64,000 nucleotides of DNA from assembly GCF_004135345.1 (NCBI RefSeq), contig NZ_CP035495.1, forward strand, positions 434,001 through 498,000. Direction: 5' to 3'. A program made the position numbers and the translations under genes. The stretch comes from Xylanimonas allomyrinae. Lineage in GTDB: Bacteria; Actinomycetota; Actinomycetes; Actinomycetales; Cellulomonadaceae. Below, in pieces: positions 1 to 64,000 of this stretch. Position 1 is the stretch's first letter; each line of letters opens with the position of its first letter. Under the pieces are notes generated by a model. It was not told the origin of the DNA, searched no databases, and saw nothing but the letters and a program-made list of their open reading frames with translations.

Positions 1-2
1 AC

Positions 3-242
3 GGCCCGGGCATGACCGTCGAGGACCTGGCCGGCGTCGCCGCGTCGGTGGGCGTGGAGACGGATACCGCCGCTGCGATCACCGACGAGGCGCTGCGCAG
101 CCAGGTGGTCGCCTTCTCCAACGCGGCGTCCGAGCTCGCGGTGCGGCACGTGCCGTGGGTGGTCGTCGACGGCGAGATGTGGGACCTGTCGGCCGACGAC
201 GCCGGGACGCTCCTCGACCGCGCGCACGCCGCCCTCGGCTGA
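3..242 (+). CDS. C-terminal part of a thioredoxin-fold (DsbA-like) protein, cut by the window edge
   Basis: The reading frame is open to the first bases of the window, so this is the 3' end of a longer gene; the ATG at 12 is probably internal. The visible ~79 residues have an alpha-helical stretch followed by 'RHVPWVVVDGEMWDL', which resembles the cis-proline strand and 'VP-x-x-VVDG' turn near the C-terminus of DsbA/FrnE-type thioredoxin folds. No CxxC motif is in the visible part; it would lie upstream. The assignment rests on one motif and is tentative. Confidence 0.4.
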   Translation, partial: GPGMTVEDLAGVAASVGVETDTAAAITDEALRSQVVAFSNAASELAVRHVPWVVVDGEMWDLSADDAGTLLDRAHAALG

Positions 243-317
243 GCCGAGAGGCGCCATCGAGCCTGATCGGCCCGACATCGACGTGCATCCGTGCTCGTCC
301 ACCGGCAGAGTGTGCAC

Positions 318-779
318 ATGGCAGTCAGCCCTCGTGTCGCGCCCCTGATGAAGCGCGTGAACCCGCACATGGTGAAGTTCGCGAAGCGGGTGCCGCCCTG
401 GGTGGTGATCACGCACGTGGGGCGCGTCTCGCACCGCACGTTCACGACGCCGCTGGTCGCGTTCGCGGCACGCGAGCCGCTCGACCTGTCCGTGACCGCC
501 GCACCCGGGCTGCCCGTCGAGACCAAGGGGGTGCGCGACATCCTGGTCGCGATCCCGCTGCCGTGGGGCGACGACACCGACTGGGCGCAGAACGTGCTCG
601 CGGCCGGCCGGTTCGAGCTCACGCGCAAGGGCGTCACGTACAGCGTGACCGAGCCGCACGTGGTCGACGCCGAGGAGGCGTCGCGCGTGGGCGTCAAGGC
701 CGCGGCTGCGACGCGCCTGCTCGGCGTGGGCACGTTCCTCGTCGGAACGCTCCACACGACGACGCTGCCCGATCTGTGA
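318..779 (+). CDS. Deazaflavin (F420)-dependent nitroreductase-family protein
   Basis: A 153-residue protein resembling the small split beta-barrel DDN family (nitroreductase/deazaflavin-dependent oxidoreductase). Family-like features are the N-terminal helix with 'MKRVNPHMVKFAKRVPPW', the 'ITHVGRVSHRTFTTPLVAF' strand where family members read 'TTGRKSGKxRxxPL', and 'GRFELTRKGVTYSVTEPHVV', matching the barrel strand where members carry 'G...V.....R.Y.V'. Such proteins use F420 or F420H2 and are common in actinobacteria; the substrate cannot be told. I chose the ATG at 318; an in-frame GTG at 291 would add nine residues. It stands alone between a partial gene and a dehydrogenase on the same strand. 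Confidence 0.7.
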   Translation: MAVSPRVAPLMKRVNPHMVKFAKRVPPWVVITHVGRVSHRTFTTPLVAFAAREPLDLSVTAAPGLPVETKGVRDILVAIPLPWGDDTDWAQNVLAAGRFELTRKGVTYSVTEPHVVDAEEASRVGVKAAAATRLLGVGTFLVGTLHTTTLPDL

Positions 780-829
780 GGGCGGCTCTCGCCGCGCGAC
801 GTCGCGCCGGCAGCGGGCGCTCGCGTCGC

Positions 830-835
830 TAGCAT
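830..835 (+). promoter_or_regulatory. -10 element of a leaderless promoter (SDR gene)
   Basis: TAGCAT lies six bases before the ATG at 842, with no Shine-Dalgarno sequence between. The spacing predicts that transcription starts at or next to the start codon. Confidence 0.5.
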
Positions 836-841
836 GCGGGC

Positions 842-1626
842 ATGACCACGAGCGCCACCGACCCCGCCGTTCCCGCCCCCGCCGCGTCCTGGTGACGGGG
901 GCCTCGTCCGGGATCGGGGCCGCGACCGCGCGCCGGCTCGCCGCGGACGGCTGGTCCGTCGTCGCGGCCGCGCGCCGCGCCGACCGCCTGGCGTCGTTGG
1001 GCGACGGCATCGAGGCGTACCCGCTGGACGTCACGTCCGACGACGCCGTCGCGGCTCTCGCCGCGCACCTGACGGCGACGGGCGGGCTGGACGCCGTCGT
1101 CAACAACGCGGGCGGCGCGTTCGGGCTCGACCGCGTCGAGGACGCCGACCTGGCCCAGTGGCAGCGCATGTACGACGTCAACGTGCTGGGCGCGCTGCGC
1201 GTGACCAAGGCCGTCCTGCCGCTGCTGCGCGCGTCGGCCGCCGTGACGGGCGGTTCCGACGTCGTCGTGCTGACGTCGACGGCGGCGTACGCGACCTACG
1301 AGGGCGGGTCCGGGTACACGGCCGCGAAGCACGCCGAGCGCATGTTCGCCACGACGCTGCGCTGGGAGCTCGCGGGCGAGCCGTTGCGCGTGGTCCAGAT
1401 CGCGCCGGGCGCGGTCGCCACCGAGGAGTTCTCGCTCGTGCGGTTCGACGGCGACGCCGCCCGCGCGGCGGCGGTGTACGAGGGCTACCAGCCGCTGGTC
1501 GCCGACGACGTCGCGGACGCGATCGCGTGGACCCTGTCGCGGCCCGCGTACGTGAGCATCGACGAGCTCGTGATCCGGCCGCGCGCGCAGGCCAGCAACT
1601 GGAAGACGGTGCGCAACGGCGTGTGA
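842..1626 (+). CDS. Short-chain dehydrogenase/reductase (apparent frameshift near 876-880)
   Basis: A classical SDR of about 261 residues: the Rossmann glycine motif 'VLVTGASSGIG' near the N-terminus, 'NNAGG' after beta-4, the catalytic Ser/Tyr/Lys set as 'VVVLTSTAAY' and 'GYTAAKHA', and a 'PGAVATEEF' loop. Substrate unknown; closest in style to YdfG/serine-dehydrogenase-like NADP SDRs. Read literally, the ATG at 842 frame stops after 17 codons, while the body is open only from 892. Adding one C to the C5 run at 876-880 joins them as 'PAPRRVLVTGASSG'. The -10 element before 842 supports that start. I take the break as a sequence error. Confidence 0.82.
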
Positions 1627-1684
1627 ACCGTCGCACCGACATATCGGCTGGCGGTATCGGGGGCGCGGCCACGGGTGGGTTCGC

Positions 1685-2047
1685 ATGAGTCCACGATGGG
1701 CGGAGCCGGAGCCCTGGGACCCGCCGTGGCGGCCCTTCCCACGGACCCGGTTCGAGCGCTCGGCGCGGTTCTGGGTGAACGCCTACCCGCTGCGGTGGCG
1801 CGAGGCGCACGGCGACGAGCTGCTCGGAGTGCTCGAGGAGGTCGTGCGCGCCGGCGGCGGTTCGCCCCCGCGGCGGCCCCGGCCGGTGACCGGCAGGCTT
1901 CCGCCGCCGTGGGGCGCGTGCGTCCGCCAGGTCGACGGCCGGTCGTCGACGGCCGGTACGATGGCCCGCACAGGCACCGATCCGGCCATCACCGGGGAGC
2001 CTCCGGAAGAAGGGCGGCATCGCCGCTTGGTAGAACCGGACGGGTAG
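1685..2047 (+). CDS. Small protein or gene remnant with a 'YPLRWREAHGDELL' segment
   Basis: The first ~60 codons look real: 'RFWVNAYPLRWREAHGDELLGVLEEV' matches the short N-terminal helix pair found in many actinobacterial membrane proteins, where it precedes transmembrane helices. After about nt 1860 the frame becomes arginine/proline-rich, has no transmembrane segment and runs into the ileS promoter and T-box. The gene therefore seems truncated, or its 3' half was replaced or frameshifted; another C5 run at 1867-1871 could be involved, but adding a base does not restore an obvious protein. I do not know its function. Confidence 0.35.
   Translation: MSPRWAEPEPWDPPWRPFPRTRFERSARFWVNAYPLRWREAHGDELLGVLEEVVRAGGGSPPRRPRPVTGRLPPPWGACVRQVDGRSSTAGTMARTGTDPAITGEPPEEGRHRRLVEPDG
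1957..1962 (+). promoter_or_regulatory. -10 element of the ileS T-box transcript
   Basis: TACGAT lies about seven bases before the first base of the T-box leader, so transcription probably starts near 1969. No good -35 hexamer is visible. Confidence 0.45.
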
Positions 2048-2145
2048 GCCCGTCACAGCCTCGAACGAGCGGTCGGCCCCTCGTCGTCGCACCCTGGTGG
2101 TGCGCCCGGCGTCGGGACGGCAAGCGGGGTGGTACCGCGGCGCGC
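1969..2145 (+). promoter_or_regulatory. T-box riboswitch (isoleucine, actinobacterial short Stem I type)
   Basis: The invariant T-box segment 'AAGCGGGGTGGTACCGCGG' is at 2122-2140. Upstream, 'CCGGCCATCACCGG' at 1982-1995 forms the very short Stem I loop that carries an ATC specifier (1988-1990), followed by the conserved 'GGGGAGCCTCCGGAAGAA'. This arrangement is known for actinobacterial ileS leaders such as that of Mycobacterium tuberculosis. An ATC specifier reads tRNA-Ile (GAU), matching the downstream gene. In the family, uncharged tRNA binding frees expression. No U-tract terminator follows, so control of translation start is more likely than attenuation; that is inference. Confidence 0.92.
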
Positions 2146-2221
2146 GGCCTGCCGGACCGGCAGCGGCGAGCGTCGTCCCCGCAGTGTCCCGCCGCACTCT
2201 CGTTCGAGGAGCACCGCTTCC

Positions 2222-5587
<3,366 letters not shown>

Positions 5588-5598
5588 GCGCGCCGGTG

Positions 5599-5637
5599 GG
5601 TGGCGACGGGCTCACGAGCACTGAGCCCGTCGCCACC
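5599..5637 (+). terminator. Perfect 16-bp hairpin after ileS
   Basis: GGTGGCGACGGGCTCA (5599-5614) pairs without mismatch with 5622-5637 across a seven-base loop. No U-run follows, as is common for terminators in high-GC actinobacteria. Confidence 0.75.
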
Positions 5638-5670
5638 ACGCCCCGGTCCGCTGCCGCGCGACGGCCCGCC

Positions 5671-5676
5671 TACGCT
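5671..5676 (+). promoter_or_regulatory. -10 element of a leaderless promoter (folC)
   Basis: TACGCT lies six bases before the GTG at 5683; no Shine-Dalgarno is present. This spacing is the reason to prefer that GTG as the folC start. Confidence 0.5.
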
Positions 5677-5682
5677 TGGCCC

Positions 5683-7124
5683 GTGAGCACCCAGGAACGC
5701 CGGCAGGACCGCCCGCAGGACCGCCCCCAGGACCGCCCCAGGACCGCAAGGCCGCCCAGGCCGCCGCCGAGGAGGCCGTGGCGCAGGAGTCCCTGCGCGA
5801 GGTGTACCGCGAGATCATGTCGCGCAACCCCGAGCACGACATCGACCCCACCCTCGACCGCGTGCGCCGGGTGCTGGAGCTGCTCGGCGACCCGCAGCGC
5901 GCCTACCGCGTCGTCCACCTGACGGGCACCAACGGCAAGACGTCCACGGCCCGCATGATCGAGTCGCTGGTCCGCGAGCACGGCCTGCGCACGGGCCTGT
6001 TCACCTCCCCGCACCTGACGAGCGTCACCGAGCGCATCCAGGTCGACGGCGCGCCGATCAGCGCGGCCCGGTTCGTCGAGGTGTGGGTCGACGTCGCGCC
6101 GTACATCGGCATGGTCGACCGTGAGTCGCAGGAGGCGGGCGGCCCGCGGCTGTCGTTCTTCGAGGTGCTCACGGTCATGGCGTTCGCGGCGTTCGCGGAC
6201 GCACCCGTCGACGTAGCCGTCGTCGAGGTCGGCATGGGCGGCGAGTGGGACTCGACCAACGTCGCCGACGGCGACGTCGCGGTCGTCACGCCCGTCGGGA
6301 TGGACCACCAGCGGTGGCTCGGGAACACGCTGGAGGAGATCGCGGTCACCAAGTCCGGCATCATCAAGGACGGCGCGACGGCGGTGCTCGCCGCCCAGGA
6401 GGACGTCGTCGCCGCGGTCATGCGCGACCGCGCCGCCGCCGTCGGAGCGCACCTGCTGCGCGAGGGGTTCGAGATCGACGTGGCCGGCAGGCAGGTCGGT
6501 GTGGGCGGGCAGGTCGTCGACCTGCGCACCCCGGCCGGCCTGTACACGGGCATCTACCTGCCGCTGCACGGCGAGCACCAGGCGCACAACGCGCTGCTGG
6601 CGCTCGCCGCGGTCGAGGCCCTGATGTCCGGCGGCGGGGCGCTCGACGCTGGCGTGGTCGAGACGGGCTTCGGCCGCGTCACGTCGCCCGGCCGTCTCGA
6701 GATCGTCCGCACCTCGCCCACCGTGCTGGTCGACGCCGCGCACAACCCCCACGGCGCCGAGGCGCTCGTGGCGACGCTCGACGAGGCGTTCGACTTCACG
6801 CGGCTGGTCGGCGTCGTCGGGATCATGGGCGACAAGGACGCCGAGGCGCTGCTCGCGATCCTCGAACCCGTGCTCGCCGAGGTCGTGCTGACGTCCAACT
6901 CCTCCGCCCGCTCCGCCGACCCGCGCGACCTGGCCGAGATCGCCAACGAGATCTACGGCGAGGATCGCGTCCACGTCGTCGACCGTCTCGACGAGGCGAT
7001 CCAGGTCGCGGCCGACCTCGCGGAGCGCGACGACGCGGTCGGCGTCGGCGTCGGCACGGGCGTCCTCGTCACGGGCAGCGTGGTCACGGTCGCCGACGCT
7101 CGCGTCCTCCTCGGCCGGCGCTGA
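5683..7124 (+). CDS. folC: Bifunctional dihydrofolate synthase/folylpolyglutamate synthase (apparent frameshift near 5736-5739)
   Basis: Mur-ligase-family enzyme that adds glutamate to dihydropteroate and folates using ATP. The P-loop is 'LTGTNGKTSTARM' near residue 80, followed by 'TSPHL', 'FFEVLTVMAF', 'VEVGMGGEWDSTN' and the C-terminal 'VDAAHNPHGAEAL'. The GTG at 5683 fits the leaderless promoter but goes out of frame in a tandem CAGGACCGCCC repeat; adding one C to the C4 run at 5736-5739 restores '...RPQDRKAAQAAAEEA'. Without repair the frame could be entered at a TTG at 5676 or a GTG at 5778. In actinobacteria folC is usually followed by DUF4233 and ndk; here three dha genes intervene. 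Confidence 0.95.
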
Positions 7125-7244
7125 CCCGCCGGCGCCGTACTCCCGGGGCCGATCTCGCGGGGCGCAGCGCGCGGGTGTGGAATGGCAGGTGGGACCCGGG
7201 GACGCAGGGCGCGGGTCGGTGGACGTGTCTGGAGGAGCGGATCG

Positions 7245-8252
<1,008 letters not shown>

Positions 8253-8289
8253 GGGCACACACGGTCCGGACGGAGACAGGGAGCAGGCT

Positions 8290-8954
8290 ATGGCGCTCGA
8301 CGCCGCGTGGGCGAGACGGTGGGTCGTGGAGTCGGCCGCGGCGATGGCCGCAGCCCGGGACGAGCTGACCGAGCTCGACCGCCAGATCGGCGACGGCGAC
8401 CACGGCGCCAACCTGGACCGCGGCTTCCGCGCGGTCGAGGCCAAGGTCGCCGAGACGCCGTCGCAGGGCCCCGACGGCGCCGCCGAGCACGTGGGCGCGG
8501 TGCTCAAGCTCGTCGCGACGACACTCATGTCGACCGTCGGGGTGCCTCGGGCCCGCTGTACGGGACGGCGTTCCTGCGGGCCGCGAAGGTGACGGCCCGC
8601 GCCGAGCTCGACGCGTCGACCGTCGTCGCGCTGCTCGAGGCGGCGCTCGAGGGCATCGAGGCGCGCGGCCACGCCACGCCGGGGGAGAAGACGATGGTCG
8701 ACGCGTGGCAGCCCGCGGTCGACGCCGCGGCGGCGCTCGGCGGGGACGACGCGGTCGCGGTGCTGCGTGCGGCCGCGGACGCGGCGGACGCGGGTGCGAC
8801 CGCCACGATCCCGCTCGTCGCGACCAAGGGCAGGGCCTCGTACCTCGGCGAGCGCTCCGCGGGGCACGAGGACCCCGGAGCGCGCTCGACGGCGCTGCTG
8901 CTGCGCGCCGCCGTCGCCGCGGCCGACGGCACCGGGACGGCGTCCGAGGGCTAG
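8290..8954 (+). CDS. dhaL: Dihydroxyacetone kinase, ADP-binding subunit (apparent frameshift near 8539-8542)
   Basis: DhaL holds a tightly bound ADP that is phosphorylated by DhaM and then phosphorylates dihydroxyacetone on DhaK. The N-terminal half has the Mg/ADP-binding 'DRQIGDGDHGANLDRGF'; the C-terminal half has 'GPLYGTAFLRAA', 'GHATPGEKTMVDAW' and 'ATKGRASYLGERSAGHEDPGA'. The halves are in different frames. Adding one G to the G4 run at 8539-8542 gives 'STVGGASGPLYGTAF', exactly the family sequence, for a 221-residue protein. The start ATG at 8290 has GGGAGCAGG upstream. Probably intact in the organism. Confidence 0.92.
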
Positions 8955-8964
8955 CGTGCCGCCG

Positions 8965-9676
8965 ATGACCGTCGCCCTGGTGCTGGTCTCGCACTCCGCT
9001 CGCCTCGCGCGCGGAGTGGTCGAGCTGGCCGCGCAGATGGCGCCGGACGTCGAGATCGTGCCCGGCGCGGGCACGATCGACGGCGGCCTGGGCACGTCGC
9101 TCGACGTCGTGCAGGGGGCTGTCGAGCGAGCGCTCGCCGGGGCGGACGCCGTCGTCGTGCTCGCGGACCTCGGCTCGGCCGTCCTGACGGTGGAGACGGC
9201 GCTGGAGATCGACGAGGACGAGTGGTCCGGGCGGGTGCACCTGGTGGATGCTCCGTTCGTCGAGGGTGCCGTCGCCGCAGCCGTGGCGGCGCAGCAGGGC
9301 GCGGGCCCCGACGCGGTCATGGCTGCGGCGCGCGAGGCTGGCGAGTCGTTCGCGCCCGCCGCCGGGGCGCCGGGTGCTCCGGCCGACGCCGCCGGTCCCG
9401 TGGCGCACGACGACGAGGACGGCGTCGTGCGCGCGAGCGTGACCGTGCGCAACCCGTTGGGCCTGCACGCACGTCCGGCGGCGCAGCTCGCTCGCGCGAT
9501 CGCCGACCTCGGCGTCCCGGTGTCGGTGGGGGAGCGGACGGGGCGAGCGTCCTGGCGCTGATCGCCCTGGGGCGAAGGGCGGCCAGAATCTCGAGGTCAC
9601 GGCCCGGGGGAGCGGCGCGCGGGCCGCGGTCGACGCCGTCGTCGCGCTCATCGAGGGCGGGTTCGGCGAGGCCTGA
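8965..9676 (+). CDS. dhaM: DhaM phosphotransferase with fused HPr domain (two apparent frameshifts near 9540 and 9569)
   Basis: An EIIA-mannose-type DhaM domain occupies residues ~1-130 with the phospho-accepting His at 10 ('VLVSHSARLARG'), then an acidic/alanine linker, then an HPr domain with 'RNPLGLHARPAAQLA' (His 168). In E. coli, DhaM also carries an EI-like domain; none is present here, so general EI must feed it. The literal frame ends at 9561, cutting the HPr domain. Adding one G to each of the G4 runs at 9540-9543 and 9569-9572 restores 'GASVLALIALGAKGGQNLEV' and the stop at 9676 (237 residues). A GTG at 8956 is an alternative in-frame start. Confidence 0.88.
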
Positions 9677-9745
9677 CCCGACGGCGCCGCCCACGGTGCC
9701 ACGGCCCGGCCGGAGGCACGGCGTCGGAGCGCCGAGCCGGGCGGA

Positions 9746-9751
9746 TACCCT
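9746..9751 (+). promoter_or_regulatory. -10 element of a leaderless promoter (DUF4233 gene)
   Basis: TACCCT lies seven bases before the GTG at 9759, with no Shine-Dalgarno. It shows the DUF4233 gene need not depend on the dha transcript. Confidence 0.5.
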
Positions 9752-9758
9752 GGGGACC

Positions 9759-10199
9759 GTGAGCAGCAAGGACAGGCCCGCACCGGGCGACCGCATCGCG
9801 CCCAAGAAGTCGGCCCTCGTGCAGTTCACGTCGCTGACGCTCCAGCTCGAGGCGTTCTGCGTGGCGTTCGCGGCCGTCGCGCTGTACGGGCTGCGCGGCA
9901 GCCTGTACGAGAAGGGGCCGATCAGCCTGTCCGACCCGACGGCGATCTGGATCGGCGGCGGTGTGCTGTTCGTCGCGCTGCTGGTGCTCTCGCGCCTGAC
10001 GTCCCGCCCGGTGGGCGTCGCAGGCGGCACGCTCGCCCAGGTGCTCGTCATCGCGACGGGCCTCGTCCTGCCGATGATGTACCTGGTCGCGGCCGTGTTC
10101 GTGATCATGTGGGCGGCGTCGCTGCGCATCGGTGCGCGCGTCGACCGCGAGCGCCGCGAGTACGACGCCGCGCACCCCGAGACGGCGCCCAACGTCTGA
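9759..10199 (+). CDS. DUF4233 membrane protein
   Basis: A 146-residue protein with a charged N-terminus, then about four hydrophobic segments ('LEAFCVAFAAVALYGL', 'AIWIGGGVLFVALLVLS', 'VAGGTLAQVLVIATGLVLP', 'MYLVAAVFVIMWAASL') and a charged C-terminus. It matches the DUF4233 family, which in actinobacteria sits between folC and ndk. The function is unknown. Here the folC link is broken by dhaKLM but the ndk link is kept. Confidence 0.8.
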   Translation: MSSKDRPAPGDRIAPKKSALVQFTSLTLQLEAFCVAFAAVALYGLRGSLYEKGPISLSDPTAIWIGGGVLFVALLVLSRLTSRPVGVAGGTLAQVLVIATGLVLPMMYLVAAVFVIMWAASLRIGARVDRERREYDAAHPETAPNV

Positions 10200-10273
10200 C
10201 GCCGTCACGACGCCGTGGGCGCCACCGGACGGTGTTCCCGGACGGTGACCGACGCGTCGTCGGGCCGTCCCGC

Positions 10274-10279
10274 TACCCT
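10274..10279 (+). promoter_or_regulatory. -10 element of a leaderless promoter (ndk)
   Basis: TACCCT ends six bases before the ndk ATG at 10286 with no Shine-Dalgarno between. Confidence 0.5.
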
Positions 10280-10285
10280 TCGGGC

Positions 10286-10738
10286 ATGACGACGAAGACG
10301 ACGCAGACAGACGGCCTCACCGTGGAGCGCACTCTGGTGCTGGTCAAGCCGGACGGTGTGCGCCGCGGCCTGTCCGGCGAGGTGCTGCGCCGGATCGAGG
10401 CCAAGGGGTACACGCTCGCGGCGGTCGAGCTCGTGCAGGCGACGCCCGAGCTGCTGGAGCGTCACTACGCCGAGCACGTGGACAAGCCGTTCTTCCGCGC
10501 GCTGGTCGACTTCATGCTGTCGGGCCCGACGCTCGCCGTCGTCGCCGAGGGCAACCGTGTCATCGAGGGGTTCCGGTCGCTGGCGGGTGCGACGGACCCG
10601 ACGACGGCCGCGCCCGGCACGATCCGTGGCGACCTCGGCCGTGCCTGGGACGGACCGGTCATGCAGAACATCGTGCACGGCTCGGACTCCCCGGAGTCGG
10701 CGTCGCGCGAGATCGGCCTGTGGTTCCCGGCGCTCTGA
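10286..10738 (+). CDS. ndk: Nucleoside diphosphate kinase
   Basis: Transfers the gamma-phosphate between nucleoside tri- and diphosphates through a phosphohistidine. The 150-residue protein has 'TLVLVKPDGVRRGL', 'EIxxRIEAKGYTLAAVELV'-type N-terminal fold and the active-site 'NIVHGSDSPESASREIGLWF' with His 131. It carries an extra N-terminal tail of about 14 residues relative to short family members. It follows DUF4233, as in other actinobacteria. Confidence 0.96.
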   Translation: MTTKTTQTDGLTVERTLVLVKPDGVRRGLSGEVLRRIEAKGYTLAAVELVQATPELLERHYAEHVDKPFFRALVDFMLSGPTLAVVAEGNRVIEGFRSLAGATDPTTAAPGTIRGDLGRAWDGPVMQNIVHGSDSPESASREIGLWFPAL

Positions 10739-10778
10739 CCTTCGTGCGCAGTTCCGTGGTTCGCGTGCCGTGCGCGGA

Positions 10779-10784
10779 TAGGGT
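10779..10784 (+). promoter_or_regulatory. -10 element of a leaderless promoter (smc)
   Basis: TAGGGT ends six bases before the GTG at 10791, with no Shine-Dalgarno. Confidence 0.5.
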
Positions 10785-10790
10785 GAGCCG

Positions 10791-13700
10791 GTGCATCTCA
10801 AGACGCTCACGCTGCGGGGGTTCAAGTCGTTCGCGTCCGCGACGACGCTGAGCTTCGAGCCGGGCATCACGTGCGTCGTCGGACCCAACGGGTCGGGCAA
10901 GTCGAACGTCGTGGACGCACTCGCCTGGGTCATGGGCGAGCAGGGCGCCAAGTCGCTGCGCGGCGGAAAGATGGAGGACGTCATCTTCGCCGGGACCGCG
11001 GGCCGGCCCCCGCTGGGCCGCGCCGAGGTGTCGCTGACGATCGACAACACCGACGGCGCGCTGCCGATCGACTACACCGAGGTCACGATCTCGCGCACGC
11101 TGTTCCGCAGCGGCGGGTCGGAGTATGCGATCAACGGCTCGGGCTGCCGCCTGCTGGACATCCAGGAGCTGCTGAGCGACTCGGGCATCGGCCGTGAGAT
11201 GCACGTCGTGGTGGGGCAGGGGCAGCTCGACGCCGTGCTGCGCGCGAGCCCGGAGGATCGGCGCGGGTTCGTCGAGGAGGCCGCAGGAGTCCTCAAGCAT
11301 CGCAAGCGCAAGGAGAAGGCGCTGCGCAAGCTCGACCAGATGGCCGGGAACCTGGCGCGCCTGACCGACCTGACGGCCGAGCTGCGCCGTCAGCTCGGTC
11401 CGCTCGGCCGCCAGGCGGAGGCCGCCCGCAAGGCCCGCACGGTGCAGGCGGACCTGCGTGACGCCAAGTCGCGGCTGCTGGCCGACGACCTCGCCCAGCT
11501 CGTGGCCCAGCTGGAGGCCGAGCGTGCGGACGAGGCGGCGGTGCGCGAGCGTCAGTCGGCGACGGAGGCGGCGCTCGCGGCGGCTCGCGCCGAGCTGGCT
11601 CGGCTTGAGGTCGCGGCGGCGGGCGCGACGACGGCGGCGTCGCACGCCGGTGACACCTTCCACGCGCTGGCCGCGCTGCGCGAGCGCCTGCGCGGCACCC
11701 AGACGCTCGCCCAGGAGCGTGTGCGCCTGCTGGGCACGGCGGAGCCCGAGCAGCGAGGCCAGGACCCGGCCGACCTCGAGGCGCAGGCCGAGCGCGCTCG
11801 CGCGGCGGAGGCCGAGCTGGTGCGTGAGGTCGAGATCGCGCGTGCGAGCCTGACCGCGGCGGTCGAGCGCCGCACCGCGGCCGAGGACGCCGCCGCGTCG
11901 GCCGAGCGGGAGCTCGCGGCCCTGCACCGGGGGCAGCCGATCGGCGCGAAGGGCTGGCGCGGCTCGCGGGGCAGGTCGCCGCGCGTCGCAGCCGCGTCGA
12001 GGCCGCCGACGCCGAGCTCGACCGCGTCCGCGTCGCGCTGGAGGAGGCCGAGCGCCGTGAGCAGGACGCGACGCGCGAGTTCACGGCCCTGGAGACGCAG
12101 GTGGTCGGCGTCGAGGCGGGCGAGGAGGGCCTCGACGCCGAGCACGAGGAGGCCGCCGACGCCGTCGAGCGTGCCGGCTCGACGGTGGCTGCGCTGGATG
12201 CGGAGGCCGCCGCGGCCGACCAGGATCGTGCGACGTGGTCGGCGCGCGTCGAGGCGCTGGCCCTGAGCCTCGACCGCAAGGACGGCGCCGGTGCGCTGCT
12301 GGCGGCCGACGCCCCCGGGGTGCTCGGCTCGGTCGCCGCGCTGCTGGGCGTCGAGGCGGGGTACGAGGACGCGGTCGCGGCCGCGCTGGGGCCGCTCGCG
12401 GACGCCGTCGTGGTCGCGGACCTGGATGCGGCGGTGGACGCGCTGCGGCTGCTGCGCGACGACGACGCGGGGCGTGCCGGTCTGGTGGTCGGGTCGCGAG
12501 GCGGCGGCGGCGACGCGCCGCGCCCGCTCGAGCCGCCGCCTGGTCCGGTCGCCGGGCGGCTCGTCGTGGACGTCGTGACCGCGCCCGGCCCCGTCGCCGC
12601 CGCCGTCCGCGCGCTGCTGGAGGGTGTCGTGGTGGTCGAGGACCTGGCGCAGGCACGAGCACTGGTCGCCGCGCACCCGCACGTCGTCGCCGTGACGCGC
12701 GCGGGCGATCTGCTCGGTGGGGTGCGCGCCGCCGGTGGTTCGGCCGCTGCGCCGAGCGTGCTGCACCTCCAGGCGGCGCTCGACGAGGCACGCGCGCACG
12801 CCGACGACGCCGCCGCGCGTGGCGAGCGTGCCCGCTTCGCGCTGGTGGGCGCCCGCGAGGAGCTCGACGGCGCGCAGCGCCGCTATGACGAGACGCTCGA
12901 ACGGCTGCACGAGTCGGACGCGGCGCTGGCCGCCGTCGCCGAGCAGCTCGGCACGCTCGGTTCGGCGCAGCGTGCGGCGCGCGCGGAGGCCGACCGGCAC
13001 CGGTCCACGCTCGCGCAGGCCGCCGAGCGGCGGGCGTCCGACGAGGCCGAGCTGGCCGCGCTCGCGCGGCGGCTCGAGATCGCGGAGGCCGAGCCGGGCG
13101 AGTCCGAGGATGCGGTCGCGGCGGCGACGAGCGCGCGCGGGCAGGCGCAGGACGCGGCGACCGCCGCGCGTGCGGCCGAGACGGAGGCACGGCTGGCACT
13201 GCGCACCAGCGAGGAACGTGCGCGTGCGGTCGCGGGCCGCGCCCAGAGCCTTGCTCGCGCCGCCCAGACGGAGCGCGCCGCGCGCGAGCGGGCCGCGGCC
13301 CGCGCCCGCGCCCGCACCGCGCAGGCACTGGTCGCGGCGCAGGTGCGCGACGACGCGACGCTCGCGCTGACGGCGCTGGCCCGGTCGGTCGAGCGCGCCG
13401 CCCAGGAGCGTGCGGCGGCCGAGGAGGCACGCACCGCGCGCGCCCACGAGCTCGACGCCGTGCGCGCCGACGTGGAACGGCTGGCGGGCGAGGTGCGCGA
13501 CCTGACCGACGTCGCCCACCGTGACGAGGTCGCGCGGGCTCAGCAGGTCGCCCGGCTGCAGCAGCTTCAGGAGCGCGCGACCGACGAGCTGGGGACGGAT
13601 CCCGAGGCGCTCGTGGAGGAGTTCGGGCCCCACCGCCTGATCCCGGTGGCGGACCCGGCCGCTCCGGACGGCGACGACGCCCCGGCGCCCGAGGGCCGCC

Positions 13701-14368
13701 CGTACGTGCGCGAGGAGCAGGAGGCACGCCTCAGGCAGGCCGAACGAGCCCTCGCCCGCCTGGGGACGGTCAACCCGCTCGCCCTGGAGGAGTTCGCCGC
13801 CCTGGAGGAACGCCACCGGTTCCTCACCGAGCAGCTCGCCGACCTGAAGAAGTCGCGGCAGGACCTGCTGCAGATCGTCGAGGACATCGACGAACGGGTC
13901 GAGCAGGTGTTCGCCGAGGCGTTCCGCGACACGGCGGCGATGTTCGAGCGGGTGTTCCCGACGCTGTTCCCGGGCGGCGAGGGCCGGCTCGTGCTCACCG
14001 ACCCGTCCGACCTGCTCGCGACGGGGATCGACGTCGAGGCGCGCCCCGCGGGCAAGAAGGTCAAGCGCCTGTCGTTGCTGTCGGGGGGCGAGCGGTCCTT
14101 GACCGCCGTCGCGTTCCTGGTGTCGATCTTCAAGGCGCGCCCGAGCCCGTTCCTCATCATGGACGAGGTCGAGGCCGCGCTCGACGACGTCAACCTGGGC
14201 CGCCTGCTGGAGATCTTCCGGGAGCTTCAGACGCACTCGCAGCTCATCGTCATCACCCACCAGAAGCGCACCATGGAGGTCGCGGACGCCCTGTACGGCG
14301 TGACGATGCGCGGCGACGGCGTGACGACCGTCATCTCGCAGCGCATGCGCGAGCCCGCGGAGGCGTGA
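10791..14368 (+). CDS. smc: Chromosome segregation ATPase SMC (apparent frameshift near 11951)
   Basis: Condensin ATPase that organises and segregates the chromosome. Of about 1192 residues, the N-terminal head has Walker A 'GPNGSGKSN' (31-39), and the C-terminal head has the ABC signature '[17 protein letters not shown]' and Walker B '[14 protein letters not shown]'. Between them are two long alanine/arginine/glutamate-rich coiled coils and a hinge near nt 12300-12720. The frame breaks at 'GAKGW'; adding one G to the GGG at 11951-11953 continues as '[21 protein letters not shown]' into the second part. Two half-genes would lack a working ATPase, so a sequence error is much more likely. The downstream neighbour is ftsY, as in many bacteria. 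Confidence 0.95.
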
Positions 14369-14468
14369 GCCCCCGGGCGAGCCGGGCCGCGAGGTCCGAC
14401 CACGAATCTCCACAGGATCCGGCGGCCTTTCGTCACGCGGTGTCCCGGTCGGTGTCGGCGGGGTGCGA

Positions 14469-14474
14469 GACACT
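14469..14474 (+). promoter_or_regulatory. -10 element of a leaderless promoter (gene at 14481)
   Basis: GACACT ends six bases before the ATG at 14481. It lacks the first T of the consensus but keeps the A at position 2 and T at position 6. Confidence 0.35.
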
Positions 14475-14480
14475 GAGGGC

Positions 14481-14819
14481 ATGCTCACCTTCGTCGTGTG
14501 GTCCCTCGTCGCGGTGTTCCTGGTGACTGCCGTCTTCCTGGTCGCGAACGTCATGGCTCGCACCGACGGCGTCCCTGGCGACGTGCAGCCCGGAGGTGGT
14601 CTCGGGGACTTCTGGCGCAGCTTCCGCGCCGGACTGCGGCATTCGCGGCGCCGCCGCTCCGACGCACCGGTCGACACCGACCTCGAGGCGTTCTTCGCCG
14701 GGACGGTCGAGGAGGGTCCGGCGTACGTGGACGCGGAGCAGATCACCGACGTCCTCACGCGTGCGCGGCAGCAGGCGTCGCGTCAGCTCCACGTGGGCAC
14801 GGCGCGCGCCCCCGACTGA
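14481..14819 (+). CDS. Small single-pass membrane protein between smc and ftsY
   Basis: A 112-residue protein with one N-terminal hydrophobic helix ('LTFVVWSLVAVFLVTAVFLVANVMA'), a glycine-rich turn, a basic patch ('RHSRRRRS') and an acidic C-terminal region. The basic patch after the helix suggests a cytoplasmic C-terminus. I do not recognise a family. Its place between smc and ftsY and the -10 element before its ATG support it as a real gene. Confidence 0.6.
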   Translation: MLTFVVWSLVAVFLVTAVFLVANVMARTDGVPGDVQPGGGLGDFWRSFRAGLRHSRRRRSDAPVDTDLEAFFAGTVEEGPAYVDAEQITDVLTRARQQASRQLHVGTARAPD

Positions 14820-14837
14820 GGTCGCCGGGCCGTCTGG

Positions 14838-14843
14838 GACACT
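14838..14843 (+). promoter_or_regulatory. -10 element of a leaderless promoter (ftsY)
   Basis: GACACT ends seven bases before the GTG at 14851; no Shine-Dalgarno is seen. Confidence 0.35.
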
Positions 14844-14850
14844 GGTGCGC

Positions 14851-16017
14851 GTGACCGACGTCCTGCCTTGGCTCATCCCTCTGATCGTCGTCGTGGTCCT
14901 CGGGGCCGTCGCGGCGTACGTCCTCCCGCGGACCCGGCGCGACGCGCAGCAGCCGCCCGCCGTCGATCGGCCTGCGGTCGCCGAGCAGCCCGCGGCGGGA
15001 GCCGTGGCGGAGCACGAGACACCGCTGCCCGACGACGATGCCGGGCCCTCGCCGGTCGAGGCTCGCGTCGCCTCGCCGATCGAGCACCCCGAGCCGGCTG
15101 CCGGACGGCTCGTGCGGCTGCGCGACCGCCTCGCGCGCTCGGGTTCGCCGCTCGGCGCCCGCCTGCTCGCCGTGCTCTCGCGCGACCACCTGACCGAGGA
15201 CGACTGGGACGAGCTGGAGGAGACGCTGCTGCTCGCCGACGTCGGCGCGGGCCCGGCGGGTGAGCTCATCGACGCGCTGCGTACGCGCGTGCGCGTCCAG
15301 GGGGTCAGCGACCCCGCCGCCGTGCGCACCATGCTGCGCGAGGAGCTCATCGCTCTGGTCGACCCCACGATGGACCGCACGCTGCACACCGACGGCGCCG
15401 AGCCGGGCACGCCGGGCGTCGTCCTCGTCGTCGGCGTCAACGGCACCGGCAAGACCACGACGGTCGGCAAGCTCGCCCGCGTGCTGGTCGCCGAGGGCAA
15501 GGCGGTCGTGCTGGGCGCGGCCGACACGTTCCGCGCCGCGGCCGCCGACCAGCTCCAGACGTGGGGCTCGCGCGTCGGCGTGCCCACCGTGCGCGCGGAC
15601 CGCGACGGCGCGGACCCCGCTGCCGTCGCGTTCGACGCCGTCAAGCAGGGCAAGGCGGACGGCGTCGACGTCGTGCTGGTGGACACCGCGGGGCGTCTTC
15701 AGAACAAGGCCGGGCTGATGGACGAGCTCGGCAAGATCACTCGTGTCGTGACGCGGGAAGCCCCGCTGACCGAGGTCCTGCTCGTGCTCGACGCGACGAC
15801 GGGCCAGAACGGCATGCAGCAGGCGCGCGTCTTCGGAGAGGTCGCCGGGGTGACGGGCATCGTGCTGACCAAGCTCGACGGCACCGCCAAGGGCGGCATC
15901 GTCGTCGCGGTGCAGCGTGCGCTGGGCGTCCCGGTCAAGCTCGTCGGGCTCGGCGAGGGTCCCGACGACCTCGCGCCGTTCGACGCCGCGCAGTTCGTCG
16001 ACGGCATCCTCGGGTAG
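14851..16017 (+). CDS. ftsY: Signal recognition particle receptor FtsY
   Basis: SRP receptor GTPase that delivers ribosome-nascent chains to the Sec translocon. The 388-residue protein starts with a membrane segment ('[21 protein letters not shown]'), as is usual for actinobacterial FtsY, then an acidic linker, the helical N domain (from ~90) and the G domain: P-loop '[13 protein letters not shown]' from 195, '[11 protein letters not shown]' insertion box, 'DTAGRLQNK' and '[10 protein letters not shown]'. Its partner ffh is in the same window at 19805. Confidence 0.97.
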
Positions 16018-16072
16018 CCCAGGGCCCGTCAGCGGGGCGGTGAAACCCAACGTTTACCGGCAGCGGTCCACC

Positions 16073-16110
16073 GTGACACCGCCGTAACTCCATCGGGTCC
16101 GTCCGGAAAC
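16073..16110 (+). promoter_or_regulatory. Candidate GlnR box upstream of amt
   Basis: Four 5-mers are spaced by exactly six bases: GTGAC (16073), GTAAC (16084), GGGTC (16095) and GAAAC (16106). The known actinobacterial GlnR pattern is TnAC-n6-GnAAc-n6-GTnAC-n6-GAAAc. Sites 1, 2 and 4 fit and site 3 is poor. A further GAAAC-n6-TTTAC pair is at 16042-16057. Control of amt-glnK-glnD by nitrogen supply fits this; GlnR itself is not in the window. Confidence 0.55.
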
Positions 16111-16168
16111 GGTCTCCCATCACGGTTGTCCCAGACCGGCCGCCGCGGCTGGCAAGGGGAGGATCAAG

Positions 16169-17811
<1,643 letters not shown>

Positions 17812-17824
17812 TCCGTCACCTGGT

Positions 17825-17885
17825 GGTTGAGCCTGTCGAGACCACCCCCGAGCGAAGGGGAACGATGGTCTCGACAGGCTCAACC
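17825..17885. repeat. 20-bp perfect inverted repeat spanning the glnD start
   Basis: GGTTGAGCCTGTCGAGACCA (17825-17844) is exactly inverted at 17866-17885, with a CCCC...GGGG pair inside the loop. The core TCGACAGGCT recurs at 19711-19720, so this behaves like a small intergenic repeat family (REP-like). The right arm includes part of the glnD start codon and its first codons ('MVSTGST'). Confidence 0.85.
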
Positions 17886-19657
17886 GTCGGCGACGCGGCC
17901 GGCCGGGGCCCCGTGGTGGGCCTGCGCGAGGAGTTGCTCACGCTGGCCACGACGCTGACCGGCCCGGGCCGGTCGGGCGTGGCCCGCCGCTCGGCGCTGG
18001 TCCAGGCCGTCACCGATCGGCTCGGGGCGCTGTACGCGGAGGCGACAGCCCAGGTCGACGGGTCCGGGCTGGCCCTCGCGGCCGTCGGCAGCCTCGCGCG
18101 CGGCGACCTCGGGCCGATGTCCGACGTCGACCTGGTCCTCGTGCACGACGGTCGCACCCACCCGGCGGACGAGCTCGCTCGGGTCGCCGAGCGGCTCTGG
18201 TACCCGCTGTGGGACTCGGGGGTCGACCTCGACCACGCGGTGCGGTCGCTGCACCAGACGCGCCAGGTCGCGTCGTCCGACCTCGCGGCCGCCGCAAGCT
18301 GGCTCGACGTGCGGCCCGTGGCGGGCGACGCCGTCGTCGTGCACCGGGCCGCGTCGGCGATCCTCACCGACTGGCGGGCCGCCTCCCGGCGGCGCATGCC
18401 CGAGCTGCTCGCCTCGGTCAAGGAGCGTGCGCAGCGTTCGGGGAGCTCGCCTACCTCGTGGAGCCCGACCTCAAGGAGTCGCGCGGCGGCATCCGGGACG
18501 CCGTGCTGCTGGCCGCCCTCGCTGCCACGTGGCTGACCGACCGCCCGCACGGGGCCGTCGACCGCGCGTACGCCCACCTGCTCGACGTGCGCGACACACT
18601 GCAGGTGGTGACCCGACGGCGCACGACGCGGCTGTTGCTCGCGGACCTCGACGAGGTCGCCGCGCGCTGCGGCCACGACGACCCGGACGAGCTGCTCGCC
18701 TCGCTCGCCGAAGCGGGGCGGGAGATCGCCTACGCGCTCGACTCCACGGTGCGCCGGGCCCGTCAGGCGCTTCAGCCGCCGGGCGCGATCCGGCGCACGC
18801 TGGTCGTGCGCGGCCGCCGGACGCCCCCGCGGCTGCGCTCGGCGGGCGACGGGCTCGTGGAGCACGACGGCGAGCTCGTGCTCGCGATCGACGCGAACCC
18901 CGCGTCCGACCCGGTGCTGCCGCTGCGCGCGGCGGCGACGGCCGCGCGCAGCGGGCTGGCGTTGTCGCCCGTCACGGTCGGCTCGCTCGCGCTGGCGGCG
19001 CCTGTGCCCGTGCCCTGGCCTCGCGCCGCTCGCCAGGCGTTCCTTCAGCTCCTGGGCTCGGGGCCCGCGCAGGTCCCGGTGTGGGAAGCGCTCGACCTCG
19101 CGGGCATCGTGACCCGCTGGATCCCCGAGTGGGCGGACGTCCGCAACCGCCCGCAACGCTCGCCGGTCCACCGGCACACCGTCGACCGTCATCTCGTCGA
19201 GACGGTCTCGCGTGCTGCAGGCGTGCGACGCGTTCAGGCCGATCCCGCGGCCGTGCGGTCCGAGGTGCTGCTGCTGGCCGCCGTCCTGCACGACATCGGC
19301 AAGCGCCGCGGGGCGCTCCATGCCGACCACGCGCTCGAGGGCGCGCGCCTGGTGCCCGGCATCCTGGCGCGCATGGGCGTCGACGACGCCGTGGCGCGCG
19401 ACGTCGAGCGGCTCGTGCGCCACCACCTGGTGCTCGCCGACCTGGCGACCCAGCAGGACCCGGACGACCCGGCGACCGTCGCGGCCCTGCTGACGGCGGT
19501 CGACCACCGCGGGGACCTGCTCGCCGAGCTGCGCGCGCTGACGCAGGCAGATTCCTCGAGCCTGGGGTCGAAGAACGGGTGGACGCCGTGGCGCGCCCGG
19601 CTCGTCGACGGGCTCGTCGCGCGGGCACGCGAGGCGCTGGAGGCAGGGGCCGGCTGA
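17865..19657 (+). CDS. glnD: PII uridylyl/adenylyltransferase without ACT domains (apparent frameshift near 18434)
   Basis: Modifies and demodifies PII. The ~597-residue protein has the nucleotidyltransferase motif '[16 protein letters not shown]' (75-90), a helical GlnD/GlnE region ('[20 protein letters not shown]') and the HD domain '[19 protein letters not shown]' near residue 475. It ends right after the HD domain, so the two C-terminal ACT domains that sense glutamine in E. coli GlnD are absent; no coding sequence for them follows before ffh. One base is missing near 18434: 'ERAQ' must join '[12 protein letters not shown]'. The ATG at 17865 lies at the repeat's right arm; AAGGGGA precedes it, and the frame is also open to a GTG at 17823. 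Confidence 0.9.
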
Positions 19658-19708
19658 CCGGTGCCACGCCCGCGGGTCGTGCGTGCGGAGCCTGCGGGTG
19701 GTGTTCGT

Positions 19709-19734
19709 CGTCGACAGGCTCGACCATGCGCGCG
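19709..19734. repeat. Second partial copy of the GTCGACAGGCTCGACC repeat
   Basis: The ten-base core TCGACAGGCT of the 17825-17885 repeat recurs here, with only one arm preserved. It lies in the ffh promoter region, near the expected -35 position for the -10 at 19745. Confidence 0.6.
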
Positions 19735-19744
19735 GGTCGCCCGG

Positions 19745-19750
19745 TAGTCT
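19745..19750 (+). promoter_or_regulatory. -10 element of the ffh promoter
   Basis: TAGTCT at 19745, followed by a leader of about 50 bases with a GAGGA Shine-Dalgarno before the GTG at 19805. Unlike many genes here this one appears to have a normal leader. Confidence 0.4.
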
Positions 19751-19804
19751 GTGACACCGTCCCAACCGCTCGACTGCTGTCGAAGAACCCTGAGGACCGC
19801 ACTG

Positions 19805-21409
19805 GTGTTCAACTCCCTGTCGGACCGGCTCACCGCGACGTTCAAGAACCTCCGTGGCCGGGGGCGTCTGTCCGAGGCGGACATCGACGCGACCGTGCGC
19901 GAGATCCGCCGCGCGTTGCTCGACGCCGACGTGGCCGTGCCCGTCGTGCGCGAGTTCGCCGCGGCCGTGCGCGAGCGCGCGCTCGGCGTCGAGGTCTCGG
20001 GGGCGCTCAACCCGGCGCAGCAGGTCGTCAAGATCGTCAACGAGGAGCTCGTCGAGATCCTGGGCGGCGCCACGCGCACCCTCCAGCTCGCCAAGGTGCC
20101 TCCGACGGTCATCATGCTCGCGGGCCTCCAGGGCGCCGGGAAGACGACGCTCGCAGGCAAGCTGGCGCACGCGCTCAAGCAGCAGGGGCACACGCCCGTG
20201 CTGGTCGCGGCCGACCTCCAGCGTCCCAACGCGGTCACGCAGCTGTCGGTCGTGGCCGAGCGCGCGGGTGTGCCGGTGTTCGCGCCGCACCCCGGCAACC
20301 AGGGAGCGGAGACCGACGCCGTCATCGGCGACCCGGTCGGCGTCGCGCGCGACGGCGTCGCGTACGCGCGCGAGAAGCAGCACGACGTCGTCATCGTCGA
20401 CACCGCCGGACGCCTGGGCGTCGACGCCGTGCTCATGCAGCAGGCCTCGGACATCCGCTCGGCGATCAGCCCCGACGAGGTGCTGTTCGTCATCGACGCG
20501 ATGATCGGTCAGGACGCCGTCAACACCGCGACGGCGTTCCTCGAGGGCGTCGACTTCACGGGCGTCGTGCTGTCCAAGCTCGACGGCGACGCGCGCGGCG
20601 GTGCTGCGCTGTCGGTCGCGAAGGTGACCGGCCGGCCGATCATGTTCGCGTCCACGGGCGAGAAGCTCACCGACTTCGAGGTCTTCCACCCCGACCGCAT
20701 GGCCGGGCGCATCCTCGACATGGGTGACGTGCTGACGCTCATCGAGCAGGCCGAGCGCGCCTTCGACGCCGAGCAGGCCGAGAAGATGGCGGCCAAGGTC
20801 GCACAGGGCAAAGACTTCACGCTCGCCGACTTCCTGGTGCAGATGCAGCAGATGAAGAAGATGGGCTCGATGAAGAAGATGCTCGGCATGCTGCCGGGCA
20901 TGGGTCAGATGCGCGAGGCCATCGAGAGCTTCGACGAGCGCGAGGTCGACCGCATCGAGGCGATCATCCACTCGATGACGCCCGGTGAGCGCGAGAACCC
21001 GAAGATCATCAACGGTTCGCGCCGTGCGCGCATCGCCCGCGGCGCGGGCACGACGACGACGGCCGTCAACCAGCTCCTGGAGCGCTTCGACGGTGCACAG
21101 AAGATGATGCGGCAGATGTCGCGCGGGGGCGGGATGCCCGGGATGCCTCCGATGCCCGGCATGCCTGGTGCGGGCAAGCGCGCGGGCGCTCGCCAGGCAC
21201 CGCAGAAGAAGGTCAAGGGCAAGTCGGGCAACCCGGCCAAGCGTGCGCAGCAGGAGCGCGAGCAGCTCCAGCGGGCTCTGGGCGGCGGCCCCTCCGCTCC
21301 CGCCGCACCCAAGGGATCGTCGTTCGGTCTCGGGGGCGCGGCGGCCGAGGCGTCGGTCGACCCGTCCACGCTCGACCTGCCCGACGACCTCAAGAAGCTG
21401 CTCGGCTGA
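19805..21409 (+). CDS. ffh: Signal recognition particle protein Ffh
   Basis: SRP54-type GTPase that binds signal sequences with 4.5S RNA. The 534-residue protein has the N domain (1-~95), the G domain with 'GLQGAGKTTLAGKLA' from 107, 'DTAGRLGVD' and 'SKLDGDARGG', and a methionine-rich M domain ('QMQQMKKMGSMKKMLGMLPGMGQM'). The C-terminal tail is an extended basic/glycine-rich stretch with 'GMPGMPPMPGMPGAGK', typical of actinobacteria. GTG start at 19805 chosen for the standard 'MFNSLSDRL' N-terminus. Confidence 0.97.
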   Translation: MFNSLSDRLTATFKNLRGRGRLSEADIDATVREIRRALLDADVAVPVVREFAAAVRERALGVEVSGALNPAQQVVKIVNEELVEILGGATRTLQLAKVPPTVIMLAGLQGAGKTTLAGKLAHALKQQGHTPVLVAADLQRPNAVTQLSVVAERAGVPVFAPHPGNQGAETDAVIGDPVGVARDGVAYAREKQHDVVIVDTAGRLGVDAVLMQQASDIRSAISPDEVLFVIDAMIGQDAVNTATAFLEGVDFTGVVLSKLDGDARGGAALSVAKVTGRPIMFASTGEKLTDFEVFHPDRMAGRILDMGDVLTLIEQAERAFDAEQAEKMAAKVAQGKDFTLADFLVQMQQMKKMGSMKKMLGMLPGMGQMREAIESFDEREVDRIEAIIHSMTPGERENPKIINGSRRARIARGAGTTTTAVNQLLERFDGAQKMMRQMSRGGGMPGMPPMPGMPGAGKRAGARQAPQKKVKGKSGNPAKRAQQEREQLQRALGGGPSAPAAPKGSSFGLGGAAAEASVDPSTLDLPDDLKKLLG

Positions 21410-21546
21410 GGTTCCGGCCCCGGCAGCGTTCGGGCCCGGGCAGCGGGCGGGACGCCGGACCGCGGTCGGCGACCGCCGCTGATCGGCGTTCTGGCCGACC
21501 TCGCGCGAGTCGGCCGTAGGCACTCCCGGCGGGCCGACGGCGCGAC

Positions 21547-21552
21547 TACGCT
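21547..21552 (+). promoter_or_regulatory. -10 element of a leaderless promoter (amidohydrolase)
   Basis: TACGCT ends seven bases before the ATG at 21560, with no Shine-Dalgarno. Confidence 0.5.
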
Positions 21553-21559
21553 GCGCGAC

Positions 21560-22684
21560 ATGGCCGTCCCGCACGTACCGCTCCATCTGACGGGCCACGT
21601 GGTGCTCGACGACGACCACGAGACCGGCGAGGTGTTCGTCCGTGACGGACGCCTGCACCTGACGCGCCCGGCACCGCAGGTCGGAGCCGTGCGGCGGCTC
21701 GAAGGATGGGTGATCCCGGGTCTCGTCGACGTTCACAGCCATCTCGGGCTCGGCCCGGACGGCGGCGTCGACCTCGAGACCGCGACCGAGCAGGCGATAG
21801 CCGACCGGGACTCGGGCGTGCTTCTGGTGCGCGACGCCGGCTCACCCCTCGACACCCGTCCGCTCCAGCGTCGTGCCGACCTGCCACGGCTGGTCCGCGC
21901 CGCCCAGCACATCGCCCGGCCGAAGCGGTACCTGCGCGGGTTCGCGGTCGAGCTCGACGACGTCGCCGCGCTGCCCGGCGCCGTGCGCGCGCAGGCACGC
22001 GCGGGTGACGGCTGGGTCAAGATCGTGGGGGACTGGATCGACCGGGACCTCGGGGCGGGCGCCGACCTCGCGCCCCTGTGGCCGGCCGACATGCTGGTCG
22101 AGGCGGTCGCCGCCGCGCACGCCGAGGCCGCGCGCATCACGGTCCACACGTTCGCCGCCGAGGCGGTCGACGACCTGCTCGCGGCGGGGGTCGACTGCAT
22201 CGAGCACGGCACGGGAGTCACGTCCGACCAGGCGCACACGCTCGCCGCGCGGGGCGTCCCGGTGACGCCCACGCTGCTACAGATCGAGCGCTTCGCGGCG
22301 ATCGCCGACCAGGCCGAGGGCAAGTACCCGGTCTACGCGCGCCGCATGCGCGCACTCCACGCGCGCCGGTTCGAGCAGGTCCGCATGCTGTTCGACGCGG
22401 GAGTGCCGCTGCTCGTGGGCACCGACGCGGGCGGTTCCATCGGCCACGGGCGCATCGCGCAGGAGTGCGCGCTGCTCGTCGCGGCGGGCATCCCCGCGGC
22501 CGAGGTCGTCGCGTTCGCGAGCTGGCGCGCGCGGCGCTTCCTCGGCTTCGGCAACCTCGCCGACGGCGCCGCCGCCGACCTCGTGGTGTATCCGGACGAT
22601 CCGCGCCTGGACATCGGGGTGCTGGCCCACCCCACGGCCGTCGTCCTGCGCGGGCAGGTCGTGGCAGGCACGGCGGTCGAGTAG
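21560..22684 (+). CDS. Amidohydrolase-family metal-dependent hydrolase
   Basis: A 374-residue TIM-barrel hydrolase with the order of metal ligands of the imidazolonepropionase/prolidase-like subgroup: 'GLVDVHSHLGLG' (His 59 and 61), 'GWVKIVGDW', 'ITVHTFAAEAV', 'CIEHGTGV' and 'LLVGTDAGG'. The beta-sandwich sections at both ends are present ('GEVFVRDGRL', 'GAAADLVVYPDDP'). The substrate is unknown. It sits between ffh and rpsP, alone under its own leaderless promoter. Confidence 0.88.
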   Translation: MAVPHVPLHLTGHVVLDDDHETGEVFVRDGRLHLTRPAPQVGAVRRLEGWVIPGLVDVHSHLGLGPDGGVDLETATEQAIADRDSGVLLVRDAGSPLDTRPLQRRADLPRLVRAAQHIARPKRYLRGFAVELDDVAALPGAVRAQARAGDGWVKIVGDWIDRDLGAGADLAPLWPADMLVEAVAAAHAEAARITVHTFAAEAVDDLLAAGVDCIEHGTGVTSDQAHTLAARGVPVTPTLLQIERFAAIADQAEGKYPVYARRMRALHARRFEQVRMLFDAGVPLLVGTDAGGSIGHGRIAQECALLVAAGIPAAEVVAFASWRARRFLGFGNLADGAAADLVVYPDDPRLDIGVLAHPTAVVLRGQVVAGTAVE

Positions 22685-22696
22685 GGCGCGCCCGGG

Positions 22697-22726
22697 TTGG
22701 GCGGTGACCGCGGCGTCTGGCACAAT
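22697..22726 (+). promoter_or_regulatory. Sigma-70-type promoter of rpsP
   Basis: TTGGGC (22697-22702) and CACAAT (22721-22726) are separated by 18 bases, leaving a leader of about 120 bases before the GTG at 22856. It is the clearest two-hexamer promoter I see in the window. Confidence 0.55.
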
Positions 22727-22855
22727 GTCGGGGTACTCGGCGTGCCCAGGCCCCTCTCTCCTGCGTGACGCCGCGTCTAGACCCTGAACCACCGCTCGGC
22801 CCCACGAGCACGTGCGCCGGGGTCGCCCATCCCAGAACCAGGAGTGACCACAACA

Positions 22856-23284
22856 GTGGCCGTCAAGATTCGCCTCAAGCGCCTCGGCAAGATCCGGGCC
22901 CCGTACTACCGCGTCGTCGTCGCGGACTCGCGCACCAAGCGCGACGGTCGCGTCATCGAGGAGATCGGCAAGTACCACCCGACCGAGGAGCCGTCGCTCA
23001 TCGAGATCACCTCGGAGCGTGCGCAGTACTGGCTCGGCGTCGGCGCGCAGCCGACCGAGCAGGTGCTCGCCCTGCTCAAGGTGACCGGTGACTGGCAGAA
23101 GTTCAAGGGTCTCCCGGGCGCCGAGGGCACCCTGAGGACCAAGGCGGGCAAGGCCGACGCCGCATCGGCGATCGAGGCCGCCGCCGCCGAGGCCGAGAAG
23201 GTCAAGGCCAAGGCCGCCGAGGCCAAGGCTGCGGCTCCGGCCGAGGCCGCCGACGAGTCGGCCGAGGCTGAGGCCGAGGCCTGA
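22856..23284 (+). CDS. rpsP: 30S ribosomal protein S16
   Basis: Small-subunit protein of 142 residues. The first ~80 residues are canonical ('[41 protein letters not shown]'), followed by an alanine/glutamate/lysine-rich tail typical of actinobacterial S16. I use the GTG at 22856, which gives the usual N-terminus; a GTG at 22844 would add four residues. AGGAG lies upstream. Its stop overlaps the khpA start (TGATG). Confidence 0.97.
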
Positions 23285-23523
23285 TGCTTGCCGAGGCCCT
23301 CGAGCACCTGGTGCGTGGCATCGTCGACAACCCGGACGACGTCCGGGTTGCCGTCAAGCCGCTGCGCCGCGGCGATCTGCTCGAGGTCCGCGTCCACCCG
23401 GACGATCTCGGCCGCGTGATCGGCCGGGGCGGGCGCACCGCCAAGGCGCTGCGCACCGTCGTCGGAGCTCTCGCGACCGACGGTCCGGTGCGGATCGACG
23501 TCGTGGACGTCGACCGCCGCTGA
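23284..23523 (+). CDS. khpA: KH-domain RNA-binding protein KhpA
   Basis: A 79-residue protein with one KH fold: 'GDLLEVRVHPDDLGRVIGRGGRTAKALRTVVGAL' contains the GxxG loop as 'GRGG'. KhpA proteins bind RNA broadly, often with KhpB, and affect cell division and ribosome biogenesis. One-base overlap with rpsP gives translational coupling. The rpsP-khpA-rimM-trmD order is conserved in many Gram-positive bacteria. Confidence 0.92.
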   Translation: MLAEALEHLVRGIVDNPDDVRVAVKPLRRGDLLEVRVHPDDLGRVIGRGGRTAKALRTVVGALATDGPVRIDVVDVDRR

Positions 23524-23536
23524 GCACCCGCACGAC

Positions 23537-23570
23537 GACGGGGCCCGATCCGTGAGGATCGGGCCCCGTC
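23537..23570 (+). terminator. Perfect 15-bp hairpin after khpA
   Basis: GACGGGGCCCGATCC (23537-23551) pairs fully with 23556-23570 across a GTGA tetraloop. No U-tract. It separates rpsP-khpA from rimM. Confidence 0.8.
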
Positions 23571-23646
23571 GCGCGTCCGGGGCCGCGTCCCGCGAAGGAC
23601 CCACGGCGCCCGTAGCCTGGTCCCATCCGACCCCAGAGGAGTCACC

Positions 23647-24207
23647 ATGCAGCTTGTCGTCGCACGGATCGGGCGCGCCCACGGGCTGCGCGGCGAGGTG
23701 GCGCTCGACCTGCGCACCGACGACCCCGAGACGCGGCTCGCCGTGGGCGAGCGGATCGCGACCGAGCCGGCGCACCTCGGCCCGCTCACGGTGCAGTCGG
23801 CGCGCGTCCACCAGGGGCGCTGGCTGGTCCGGTTCGCCGAGTCCGGCGATCGCACCGCGGCCGAGGCGTTGCGCGGCGTCGAGCTCGTCGTGGAGGTCGA
23901 CGCCTCCGACGAGGAGGACGCCTGGTACCCGCACGAGCTGCGCGGCCTGCGCGCCGAGCTGACGGACGGCACCGTCGTCGGCGAGGTCGTGGCGCTGGAG
24001 CACCTGCCCGCCCACGATGCGCTCGAGATCCGCGAGACGGGCGGCGAGCGGACGCTCGTCCCGTTCGTCACCGCGATCGTGCCCGTGGTCGACGTCGCGG
24101 GCGGTCGCGTGGTGCTCGACCCGCCCGGCGGGCTCCTGGCACGCGACGCCGCCGACCTCGTGGTGGACGACGAGCCGACACGCGGCGCCGACGGCACGGA
24201 GGGCTGA
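23647..24207 (+). CDS. rimM: Ribosome maturation factor RimM
   Basis: Assists 30S head assembly through S19. The 186-residue protein has the N-terminal RimM barrel ('[23 protein letters not shown]') and a C-terminal PRC barrel ('[22 protein letters not shown]', '[13 protein letters not shown]'). GAGGAG precedes the ATG. Two bases separate its stop from the GTG of trmD. Confidence 0.95.
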
Positions 24208-24209
24208 GC

Positions 24210-25007
24210 GTGCGCATCGACGTCGTCACCGTCTTCCCCGACTACCTCGCGGCCCTCGACCTGTCGCTCATCGGCAAGGCGCGTCAGGCAGGACTGCTCG
24301 ACCTGCGCGTCCACGACCTGCGCGAATGGACCACCGACCGGCACCGGACGGTCGACGACACCCCGTTCGGCGGAGGCGCGGGCATGGTGATGCGGCCCGA
24401 CGTGTGGGGCTGCGCGATCGATGCCGTGCTGGACGGTGACCCCGCCGGGCACCTGGTGATCCCGACGCCGTCGGGTGAGGTGTTCACGCAGCGGCACGCC
24501 GAGGCGCTCGCCGCCGAGCAGCACCTGGTCGTCGCGTGCGGCCGCTACGAGGGGATCGACGCCCGCGTCGCCGAGCACTATCGCGCCGCGGGCCGGCGCG
24601 TGAGCGAGGTGTCCATCGGCGACTACGTGCTCAACGGGGGAGAGGTCGCGGCGCTCGTGCTCGTCGAGGCGGTCGGGCGGCTGCTTCCGGGCGTCGTCGG
24701 CAACCCCGAGTCGCTCGTCGAGGAGTCGCACGGAGCCGCCGGGCTCCTGGAGTACCCCGTCTACACCAAGCCGCCCGTGTGGGACGGGCTGGAGATCCCT
24801 GAGGTGCTGCTGTCGGGGCACCACGCGCGCATCGACCGCTGGCGGCGCGACCGTGCCCTGGAACGCACCGCCCAGCGGCGCCCCGACATGGTCGCGGCGC
24901 TCGACGTCGCGCGCCTCGACAAGCACGACAGGGCGCTGCTCGCCGACCTGGGCTGGGACGAGGTCGACGGCCGGCTTCGGCGCCGGCCGGGCGCTGTGGC
25001 AGAATAG
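24210..25007 (+). CDS. trmD: tRNA (guanine-37-N1) methyltransferase
   Basis: SPOUT methyltransferase that makes m1G37 and prevents +1 frameshifting. The 265-residue protein shows '[13 protein letters not shown]', '[28 protein letters not shown]', the knotted SAM site '[15 protein letters not shown]', '[31 protein letters not shown]' and '[30 protein letters not shown]'. GTG start. Directly follows rimM in the usual order. Confidence 0.97.
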
Positions 25008-25013
25008 GTCGGC

Positions 25014-25143
25014 GGTGCGCCCGCAGCCGGGCATCCGGCCTCTGCCACAGGGGAGACCCGAACGGGTTCGGGGCGCACCATGACAGCCATTCGCACCGAC
25101 CCGCGCTCCCGCGTGGGCCTGAGATGCGCCTGACCTGTGGCAG
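25014..25143 (+). promoter_or_regulatory. Candidate structured leader of rplS with interleaved stems and a 17-codon upstream ORF
   Basis: Two perfect stems interleave: GGTGCGCCC (25014-25022) with 25071-25079 (9 bp), and CTGCCACAGG (25042-25051) with 25134-25143 (10 bp). They cannot both form as a simple nested fold, so they make a pseudoknot or two competing states. The second stem ends next to the rplS Shine-Dalgarno. An ORF of 17 codons (25080-25133, '[17 protein letters not shown]') starts just after the first stem and stops one base before the last arm. Ribosomal leader regulation is plausible but unproved. Confidence 0.45.
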
Positions 25144-25158
25144 GCGGGGAGATTGACC

Positions 25159-25515
25159 ATGCACAAGCTCGACTTCGTCGACGCGGCGTCGCTGCGCACC
25201 GACATCCCGGACTTCCGCGCCGGTGACACCGTCAAGGTCAACGTCAAGGTCGTCGAGGGCAACCGCTCGCGCATCCAGGCGTTCCAGGGCGTCTGCATCG
25301 GCCGCTCGGGCGGCGGCGTCCGCGAGACGTTCACCGTCCGCAAGATCAGCTTCGGCGTCGGCGTGGAGCGCACGTTCCCGCTGCACGCCCCGACGATCGA
25401 CACGATCGAGCTCGTGACCCGCGGTGACGTGCGTCGCGCCAAGCTCTACTACCTGCGCTCGCTGCGCGGCAAGAAGGCGAAGATCAAGGAGAAGCGCGAG
25501 ACCCCGGCCAAGTGA
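25159..25515 (+). CDS. rplS: 50S ribosomal protein L19
   Basis: Large-subunit protein of 118 residues near the 30S-50S bridge. Canonical sequence: '[35 protein letters not shown]', '[25 protein letters not shown]' and '[21 protein letters not shown]'. I use the ATG at 25159 (GGGGAGA upstream); an in-frame TTG at 25153 is possible. Confidence 0.97.
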
Positions 25516-25542
25516 GCCGGCGGCCTCTGGCCTCCGACGACG

Positions 25543-25573
25543 GCGGGCGGTCCCTCGACGAGGGGCCGCCCGC
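25543..25573 (+). terminator. 14-bp hairpin after rplS
   Basis: GCGGGCGGTCCCTC (25543-25556) pairs with 25560-25573 across a three-base loop with one G-U pair. The following bases are slightly T-rich. Confidence 0.75.
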
Positions 25574-25642
25574 TGCCGTTGTGGCAGGCCGGGGCTCGCA
25601 ACCTGCACGGCGTCGTCAGGCAACGGTGGGAGAGTGAGAACC

Positions 25643-26419
25643 GTGACAGAATCCGTCCCCGTGACACAGCCGCAGCCAGACCCCGAAAGCACGCCGATGC
25701 CGGCCCGCCCGGTGCGGTCCGCCGGGGTCTCCCGGCACCGGGCGCCGAAGAAGGGTCTGGGGCTGCTGCGCGAGACCGCCATCATCGTCGTGAGCGCGCT
25801 CGTGCTGTCCTGGCTGATCAAGTCTCTGCTCGTGCAGGCCTTCTTCATCCCGAGCGCGTCCATGGAGGACACGCTCGAGGTCGGCGACCGCGTCATGGTG
25901 TCGCGGCTCGTGCCGCGCGTGCTCGACCTGCACCGTGGCGACATCGTCGTCTTCCGTGACCCGGGCGGCTGGCTGCGGCCCTACGAGCCGCCGGACCACG
26001 GGCCGATAGGCAACGCGATCGGGCGCGGTCTGACCGCCGTCGGGCTGCTGCCCCAGGACACCGGCGAGCACCTCATCAAGCGCGTGATCGGTCTGCCCGG
26101 CGACCACGTGACCTGTTGCGACGCGGACGGCAAGATCGAGGTCAACGGCACCGCGATCACCGAGACGTCGTACATCAAGCCGGGCTCGATCCCCAGCCAG
26201 GTCCCGATCGACCAGACCGTGCCCGAGGGCATGCTGTTCGTCATGGGCGACAACCGGCAGGACTCGGCCGACTCGCGGTTCAACACCAGCAAGCCGGGTG
26301 GCGGGTTCGTCCCGATCGACAACGTCGTCGGGACGGCGTTCGCGACGGTGTGGCCGTTCGACCGCGCGACGTGGCACCGCAACCCCGGCTCGGTCTTCGA
26401 GCAGGTGCCCGAACCGTGA
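25643..26419 (+). CDS. lepB: Signal peptidase I
   Basis: Membrane serine protease that removes signal peptides. The 258-residue protein has a proline-rich cytoplasmic tail, one membrane helix (~45-65, '[25 protein letters not shown]'), the Ser box '[10 protein letters not shown]' (catalytic Ser 73), the Lys box '[11 protein letters not shown]' (Lys 146) and '[14 protein letters not shown]'. I chose the GTG at 25643, eight bases after GGGAGAG; GTGs at 25634 and 25661 are in frame. Stop overlaps the rnhB start (GTGA). Confidence 0.95.
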
Positions 26420-27267
26420 CCTGCGAGCCAGCGGCAGTCGCGCCACGCGCCCAGCGCAGGCCGACGCCCCCGCGCCGCAGCGCGCCCACGGGCCGCAAGA
26501 CGCCCACGCTGCGCGCCGAGCGCGCGCTCGTGACCGGTGGCGCTCGCCTCGTCGCCGGCATGGACGAGGTCGGGCGAGGTGCGCTCGCCGGGCCGGTGAG
26601 CGTCGGCGTCGTCGTCGTAGACGCCGCCACGCGGACCGCGCCCAAGGGGCTGGCCGACTCCAAGCTGCTGACACCCGCGGCGCGTGAGGCGCTCGTGCCG
26701 CAGCTGCAGCGCTGGCCTGTCGCGTGGGCCGTCGGGCATGCGGGGCCCGCCGAGATCGACGCCCACGGCATCATCGCGGCGCTGCGGCTCGCCGGCCGGC
26801 GAGCGCTTGCGCAGGTGCGGCGCACGTGCGGCGACGTCGACGTGGTGCTGCTCGACGGGTCGCATGACTGGCTCTCGCGCGGTCAGGTCGACCTGTTCGA
26901 GGCGGCCGACCTCGACGTGGCGGGTGCGCCCGACGTCGACCCTGCGGTCCGCACGATGGTCAAGGCCGACCTGCAGTGCTCCTCTGTCGCCGCGGCGAGC
27001 GTGCTGGCCAAGGTGGAACGTGATCTGCTGCTGACGCGGCTCGCGCGCCAGTACCCCGCCTACGCGTGGGAGCAGAACAAGGGCTACGCCGCACCCGCGC
27101 ACGTCGCCGCGCTGCGTCGGCACGGCACGACGCCGCAGCACCGCCGCTCGTGGAACCTGCGCGCGATCGCGGGAGACCCTGCCGAGCCCACCGGCTTCGC
27201 GGAGGCGTTCGCCCAGAGCCTTGACCTGCCCGCCGACGTGCCCGTCCGGGCGGACCTGCGAGGATGA
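26416..27267 (+). CDS. rnhB: Ribonuclease HII
   Basis: Removes ribonucleotides from DNA. After a ~40-residue basic/proline tail, the core has '[22 protein letters not shown]' (catalytic Asp 50 and Glu 51), '[15 protein letters not shown]', '[11 protein letters not shown]' and '[22 protein letters not shown]' with the later acidic residues. GTG start at 26416 overlaps the lepB stop by GTGA, giving 283 residues. Confidence 0.95.
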
Positions 27268-27271
27268 CACC

Positions 27272-27571
27272 GTGAGCGCCGAAGACCTCGAGAACTACGA
27301 GACGGAGATGGAGCTCGCCCTGTATCGCGAGTATCGCGACGTGGTGGGGCTGTTCTCCTACGTGGTGGAGACCGAGCGGAGGTTCTATCTCGCCAACCAG
27401 GTGGACCTGCAGGTGCGGTCGGCCGCGGGCGAGGTGTACTTCGAGCTGCGGCTAGGGGACGCGTGGGTCTGGGACGTCTACCGTTCCGCGCGGTTCGTGA
27501 AGTCGGTGCGTGTGGTCACTTTCAAGGACGTCAACGTCGAGGAGCTGGCCAAGGCCGACCTCGCGCTGTGA
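27272..27571 (+). CDS. DUF2469 family protein
   Basis: A 99-residue protein starting 'MSAEDLENYETEMELALYREYRDVVGLFSYVVETERRFYLANQVDL' and ending in 'RVVTFKDVNVEELAKADL', nearly invariant across actinobacteria (M. tuberculosis Rv2901c is a member). It always sits next to rnhB. The function is not known; its strong conservation and location suggest a role in nucleic-acid or ribosome metabolism, which is inference only. Confidence 0.9.
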   Translation: MSAEDLENYETEMELALYREYRDVVGLFSYVVETERRFYLANQVDLQVRSAAGEVYFELRLGDAWVWDVYRSARFVKSVRVVTFKDVNVEELAKADLAL

Positions 27572-27737
27572 CCGCCACAGCCGGGGCGCTCGTCCTGGCG
27601 TGTGCTGGCGTCGCACGCAGCCGTGCGGCGGCGACCCGGCGGGAGCCCCGGCCCCGCGTGGTCTGTGCACAGGCCGCTCCGTCCGGGCGTCGCTCCGCGC
27701 GGCCCGTCCGCGACGCTTCCGCCCGGAGGTGGTCGCG

Positions 27738-28105
27738 ATGGCGGCGAAGGACGACGTGGGACGGCGAGGCGAGCAGGTCGCCGCGCAGGCCCTCATGGAC
27801 GAGGGGTACGAGCTGCTCGCGCGCAACTGGCGCGGGCACGGTGGCGAGCTGGACCTGGTGGCGCTCGACGGCACGACGCTCGTCGCCGTCGAGGTCAAGA
27901 CGCGCAGCAGCGCACGGTTCGGCCACCCCGCCGAGGCGGTGACGCCGGCCAAGCTCGCGCGGCTGCGGCGACTGACCGGGCAGTGGCTCGCCGAGCACGG
28001 CGGCGGGACGAGGCCGCGGTACCGCGACGTGCGGATCGACGTCGTCGCCGTGACCCTGCGCAGCACGGGACCAGACCGGGTCGAGCTGCTGCAGGGGGTG
28101 TGCTG

Positions 28106-28106
<1 letters not shown>
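27738..28106 (+). CDS. yraN: YraN/UPF0102 family endonuclease-like protein
   Basis: A 122-residue protein with the restriction-endonuclease-like core 'GRRGEQVAAQALMDEGYELLARNWRGHGGELDLVALDG...LVAVEVKTRSS', where E, D and ExK match the PD-(D/E)xK layout. Family role uncertain, often linked to recombination. GGAGGTGG precedes the ATG. The stop overlaps the comM start (TGATG). About 165 bases before it hold no gene I can support. Confidence 0.9.
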
Positions 28107-29631
<1,525 letters not shown>

Positions 29632-29635
<4 letters not shown>

Positions 29636-30792
29636 CCGCCCTCGCCTTCGACGCCGACGACCCGGCCCTCGCCGCCGCAGCGTGGAGCCGCATCGCCGAG
29701 CCAGGCGACGAGACGGCCGGTGCGCTCGTCGCGCACCTGGGCGCACCCGGGGCGCTGGCATGGCTGCTCGAGCAGCACGCCGCCGGGGCGACGGGGCAGA
29801 AGGGTCTCGCGCGGGCGCTCGCATCGGGCGTCGCGCGGTGGTCCACACGCCTCGACGGCCTCGACCCGCGCCGCGAGCTCCAGGTGATCGAGCGCGCCGG
29901 TGGCACGCTGCTGCTGCCCCAGGACGAGCGCTGGCCGCGCGGCCTCGACGCGTTGGGCGCGGCCGCGCCGTTCGCCCTGTGGGTGCGCGGCGACGCCGAC
30001 CTCGCCGGGGCGTGCCGCAGGTCGGTCGCCGTCGTCGGGGCACGCGCATCGACGTCGTACGGCGAGCACGTGACGGCGCAGCTCGCCGCGGGTCTCGTGG
30101 ACCGTGGGTTCACTGTGGTGTCGGGCGGGGCCTACGGGATCGACGCGGTCGCGCATCGCGCGGCGCTGCTCGCGGCCGGCACGACCGTCGCGGTGATGGC
30201 CGGGGGAGTCGATCGCTTCTACCCCCAGGGAAACCACGACCTGCTGCGCCGTGTCGCCGAGTCGGGGGCGGTGGTGGCCGAGGTCCCGCCCGGGTCGTCG
30301 CCCTTCCGGCAGAGGTTCCTGGCCCGGAACAGGCTGATCGCCGCCATGACCGCCGCGACCGTGGTGGTCGAGGCGGCGTGGCGGTCGGGTGCGCTCTCGA
30401 CGGCCCGGCGTGCCGCCGACCTGCTGCGACCCGTCGGCGCGGTCCCCGGCCCGGTCACCTCCATGGCGTCCGGTGGGTGCCATCTGCTCCTGCGCGACGG
30501 CGTCGCGACCTGCGTGACCGATGCCGCTGAGGTCGCCGAGCTCGCCGGGGCGGCGGGGGACGACGCCGCACGGGCCCCGGTGGGAGCGGCGTCGGTGGCG
30601 GACGGACTGGACGAGGCCGCCCGAGCCGTGCTCGACGCCTTGCCCGCCCGCGCGAGCGCCGAGGCCGGGTCACTTGCCCGGGTCGCAGGGCGGTCCCTGC
30701 CCGAGGTGCTCGGTGCGCTGGGCGTGCTCGAGCTGCGGGGCCTGGTCGCGGCGGACGGTGCCCGGTGGCGTCGAGCGCTGGGGCGCCGGTGA
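29632..30792 (+). CDS. dprA: DNA-processing protein DprA
   Basis: Loads RecA on incoming single-stranded DNA. The 386-residue protein has a Rossmann-like core 'SVAVVGARASTSYGEHVTAQLAAGLVDRGFTVVSGGAYGIDAVAHRAAL', 'GGVDRFYPQGNHDLLRRV' and 'RFLARNRLIAAMTAATVVVEA', then a winged-helix-like C-terminus ('LDALPARASAEAGSLARVAG'). ATGA overlap with comM. No other competence genes are in the window. Confidence 0.95.
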
Positions 30793-30899
30793 GCACCGTC
30801 GTCGGAGGCGGGGCGCCGCGTCGCGTTCTCGCTGCCGATCGGCGCGCACGGGCCGGCGACACGCGGGCCCGTAGGCCGGGGCCCCGGGCTCGGCGCGGG

Positions 30900-30905
30900 C
30901 ACACT
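30900..30905 (+). promoter_or_regulatory. -10 element of a leaderless promoter (xerC)
   Basis: CACACT ends six bases before the ATG at 30912, with no Shine-Dalgarno. Confidence 0.35.
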
Positions 30906-30911
30906 GGCCGC

Positions 30912-31898
30912 ATGGCCCCGACACCTCAGGGAGCGCAGCGCATCGTAGCCGCGGCGCTCCGCGTCGCCGACCCGCCGCTGCCGGCGGCGCTGGCTGAGGC
31001 GGTCGCGAGCTTCGGGGGGCACCTCGACGCACAGCGGGGGCACTCCGCGCACACGCGGCGAGCGTACGTCGCGGACGTGACGGGCATGCTGCGCTACGCG
31101 GTCCGGCACGGGGCCCGCAGCCTCGACGACGTGCAGCTCCCGCTGCTGCGCGGCTGGCTCGGTGCGCAGGCCGACCGCGGCCTGTCCCGTGCCACGCTGG
31201 CGCGCCGGGGAGCGGCCGCCCGTGCGTTCTTGCGGTGGGCGCACCATTCCGGGCTGATCGCGAGCGACCCGTCGGTCCGGCTGGCGAGCCCGAAGGTGCC
31301 GCGCGTGCTGCCGACGGTGCTCACGGCCGAGGCCGCCGCCCGGCTGCTCGACACCGCGCGGGACGACGCACTGGCCACCGCGGGCGACGAGCGGCCGGCA
31401 GCGTTGCGCTCCTGGGCGGCAGCGGAGCTGCTCTACGGTTCGGGCGTTCGCGTCGGCGAGCTGGTCGCCGTCGACGTGCCGGACGTGGACGTGGGCGAAC
31501 GGCTCGTGCGCGTGCTCGGCAAGGGCGGAAAGGAGCGGGTGGTGCCGTTCGGCGTCCCGGCCGCGCGCGCGCTGACCGCGTGGCTCGAGGAAGGCCGGCC
31601 CCAGCTCGCGTCGGCCGACGCAGGGCTCGCGCTGCTCGTGGGTGACCGCGGCGGCCGCTGGGGTCAGCGCCAGGCCAGGGATGCGGTGCACCGGCTCGCC
31701 GCGCGTGCCGGCGTCGACGACGTCGCCCCGCACGCCCTGCGCCACTCGGCTGCGACGCACCTGCTCCAGGGCGGTTCGGACCTTCGCAGCGTCCAGGAGG
31801 TGCTCGGGCACTCCGACCTCGCCACGACGCAGCGCTACACGCACGTCGACGCCGAGCGGCTGCGCGCGGTCTACACGCAGGCGTTCCCGCGCGCGTGA
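30912..31898 (+). CDS. xerC: Tyrosine recombinase XerC
   Basis: Resolves chromosome dimers at dif with XerD. The 328-residue protein has the SAM-like N-terminal domain ('FGGHLDAQRGHSAHTRRAYVADVTGMLRYA') and the catalytic domain with Arg in 'LLYGSGVRVGELV', Lys in 'LGKGGKERVVPFG', 'HALRHSAATHLLQGGSDLRSVQEVLGHSDLATTQRYTHV' and nucleophile Tyr 309. Following dprA, as in other actinobacteria, supports the chromosomal XerC rather than a phage integrase. Confidence 0.93.
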   Translation: MAPTPQGAQRIVAAALRVADPPLPAALAEAVASFGGHLDAQRGHSAHTRRAYVADVTGMLRYAVRHGARSLDDVQLPLLRGWLGAQADRGLSRATLARRGAAARAFLRWAHHSGLIASDPSVRLASPKVPRVLPTVLTAEAAARLLDTARDDALATAGDERPAALRSWAAAELLYGSGVRVGELVAVDVPDVDVGERLVRVLGKGGKERVVPFGVPAARALTAWLEEGRPQLASADAGLALLVGDRGGRWGQRQARDAVHRLAARAGVDDVAPHALRHSAATHLLQGGSDLRSVQEVLGHSDLATTQRYTHVDAERLRAVYTQAFPRA

Positions 31899-31906
31899 GC
31901 GCGCGC

Positions 31907-31935
31907 CCGGCCTGCGCGGAACCCCGCAAGGCCGG
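31907..31935 (+). terminator. Hairpin between convergent xerC and the LytM peptidase
   Basis: CCGGCCT (31907-31913) pairs with AGGCCGG (31929-31935), extended by an imperfect inner GCG/CGC stem. Confidence 0.5.
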
Positions 31936-32045
31936 ATCCCCAGGGCAGGCGTTCCCTCGCGCGCGAGCTCGGGTGCCGGGCCCGCACGGGGGCCTCGCCC
32001 GCGACGTCGGGCGCCTCGTGCCGTTGCGCGGCCGGACGGCAGGGC

Positions 32046-32663
32046 TCAACGTGGCGGGAGAAGGACGATCGGGGCAGCCGTCCCCAGCAGGGACAGCGGG
32101 TCGAGGTACATCTCGCCACGCCGCACCCCCCAGTGCACGCATCTGTCGCCACCGTGCGCGGGTGGTGGCGCGGGTGGCAGCGCGGGTGGCTGCGCGGGTG
32201 GCAGCGCGGCGCAATGATCGGGGTTCGCCTCGTCGCCGGGAGTCGCCTCCAGAGTCCCGACCGGCTCGCCTGCCGCGACCTCCGTCCCGCGCGCGACGGA
32301 CGCCGCCACGGGCTCGAGCGAGGAGCGCAGTCCGTCCGTGTGCGTCACGACGACGACGGGCTTGCCCGCGACTGCTCCCGCGAACGTGACCACGCCCCCG
32401 CTGGGAGCGACGACGGTGGCGCCCGGTGCCGCCCACAGGTCGACACCCCGGTGCCCCGGCTCCCAGTCGCGCGCGGGCGGGTCGAACCGGCGAGCCACCG
32501 GCCCTGGTACGGGCGGGACGTAGGCACGGGACTCCGTGGCGGCCGTGACGTGCGAGGCGGGGGCCGCGGTCGGGACCGGCAGCCCTCGCGGCCCTGGCGT
32601 GAGTACGAGCGCCGGCAGCATCGCGGCCGCGACGGCACGGTGTCTCAGGATGGGTCGCTCCAT
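32046..32663 (-). CDS. Secreted M23 (LytM) family peptidase with a proline-repeat insert
   Basis: A 205-residue protein with an N-terminal signal peptide-like helix ('RAVAAAMLPALVLTPG') and a LytM domain: 'GHRGVDL' (His 71, Asp 75), 'GATVVAPSGGVVTFAG' and 'CVHWGVRRGEMYLDPL' (His 177), the metal set of M23 peptidoglycan hydrolases. Between Cys 151 and Cys 175 an x-P-P-A repeat of ~18 residues is inserted, coded by a 12-bp tandem repeat. The two cysteines may form a disulfide around this loop. It faces xerC and diverges from rpsB, like Rv2891 in M. tuberculosis. Confidence 0.88.
   Translation of the reverse strand: MERPILRHRAVAAAMLPALVLTPGPRGLPVPTAAPASHVTAATESRAYVPPVPGPVARRFDPPARDWEPGHRGVDLWAAPGATVVAPSGGVVTFAGAVAGKPVVVVTHTDGLRSSLEPVAASVARGTEVAAGEPVGTLEATPGDEANPDHCAALPPAQPPALPPAPPPAHGGDRCVHWGVRRGEMYLDPLSLLGTAAPIVLLPPR
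32155..32210. repeat. Imperfect 12-bp tandem repeat (CGCGGGTGGCAG-like, about four units)
   Basis: Units read CGCGGGTGGCAG / CGCGGGTGGCTG with small changes. In the minus frame each codes for x-Pro-Pro-Ala inside the LytM protein. Multiples of 12 keep the frame, so copy number can vary without breaking the gene. Confidence 0.8.
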
Positions 32664-32831
32664 GGCGGCATGCTCCCGCCCGGTCGGCCGGCCTTCGACG
32701 GGCCGGTGCTCGCCTGTGCGCCGGCGACGGGTGCGCGCGCCTGTGGGCCGGCTCGGTCGCACGGTCGCCCACAAGGCGACGGGTGGCGCTCGACTCAGCC
32801 GATCCGGGCGTCGGGCGCGGACCGCGTCGGG

Positions 32832-33154
32832 TAGACTCACCGCGGCGATCGGAACGCTCACACCCTCACCTCCACCTCGGGCGGCCTCACGGCCGGTCCG
32901 GCGGTGCGGGAGCGGTGTGCCCGCCCGGTCGACCTCGCGCGTCACGGAGCACCTGTGCCGGCCCCTCGGGGCGACGGGTGCGACCGGCACGGCAGCGGTC
33001 CGCAGGCCCTCGGGGCGTGCGGTGCCGGGCTGGGTGACGCCAGGGGTGCCGCCTCCCGGCGGACACCGACAACCGAGATTCGCTCGGCCAGAGGCCGAGC
33101 ACGATGCGCGCGTCGCCCCGGAGGATCCGGGCCCGCGCGGTGAAAGGACCAGTC
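32832..33154 (+). promoter_or_regulatory. rpsB promoter (-10 at 32832-32837) and ~310-nt untranslated leader
   Basis: TAGACT at 32832 predicts a start near 32844, leaving about 310 bases before rpsB. Part of the 491-base gap from 32664 to 33154, it holds no convincing ORF. It is rich in G/C hairpins, for example CTCGGCC-aga-GGCCGAG at 33083-33099. The length and structure make autoregulation by S2 or a similar signal possible; I recognise no named RNA family. Confidence 0.4.
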
Positions 33155-34114
33155 ATGGCCGTCGTGACCATGCGCCAGCTCCTCGAGAGCGGTGTCCACT
33201 TCGGGCACCAGACCCGCCGTTGGAACCCGAAGATGAAGCGCTTCATCTTCACCGAGCGCAACGGCATCTACATCGTCGACCTTCAGCAGTCGCTGACCTA
33301 CATCGACAACGCCTACGACTTCGTCAAGGAGACCGTCGCCCACGGCGGCTCGATCCTGTTCGTCGGCACGAAGAAGCAGGCTCAGGAGCCCGTGGCCGAG
33401 CAGGCCTCGCGCGTCGGCATGCCCTACGTGAACCACCGTTGGCTCGGCGGCATGCTCACCAACTTCTCGACGGTGCACAAGCGCCTCCAGCGCCTCAAGG
33501 AGCTTGAGGAGATCAACTTCGACGACGTCGCCGGCTCCGGCCTGACGAAGAAGGAGCTGCTGGTCCTGCGCCGCGAGAAGGACAAGCTCGCGCGCACGCT
33601 GGGCGGCATCCGCGACATGGCCAAGGTCCCGTCGGCCGTGTGGATCGTCGACACCAACAAGGAGCACCTCGCCGTCGACGAGGCGCGCAAGCTCAACATC
33701 CCGGTCGTCGCGATCCTTGACACCAACTGCGACCCCGACGTCGTGGACTACGCGATCCCCGGCAACGACGACGCGATCCGCTCGGTCACGCTCCTGACCC
33801 GCGTGGTGGCCGACGCCGTCGCCGAGGGCCTGCTGCAGCGCCACTCGGGCAAGACCGCCGCCGCCGAGGGCGAGGCCGAGCCGCTGGCCGAGTGGGAGCG
33901 CGAGCTCCTCGCTGGTGCCGAGGCTGCCGCCCCGGCCGCTGAGGCTCCTGCTGCCGAGGCTCCCGCCGCTGCGGCACCCGCCGAGGCCCCCGTCGCCGAG
34001 GCTGCCGCCGAGGCCCCCGTCGCCGAGGCTGCCGCCGAGGTCGAGGCCCCTGTCGCCGAGGCCCCCGCCGAGGTCGAGGCCCCCACGGCCGAGGCCGAGA
34101 CGAAGTCCGAGTGA
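33155..34114 (+). CDS. rpsB: 30S ribosomal protein S2
   Basis: A 319-residue S2. The core is canonical ('[46 protein letters not shown]', '[16 protein letters not shown]', '[37 protein letters not shown]'). The last ~80 residues are a repetitive Ala/Glu/Pro/Val tail ('[22 protein letters not shown]'), typical of actinobacterial S2. ATG at 33155 after GAAAGGA. Confidence 0.97.
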
Positions 34115-34121
34115 GGTGACG

Positions 34122-34150
34122 CGGGCCGGAGCTCACAAGGCTCCGGCCCG
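34122..34150 (+). terminator. 11-bp hairpin between rpsB and tsf
   Basis: CGGGCCGGAGC (34122-34132) pairs perfectly with 34140-34150 across a seven-base loop. It lies inside the usual rpsB-tsf operon, so it may act as a partial terminator or a processing/stability element. Confidence 0.6.
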
Positions 34151-34210
34151 CGCACTGCCCGTCCCGCGCGTATCCACGCGTCAGCACTTCAGACACGAAG
34201 GACAGCCACC

Positions 34211-35059
34211 ATGGCGAACTACACCATCCAGGACATCAAGGACCTGCGCGCGCTCACCGGCGCCGGCATGACCGACGTCAAGAAGGCCCTCGACGAGGCT
34301 GAAGGCGACCAGCAGAAGGCGATCGAGCTCATCCGCAAGCGCGGTCTCGCCAAGGCCGCCAAGCGCGAGGGCAACGCGACCTCCGAGGGCCTCGTCGCCA
34401 TCCACGTGGACGACGTCGCCGCCGGCCAGGTCGCGACCATGATCGAGCTCAACGCCGAGACCGACTTCGTCGTCAAGAACGAGAAGTTCGTCGCGCTCGC
34501 GGACCAGGTGCTGGCCGCTGTCGCCGCCGCAGGTGCCGCCGACGCCGAGGCCGCGCTCGCCGCGCCCGTCGGCGGAGAGACCGTCGCCGACCTCATCGCC
34601 GCCGCGGCCGGCACGCTCGGCGAGAAGATCGTCCTGGCCCGCGTCGCTCGCGTCGAGGGTCCCAAGGTCACGACCTACCTGCACCGCACCGCCAAGGACC
34701 TGCCGCCGAGCATCGGCGTCGTCGTCGTCACCACGACGTCCGGCGAGGCCGTCGAGGCTGCGGCAAAGGACGTCGCCCAGCACGTCGCGGCCATGGCGCC
34801 CCGGTACCTCACGCGCGAGGACGTGCCCGCCGACGTCGTCGACAAGGAGCGCGAGATCGCCCGCGAGCTGTCGATCGCCGAGGGCAAGCCCGAGGCTGCG
34901 CTGCCGAAGATCGTCGAGGGTCGCCTGGGCGGGTTCTTCAAGGAGAACGTGCTCCTCGAGCAGCCCCTCGCCAAGGATACGAAGACGACGGTGGCCAAGC
35001 ACGTCGAGGCAGCAGGCGGGGAGCTCGCGACCTTCGTGCGCTTCCGCGTCGGCAACTGA
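34211..35059 (+). CDS. tsf: Elongation factor Ts
   Basis: Nucleotide exchange factor for EF-Tu. The 282-residue protein has the UBA-like N-terminus with 'LRALTGAGMTDVKKALDEAEGD', the EF-Tu-contact motif 'ETDFVVKNEKF' and both core subdomains ('RVEGPKVTTYLHR', 'HVAAMAPRYLTREDVPADVVDKEREIARE'). AAGGA precedes the ATG. Confidence 0.97.
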   Translation: MANYTIQDIKDLRALTGAGMTDVKKALDEAEGDQQKAIELIRKRGLAKAAKREGNATSEGLVAIHVDDVAAGQVATMIELNAETDFVVKNEKFVALADQVLAAVAAAGAADAEAALAAPVGGETVADLIAAAAGTLGEKIVLARVARVEGPKVTTYLHRTAKDLPPSIGVVVVTTTSGEAVEAAAKDVAQHVAAMAPRYLTREDVPADVVDKEREIARELSIAEGKPEAALPKIVEGRLGGFFKENVLLEQPLAKDTKTTVAKHVEAAGGELATFVRFRVGN

Positions 35060-35065
35060 CGTACC

Positions 35066-35108
35066 CGAGCGGCCCGGCTCTACCGGAAACGGTGGGCCGG
35101 GCCGCTCG
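35066..35108 (+). terminator. 13-bp perfect hairpin after tsf
   Basis: CGAGCGGCCCGGC (35066-35078) pairs with 35096-35108. It starts seven bases after the tsf stop and likely ends the rpsB-tsf transcript. Confidence 0.75.
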
Positions 35109-35194
35109 CGCACCCGTGCCCTGCCGGCGCGGTGCGACCCCGCCGCAGTCGCGACGGACCCCAGCAGTGCGCACGACACACAGGACGGTGGCCG

Positions 35195-35929
35195 ATGACC
35201 CAGCACACGAACCCGACGACGGGACCACGCCGCGTCCTGCTCAAGCTCTCCGGTGAGGCCTTCGGCGGCGGCGCGGTCGGTCTGGCCGCCGACGTCGTGC
35301 GGCGCATCGCCGAGGAGATCGGTGCGGCGGTTCGCGCAGGCGTACAGGTCGCCGTCGTCGTCGGGGGAGGCAACTTCTTCCGCGGCGCCGAGCTCTCCCA
35401 GGCAGGCATGGACCGTGCCCGCGCCGACTACATGGGCATGCTCGGGACCGTGATGAACTGCCTGGCGCTGCAGGACTTCCTGGAGCAGGACGGCACGACG
35501 ACGCGCGTGCAGACCGCCATCACGATGGGGCAGGTCGCCGAGTCGTACATCCCGCTGCGGGCCATCCGGCACCTGGAGAAGGGTCGCGTGGTCATCTTCG
35601 GCGCGGGCGCCGGGATGCCGTACTTCTCGACCGACACCGTCTCGGTGCAGCGCGCGCTGGAGGTGGGCTGCGACGAGGTGCTCATGGGCAAGAACGGCGT
35701 CGACGGGGTCTATGACGCCGACCCGCGCAAGGACCCGTCGGCCGAGCGGTACGAGACGCTGACCTACGACGTGGCGCTGCGCGACAACCTGCAGGTCATG
35801 GACAACACGGCGATCGCGATGTGCCGCGACAACGACGTGCGGATGCGCGTCTTCGGCCTGGAGGGTGCGGGTAACGTGACCCGTGCGCTGCTGGGCGAGA
35901 AGATCGGCACCCTGATGACTGCTCGCTAG
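35195..35929 (+). CDS. pyrH: UMP kinase
   Basis: Phosphorylates UMP to UDP; hexameric amino-acid-kinase fold. The 244-residue protein has '[15 protein letters not shown]', '[46 protein letters not shown]', '[16 protein letters not shown]' and '[24 protein letters not shown]'. ATG at 35195 gives the usual N-terminus. First gene of pyrH-frr-cdsA-rlmN. Confidence 0.97.
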
Positions 35930-35956
35930 GCCCCGACAACGACTGAGGAGCACCCT

Positions 35957-36514
35957 GTGATCGACGAGACCCTCTTCGAGGCCGAAGAGAAGATGGACAA
36001 GGCGATCGAGGTCGCCAAGGAGGACTTCGCGGGCATTCGTACCGGCCGCGCCAACGCGGGCATGTTCAGCAAGATCGTCGTGGACTACTACGGCGCGCCG
36101 ACACCCCTGCAGCAGCTCGCCTCGTTCAACATCCCCGAGGCTCGCACCGTGCTCATCGCACCGTTCGACAAGGGTTCGATGGCGACGATCGAGAAGGCCC
36201 TGCGGGACTCGGACCTGGGCGTCAACCCGTCGAACGACGGCAACGCGATCCGCATCGTGCTGCCCGCGCTCACGGAGGAACGCCGCCGCGACTACGTCAA
36301 GCTCGCCAAGTCCAAGGCGGAGGACGCGCGCATCACGGTGCGCAACATCCGCCGCAAGGCCAAGGACACGCTCGACAAGCTGGTCAAGGACGGCGAGGCG
36401 GGCGAGGACGAGGTCACGCGGGCGGAGAAGGAGCTCGAGGCACTGACGAAGAAGCACGTCGACCAGATCGACCAGCTTCTCGCGGGCAAGGAGAGCGAGC
36501 TGCTCGAGGTCTGA
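35957..36514 (+). CDS. frr: Ribosome recycling factor
   Basis: Splits post-termination ribosomes with EF-G. A 185-residue protein with '[54 protein letters not shown]' and the C-terminal long-helix segment '[33 protein letters not shown]'. GTG start after TGAGGAG. Its stop overlaps the cdsA ATG. Confidence 0.97.
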
Positions 36515-37404
36515 TGGCGGACGCAACCGAAGCCGCCCCCCGCGCGTCGCGCGCCGGGCGCAACCTGCCGGCGGCCATCGCCGTCGGCGTCGGTCTGCTC
36601 GTCGCCGTCGGCGCGTCGCTGGCGTTCCGCCCCGAGCCGTTCGTCGGCGTCGTCGCGATCGCCGTCTGCGCGGGGCTGTGGGAGCTGCGGGCGGCGTTCG
36701 CGCGCCGCGACATCACCGTGCCGATCTGGCCGCTGCTCGTGGGCGGTGTCGGCATGGTCGTGTCGGCGCACGTGGGCGGGCCGGAGGCGCTGCTCGTCGC
36801 ATACGTCCTCACGCTCGGGGCGGCGGCACTGTGGCGCGTGCTCGATGGCCCCGGCCCGCAGGCGCTGCGTGACACCGCGGCAGCACTGTTCGCGGCGACC
36901 TACGTGCCGTTCCTGGCCGGGTTCGTCGTGCTGCTGCTCGGGCAGGCCGACGGCAACTGGCGGGTGGCGGTGTTCATCCTGCTCGGTGTGGCGAACGACA
37001 CGGGCGGCTTCGTCGCGGGCGTGCTGTTCGGCCGGCATCCCCTTGCGCCGACGGTGAGCCCCAAGAAGAGCTGGGAGGGTCTGGCCGGGTCGCTCGTGCT
37101 GACGACGCTGGTCGGGCTCCTGGGCTCGCACTGGGTGCTGAACCTGCCGTTCCTTCCCCAGGAAGGCACTGCGGTCCTCGGGTCGTCGCTCGTGCTCGGG
37201 CTGGTGCTCGGCGTCATGACGGCGGTGACCGCTACGGTCGGGGACCTGGCGGAGTCGCTGCTCAAGCGCGACCTAGACTTGAAGGACATGGGTTCGCTGC
37301 TCCCCGGTCACGGGGGAGTGCTGGACCGCGTCGACTCGCTCCTCATGACGGCGCCGTTCGTGTACCTCGTTCTCTCGGTGGCGGCATCGGGACCTGCTGC
37401 GTAA
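36514..37404 (+). CDS. cdsA: Phosphatidate cytidylyltransferase
   Basis: Makes CDP-diacylglycerol for phospholipid synthesis. The 296-residue membrane protein has about eight hydrophobic segments, '[33 protein letters not shown]' and the signature '[31 protein letters not shown]'. One-base overlap with frr. Confidence 0.96.
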
Positions 37405-37415
37405 GGAAGAACCGC

Positions 37416-38578
37416 ATGGCCGGCACGAGCCTCCCCTCCCCGGCGGTCCGTCCCTCTGACGAGACCGCGCCGATCCCGCTCCAGATGGCGCCGCGCCATC
37501 GTGCGCGCCCGCCGCGTCACTTCGCGGACCTGACGGTCGCCGAGCGGGCCGAGGCGCTGGTCGCGCTGGGCCACAAGGCGTTCCGCGCCAAGCAGCTCGC
37601 GACGCACTACTTCACGCACTTCACCTCAGACCCGGCCGACTGGACGGACATCCCGGCGGCCGCGCGTGACGAGATCGCCGGGAGCCTGTTCCCGCCGCTG
37701 CTCACGGCGCGGCGGACGCTGCAGGCCGACAAGGGCACCACGGTCAAGACGCTGTGGGGCTTGTTCGACGGCACGCGCATCGAGTCCGTGCTGATGCGCT
37801 ACCCGCGCCGGGCCACGCTGTGCATCTCGAGCCAGGTCGGGTGCGGGATGGCCTGCCCGTTCTGCGCGACCGGGCAGCTCGGGTTCACGCGCAACCTCTC
37901 GGCAGCGGAGATGCTCGAGCAGGTCCGGTCGGCGATGCGGTCCCTCGCCTCGGGAGAGATCCCGGGCGGCCCGACGCGGCTCAACAACCTGGTCTTCATG
38001 GGCATGGGTGAGGGACTCATCAACTACCGGGCCATCATGGCGTGCATCCGGGCGCTCGTGGCCGAGCCGCCCGAGGGGTTCGGCATGAGCGCTCGCAACA
38101 TCACGGTCTCGACGGTCGGCCTGGTGCCCGGTATCGCCAAGCTCGCGGCTGAGGGCCTGCCGCTGACGCTCGCGCTGTCGCTGCACGCGCCGGATGACGA
38201 CCTGCGTGACGAGCTCGTGCCGATCAACACGCGATTCGGTGTCGACGAGGCGCTCGATGCCGCGCGTGCCTACTTCGATGCCACCGGCCGCCGCGTGTCG
38301 ATCGAGTACGCGCTGATCAAGGACATGAACGACCAGGCGTGGCGTGCCGACCTGCTCGGCACGAAGCTCAACGCACGTGGCAAGGGCTGGGTCCACGTCA
38401 ACCCGATCCCCTGAACCCGACACCCGGATCGATCTGGACGGCGTCGGAACGTTCGGTCGAGGACGAGTTCGTCGCTAGGCTGCGGGGACACGGGATTCCG
38501 ACAACGATCCGTGACACCCGCGGCTCGGACATCGACGGGGCGTGCGGGCAGTTGGCAGCGGAGGATGACGACGCATGA
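37416..38578 (+). CDS. rlmN: 23S rRNA (adenine-2503-C2) methyltransferase RlmN (apparent frameshift near 38408-38411)
   Basis: Radical-SAM enzyme making m2A in 23S rRNA and tRNA. The CxxxCxxC cluster motif is '[12 protein letters not shown]' (Cys 143, 147, 150). Read literally, the protein stops at 38414 after 'GWVHVNPIP', losing the C-terminus. Adding one C to the C4 run at 38408-38411 continues as '[23 protein letters not shown]' to 38578, recovering '[10 protein letters not shown]' with the methyl-carrying cysteine (codon at 38542) that family members need for catalysis. The full protein has 387 residues, the normal length. Confidence 0.94.
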
Positions 38579-38583
38579 GCGAG

Positions 38584-38604
38584 CGTGGCGGCGCGGCCGC
38601 CACG
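38584..38604 (+). terminator. 9-bp hairpin after rlmN
   Basis: CGTGGCGGC (38584-38592) pairs with GCCGCCACG (38596-38604) across a three-base loop, six bases after the repaired rlmN stop. Confidence 0.55.
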
Positions 38605-38639
38605 AGGCGCGTGCGCGAGCGAGCGAAGCGAGGGATGGC

Positions 38640-39194
38640 ATGAGCAGCGCGCTGTTCGGCACCGTGTCGGTGCTACGGACCGGGTACGACAAGGACGAGG
38701 TCGACGAGTTCTTCGATCACGCCCGTCAGGCGTACGAAGGCCGGTCCTCGGAACGGCTCGACGCGGGCGACATCCAGACCACCACCTTCGACCTGGTGCG
38801 TGGCGGCTACGACACGCACGAGGTCGACGCTGCGCTCGACCGCCTGGAGGCGGCATTCGTCGCGCGCCAGCGCGCCGAGTTCGTCGCGAGCCAGGGTCAG
38901 GACGCGTGGATGGCGACGCTCGCCGAGCGCGCCCGCACGTTGTACGGACGTCTCGGCCGCCCCGAGGGTGAAAAGTTCGCTCCTGCCGAGCGCGGTCAGC
39001 AGGGCTACGACAAGGACGACGTCGACGCGCTGTGCGACCGCCTGGTCGGCTACTTCGACCGGCAGGAACCGTTGACGTCGGCGGAACTTCGGGCCGCGAC
39101 CTTTGCTTCTGCTCGTGGAGCCAACGGATACGCCGAAGGGCCGGTCGACGCGTTCTTCGCGCGAGCGGTCGAGGTGCTGCTCGGCGTCGAGTGA
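38640..39194 (+). CDS. DivIVA-motif repeat protein
   Basis: A 184-residue protein made of four related segments, each with a Gly-Tyr...Val-Asp core: 'GYDKDEVDEFFDHARQAY', 'GYDTHEVDAALDRLEAAF', 'GYDKDDVDALCDRLVGYF' and 'GYAEGPVDAFFARAVEVL'. This is the short membrane-binding motif seen at the N-terminus of DivIVA/Wag31 and in DivI1A-repeat proteins. It lacks the long coiled coil of true DivIVA. A role at curved membrane or division sites is plausible but not shown. The start is the ATG at 38640; the overlapping ATGGCATGA upstream is not in frame. Confidence 0.8.
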   Translation: MSSALFGTVSVLRTGYDKDEVDEFFDHARQAYEGRSSERLDAGDIQTTTFDLVRGGYDTHEVDAALDRLEAAFVARQRAEFVASQGQDAWMATLAERARTLYGRLGRPEGEKFAPAERGQQGYDKDDVDALCDRLVGYFDRQEPLTSAELRAATFASARGANGYAEGPVDAFFARAVEVLLGVE

Positions 39195-39268
39195 CCGGTT
39201 CGGGCGGTTGGCACCTTTTCCGCTCGGTAGTTCGGCGATCACCTGGTGGGCATCTTGAGCCGATCGGC

Positions 39269-39297
39269 GGGCACGGACCGTGCCCGGTCGCTAGGTT
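39269..39297 (+). promoter_or_regulatory. Palindrome plus -10 element before the small HTH gene
   Basis: GGGCACGG-a-CCGTGCCC (39269-39285) is a perfect 8+1+8 inverted repeat placed just upstream of TAGGTT (39292-39297), where a repressor would block RNA polymerase. The downstream gene codes for a small HTH-like protein, so autoregulation is an attractive guess. Confidence 0.45.
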
Positions 39298-39330
39298 CAG
39301 CACCGACGTCCACTCGCACCAGGAGGTTCG

Positions 39331-39654
39331 ATGCCCGCACCCGCCAAGGCCACCACGAAACTGACACCCGCCGTCACGGCCTGGATTGACCGCCAGGACA
39401 CGCCCGGCCTGGGCCTGACCGAGGCCCTCGCGTCGCTGCACCAGGACTGGGCCTCGGGCCCGCCGCCCACGCCGGACGAGCACCTGCGCCGCCTCGCGGC
39501 CATGAATGAGCTCTCCGAGGCGCTGCGCGCGGCGACGGTGCACGCGGCTCTGGAAGCCGTCGAGGCCGGGGTTGCTCCCAAGGAGGTCGCCGTGAACCTC
39601 GGCTCGACCGCCGCGACGGTCACGAAGTGGGTCAAGGAGGCCCGGGCCGCCTGA
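39331..39654 (+). CDS. Small helix-turn-helix-like protein of unknown function
   Basis: A 107-residue protein with a very good Shine-Dalgarno (AGGAGGTTCG) before its ATG. The C-terminal ~35 residues ('AALEAVEAGVAPKEVAVNLGSTAATVTKWVKEAR') have the spacing of an HTH: helix, 'AGV', recognition helix 'TAATVTKWVKEA', like resolvase-type or CII-like HTH segments. The N-terminal part is helical with a proline-rich break. I do not recognise a named family. Confidence 0.65.
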   Translation: MPAPAKATTKLTPAVTAWIDRQDTPGLGLTEALASLHQDWASGPPPTPDEHLRRLAAMNELSEALRAATVHAALEAVEAGVAPKEVAVNLGSTAATVTKWVKEARAA

Positions 39655-39798
39655 CGCCCGATGACGTCGGTGGAGGTGGCCGCGTCCCGTCAGCGGGTCT
39701 GCGGGCCGAGTCCCCGACGTCTCCACCTGGCGGTCTGCGGACGGCGCTCGGGTTCGACGCGCCGAGCGTGAGTCCCGCGGAACCCAGGGACCACATCA

Positions 39799-39841
39799 CG
39801 GCTGGGTCCTGTGTCGCCTTGTGCGGCGCGGGACCCAGCCG
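39799..39841. terminator. Bidirectional hairpin between convergent genes
   Basis: CGGCTGGGTCC (39799-39809) pairs perfectly with 39831-39841; the 21-base loop has its own small stem. It lies between the plus-strand HTH gene and the minus-strand secreted protein and can serve both. Confidence 0.7.
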
Positions 39842-39872
39842 TCGTCGTCGGCCGGATGACGCGTGACCACCG

Positions 39873-40699
39873 TCAGCAGCGCGGCGCGACCGGCAGCCCC
39901 GTGCCGGTGATGAGGTACGCGTCGGAGACCCAGTTGCCCGGTCCGATGCGATACCAGAGGTTCGTCGTCCCGCGGGTGCCGGCGACGGTCGTCCCGCGCT
40001 CGTGGCACAGCAGCGGCACGCGTGCGGTGTTCGCGGCGAGCCCGACGGCGGCGTAGCCCGTTCCCGGCCCCGAGCGCACGTTGAGCGGACGGGCAGGCGA
40101 GGCGACGACACCGGTGCGGGCGTTGCCCTGCCACAGGTAGGTGACGTCGACGGGAGCGTTGGTGGTCAGCCCGAGGCCGTCGGTGAAGGTGCCGTCGGCA
40201 AGGTCGATGCCGGACGGGTTGAGCACGGTGCGCCCCCGCTCGTCGAGGCCGCCGGCGTACCCGCCGGTGAAGGCGGCCTGCGCCGCCGGTGTGCCGTGCG
40301 GAAGGTCCTGCGCGAAGTGCCGGGTGGTGCTCCAGTAGTCGTCGCGGGTGTTCCACGGCCCGACGTCCCACACCGGCGCGTACTCGCAGCGTCCCGTCAC
40401 GGGCGCGCACACCCGGACGGAGTAGGCGCCGCTGCCGTCGGCGGACAGGGCGCTGCGCGAGGGCAGCGCGACGAAGTGGTCGCCCGGGACGATGACGTGC
40501 CCGTTGGCGGTCGTGCCTCCGACCAGGCCCTCGCGCGTGGCGAAGACGCGGTGGGTGCCGCCGTCGGCCTCGTCGGCCGCAGCGGGGGAGCGAGCGCCAC
40601 GGTGGTGCCCGCCGTCAGCAGCGAGACGACGCCGGCGAGGACGGTCAGTCCGCTCCGGTGCCGGGACCCTCGGGTGGGTCGCCTCTGGAGAGTGAGCAT
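39873..40699 (-). CDS. Secreted double-psi-barrel-like protein with C-terminal SH3 domain (apparent frameshift near 40584-40588)
   Basis: A signal peptide ('[22 protein letters not shown]') is followed by a conserved actinobacterial secreted domain, '[18 protein letters not shown]...DHFVALPS' and '[16 protein letters not shown]', whose 'DVGPWN' resembles RlpA/barwin double-psi barrels. The last ~70 residues are a bacterial SH3 domain ('[18 protein letters not shown]', '[16 protein letters not shown]'). The signal peptide and body are in different frames; adding one C on the coding strand (G5 run at 40584-40588 on plus) gives '[15 protein letters not shown]'. About 275 residues. Likely cell-wall associated. 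Start ATG at 40699; an upstream ATG at 40723 is in frame. Confidence 0.8.
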
Positions 40700-40807
40700 G
40701 ATCGAAAACGTAATCGAGGTCACACGGCGCTGCGACCTGGGGAGTTATCGGCGCCTGGACCGGTCGGGCCCCGACGCGCGGGCACGGTCGCGTGCGGTGG
40801 CGCCTGC

Positions 40808-40813
40808 GAAGAT
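40808..40813 (+). promoter_or_regulatory. -10-like element of a leaderless promoter (dxr)
   Basis: GAAGAT ends six bases before the ATG at 40820. It keeps only the A2 and T6 positions of the consensus, so this is weaker than the others. Confidence 0.3.
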
Positions 40814-40819
40814 GGCTCC

Positions 40820-42031
40820 ATGCACGAACCCGCCCACCCGTCGACGGCGAACCGCGCCGCCGCGCCCCGCACCGTGACGATCCTCGGCTCCACCGGTTCG
40901 ATCGGTACCCAGGCACTCGACGTCGTCCGACGCCACCCCGGCCGGTTCCGGGTCGACGCGCTCAGCTCGGGCGGGGGAGAGGTCGGGCTGCTCGCCGCGC
41001 AGGCCGCCGAGCTCGGCGTCGCCGCCGTCGCCGTCGCGAACCCGATGCGTGAGGCCGCGCTGCGCGAGGCCCTCGCCGCGCGCGGCCTGGACCGGGTCGA
41101 GGTGCTGACCGGTCCCGGCGCTGCCACCGAGCTGGCCGGGCGCGGCTCGGACGTCGTGCTCAACGGCGTCACGGGCAGCGTGGGACTGCGGCCCACGCTC
41201 GCGGCGCTCGCAGCCGGGTCGACGCTCGCGCTGGCCAACAAGGAGTCGCTCGTCGTGGGCGGCTCGCTCGTCAAGGCCGCGGTGCGACGCCCGGACCAGA
41301 TCGTGCCGGTCGACTCCGAGCACAGCGCGATCGCCCAGGCGCTGCGGTCGGGAACGCACGCCGAGGTGCGGCGCCTGATCCTCACCGCGAGCGGCGGCCC
41401 GTTCCGCGGCAGGTCGCGCGACGACCTCAAGGCCGCGGCACCCCGGCAGGCGCTGGCCCACCCCACGTGGAGCATGGGGCCCGTCGTGACGGTCAACTCG
41501 GCGTCGCTCATGAACAAGGGGCTGGAGCTCATCGAGGCGCACCTGCTGTTCGACGTGCCGGTGGACGACATCACCGTCGTCGTCCACCCGCAGTCGGTCG
41601 TGCACTCGATGGTCGAGTTCGTCGACGGGTCGACCATCGCGCAGGCGTCGCCGCCCGACATGCGCCTGCCCATCGCGCTCGGCCTGTCCTGGCCCGACCG
41701 TCTCGACCCGGTGGCCGCGCCGTGCGACTGGTCGCAGGCCGCGGCGTGGACGTTCGAGCCGCTCGACGAGGGCACGTTCCCGGCGGTGCGGCTGGCTCGT
41801 GCGGCCGCGACGGCGTCGGCGACGCACCCGGCGGTGTTCAACGCGGCCAACGAGCAGGGCGTCGCCGCGTTCCTGGGCGGACGGATCGGGTTCCTCGACA
41901 TCGTGGACACGGTCGAGCGCGTGCTCGGTGAGCACGACGGCGTCGCGCCCGGCGCGGTCACGCTCGACGACGTCGAGGCTGCCGAGGTGTGGGCGCGGGC
42001 GCGCGCCGACGAGCTGCTCGACCGGCGCTGA
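40820..42031 (+). CDS. dxr: 1-deoxy-D-xylulose 5-phosphate reductoisomerase
   Basis: Second enzyme of the MEP isoprenoid pathway, NADPH and divalent metal dependent. The 403-residue protein has '[22 protein letters not shown]', '[11 protein letters not shown]', '[14 protein letters not shown]' (metal ligands), '[10 protein letters not shown]', '[31 protein letters not shown]' and '[12 protein letters not shown]'. In actinobacteria dxr is normally followed by rip and ispG; here ~4 kb of thiamine genes intervene. The gene ends six bases from the convergent thiD. Confidence 0.96.
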
Positions 42032-42037
42032 GGCCGA

Positions 42038-42990
42038 TCAGCGCGACGCCCACCCGTGGTCGACGGGGCCGTGCCCCGTCCACGGGGGGAGCCCCCGAGC
42101 AGCCCGGTGCCGCCGACCCGCAGCGACCTGCCGGCCTCCAGCGCGTGCGTGAGGTAGTCCTTGGCGGCCCGGACGGCCGACGGCCAGCCGTCGGCCCGCG
42201 GGCGCAGCACCGCGCACGCCGAGCTCAAGGTACAGCCGGTCCCGTGCGTGTGGCGCGTCTCGACCCGCGGGGCCGCGAGAGCCAGCACGTCGCCGTCCGG
42301 CCCCGCGAGGTGGTCCACGGCGTCGCCGGTCCGGCCGGCCGGGCGCAGATGACCGCCCTTGACGAGCGCCCAGCGGCCGCCGGCCGGAGGGGCCACACCC
42401 TGGCGCCCTGCCAGCGCCCGCAGCGCATGCGCCTGGTCGGCCGCCTCGGCCGCGTCCCTGGCCGGGTCCACGCCCAGCAGCACCGCGGCCTCGGCGAGGT
42501 TGGGCGTGACCAGGTCGGCGAGCGGCAGCAGGCGCTCGCGCAGCACGGCCTCGGCGTCGTGCGCGAGCAGCCGGTCGCCCGACGTCGCGACCATGACCGG
42601 GTCGAGCACCACCACGGGTGCGGGCACCCCGGCGCGGGCCGCGGCCGCGCGCAGCCGCTCGAGGGCGTCCGCCACGGCTCCGGCCACGGCCGCGTCGCTC
42701 GTCATGCCGATCTTGACGGCGTCGACGGCGACGTCGGCCAGCAGTGTGTCGAGCTGGGCCGTCACCATGTCCGCCGGGACCGCCTGGACCCGGGTGACCC
42801 CGACCGTCGACTGGGCGGTGAGCCCGGTCAGGACGGCGCAACCGTAGCCGCCCAGCGCGGCGAAGGTCTTGAGGTCGGCCTGGATGCCCGCGCCGCCCGA
42901 GGGGTCCGACCCGGCGATCGTCAGGGCGACGGGGGGATGGCCCGCCGGGCGTCCCGCCTCCGGCCCGTCGCCGTGACCGCGCGCGGTCAC
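42038..42990 (-). CDS. thiD: Hydroxymethylpyrimidine (phosphate) kinase (apparent frameshift near 42084-42096)
   Basis: Phosphorylates HMP and HMP-P to HMP-PP. Core motifs: '[29 protein letters not shown]', '[16 protein letters not shown]', '[13 protein letters not shown]', 'ALVKGGHL' and '[14 protein letters not shown]'. The frame then runs into low-complexity Arg/Ser sequence; adding one base in the G5/C6 runs (plus 42084-42096) gives '[22 protein letters not shown]' and a stop at 42038. 'GHGPVDH' is the normal ThiD ending. GTG start at 42990 overlaps thiE stop by GTGA. Expressed from the minus-strand TPP riboswitch. About 317 residues. Confidence 0.93.
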
Positions 42991-43670
42991 CGGGCCTGCC
43001 ACGCCGCCGCGAGCGCGGCGGCGGCCGCGCGCGGGTCGGGGGTGCCGCACACGGCGGAGATCACGGCGGCGCCGACCGCCCCCGCGGCGCGCAGCGCGGG
43101 CAGGTCGCCCGCGCGCAGGCCGCCGATGGCGACGCACGGCGGGGCCCCTGCCGCACGCGCGGCCGCGGTGATCGCGGCGAGCCCGTCGACGCCGATCGCC
43201 GGGCGTGCGTTCGCCTTCGACGTCGTCGTGCGGACGGGCCCGACGCCCAGCAGGTCGAGCGTTCCGGGCGGAAGGGCCGCTGCGGCCGCGGCCTCGCGCG
43301 TCGTCGAGACGCTCAGGCCCAGGTGCGCCTCGGGGCCGAGCAGGCGTCGCGCCGTGACGGGGTCGAGGTCGCCCTGGCCGACGTGCGCGCCGTCGGCGCC
43401 GATCGCGAGCGCGACGTCGATGCGGTCGTTGACGACGAGCGGCACCCCCGCCGGGCGCAGCACCGCGAGCAGGGCCGCACCGAGCTCGGCGAGCTCGCGG
43501 GTGCTCGCGTCCGGGTCGCGCAGCTGCACGGCCGTGGCACCGCCCGCGACGGCGGCGCGCACGGTGGCGACGACACCGGCGGGGCCGCCGCACTGCGTCG
43601 TGTCGGTCACGAGGTAGACCGCCGGGTCGAATGCGGTCCGGGCGGCCTGCCCGACGGTTCGCACGCTCAT
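42987..43670 (-). CDS. thiE: Thiamine-phosphate synthase
   Basis: Joins HMP-PP and thiazole phosphate. The 227-residue TIM barrel has 'YLVTDTTQCGG', 'AAVAGGATAVQLRDPDASTRELAE', 'LVVNDRIDVALAIGADGAHVGQGDL', 'LGVGPVRTTTSKANARPAIG' and 'CVAIGGLRAGDLPALRAAGAVGAAVISAVCG'. Starts overlap: ATGA with thiM and GTGA with thiD, so thiM-thiE-thiD is one translationally coupled operon. Confidence 0.96.
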   Translation of the reverse strand: MSVRTVGQAARTAFDPAVYLVTDTTQCGGPAGVVATVRAAVAGGATAVQLRDPDASTRELAELGAALLAVLRPAGVPLVVNDRIDVALAIGADGAHVGQGDLDPVTARRLLGPEAHLGLSVSTTREAAAAAALPPGTLDLLGVGPVRTTTSKANARPAIGVDGLAAITAAARAAGAPPCVAIGGLRAGDLPALRAAGAVGAAVISAVCGTPDPRAAAAALAAAWQAR

Positions 43671-44503
43671 GCCGCGGCCCCTGCCTGCTCGGCCGCCAGC
43701 CCGGCGCGCGCGCCCACGACGGCGGCGTCGACGTCGTCGACGCGGTCGATCAGCGCGACGGCGAACGAGCCCGTGGTGGGCGCCTGCGCCGCCGCGAGGT
43801 CACCCGCGACGCACATCCACGCGGTCGCCGCGGTCGCGGCCAGCAGGCGGTCGGCGGTCACCGCGGCGCACGCAGCGACCAGCGCCCCGAGCGCGCAGCC
43901 GACACCGGTCACCCGCGTCAGCAGCGGGTTCCCCGCGTGCACGCGCACCACGCGTGAGCCGTCGGTGAGCAGGTCGACGGCGCCGCTGACCGCGACGACG
44001 GCACCCGACTGGCGGGCGAGCCGCAGCGCGGTGGCGCGCACTCCGTCGGGGGTGTCGAGCGAGTCGACGCCGCGCCCGCCCTGCCCTCCGGCGAGGGCCG
44101 CGACCTCGGAGGCGTTGCCGCGCACGATCGTGGGGCCGACCACGAGCAGCTCGGCCGCCAGGGCCGTGCGCAGCGGGAGCGAGCCGATCGCGACGGGGTC
44201 GAGCACCCAGGGCGTCCCCGCATCGACCGCCGCGTGCGCCGCGACCCGCATGGCGTCGGGCTGCTCACCCTCGACGGTTCCGAGGTTGGTCAGCAGCCCG
44301 TCCGCGACGCGCGCGAACCCGCCCGCCTCGACGGGGGTGGCGACCATCGCGGGAGCGGCGCCCGCCGCGAGCAGCAGGTTGGCCGTCACGTTGGTGACCA
44401 CCGTGTTGGTGATGCAGTGGACCAGCGGGCCGGTGGCCCGCACGGCCGCCACGACCTCGGCCACCTCGGCCGGGCTGGGGGTGGACGGCACGACAGTGCT
44501 CAT
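43667..44503 (-). CDS. thiM: Hydroxyethylthiazole kinase
   Basis: Salvages thiazole by phosphorylation. The 278-residue ribokinase-like protein shows 'PLVHCITNTVVTNVTANLLLAAGAAPAMV', 'VLDPVAIGSLPLRTALA', 'IVRGNASEVAALAG' and 'LTRVTGVGCALGALVAAC'. I start at the ATG at 44503, preceded by the GAAGGGAACG end of the TPP aptamer; a TTG at 44524 would lie inside the aptamer. With thiE and thiD this is salvage; no thiC or thiG is in the window. Confidence 0.95.
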   Translation of the reverse strand: MSTVVPSTPSPAEVAEVVAAVRATGPLVHCITNTVVTNVTANLLLAAGAAPAMVATPVEAGGFARVADGLLTNLGTVEGEQPDAMRVAAHAAVDAGTPWVLDPVAIGSLPLRTALAAELLVVGPTIVRGNASEVAALAGGQGGRGVDSLDTPDGVRATALRLARQSGAVVAVSGAVDLLTDGSRVVRVHAGNPLLTRVTGVGCALGALVAACAAVTADRLLAATAATAWMCVAGDLAAAQAPTTGSFAVALIDRVDDVDAAVVGARAGLAAEQAGAAA

Positions 44504-44511
44504 GAGCGTTC

Positions 44512-44592
44512 CCTTCGCTAGCACTACCTAGATCAGGTTCGACGGGTGCATCTCAGCCGGCCCCGTCTCAGGGCCGGCGCCCCGCGCCGACG
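44512..44592 (-). promoter_or_regulatory. TPP riboswitch controlling thiM-thiE-thiD
   Basis: On the minus strand the THI box reads 'CCGGCTGAGATGCACCC' then 'GAACCTGATCTAGG' and ends 'TGCTAGCGAAGGGA' just before thiM, matching the aptamer core ('CUGAGA', 'ACCUGAUCUgG', 'GCGaAGGGA'). The Shine-Dalgarno-like GAAGGGA belongs to the aptamer's 3' strand, pointing to control of translation start. Confidence 0.93.
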
Positions 44593-44595
44593 CCC

Positions 44596-44615
44596 ACCAT
44601 ACGCTCCGGTATGGT
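44596..44615. promoter_or_regulatory. Divergent promoter core: two TATGGT elements back to back
   Basis: ACCATA (44596-44601) is TATGGT on the minus strand, and TATGGT (44610-44615) is on the plus strand, with eight bases between. Each would place transcription start seven to ten bases from its own TPP aptamer. The -35 region of one promoter would overlap the transcribed region of the other. Confidence 0.55.
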
Positions 44616-44645
44616 CTGCCCGTTCCCCCGTTCCGGGGGACGTCC

Positions 44646-44744
44646 AACGGGAGTCCGGGATCCGCGCAGCGGCCGCCGGGCTGAGAGGGCGGCCGGGCGC
44701 CGCCGACCGATCGAACCTGTCCGGCTCACACCGGCGTAGGGAGG
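44646..44744 (+). promoter_or_regulatory. TPP riboswitch controlling cytX
   Basis: 'CGGGAGTCCGG', 'GCCGGGCTGAGAGGG', 'GACCGATCGAACCTG' and the 3' end 'CCGGCGTAGGGAGGA' match the TPP aptamer on the plus strand. The terminal GGGAGGA is also the Shine-Dalgarno for the ATG at 44751, so TPP binding should hide it directly. Confidence 0.93.
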
Positions 44745-44750
44745 ACCGCG

Positions 44751-46144
44751 ATGGCGTCTGCCGTCCCCGTTCGTGAACCTGTCCGTCAGTCCGTCGAGGC
44801 GCCGGTGACGCTGGACGCGCCCGCCGTGCGCGTCCACCGCGGGCGCGACCACCTGGGGCTGTGGGCGAGCCTCGGGGTGAGCCTGCTCGTGCCCGTCGTC
44901 GCGGTCTACTTCGTGCCCACGTCGCTCGCGGCGACGTTCGTGGCCATCGCCGTCGGCACGCTCGTCGGCTGCGGGCTGCTCGGGGCGGTCGCCGCGATCG
45001 GCGCCCGCACCGGGGAACCGGCCATGGTCGTGTTCCGCGGCCTGTTCGGCGTGCGCGGCTCGTGGGTGCCGACCGCGCTCAACGTGCTCCAGTGCCTGGG
45101 CTGGGCCGCCTTCGAGGTGTGGATCATCGCGCGCGCGGCCGCCGGGGTCTGGCCCGAGGTGCCGCACGCGGTCTTCGCGGTGGGCGCGGGCGTCGTCGCG
45201 ACGGCGATGGCGCTGCGCCCGCTCGGGTCGGCGGCGCTGCTGCGGCGCGTGGCGATCGTCGTCGTCGTGGCCTGCTCGGCCTACTTCCTGGTCGACGCCG
45301 CACGCCGTCCGCTCGGTCCGGTCGGGGCCGGGGGATGGCGCGGGCTGTGGACCAACGTCGACCTCGTGGCGTCGATGTCCGTCTCGTGGATCCCGCTCGT
45401 GGCGGACTACACGCGCCACGCCCGGCCGGGCACAGCGCGGCGCACGGGAGCCGCGGTCGGCGTCGGCTACGGGCTCGCCTCGGCGGCGTTCTTCTGCGTC
45501 GGGGTGCTCGGGCTGCTGGCGTACCAGCCGTCGGACGGCGATCTGGTGGCCGCGCTGCTCGCGGTGCCGGCGGGCGCTCTCGCGCTCGCGATCCTCGCGG
45601 CCGACGAGGTCGACCAGGCGTTCGCCAACGTGTACTCCACGGCCGTGAGCCTGCAGAACGTCGCGCCGCGCGCGGACCGGCGCGTGCTGGCGCTCGCGGT
45701 CGGGGCGGTCGCGACGGCGCTGGGCGTGCTCGTCGGCGACGGGTACGCGTACGAGGGCTTCCTGCTGCTCATCGGCGCGGTCTTCACCCCGCTCGGAGCG
45801 GTGCTCGTGGTCGACCACTGGGTCGTGCGGCGGGGCCGGTACGACCTGTCGGCGGCGGCGCCCCTCGGCGGTGGCTGTTCGTGCCGTGGGTCGCCGGTTT
45901 CGCCGCCTTCCAGCTCGTGACGCCGACCTTCGTCGCGCTGTGGCCGGCCTGGGGCGAGGCGTGGGCGCGGGCGCAGGGCGCGCTCGGCGTGCCGGCGGAC
46001 AACGGGTGGTCGGGCGTCGTCGTCGCGCTCGTCGTGGCGGGGGCGCTCACGCTCGCGGTCGCGCCGGCCGACCGGTGGGCCGCGCGCCGGCACGGGGGCT
46101 CGGCGCGCGACGTTCACGAGGTCACCACGACTGCCGTCCAGTAG
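44751..46144 (+). CDS. cytX: NCS1-family transporter, probable HMP transporter CytX (apparent frameshift near 45861-45864)
   Basis: A membrane protein of about 464 residues with ~12 hydrophobic helices, matching the purine-cytosine permease (NCS1) family: 'LGLWASLGVSLLVPVVAVYFVP', 'GEPAMVVFRGLFGVRGSWVPTALNVLQCLGWAAFEVWIIA', 'SVSWIPLVADYTRHAR', 'YSTAVSLQNVAPRADRR'. The TPP riboswitch in its leader points to hydroxymethylpyrimidine uptake, hence CytX. The last two helices are in another frame; adding one C to the C4 run at 45861-45864 gives 'SAAAPPRRWLFVPWVAGFAAFQ' and a stop at 46144. Confidence 0.88.
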
Positions 46145-46162
46145 ACCGTCAGCGGCGCCGCC

Positions 46163-46168
46163 TAGGCT
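46163..46168 (+). promoter_or_regulatory. -10 element of a leaderless promoter (rip)
   Basis: TAGGCT ends six bases before the GTG at 46175, with no Shine-Dalgarno. Confidence 0.5.
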
Positions 46169-46174
46169 GGGGGC

Positions 46175-47473
46175 GTGAGCGTTCTCGTGGGCATCCTCGT
46201 CGTCGTCGTGGGCATCGCCGTGTCCATCGCCCTGCACGAGCTGGGCCACATGCTGCCCGCCAAGGCGTTCGGCGTGCGTGTCTCCCAGTACATGGTCGGG
46301 TTCGGCCCGACGCTGTGGTCGCGCACCAAGGGGGAGACGGAGTACGGCGTCAAGGCGATCCCGCTGGGCGGCTACGTGCGGATGGTCGGCATGATGCCGT
46401 CCGCGCCGGAGGGTGCCCGGCGCGGACGCGGGTTCTTCGCCCAGGTCGTCGCCGACGCGCGCGACCAGAGCGTCGAGGAGATCCGCCCGGGCGAGGAGCA
46501 GCGCGCGTTCTACCACCTCTCGACGCCGAAGAAGCTCGTGGTCATGCTCGGCGGCCCCGTCATGAACCTGCTGCTGGCGGTCGTGCTCACGGCGTCGTTC
46601 CTCGCGATCGGCTTCACCCAGCAGACCACCACGGTCGCGACCGTGAGCGACTGCGTCCCGACGGCGACGGGTGCGGCGTGCGACCCTGCCACCGCCCCGG
46701 CCCCGGCCGCCGCGGCGGGACTGCGTCCCGGGGACCGCATCGTGTCCTACGACGGCACCTCGACCCCCACCTGGAGCGCCCTGCTCGCTGCGATCCAGGG
46801 CACCGACGGTCACGCCGTGCCCGTCGTCGTCGAACGCGACGGGCAGCGGGTCACGCTCTCCGTCACGCCCGTCGACGCGCATCGTGCGGTCGTCGACGCG
46901 GACGGCGCCGTGGTGCGCGACGCCGACGGCCAGGTGAAGGTCGACGACGGCGCGTTCCTGGGCATCGCGCCGACCATCGAGCGGCAGTCGCTGCCGATGA
47001 GCCTGGTGCCGGGTGAGGTCGGGCGCATGTTCACGGGTACTGCCGGGGCCGTGGTCACCTTCCCAGCGCGCGTCTACCAGGCGGCCGCGCAGACGTTCTC
47101 CGACACCCCGCGCTCGGCTGACAGCGTCATGTCGGTGGTGGGCGTGGGGCGTGTCGCCGCCGACGTCGCCGGCCTGGACGCGACGCTGCTCGACCGGGTC
47201 GCCATCATGCTGAGCCTGCTGGCCTCGCTCAACATGGCGCTGTTCGTGTTCAACCTGATCCCGCTGCTGCCGCTCGACGGCGGGCACGTGGTCAACGCGC
47301 TCTACGAGGGCGCCAAGCGCACCATCGCGCGGGTGCGCGGCCTGCACCCGCTGCCCGGCCCGGCCGACGTCGCGCGCATGATGCCGGTCGCCTACGTGAT
47401 GTTCGTCGTGCTGGTGGGGTCGACCCTGCTCCTGGTCGTCGCCGACGTCGTCGACCCCGTGAGGCTCTTCTGA
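46175..47473 (+). CDS. rip: Site-2 intramembrane metalloprotease (Rip1/RseP family)
   Basis: Cleaves transmembrane substrates such as anti-sigma factors. The 432-residue protein has the zinc motif 'HELGH' at 21-25 in the first membrane helix, '[14 protein letters not shown]', a PDZ domain (roughly 170-270, '[21 protein letters not shown]') and the third ligand in '[14 protein letters not shown]' near residue 360. The actinobacterial dxr-rip-ispG order is kept apart from the thiamine insertion. Confidence 0.95.
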
Positions 47474-47522
47474 GACGCCCGGCCCGCGTGTCCCAGGCGC
47501 GGGCAGCCGTCGCGAACCGGGG

Positions 47523-47528
47523 GATACT
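47523..47528 (+). promoter_or_regulatory. -10 element of a leaderless promoter (ispG)
   Basis: GATACT ends six bases before the GTG at 47535, with no Shine-Dalgarno. Confidence 0.4.
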
Positions 47529-47534
47529 GGGGCG

Positions 47535-48710
47535 GTGAGCATTGTCAATCTCGGTACCCCCAGCGTGTCGACCCCGGGCGCCGCGCCGGTGCTGGCCCCC
47601 CGCCGCCCGACCCGCAAGATCAAGGTCGGCAAGGTCGAGGTGGGCGGCGACGCCCCGGTCAGCGTCCAGTCCATGACGACGACGCCGACCACCGACATCA
47701 ACGCGACGCTGCAGCAGATCGCGGAGCTGACCGCCGCGGGCTGCGACATCGTCCGGGTGGCCGTCCCGAGCGCCGACGACGCCGCCGCGTTGCCGGCGAT
47801 CGCGAGGAAGTCGCAGATCCCGGTCATCGCCGACATCCACTTCCAGCCCAAGTACGTCTTCGCCGCCATCGACGCCGGGTGTGCCGCAGTGCGGGTCAAC
47901 CCGGGCAACATCCGCAAGTTCGACGACCAGGTCAAGCAGATCGCGCAGGCGGCCAAGGACGCGGGCGTCAGCCTGCGCATCGGCGTCAACGCCGGGTCGC
48001 TCGACCCGCGTCTGCTGGCCAAGTACGGCAAGGCGACACCCGAGGCGCTCGTCGAGTCGGCCGTGTGGGAGGCGTCGCTCTTCGAGGAGCACGACTTCCA
48101 CGACTTCAAGATCTCGGTCAAGCACAACGACCCGGTCGTCATGGTGCGCGCCTACGAGCTGCTGTCGGAGCGCGGCGACTGGCCGCTGCACCTGGGCGTC
48201 ACCGAGGCCGGGCCGGCGTTCCAGGGCACCATCAAGTCGGCGACGGCGTTCGGCGCGCTGCTGAGCAAGGGCATCGGCGACACCATCCGCGTGTCGCTGT
48301 CCGCCCCGCCGGTCGAGGAGGTCAAGGTCGGCAACCAGATCCTCCAGGCGCTCAACCTGCGCCCGCGCAAGCTGGAGATCGTCTCGTGCCCGTCGTGCGG
48401 GCGTGCGCAGGTCGACGTCTACACGCTGGCCGACAAGGTGACCGCGGGCCTGGAGGGCCTGACGGTCCCGCTGCGCGTGGCGGTCATGGGTTGCGTCGTC
48501 AACGGGCCCGGCGAGGCGCGCGAGGCCGACCTGGGCGTGGCGTCGGGCAACGGCAAGGGCCAGATCTTCGTCAAGGGCGAGGTCATCAAGACGGTCCCCG
48601 AGTCCGAGATCGTCGAGACCTTGATCGAGGAGGCCCTGCGCATCGCCGAGTCGATGCCGGACGACGCCGACGGCACCGCGGGCACCAGCCCGGTCGTGAC
48701 GGTCGGCTGA
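47535..48710 (+). CDS. ispG: (E)-4-hydroxy-3-methylbut-2-enyl-diphosphate synthase
   Basis: [4Fe-4S] enzyme of the MEP pathway. The 391-residue protein has the TIM barrel start '[27 protein letters not shown]', '[11 protein letters not shown]', '[11 protein letters not shown]' and the cluster cysteines '[11 protein letters not shown]' (285, 288) and '[10 protein letters not shown]' (320 region) with the following Glu. Same pathway as dxr, 5.5 kb upstream. Confidence 0.97.
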
Positions 48711-48723
48711 GAACGGCGGGGCG

Positions 48724-49640
48724 GTGGGCTTCCGGCAGGTTGCCGCAGGGCTGGGGCGCGACGCCGCGCGCGTCCTCGGGCCGGACGACCTCCCCGAGGC
48801 GCTGGCGCTGTGCGCGAGTGACCCGGTCTCGGCCGTTCTGGCGGCCTCGCGGCTGGAGATCGCCGCACGCGCAGGCCTGCCCGCCGCGGGTGGCCAGGTG
48901 TGGGGGTGGCCCACCACGGGGCCGCTGCGCGCGCTGTGCTGGGCCGGCGCGAACCTGGTTCCCGTGGTCCCGGCCTCGCTCGGGGCTGACGCCGCGGAGG
49001 CCGTGGGGGCGTTCGTGCGAGCGGCTCGCGCCCACGGCCGTCGTTCGTCGTCGATCGTCGGGGAGTCGGATGCCGCGCTCGCGCTCTGGGCCGGGCTCGA
49101 ACCCTCGTGGCCGACCGCGCGCGAGGTGCGCCCGCACCAGCCGTCGCTCGCGATCGCGCGCGACCCCGACGTCGAGCCGGACCCGCGCGTGCGGCTGACC
49201 CGCGCCGAGCAGCTCGACGTGCTGATGCCTGCGTGCATCGCGATGTTCACCGAGGAGGTCGGCTACTCGCCGGTCGCCGGCGGGGCACGGCGTACCGGGA
49301 GCGGGTGCGCTCGCTGGTCACCGAGAGCAGGTCGTACGTGCGGCTTGCGGTGCGCACGGGCGACCCCTATGCGCGCCCGACGGGTCCGATGGTCGAGTTC
49401 AAGGCGGAGCTGGGCGCGATCGCGCAGGGCGTCGCGCAGGTGCAGGGCGTGTGGGTCGATCCGGCCGTGCGGGGGCGAGGGTTGTCGGAGGGCGGCATGG
49501 CGGCCGTCGTCGTCGATGCGCGGCTGCGTGTGGCGCCGGTCGTCTCGCTCTACGTCAACGGGTACAACGAACGTGCGCTGCGGGCATACCGCCGTGTGGG
49601 GTTCGAGCAAGTCGGGACCTTCGCCACTGTTCTCTTCTGA
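48724..49640 (+). CDS. GNAT-family acetyltransferase (apparent frameshift near 49282-49285)
   Basis: About 305 residues: an N-terminal domain ending '...REVRPHQPSLAIARDP' (DUF4081-like, common in actinobacterial proteins beside ispG) and a C-terminal GNAT fold with 'GVWVDPAVRGRGLSEGGMAAVV' (acetyl-CoA P-loop) and 'VSLYVNGYNERALRAYRRVGFEQVGTFATVLF'. The frames meet at 'YSPVAGG'; adding one G to the G4 run at 49282-49285 gives 'VAGGGTAYRERVRSLV'. The acceptor is unknown. It starts 13 bases after ispG. Confidence 0.87.
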
Positions 49641-49813
49641 GGACCCATGCTCTCATGTGAGGTATGACCACACACAGCGTCACATCCGGGGCGGGTTCGC
49701 CCGCCCTGCGGAACGCAGCGTCGCACCGTCCGCACAGCGCCGCCGGGGCCGTGGACCGATCGGAGCGCGTCAGCGTGGCGCACGCAGACCGACGCGCGGG
49801 GTGCGATGGGGGC

Positions 49814-51718
49814 ATGGACGACGTGCTCCGGAAGCTCACGCTCCCCCCGTATCTGGCCACCTGTCTTGAGGCCGCCCGCAGCATCACCATCCCCTCCAGC
49901 CGTGCGGAGCTCTTCGAGCTCTCCCTCGGCCCGGGAGGCGGCGACACGTTCGACGTCGTCTTCGACGTGCCGGGCAACGGCCCCGTCAAGGAGGCCGACG
50001 TCGTGCGCTGCCGCAACGGCATCGCCGTCAACTACCCCGAGGACTACATCCGCCGGCGCGACCCCGACTGCATGCGCATCGGCGACGACCTGCCCTCGGA
50101 CAAGCCCCGGTTCGCCGACGACCACGGACCCTTCGCGCCCGTCAAGCAGGAGACGCTCGACTGGCTGGCCGACCAGGACCTCATCGTGGTCCCGTTCAAG
50201 GCCGGCGGCCCGCACCTGGGCAGCCCCTCGCTCGCCGTCGTGCCCAAGAACACGGCGTTCTTCGCGTGCGCGCTCGTGGACCTGCAGGGCTTCTTCACCT
50301 TCGACGAGCTCGGCCCGTTCGCGCCGCGCTCGATCCTCTACCTGGCCCCGCCGTTCCGGCACACGCACTTCGCGGGCAAGCAGGTGGTGGTGCACGACCG
50401 GACCGAGTCGCTGCACGAGATCTTCGCCTACAACCTGTACCCGGGCCCCAGCGCCAAGAAGGGCGTGTTCTCGGCGCTGCTCGACATCGGCACCTACGAG
50501 GGCTGGCTCACCGCTCACGCCTCCTCGGTGCGCGTGACCACGCCGTACGAGAACGAGACCGTCATCATGCACGAGGGCGCCTCGGGCGGCGGCAAGTCCG
50601 AGATGTGCCAGGAGCTGCGCCGCGAGGAGGACGGCCGCGTGCTGCTGGGCACCAACGTCGTCACCGACGAGCCGTACGCCATCACGCTGTCGGAGACGTC
50701 GCGGCTCGAGCCCGTCACCGACGACATGACGCTGTGCCACCCCGCGCTCCAGCGCCCTGCCAGCGGCAAGATGACCGTCGCCGACGCCGAGGACGGCTGG
50801 TTCGTGCGCGTCGACAACCTGACGCACTACGGCGAGGACCCCCAGCTCGAACGGGCGATCATCCACCCGCACGACCCGCTCATCTTCCTCAACATCGAGG
50901 GCACGCCCGGCGCGACCTGCCTGCCGTGGGAGCACGTGCGCGACGAGAACGGCAAGCCGTGCTCCAACCCGCGCGTCATCATCCCGCGCCGCCAGGTCCG
51001 GGGCATCGTCGACGAGCCGCAGCAGGTGGACGTGCGCACGTTCGGCGTGCGGATGCCGGCGTGCACCGCCGAGCAGCCGACGTACGGCGTCATGGGCCTC
51101 ATGCACGTGATCCCGCCGTCGCTCGCGTGGCTGTGGCGCCTGGTCACCCCGCGCGGCGACAAGAACCCCTCGATCGGGGCGACCGTCGCCGAGGCGGCCG
51201 TCATCGCGCACGGCGGCATGGTCGCCGAGGGCGTCGGGTCGTTCTGGCCGTTCTCGACCAACACCAAGGTCGGCGCGGCCAACCTGCTGCTCGAGCAGAT
51301 CCTCGCCGCGCCCAAGACCCGGTTCGTGCTCACGCCCAACCAGCACATCGGTGCCTACAAGGTGGACTTCGCCGCCGAGTGGCTCGCACGCGAGTACCTG
51401 GCCCGCCGCGGCCAGGGCCACGTGCGCCGCGACCTGCTCGTGCCCGCGCGCTGCCCGCTGTTCGGCTTCGCGATGCGGGAGATGAAGATCGACGGCCAGC
51501 AGGTGCGCCCGTCGCTGCTGCGCCCCGAGCTGCAGTCCAAGGTGGGCGTGGCGGCGTACGACGCCGGTGCCGCCATCATCACGGACTTCTTCAAGGCCGA
51601 GCTCCAGCAGTTCCTGACCCCCGACCTCGACCCGCTGGGGCGCCGGATCATCGAGGCGTGCCTGGCGGACGCCACGTTGGAGGACTACCTGGCGCTCACG
51701 CCGCTCGACATCGACTGA
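49814..51718 (+). CDS. DUF4914 family protein with a PEPCK-like P-loop
   Basis: A 634-residue cytoplasmic protein. Residues 252-264 read 'MHEGASGGGKSEM', a kinase-1a P-loop like that of ATP-type PEP carboxykinase and HPr kinase. Other conserved-looking blocks are 'IVVPFKAGGPHLGSPSLAVVPKNTAFFACALVDLQGFF', 'FLNIEGTPGATCLPWEHV', 'GVMGLMHVIPPSLAWLWRLVTPRG' and 'SFWPFSTNTKVGAANLLLEQI'. I recall the family as DUF4914; no activity is known to me. The ATG at 49814 gives the expected N-terminus; the frame is open further upstream. The preceding 173 bases hold no other gene. It ends seven bases from a convergent glycosylase gene. Confidence 0.75.
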   Translation: MDDVLRKLTLPPYLATCLEAARSITIPSSRAELFELSLGPGGGDTFDVVFDVPGNGPVKEADVVRCRNGIAVNYPEDYIRRRDPDCMRIGDDLPSDKPRFADDHGPFAPVKQETLDWLADQDLIVVPFKAGGPHLGSPSLAVVPKNTAFFACALVDLQGFFTFDELGPFAPRSILYLAPPFRHTHFAGKQVVVHDRTESLHEIFAYNLYPGPSAKKGVFSALLDIGTYEGWLTAHASSVRVTTPYENETVIMHEGASGGGKSEMCQELRREEDGRVLLGTNVVTDEPYAITLSETSRLEPVTDDMTLCHPALQRPASGKMTVADAEDGWFVRVDNLTHYGEDPQLERAIIHPHDPLIFLNIEGTPGATCLPWEHVRDENGKPCSNPRVIIPRRQVRGIVDEPQQVDVRTFGVRMPACTAEQPTYGVMGLMHVIPPSLAWLWRLVTPRGDKNPSIGATVAEAAVIAHGGMVAEGVGSFWPFSTNTKVGAANLLLEQILAAPKTRFVLTPNQHIGAYKVDFAAEWLAREYLARRGQGHVRRDLLVPARCPLFGFAMREMKIDGQQVRPSLLRPELQSKVGVAAYDAGAAIITDFFKAELQQFLTPDLDPLGRRIIEACLADATLEDYLALTPLDID

Positions 51719-51725
51719 GCCGACG

Positions 51726-52616
51726 TCACTTCAGCAGGCGGGACAGCCGCCGGTCCGCCAGCGGCTGCCCGCCTGTCTGACACGTCGCGCAGTACTGCAG
51801 CGACCGGTCCGCGAACGACACCTCGCGGACCGTGTCGCCGCACACCGGGCACGCCTGGCCCGTGCGCCCGTGGACGCGCATCCCGGCCCGCTTGGCGTCC
51901 TTGAGGTCCTTGGCCGGCTTGCCCGACGACGCCGCGACCGCGTCGGTCAGCGTGCCGACGATCGCGGCGTGCAGCGTCGCGACGTCGTCGTCGGTGAAGG
52001 TCCGGGTGAGCTTGTACGGCGACATGCGTGCCACGTGCAGGATCTCGTCGGAGTAGGCATTGCCGATGCCGGCGACGGCCGACTGGTCGCGCAGCAGGCC
52101 TTTGACCTGCTGGTTCTTGCGGGCCAACAGCTCGCTCAGCACCTTGGGGGTGAAGCCGTCGAGCGGCTCGGGGCCGAGGCTCGCGACGTGTGGGACGTCG
52201 CCGGGCGAGCGCACCACGTGGACCGCGAGCCGCTTCTGCGTGCCGGCCTCGGTCAGGTCGAACCCCGCGCCGTCGTCGAGCCGCACCCGCAGCGCGATGG
52301 CGGCGCCGCGCGCCGAGCCGCCCAGGCGGGGGCGCACCGTCGTGGCCGGCACGGTGTCGTACCAGCGCAGCCAGCCGCCGCGCGACAGGTGGACCAGCAG
52401 GTGGGGGGCGACGTCGTCGGGCGTGGACGTGGCCAGGTCGAGCCACTTGCCGCGCCGCGTCCAGCCGCGCACGGTCGCCCCGACCAGGGCGGTCAGCGGC
52501 GGGTCGTACGTCTTGAGCGCGGAGATCGTGCCGACGTCGGCGCCGACGACGGTGCGTCCCACCGTGCGTGCGTCGAGGAACCGGACGAGGGCCTCGACCT
52601 CGGGAAGCTCGGGCAT
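51726..52616 (-). CDS. Fpg/Nei-family DNA glycosylase/AP lyase
   Basis: Removes oxidised bases. The 296-residue protein starts '[11 protein letters not shown]' (catalytic Pro2/Glu3), has the lysine loop '[10 protein letters not shown]', the helix-two-turn-helix '[22 protein letters not shown]' and a zinc finger '[25 protein letters not shown]'. Family assignment is firm; whether it acts as Fpg (MutM) or Nei2-like cannot be told. The 'HVARMSPYK' segment resembles Nei2-type actinobacterial proteins. Confidence 0.92.
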
Positions 52617-52671
52617 GGCACCATCCTCCCCGAGCGGCGCCCCGCGCGCCGGGGAGGCGCCGCCGCGCCGA

Positions 52672-52677
52672 TATCCT
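52672..52677 (+). promoter_or_regulatory. -10 element of a leaderless promoter (proS)
   Basis: TATCCT ends seven bases before the ATG at 52685; no Shine-Dalgarno. It sits in the 68-base divergent gap with the glycosylase gene. Confidence 0.5.
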
Positions 52678-52684
52678 GTGCGAC

Positions 52685-54508
<1,824 letters not shown>

Positions 54509-54515
54509 GGCGAGA

Positions 54516-54551
54516 GCGTCGGCCCGGGCCCGTCAGGGGCCGGGCCGACGC
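54516..54551. terminator. 12-bp hairpin between convergent proS and the DUF4439 gene
   Basis: GCGTCGGCCCGG (54516-54527) pairs with 54540-54551; the loop holds a further CCC/GGG. Suitable for both strands. Confidence 0.7.
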
Positions 54552-54569
54552 CGCGTCTCGGCGGCCGGA

Positions 54570-55666
54570 TCAGCTCGCGAGCTCCGGCATGCCCGGGAAC
54601 GCGACCGGCGCCGCGCCCCAGGCGTCGAGCGTGAGCGCCGCGTCGACGAGCAGGTCGACCAGCACGCCGCGGGTGCTCGCGGCGGTCGTGCCCACGAGGC
54701 TCGCGTAGCTTGTCGCGAGCCCGTCCTGGAGGGAGCGCACGAGCGTGGCGTCGTCGTCGCTGCGCGGGATCGCGTACGCGACGCGACGGGGGTCCTGCTC
54801 GGTCCCGCTGACACCTCCGAGCACGGCCCATGCCTCGGCGCGCTCGCCGTGCACGCGCGAGAGCGCGAGCAGCCGGGTGCGTTCGTCCCCGCCCGCTCGC
54901 GCCGCGCGCACCTCGAGCGCGTACCGCGCGGAGTCCTCGCCGAGGACGAGCGCGCGGTAGTCCTCGGCGGACAGGCCTGCGGGCGGCACGGAGTCCTGGG
55001 CGCCCGGTGCCGTCGTCGCCACGGCGCCGGGCTTGCTGGGGGACGGGCTGGGCGAGGGCGACGCGGGGGACGCGGGCTCCGGGACGACCGGGCTCGCCGG
55101 CGCAGGGCCGGGGACGCCCACGAGTCCCGCGAGCCGCGTGGCCGAGACGGCCTGCGCCGCGCTGATCGAGGCGAGCAGCCGGGCGAGGTCGCCGTCCGAC
55201 GTCGTCGTCGCAGCCGTGCGGCTGCGGCCGGCGGCGTCCATGAGCGCGCCGACGACGTCGGCGGGGCGGCCGGTGCGGGGCTCTGCTCGGCGGCGGCGGT
55301 GTCGGGGTCGCCGGGAACGTCCGGAACGAGCGTGGGCTCGGGGTCGAGGCCCGAGTCGTACGGCCCGCCGAGGGCATCGACGTGCGCGTGCCCGGCGTCC
55401 GCGACTCGCGCGAGCTCGGCCGCGACCGGCTCGGGCAGTCCCTCGGTGCCGTGCGCCGACTCGGCGAGGTCGGCGACCTTGCGCGCGTCGTCGGCGGCCG
55501 TGCGCCGCACCAGCTCGAGCGCGTCCGGCACCGGCTCCGCAGGTGGCGGCGTCTCGAGCCGGACACCACAGCCGGCCAGCACGCCGAGGACGAGGAACGC
55601 CGTGAGCGCGCGGAGGAACCCGGCGTGGCGGCGGTCGCGGGTGGCGGGGAGCGGCTGGAACGTCAT
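54570..55666 (-). CDS. Lipoprotein with ferritin-like DUF4439 domain (apparent frameshift near 55263-55280)
   Basis: About 365 residues. The N-terminus has a lipobox ('FLVLGVLAGCG'), then an Ala/Asp/Glu-rich region, a Ser/Pro linker ('PSPSPSPSKP') and a C-terminal four-helix ferritin-like segment, 'LSAEDYRALVLGEDSARYALEVRAA' to 'GVLVDLLVDAALTLDAWGAAPVAFPGMPEL', as in DUF4439 proteins such as Rv2844. The two parts are in different frames; one extra G on plus (C on the coding strand) in the runs at 55263-55280 joins them as '...APAAPADVVGALMDAAGRS'. Location between proS and rimP is conserved. Confidence 0.82.
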
Positions 55667-55847
55667 CGGGTCCGATCCTGCCACTGCTCTCGCTCGGGTG
55701 TGCGCCACGTCGCGTCGCGCGTCTGCCGGCGACGTGCGGTTTCGGGTCGTGGCAGGCGAAGCGGCCGTTACGCTTGACGAGCACAACAACACACCGGTCG
55801 CGCCCGACCAGGAGTGGACCACAGGTTGGCCGACGGGGAGGCAGGCG

Positions 55848-56438
55848 ATGGCAGGGCCGAGGAACGAGCAGAGCCGGAGCGGACGGCCCGCGACCGCGGA
55901 TGCCGTGCGCCGCGTGGTCGCCCCGGTGGTGACCGCCGAGGGGCTGTGGCTCGAGGACGTGACGACGACGCGCGCCGGGTCGCGTTCGGTCGTGCGCGTC
56001 ACGGTCGACCTGCCCGAGGACCAGGTGGGCAGCCTCGGGTCCGACGCGCTGGGCGAGGTCTCGCGCGCGATCTCCGCTGCGCTCGACGTCGACGACGTCG
56101 TGCCCGGGGTCTACGTGCTCGAGGTCTCCACTCCGGGCACCTCCCGCCCCCTGACCGAGCTGCGGCACTTCCGGCGTGCGCGCACGCGGCTGGTGACGCT
56201 CGCGCTGACCGAGGGCGGCGAGGTCGCGGGCCGGCTCGACGCCGTCGTCGACGAGGGCGGCGAGCCCGTCCTCGTGCTCGACGACGGCGTGCGCGTGCCG
56301 GTCGCCGCGGTGCGGCGCGGCCGCGTCGAGGTCGAGCTCAAGCGGCTCGAGGAGGACCTCGACGACGTGAGCGACGAGGACGACGCGGGCACGTCCCGCA
56401 CCGAGAACTGGGGCGCCACTGGCGCCGTGGAGGGCTGA
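55848..56438 (+). CDS. rimP: Ribosome maturation factor RimP
   Basis: Assists 30S assembly. The 196-residue protein has the N-terminal domain '[58 protein letters not shown]', '[20 protein letters not shown]' and a C-terminal SH3-like domain, then an acidic tail. The ATG at 55848 follows GGGGAGGCAGGCG. Starts rimP-nusA-ylxR-infB. Confidence 0.95.
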
Positions 56439-56439
56439 C

Positions 56440-57483
56440 ATGGATATCGACATGACCACGCTGCGACTGCTCGAACGTGAGCGTGACATCAGCCTGGACG
56501 TGCTCGTCGAGGCGATCGAGCAGGCCCTGGAGTCGGCATACCACCGCACGCCGGACGCCTACGCGAAGGCGCGCGTCGAGGTGGACCGCCGCTCGGGTCA
56601 CGTGACGGTGTGGGCGCGCGAGGAGATCCGCACGCCCGACCCGCAGGACCCGGAGGGGCGCCCGCTCGTCGAGCTGGGCCCCGAGTTCGACCACACGCCG
56701 CACGACTTCGGCCGCATCGCGACCGCCACGGCCCGTCAGGTCATCGTGCAGCGGCTGCGCGACGCCGAGGACGACCAGGTGCTGGGCATGTTCCGCGGCA
56801 AGGAGGGCGAGGTCATCGCGGGCGTCATCCAGCAGGGCCGCGACCCGCGCGTCGTCATGGTCGACGTCGGCGGGACCGAGGCGGTGCTGCCGCCGCACGA
56901 GCAGGTGCCCACCGAGGAGTACGTGCACGGCGAGCGGCTGCGCGCCTACGTCGTCGAGGTGGCGCGCGGCCCCAAGGGCGCGCAGGTGACGCTGAGCCGT
57001 ACGCACCCCGCGCTGGTGCGCAAGCTGTTCGAGCTGGAGGTGCCCGAGGTCGCCGACGGGTCGGTCGAGATCACGGCGATCGCGCGCGAGGCCGGCCACC
57101 GCTCGAAGGTCGCGGTGCGGTCCACGGTGCAGGGTCTCAACGCCAAGGGTGCCTGCATCGGCCCGATGGGCGCGCGCGTGCGGGCCGTGATGGCCGAGCT
57201 GCACGGCGAGAAGATCGACATCGTCGACCATTCGGACGACCCGGCCAGGTTCGTGGCCAACGCCCTCTCCCCGGCGCGTGTGACGTCCGTCACGGTCGTG
57301 GACGCGGACGCGCGCGCGGCCCGCGCGGTCGTGCCGGACTACCAGCTCTCGCTGGCGATCGGCAAGGAGGGGCAGAACGCCCGCCTGGCCGCGAAGCTCA
57401 CCGGCTGGCGGATCGACATCCGGTCCGACGAGTCGGCCGAGCCGGTGGCCCCGGCCCCGGCGAAGGGCAGCGAGCAGCAGTGA
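56440..57483 (+). CDS. nusA: Transcription termination/antitermination factor NusA
   Basis: RNA-polymerase-associated factor of 347 residues: NusA N-terminal domain (1-~125, '[29 protein letters not shown]'), S1 domain ('[32 protein letters not shown]'), and two KH domains ('[20 protein letters not shown]', '[26 protein letters not shown]', '[23 protein letters not shown]'). No extra C-terminal acidic repeats. One base separates it from rimP. Confidence 0.97.
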
Positions 57484-57532
57484 GACAGGCGCCGCCGGGC
57501 GGGACGGTTCCGTCTCCGCGCGGCCCGCGCGC

Positions 57533-57538
57533 TAGACT
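57533..57538 (+). promoter_or_regulatory. -10 element before ylxR
   Basis: TAGACT ends four bases before the GTG at 57543, the shortest spacing of the set; transcription could start at or just inside the codon, or begin the infB transcript. Confidence 0.4.
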
Positions 57539-57542
57539 GTCG

Positions 57543-57878
57543 GTGACCGGGCCGCGCGCCCAGAGTCCAGCACGCTCCCGCACCCCCTCACCGGCCCCCG
57601 TTGTCGGTCCGGTGCGCACGTGTGTCGGATGCCGGGTGCGCGACTTGCGGTCGGCACTCCTGAGGCTGGTCCTCGTGCCGGACGCCGCGGGCGGGGCGAA
57701 GCCTCGCGTCGCGGTCGACGAGCGCAAGGCCCTGCCGGGACGCGGTGCGTGGGTTCACCCCACGGTCGCATGCCTGGACCTCGCCGTCCGACGGCGGGCC
57801 GTGCCGCGCGCGCTGCGCGTGGACGCCCCGCTCGACCTGACGGAGGTCCGGGACTGGCTGGAGTCCGCCGACCGTTGA
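57543..57878 (+). CDS. ylxR: YlxR family (DUF448) RNA-binding protein
   Basis: A 111-residue protein with the family motifs '[23 protein letters not shown]' and '[29 protein letters not shown]'. YlxR proteins bind RNA and have been linked to RNase P and gene regulation in other bacteria. Its place between nusA and infB is standard. GTG start fits the -10 element. Confidence 0.92.
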
Positions 57879-58074
57879 CCACACGGTCACCTGCACGTCT
57901 GGCGCCCCGGCGCCGACGGTTCCCGACCGGGGCCACCGCGCCTCGGCCGCACCACGCGTACGTCGACAAGGAAGCGGGTCAGAAGCCGATGGGCACCCGA
58001 TGAGTCCCCAGCGATGAGTACTCGGTACTAACCACGGTCCACCCTGTCTTGGGGAGGGCCGAGACAGGAGAGAA

Positions 58075-60995
58075 GTGGCGAAGGTCCGCGTGCACGAGCT
58101 TGCCAAAGAGCTCGGCGTGACTAGCAAGGCCCTGCTGGACGATCTGAAGGCCGCGGGGGAGTTCGTCCGCTCGGCCTCCTCGACGCTCGAGGCGCCGGTC
58201 GAGCGCATGATGCGTGAGAAGCACAAGAGCGCTGCCCCGGCGTCCTCGCCGGCACCCGCCGCGCCTGCGCCTCGCGCCAAGGCGCCCGCCCCGGCTGCGG
58301 CGCCCGCACCTGCCGAGGCAGCCGCACCCGCTGCGGCCCCGGCCCCGGCACCCGCTGCTGAGGCTCCCGCTCCGGCGGCTTCCGCTCCGGCAGCTCCCGC
58401 TCCGGCGGCACCCGCCCCGGCGGCGCCTGCCGCTGAGGCCACCGCACCCGCCCGGCCCGCACCGGCCGCGCGTCCGGGTGCCCCGCGCGCCCCGCGGCAC
58501 CCCGGCCGGCCGGCAACGCGCCGCGCCCCGGAGCCCCGCGTCCTGCGGGCGGCGAGCGTGGCGGGCGTCCCGGTGCCCCCCGCCCGGGCAACAACCCCTT
58601 CGCCCCGTCGCAGGGCATGCCCCGTCAGGGCGGACGCCCCGGCGGCGGTGCCCCGCGCCCGGGCAACAACCCCTTCGCGCCCTCCCAGGGGATGCCGCGT
58701 CCGGGTCAGCGTGGCGACCGTGACGGCGCGCGCAATGAGAACGCCCCCGCGGCGTCGGCGGGCGAGCGTCCCGGCGGCCCGCGTCCCGGTGGTCCCCGCC
58801 CCGGTGGCCCGCGTCCCGCGGCGCCGCGTCCGGGCGGTCCGCGCCCGAACCCGGGCATGATGCCCGGCCGCACCTCGATGCCGCGTCCGGGTGAGCGCCC
58901 GGCCGGTGGCGCGGGCGGCGGTGGCGGCCGTGGCCGACCCGGTGGCGGCGGCGGCGGGTACGCCGGTCGCCCCGGCGGCGGTGCTCCTGGTGGTGGCGGC
59001 GGCGGTTTCGCCGGTCGTCCCGGTGGCGGCGGTGGCCGTGGTGGCGCCGGTCGCGGCTCCACGCAGGGCGCGTTCGGTCGCGCCGGCGGTCGTCCGGTGC
59101 GCGGGCGCAAGTCGAAGCGCGCGAAGCGTCAGGAGTTCGAGGCGATGCAGGCGCCGTCGCTGGGCGGCGTGTCCGTCCCGCGCGGCAACGGCTCGACCAC
59201 GATCCGCCTGCGTCAGGGCTCGTCCCTGAACGACTTCGCCGACAAGATCGACGCGAACCCCGCGTCGCTGGTCACGGTGCTGTTCCACCTCGGTGAGATG
59301 GCCACGGCGACGCAGTCGCTCGACGAGGCGACGTTCGGCGTCCTCGGCGAGGAGCTCGGCTACAAGATCGAGATGGTCTCGGCCGAGGAGGAGGACCGCG
59401 AGCTGCTCGGGGCCTTCGACATCGACCTCGACGCCGAGCTCGAGGCGGAGTCCGACGAGGACCTCGCCCCGCGCCCGCCGGTCGTCACCGTCATGGGTCA
59501 CGTCGACCACGGCAAGACCAAGCTTCTCGACGCCATCCGTTCGACGGACGTCGTCGCGGGCGAGGCCGGCGGCATCACCCAGCACATCGGTGCCTACCAG
59601 ATCCGCACCGAGCACGAGGGCAACGAGCGGGCCATCACGTTCATCGACACCCCGGGCCACGAGGCGTTCACCGCCATGCGTGCCCGTGGTGCCCAGGTCA
59701 CGGACATCGCGATCCTCGTGGTCGCGGCCGACGACGGTGTGATGCCCCAGACGATCGAGGCGCTCAACCACGCCCAGGCGGCCGGTGTGCCGATCGTCGT
59801 CGCGGTCAACAAGGTGGACAAGGAGGCTGCGAACCCGGCGAAGATCCGCCAGCAGCTCACCGAGTACAACCTGGTCGCGGAGGAGTACGGCGGCGACACC
59901 ATGTTCGTCGACGTCTCGGCGAAGAACCGCATGGGCATCGACAACCTCCTCGAGGCCGTCCTGCTGACCGCGGACGCCGCCCTCGACCTGCGGGCCAACC
60001 CGGACAAGGACGCGCGCGGCGTCGCGATCGAGGCCAACCTCGACCGCGGGCGCGGTGCCGTTGCCACCGTCCTGGTGCAGTCCGGCACGCTGCACGTCGG
60101 CGACGCGATCGTCGCGGGCACGGCCCACGGCCGCGTGCGTGCGATGTTCGACGAGCACGGGGACGCGGTCGACGCCGCCGAGCCGGCTCGCCCGGTGCAG
60201 GTCCTCGGCCTGAGCTCCGTGCCCAGCGCGGGCGACACGTTCCTGGTCGCCCCCGACGAGCGCACGGCCCGCCAGATCGCCGAGAAGCGTGAGGCCGCCG
60301 AGCGTGCCGCCCTCCTGGCCAAGCGCCGCAAGCGTGTCAGCCTCGAGGACTTCACGAAGGCGCTCGAGCAGGGCAAGGTCGAGACCCTCAACCTCGTCAT
60401 CAAGGGTGACGTGTCCGGTGCCGTCGAGGCACTCGAGGACGCGCTGCTCAAGATCGACGTGGGCGAGGAGGTCGAGCTGCGCGTCATCCACCGCGGCGTC
60501 GGCGCGATCACGCAGAACGACGTGAACCTGGCCACGGTCGACAGTGCCGTGATCATCGGCTTCAACGTCAAGTTCGGCGAGCGTGTCGAGGAGCTGGCCG
60601 ACCGCGAGGGCGTCGAGGTCAAGTTCTACTCGGTCATCTACCAGGCGATCGAGGACGTCGAGGCAGCGCTCAAGGGCATGCTCAAGCCGGAGTTCGAGGA
60701 GGTCCAGCTCGGGACCGCCGAGATCCGCCAGGTGTTCCGTTCCTCGAAGTTCGGGAACATCGCCGGTTCGATCATCCGCTCGGGCACCATCCGACGGAAC
60801 TCGAAGGCGCGCGTGCTGCGTGGCGGCAAGGTCGTCGGGGACAACCTCTCGATCGAGTCGCTGCGCCGCGAGAAGGACGACGTCACCGAGGTCCGCGAGG
60901 GCTTCGAGTGTGGCATCGGCCTCGGGTCGTTCAACGACATCACCGAGGGCGACATCATCGAGACGTTCGAGATGCGCGAGAAGCCCCGCGCGTGA
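58075..60995 (+). CDS. infB: Translation initiation factor IF-2 (apparent frameshift near 58500-58503)
   Basis: GTPase that brings initiator tRNA to the ribosome. About 973 residues: IF2_N module ('[31 protein letters not shown]'), a ~330-residue linker first Ala/Pro-rich and then Gly/Pro/Arg-rich ('[14 protein letters not shown]' twice, '[13 protein letters not shown]'), and the G domain with '[15 protein letters not shown]' near 474, 'DTPGHEAF' and 'NKVDK', then the C-terminal domains. The N-terminal and main parts are in different frames; adding one C to the C4 run at 58500-58503 joins them as '[15 protein letters not shown]'. ACAGGAG precedes the GTG. An essential gene, so the break is almost surely an error. 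Confidence 0.96.
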
Positions 60996-61023
60996 GCGCG
61001 GTGCTCTGACCCGTCTCGGACGT

Positions 61024-61070
61024 GACGACGGCGGCCCGGGCCCCCACGGGGCGCCCGGGCCGCCGTCGTC
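61024..61070 (+). terminator. Perfect 18-bp hairpin between infB and rbfA
   Basis: GACGACGGCGGCCCGGGC (61024-61041) pairs without mismatch with 61053-61070; the loop CCCCACGGGGC can pair further. It ends 22 bases before rbfA, inside what is usually one operon. Confidence 0.75.
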
Positions 61071-61092
61071 GAGGCCCAGAAAGGACCAAGCC

Positions 61093-61545
61093 ATGACCGA
61101 CAACCCGCGCTCGCGCCGCCTGGCCGACCGCATCAAGGTCATCGTCGCGCAGATGCTCGACACCCGGATCAAGGACCCGCGCCTGGGGTTCGTCACCGTC
61201 ACCGACGTGCGTGTGACGGGCGACCTGCAGTCCGCGGCGGTGTTCTACACCGTCTACGGCAGCGACGAGGAGCGGGCCGGGTCGGCCGCCGCGCTGGAGA
61301 GCGCCAAGGGGCTGATCCGCTCCGAGGTCGGCAAACAGACCGGCATCCGGCTCACCCCGACCATCGACTTCCACCTCGACGCCGTCCCGGAGACGGCGGC
61401 GCACCTGACGGCCGCGCTCGACGAGGCGCGGCGCCGGGACGGGGAGCTGGCCGCGCTGCGCGCCGGCAAGGCGTTCGCGGGCGAGCAGGACCCGTACCGC
61501 AAGCCGCGCGAGCACGACGCGGACGACCTGCCCGACGAGGTCTGA
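61093..61545 (+). CDS. rbfA: Ribosome-binding factor A
   Basis: Helps mature 16S rRNA 5' end. The 150-residue KH-like protein has '[48 protein letters not shown]' and '[17 protein letters not shown]', then a charged tail. AGAAAGGA precedes the ATG at 61093. A perfect hairpin lies between it and infB, so read-through or a separate promoter is needed. Confidence 0.95.
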
Positions 61546-61546
61546 C

Positions 61547-62530
61547 GTGCCCCAGGACGCCCCGCGCCCGCCGCGGCGGCCGACGGCGGCCGACGGGTTC
61601 GTCGTCGTCGACAAGCCGGCCGGGTGGACCAGCCACGACGTCGTCGGGCGTGTCCGGCGGCTGGCCGGGACGCGCAAGGTCGGGCACGCGGGCACGCTCG
61701 ACCCCATGGCGACGGGCGTGCTCGTCGTCGGCGTCGGGCGGGCCACGCGCCTGCTGACCTACGTCGTGGGCGCCGACAAGGCGTACGAGGCGACGATCCG
61801 CCTGGGCGTGGGTACCACCACGGACGACGCCGAGGGCGAGGTGGTGGCCGCGCCGGGGTTCGCCGGTGCCGCCGACTCCCCGCAGGTGAAGGCGGCCGTC
61901 GCGGAGCTGACGGGAGACATCCTCCAGGTGCCGTCGACGGTCTCGGCCATCAAGGTCGGGGGCAAGCGCGCCTACGCCCTCGCCCGCGCCGGCGAGGAGG
62001 TCGAGCTGCGGTCACGGCCGGTCACGGTCGGCGAGTTCGCCGTCCGTGCGGCCCGGCACGGCGTCGCCTCCGGCGTGCAGACCGGCGGGCAGGGCCCGGG
62101 CGACGAGGTGCCCGTGCTCGACCTCGACGTCGCCGTCACCGTCTCCTCGGGGACGTACGTGCGCGCGCTGGCGCGCGACCTCGGCGTCGCGCTCGGCACC
62201 GCCGGGCACCTGACGGCGCTGCGGCGCACGCGCGTCGGCGGGCACACGCTCGACCAGGCGCGCACGCTCGACGCCATGGAGGCCCAGGCCGACGCCGACG
62301 GCGTGCTCGCCACGATCGCGATGGCGCAGGCCGCGGCCGCCGACCTTCCCGTCCGCGAGGTCACGGCCGACGAGGCGCACGACCTGGGCTTCGGCCGCTG
62401 GGTCGCGCCCTCGGGGCGCCCGGGGCCCGTCGCGGCGGTCGGACCCGACGGCGCGCTCGTCGCGCTGCTGGAAGACACGCGGCGGCACGGGACCGACCGG
62501 GCCCGGCCGGTGCTGGTGCTGGCGCCCTGA
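61547..62530 (+). CDS. truB: tRNA pseudouridine-55 synthase
   Basis: Makes Psi55 in the T-loop of tRNAs. The 327-residue protein has 'GFVVVDKPAGWTSHDVVGRVRRL', the catalytic 'KVGHAGTLDPMATGVLVVGVGRATRL' with Asp 52, 'GDILQVPSTVSAIKVGGKRAYALARAGEEV' and a C-terminal PUA-like region. GTG start one base after the rbfA stop. Confidence 0.96.
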   Translation: MPQDAPRPPRRPTAADGFVVVDKPAGWTSHDVVGRVRRLAGTRKVGHAGTLDPMATGVLVVGVGRATRLLTYVVGADKAYEATIRLGVGTTTDDAEGEVVAAPGFAGAADSPQVKAAVAELTGDILQVPSTVSAIKVGGKRAYALARAGEEVELRSRPVTVGEFAVRAARHGVASGVQTGGQGPGDEVPVLDLDVAVTVSSGTYVRALARDLGVALGTAGHLTALRRTRVGGHTLDQARTLDAMEAQADADGVLATIAMAQAAAADLPVREVTADEAHDLGFGRWVAPSGRPGPVAAVGPDGALVALLEDTRRHGTDRARPVLVLAP

Positions 62531-62543
62531 CGAGCGCACCCCG

Positions 62544-62561
62544 GCCCGCACACGTGCGGGC
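62544..62561. terminator. Short hairpin between convergent truB and the ferredoxin reductase
   Basis: GCCCGCA (62544-62550) pairs with TGCGGGC (62555-62561). A direct repeat CAGGATCGC follows twice. Confidence 0.55.
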
Positions 62562-62588
62562 AGGATCGCCGCAGGATCGCGACGTGCC

Positions 62589-63788
62589 TCAGACGGCCTG
62601 GACCCGCCGGCGCTCGGCGAGGTCGAGGCCGTCCTGCCAGGATGCGCCCCGGGCGATGAGGGCCCGGTACTTCATGATGTCGGCCCGCCGGTTCAGGGTC
62701 AGCGCGCCGACGACGCGCGCGTCCCGGCGGTAGAGGGCGACGAAGCACGGCTCGTCCCAGGCACCGGCGACCAGGGCCGGCTCCCCGTGGGGGACGCCGA
62801 CGAACTGGATCCGGTCGCCGTACCAGTCCGACCAGAAGTACGGCACGTGCCGGTAGGGCTGCGCGGCACCCGGGTCGAGCGCGTTGCGCATCGCGTGGCC
62901 CGCCTGCTCGGACGCGTTCGTCCAGTGCTCCAGCCGCATCGAGACGCCGAGATCCGGGTGGGGCCAGCGCGCGACGTCGCCCGCAGCCCACACGCCCGGG
63001 GCGCCGGCGAGCGTCGCGTCGCACACGACGCCGTCGTCGACCCGCAGCCCGGACCCGGCGAGCCAGCCGGTGGCCGGCGTTGCACCGATGCCGACGACGA
63101 CGAGGTCGGCGGCGACGACCGACCCGTCGGAGAGCCGCACACCCGTCACGTCCGTCTCGCCTTCGAGACCGGTCACGGTGACGGCGCAGCACAGATCGGT
63201 GCCGTGGCGGGCGTGCAGCGCGCCCAGCGCGGCCCCCGCGGTGGCGCCGACCGCTCGCGTCAGCGGCGTCGGCAGCGACTCCAGCACGGTGGCGTCCAGC
63301 CCGCGGGCGCGCGCGGCCGAGGCGAGCTCCGACCCGATGAACCCTGCGCCGACGACCACGGTGCGTGCGCCCGCGTCGAGCCGCGCGCGGACGGCGCGCG
63401 CGTCGTCGAGCGTGCGCAGCGTGTGGACGCCGCGCAGGTGCGCGGCCCCCGGCAGCGTCCGGGCGAGAGCGCCCGTGGCGATCACGAGAGCGTCGTAGGG
63501 CACCTCGCGGCCCTCGGCCGACAGCACGCGCGCCTCGGTGTCCAGCGCGCTCGCCGGGGTGCCGAGCAGGACCTCGACGCCGAGGTCTTCGGCGAGGCCC
63601 TGGGCGCCGCCGAGCGTGGGCGTGAGCGGCGGGCCGGTGAGGAACTCCTTCGACAGCGGCGGCCGGTCGTAGGGGAGGTGCGGCTCCGCTCCCACGAGCG
63701 TGAGCCTCCCGGCGAACCCCGCCTTGCGCGCGGCCTGGACGGCCCGCAGCCCGGCGAGTCCCGCACCGGCGACGACGACGCGTTCCAT
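62589..63788 (-). CDS. FAD-dependent ferredoxin reductase (rhodocoxin/putidaredoxin reductase type)
   Basis: A 399-residue flavoprotein: FAD motif 'VVVAGAGLAGLRAVQAARKAG' at the N-terminus, 'LPYDRPPLSKEFLTG' as in putidaredoxin reductases, NADH motif 'TVVVGAGFIGSELASAARARG', 'GVWAAGDVARWPHP' and a C-terminal 'MRLEHWTNASEQAGHAMRNAL...PYFWSDWYGDRIQFVG'. It passes electrons from NADH to a ferredoxin. The ferredoxin gene lies six bases upstream on the same strand, so the two form an operon. Confidence 0.93.
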   Translation of the reverse strand: MERVVVAGAGLAGLRAVQAARKAGFAGRLTLVGAEPHLPYDRPPLSKEFLTGPPLTPTLGGAQGLAEDLGVEVLLGTPASALDTEARVLSAEGREVPYDALVIATGALARTLPGAAHLRGVHTLRTLDDARAVRARLDAGARTVVVGAGFIGSELASAARARGLDATVLESLPTPLTRAVGATAGAALGALHARHGTDLCCAVTVTGLEGETDVTGVRLSDGSVVAADLVVVGIGATPATGWLAGSGLRVDDGVVCDATLAGAPGVWAAGDVARWPHPDLGVSMRLEHWTNASEQAGHAMRNALDPGAAQPYRHVPYFWSDWYGDRIQFVGVPHGEPALVAGAWDEPCFVALYRRDARVVGALTLNRRADIMKYRALIARGASWQDGLDLAERRRVQAV

Positions 63789-63794
63789 CGGTGC

Positions 63795-63989
63795 TCAGCC
63801 TTCCCCGATGCGCAGCGCCTCGGTCGGGCACGCCGTCACGGCCGCCTCGACGGCGTCGCGGTTGCCCGCATCGACGAGGGTGGTCTTGACCACCAGCGTG
63901 CCGTCGTCGTCGATCTCGAACACGTCCGGGGCCGTCGCCTCGCAGACGCCGAGCACGGTGCACTTGTCGCGGTCCACGCAGATCTTCAT
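63795..63989 (-). CDS. [3Fe-4S] ferredoxin
   Basis: A 64-residue ferredoxin with Cys 10 and Cys 16 ('KCTVLGVCEATAP') and Cys 54 ('ACPTEAL'). Where a 4Fe-4S ferredoxin has a second Cys at 13, this has Leu, the mark of the single [3Fe-4S] type that serves cytochromes P450 in actinobacteria. With the reductase next to it, a P450 gene is expected just beyond the right edge of the window on this strand; that is inference. Confidence 0.9.
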   Translation of the reverse strand: MKICVDRDKCTVLGVCEATAPDVFEIDDDGTLVVKTTLVDAGNRDAVEAAVTACPTEALRIGEG

Positions 63990-64000
63990 CGCGTGCCCTC

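Follow-up and report, generated by a model that had tools for sequence, protein, structure and literature searches.

In our view, the frameshifts described here stem from errors in the assembly consensus, with a probability of about 97%: they appear to be homopolymer-contraction artefacts, and the genes of the cell itself are intact. The window, that is, the whole stretch of DNA analysed, comprises 64,000 nt (G000:C1:434001-498000, G000 being the genome under study). This reading is favored because the events are one-sided losses, become more frequent with increasing run length, are absent from four of five relatives and recur in one of three rRNA operons; the cause proposed by the first-pass annotation, homopolymer contraction, is supported in all these respects. 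A base caller or consensus step would have undercalled G/C homopolymers of approximately 4 to 7 bases by one, presumably through long-read base calling without full polishing. A long-read assembly is a plausible source, considering that G000 (3.85 Mb) consists of two contigs.

The genome has 74% GC and a completeness rating of 99.99%. Within the 64,000-nt window no tRNA genes were found, and a viral-contig search with a translated window stretch gave no match. In one genome-collection scan, from which records very near G000 may be absent, the nearest named match of the unbroken part of infB was Flavimobilis rhizosphaerae (82% at the protein level), which is placed in Jonesiaceae, Micrococcales. 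The comparison set included five relatives, four of the same genus (G002, G008, G010 and G005) and one of the same family (G018). All of them showed synteny with the window over a large part of it, and their infB DNA matches were 83 to 91%.

Frameshift sites and affected genes

The first-pass annotation had listed fourteen single-base losses and had proposed a check against close relatives. Syntenic DNA of the five relatives was aligned locally at all 14 sites. At 11 of them the window is clearly one base short; the gap was not clear by DNA alignment alone at sites 5736, 42084-42096 and 58500. An earlier stop-to-stop frame scan was noisy because antisense frames match too at 74% GC, and was replaced by gene calls combined with a purpose-written protein-to-DNA aligner in which frameshifts are allowed but penalized. 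Genes called in the five relatives were used as queries, and the scan was blind to the list of sites. It identified 16 clusters in the window, 12 of which were listed sites, every one a loss. The remaining four rest on a single relative each (24211 gain, 25752 loss, 53980 gain and 55837 gain), and the apparent gain at 53980 matches by position a loss within G008 itself. One in-frame stop was observed in the blind scan with G008 as the reference and none with the four other references.

Two listed sites were missed by the blind scan, those in infB and folC, the former because the gene caller had trimmed the infB start. When full-length infB references were used, one loss at 58477-58516 was found with all five relatives under the standard penalty, whereas under the lowest penalty the alignment with G010 contained two gains instead. 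The folC break was found with none of the four aligning relatives at the standard penalty and with one (G005) at a lower penalty, and the start of folC contains a tandem repeat with a short unit at the break site, supporting a loss. Site 876 is supported by one relative, and site 55263 has a poorly conserved flank. The list of fourteen losses is confirmed, by the blind scan for 12 sites and by the full-length references for infB; 13 of the 14 sites are well or fairly supported, and the folC site is weak, which counts against an artefact. Some of the listed coordinates had to be shifted by up to 22 bases (9540 to 9528, 11951 to 11929 and 18434 to 18440). The sites are shown in Table 1, in which gene identities are taken from the proteins of the relatives.

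Table 1. Positions of the single-base losses in the window, the genes that they interrupt and the comparisons that support them.
Run	Position	Strand	Gene (aligned extent; gene extent for folC and smc)	Support
C-run, printed 5	876..880	+	short-chain dehydrogenase gene (842-1623)	DNA gap and blind scan with G002, the sole relative reaching the site
C-run, printed 4	5736..5739	+	near start of folC (5683-7124)	weakest site; family match
G-run, printed 4	8539..8542	+	dhaL (8290-8927)	blind scan, 5/5 relatives
G-run, printed 5	9528..9532	+	DhaM-like gene, first of two breaks (8965-9673)	5/5 relatives and family match
G-run, printed 4	9569..9572	+	DhaM-like gene, second break (8965-9673)	5/5 relatives
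G-run, printed 5	11929..11933	+	smc (10791-14368)	blind scan, 5/5 relatives
G-run, printed 4	18440..18443	+	glnD (17877-19654)	blind scan, 5/5 relatives
C-run, printed 4	38408..38411	+	rlmN (37416-38572)	blind scan, 5/5 relatives
G-run of the + strand, printed 5	40584..40588	-	unnamed gene (39876-40621)	3/3 relatives (blind scan, strict rule)
adjoining G-run and C-run, either may be the short one	42084..42096	-	thiD (42041-42957)	2/2 relatives and family match
C-run, printed 4	45861..45864	+	CytX-like NCS1 transporter gene (44826-46141)	2/2 relatives
G-run, printed 4	49282..49285	+	DUF4081 + GNAT acetyltransferase gene (48736-49637)	5/5 relatives
G-runs	55263..55280	-	unnamed gene (54576-55633)	5 relatives, one flank poorly conserved; fails strict rule
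run not pinpointed	58477..58516	+	infB, low-complexity N-terminal part (from 58084, stop 60995)	5/5 relatives

A separate domain scan covered ten window pieces from five of the 13 broken genes. The two dhaL pieces match adjoining positions of the Pfam family Dak2 (2-44 and 48-173), and the smc pieces likewise cover neighboring segments of a single Pfam family, SMC_N (1-135 for one piece, 135-219 together with the hinge for the other). Successive domains are matched by the pieces of glnD (nucleotidyltransferase, then GlnD_UR_UTase/HD) and of the DUF4081/GNAT gene. The short end piece of rlmN, scanned alone, gave no family match. Several family assignments fell below the curated cut-offs: rlmN just missed that of TIGR00048 (287.5 bits against 290), the NCBIfam match of glnD was below its cut-off, and so were the match of the CytX-like NCS1 transporter, the weak GsmA match of the unnamed gene at 39876-40621 and every listed model for the short-chain dehydrogenase. 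The proteins of the relatives corresponding to the unnamed gene at 54576-55633 had no NCBIfam match. The first-pass annotation had regarded several of the genes as essential in most bacteria, which is appropriate for infB and folC, both generally essential, and too broad for smc, glnD, rlmN and thiD, which are essential in some bacteria or under some conditions only.

The broken genes retain the codon-position pattern of selected genes. Compared with G002, 11 of them had mismatch fractions of 0.099, 0.084 and 0.331 at codon positions 1, 2 and 3, respectively, and 46 other genes (including the unbroken part of infB) had 0.084, 0.065 and 0.271. The broken set is thus slightly more diverged than the other genes, which counts against an artefact. 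Very fresh breaks would show the same kept codon-position pattern.

Direction of the frameshifts and control genomes

We defined a strict rule by which a frameshift had to be supported by two or more relatives, making up at least 60% of those available, with an identity of at least 40% on both sides. Ten frameshifts in the window were kept, all of them losses; sites 876, 5736, 55263 and 58500 did not pass. No consensus frameshift outside the earlier list was found in the window by the blind scan under this rule. A second region of G000 (550-610 kb) contained five losses out of five events, and so did a third part, consisting of four 20-kb stretches (near 1.7 and 3.06 Mb) that adjoin two of the rRNA operons. 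In total, G000 had 20 losses and no gains (two-sided sign test, 1.9e-6) in 149,399 bp covered by at least two relatives, of 204 kb taken, and the earlier statement that every case is a loss holds for this larger set. The corresponding rate is 1.34 strict frameshifts per 10 kb of such covered DNA, from which about 450 coding breaks could be extrapolated for the whole genome if 88% of it is coding. Clusters failing the rule were not counted (three, none and three in the three parts of G000, and one to five per part in the other targets).

The same analysis covered three regions in each of G002 and G010 and the first region only in G018 and G005, 424,818 bp altogether. It identified no strict frameshifts, although the G000 rate would predict 56.9. 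G008 had seven losses and no gains in 166,294 bp. The events are therefore single-base losses without gains and are absent from four of the five relatives. These controls also bear on the possibility that the frameshifts are alignment or gene-calling artefacts of the present scan. The trimmed infB start and the four clusters with one relative each are failures of that kind; however, the same pipeline gave no consensus calls for four relatives, and the rRNA losses described below are independent of gene calling, so we consider such an origin extremely improbable.

The best rival of the assembly-error reading is that the losses are real, having arisen by slippage at G/C runs in a lineage without MutS-type repair and having left fresh pseudogenes. 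A MutS_I match was found in none of three genomes of the lineage, compared with 11 of 14 control genomes, NucS_C was present in all three, and fresh breaks would preserve the selection pattern. However, slippage should add bases as well, infB and other core genes are among those hit, and six losses lie in one rRNA operon, one of them in what we take to be the peptidyl-transferase region. Since G002 and G010 share the repair make-up without consensus frameshifts, and since gains are absent from the 20 events, we give true slippage little weight and regard it as very improbable. Decay of pseudogenes would also agree poorly with the absence of gains, with a single in-frame stop (reference G008 only) and with the kept codon-position pattern.

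Run length and known assembly errors

An assembly error of this type is expected at homopolymers, and more often at longer ones, which is what we observed. The first-pass annotation had placed nearly all sites at G/C runs; 17 of 18 events had a G/C run of at least four no more than 10 bases away, compared with 12.9% of random positions, some window positions having been entered at the run itself and 5736 being that annotation's own position. These 18 events comprise 13 of the 14 window sites (infB excluded) and five from the second region. Chance is thus no explanation for the positions of the sites. For nearly all calls, the raw positions of the blind scan point to these runs as well, and the calls of two relatives (55246 and 55273) adjoin another run. 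Outside the 18-event count, four of the five events of the third part adjoin a G/C run of at least four. Assuming that the lost base belonged to the neighboring run, losses would have affected 1 of the 846 runs that originally had four bases, 8 of the 188 with five, 8 of the 28 with six and the only one with seven. Such rates should be low estimates, because the denominators include non-coding runs, where such losses stay invisible.

It should be noted that two observations in this analysis count against an artefact. First, two events, one in the second region and one in the third part, adjoin runs of only three. Second, the window is not clearly depleted of long G/C runs: those of at least five numbered 17.0 per 10 kb in the window, 14.9 in G008, 17.1 in G002 and 20.6, 21.1 and 23.0 in the other relatives. 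The longest run near each of the 18 events was of G or C, 13 being G and five C on the plus strand. A strand preference was considered on this basis and set aside; rRNA operon 3, which lies on the minus strand, loses Gs of the minus strand.

The error class resembles that treated in the reports on Polypolish (PMC8812927) and Kastor (PMC12007338), with which it shares single-base homopolymer indels leading to frameshifts, a predominance of false deletions and persistence in repeats. In the account of residual errors in the former, the errors of long-read assemblies are mostly homopolymer indels that cause frameshifts (PMC8812927), and in the latter, false deletions predominate and are commonest behind runs of four to five (PMC12007338). 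In the Kastor example with 59% GC, A/T runs were commoner, whereas in G000, with 74% GC, G/C runs were affected, as would be expected. Apparent pseudogenes resulting from assembly errors are likewise a subject of Cooley and Wright (2024; PMC11017572), who treat an elevated number of pseudogenes as a sign of poor assembly; their counts span 126,564 genomes, whereas the present comparison concerns individual sites and rRNA copies. Despite the high completeness rating of G000, its pseudogene counts, protein sets and any claims of gene loss would mislead, and those from G008 would do so to a lesser degree.

Differences among rRNA operons

G000 has three rRNA operons, and the decisive evidence is provided by the losses in this non-coding DNA. 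Operon 3 (G000:C1:1710467-1715533) is one G short in six G-runs, each of which is kept by operons 1 and 2, so that near-identical repeats are unequally hit. By position, 16S and the spacer each contain one of these short runs and 23S contains four. All four 23S losses are also seen against G002. One of them affects the motif CCGGGGATAAC, which we take to be the loop next to A2451 in the peptidyl-transferase centre; it is intact in 11 of 12 operons from four genomes and short only in operon 3 of G000. According to the treatment of repeats in PMC8812927, errors there frequently escape polishing, and the pattern described is that of a single repeat copy being faulty. Comparison of rRNA operon copies within one assembly is a simple, annotation-free test for homopolymer error.

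The rRNA losses also argue against real losses whose proteins are rescued because the ribosome or the polymerase slips at the runs. Such rescue would agree with the adjoining runs at 17 of 18 events and with the selection pattern of the genes; however, the untranslated rRNA shows the same type of loss in one of three operons, the same genes are in a single frame in the relatives, approximately 450 sites would need rescue, and slippage would have to occur at rather short runs (4 to 6 G/C). Translational recoding cannot explain the rRNA losses, pseudogene decay fits them poorly, and we find rescue by slippage of either kind barely conceivable. A combined scenario, in which a living actinobacterium without MutS-type repair truly bears hundreds of one-base G/C-run contractions, rRNA included, and survives by slippage or as mixed populations, seems exceedingly unlikely to us.

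With regard to the assembly-error reading, not all differences among the operons point the same way. Operon 2 is one G short in a spacer run kept by operons 1 and 3, which counts against an artefact. Operon 1 carries a C and an AC that are absent from operons 2 and 3, and each pair of operons differs by one or two substitutions; some of the differences between operons 1 and 2 may be real. In the relatives, the operons of G008 differ from one another in that runs have lost single Gs and Cs, with a few further changes near one end, those of G002 by an AC repeat and one substitution, and those of G010 by substitutions and several short indels of various types, including one that also alters a G-run.

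Scarcity of long G/C runs

No G/C run of seven or more bases was found in any of the six sequences examined, namely the window and the syntenic 80 kb of five relatives. The expected numbers of runs were obtained by shuffling the genes of the four relatives that had no consensus frameshifts, with both the encoded proteins and the codon usage preserved. For these genes, the shuffle predicted 11 to 18 runs of at least seven bases per region, and 34 to 39 runs of six, whereas only 9 to 17 of the latter were found. G010, a relative from the same genus, nevertheless has a run of seven in its rRNA spacer region. Considering that an earlier search yielded no MutS_I match in three out of three genomes of the lineage, the scarcity of long G/C runs may reflect avoidance of slippage-prone runs.

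Assembly of a fifth relative

The kind of defect seen in the Xylanimonas allomyrinae assembly, one-base losses, also affects, in a milder form, that of G008, a congener assembled as one contig. All seven consensus frameshifts identified in the examined regions of G008 were losses, and its rRNA operons differed among themselves by single bases in runs. Contig 2 of the X. allomyrinae assembly, its size calculated by subtracting lengths, is only ∼32 kb long and may be either a plasmid or a leftover piece.

Observations on glnD and folC

The best NCBIfam model of the GlnD protein from G002 (same genus) was matched only over positions 20–568 of 782, and the glnD genes of G002 and G008 end at about the same place. 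Thus, judging from these sequences, the C-terminal part seems to be absent from both relatives as well. The start of folC carries a tandem repeat encoding a repeated Gln-Asp-Arg-Pro motif.

Coordinates of the two features within the window
Feature	Position	Repeat unit
glnD	17877-19654	
Tandem repeat at folC start	5683-5745	∼12 bases
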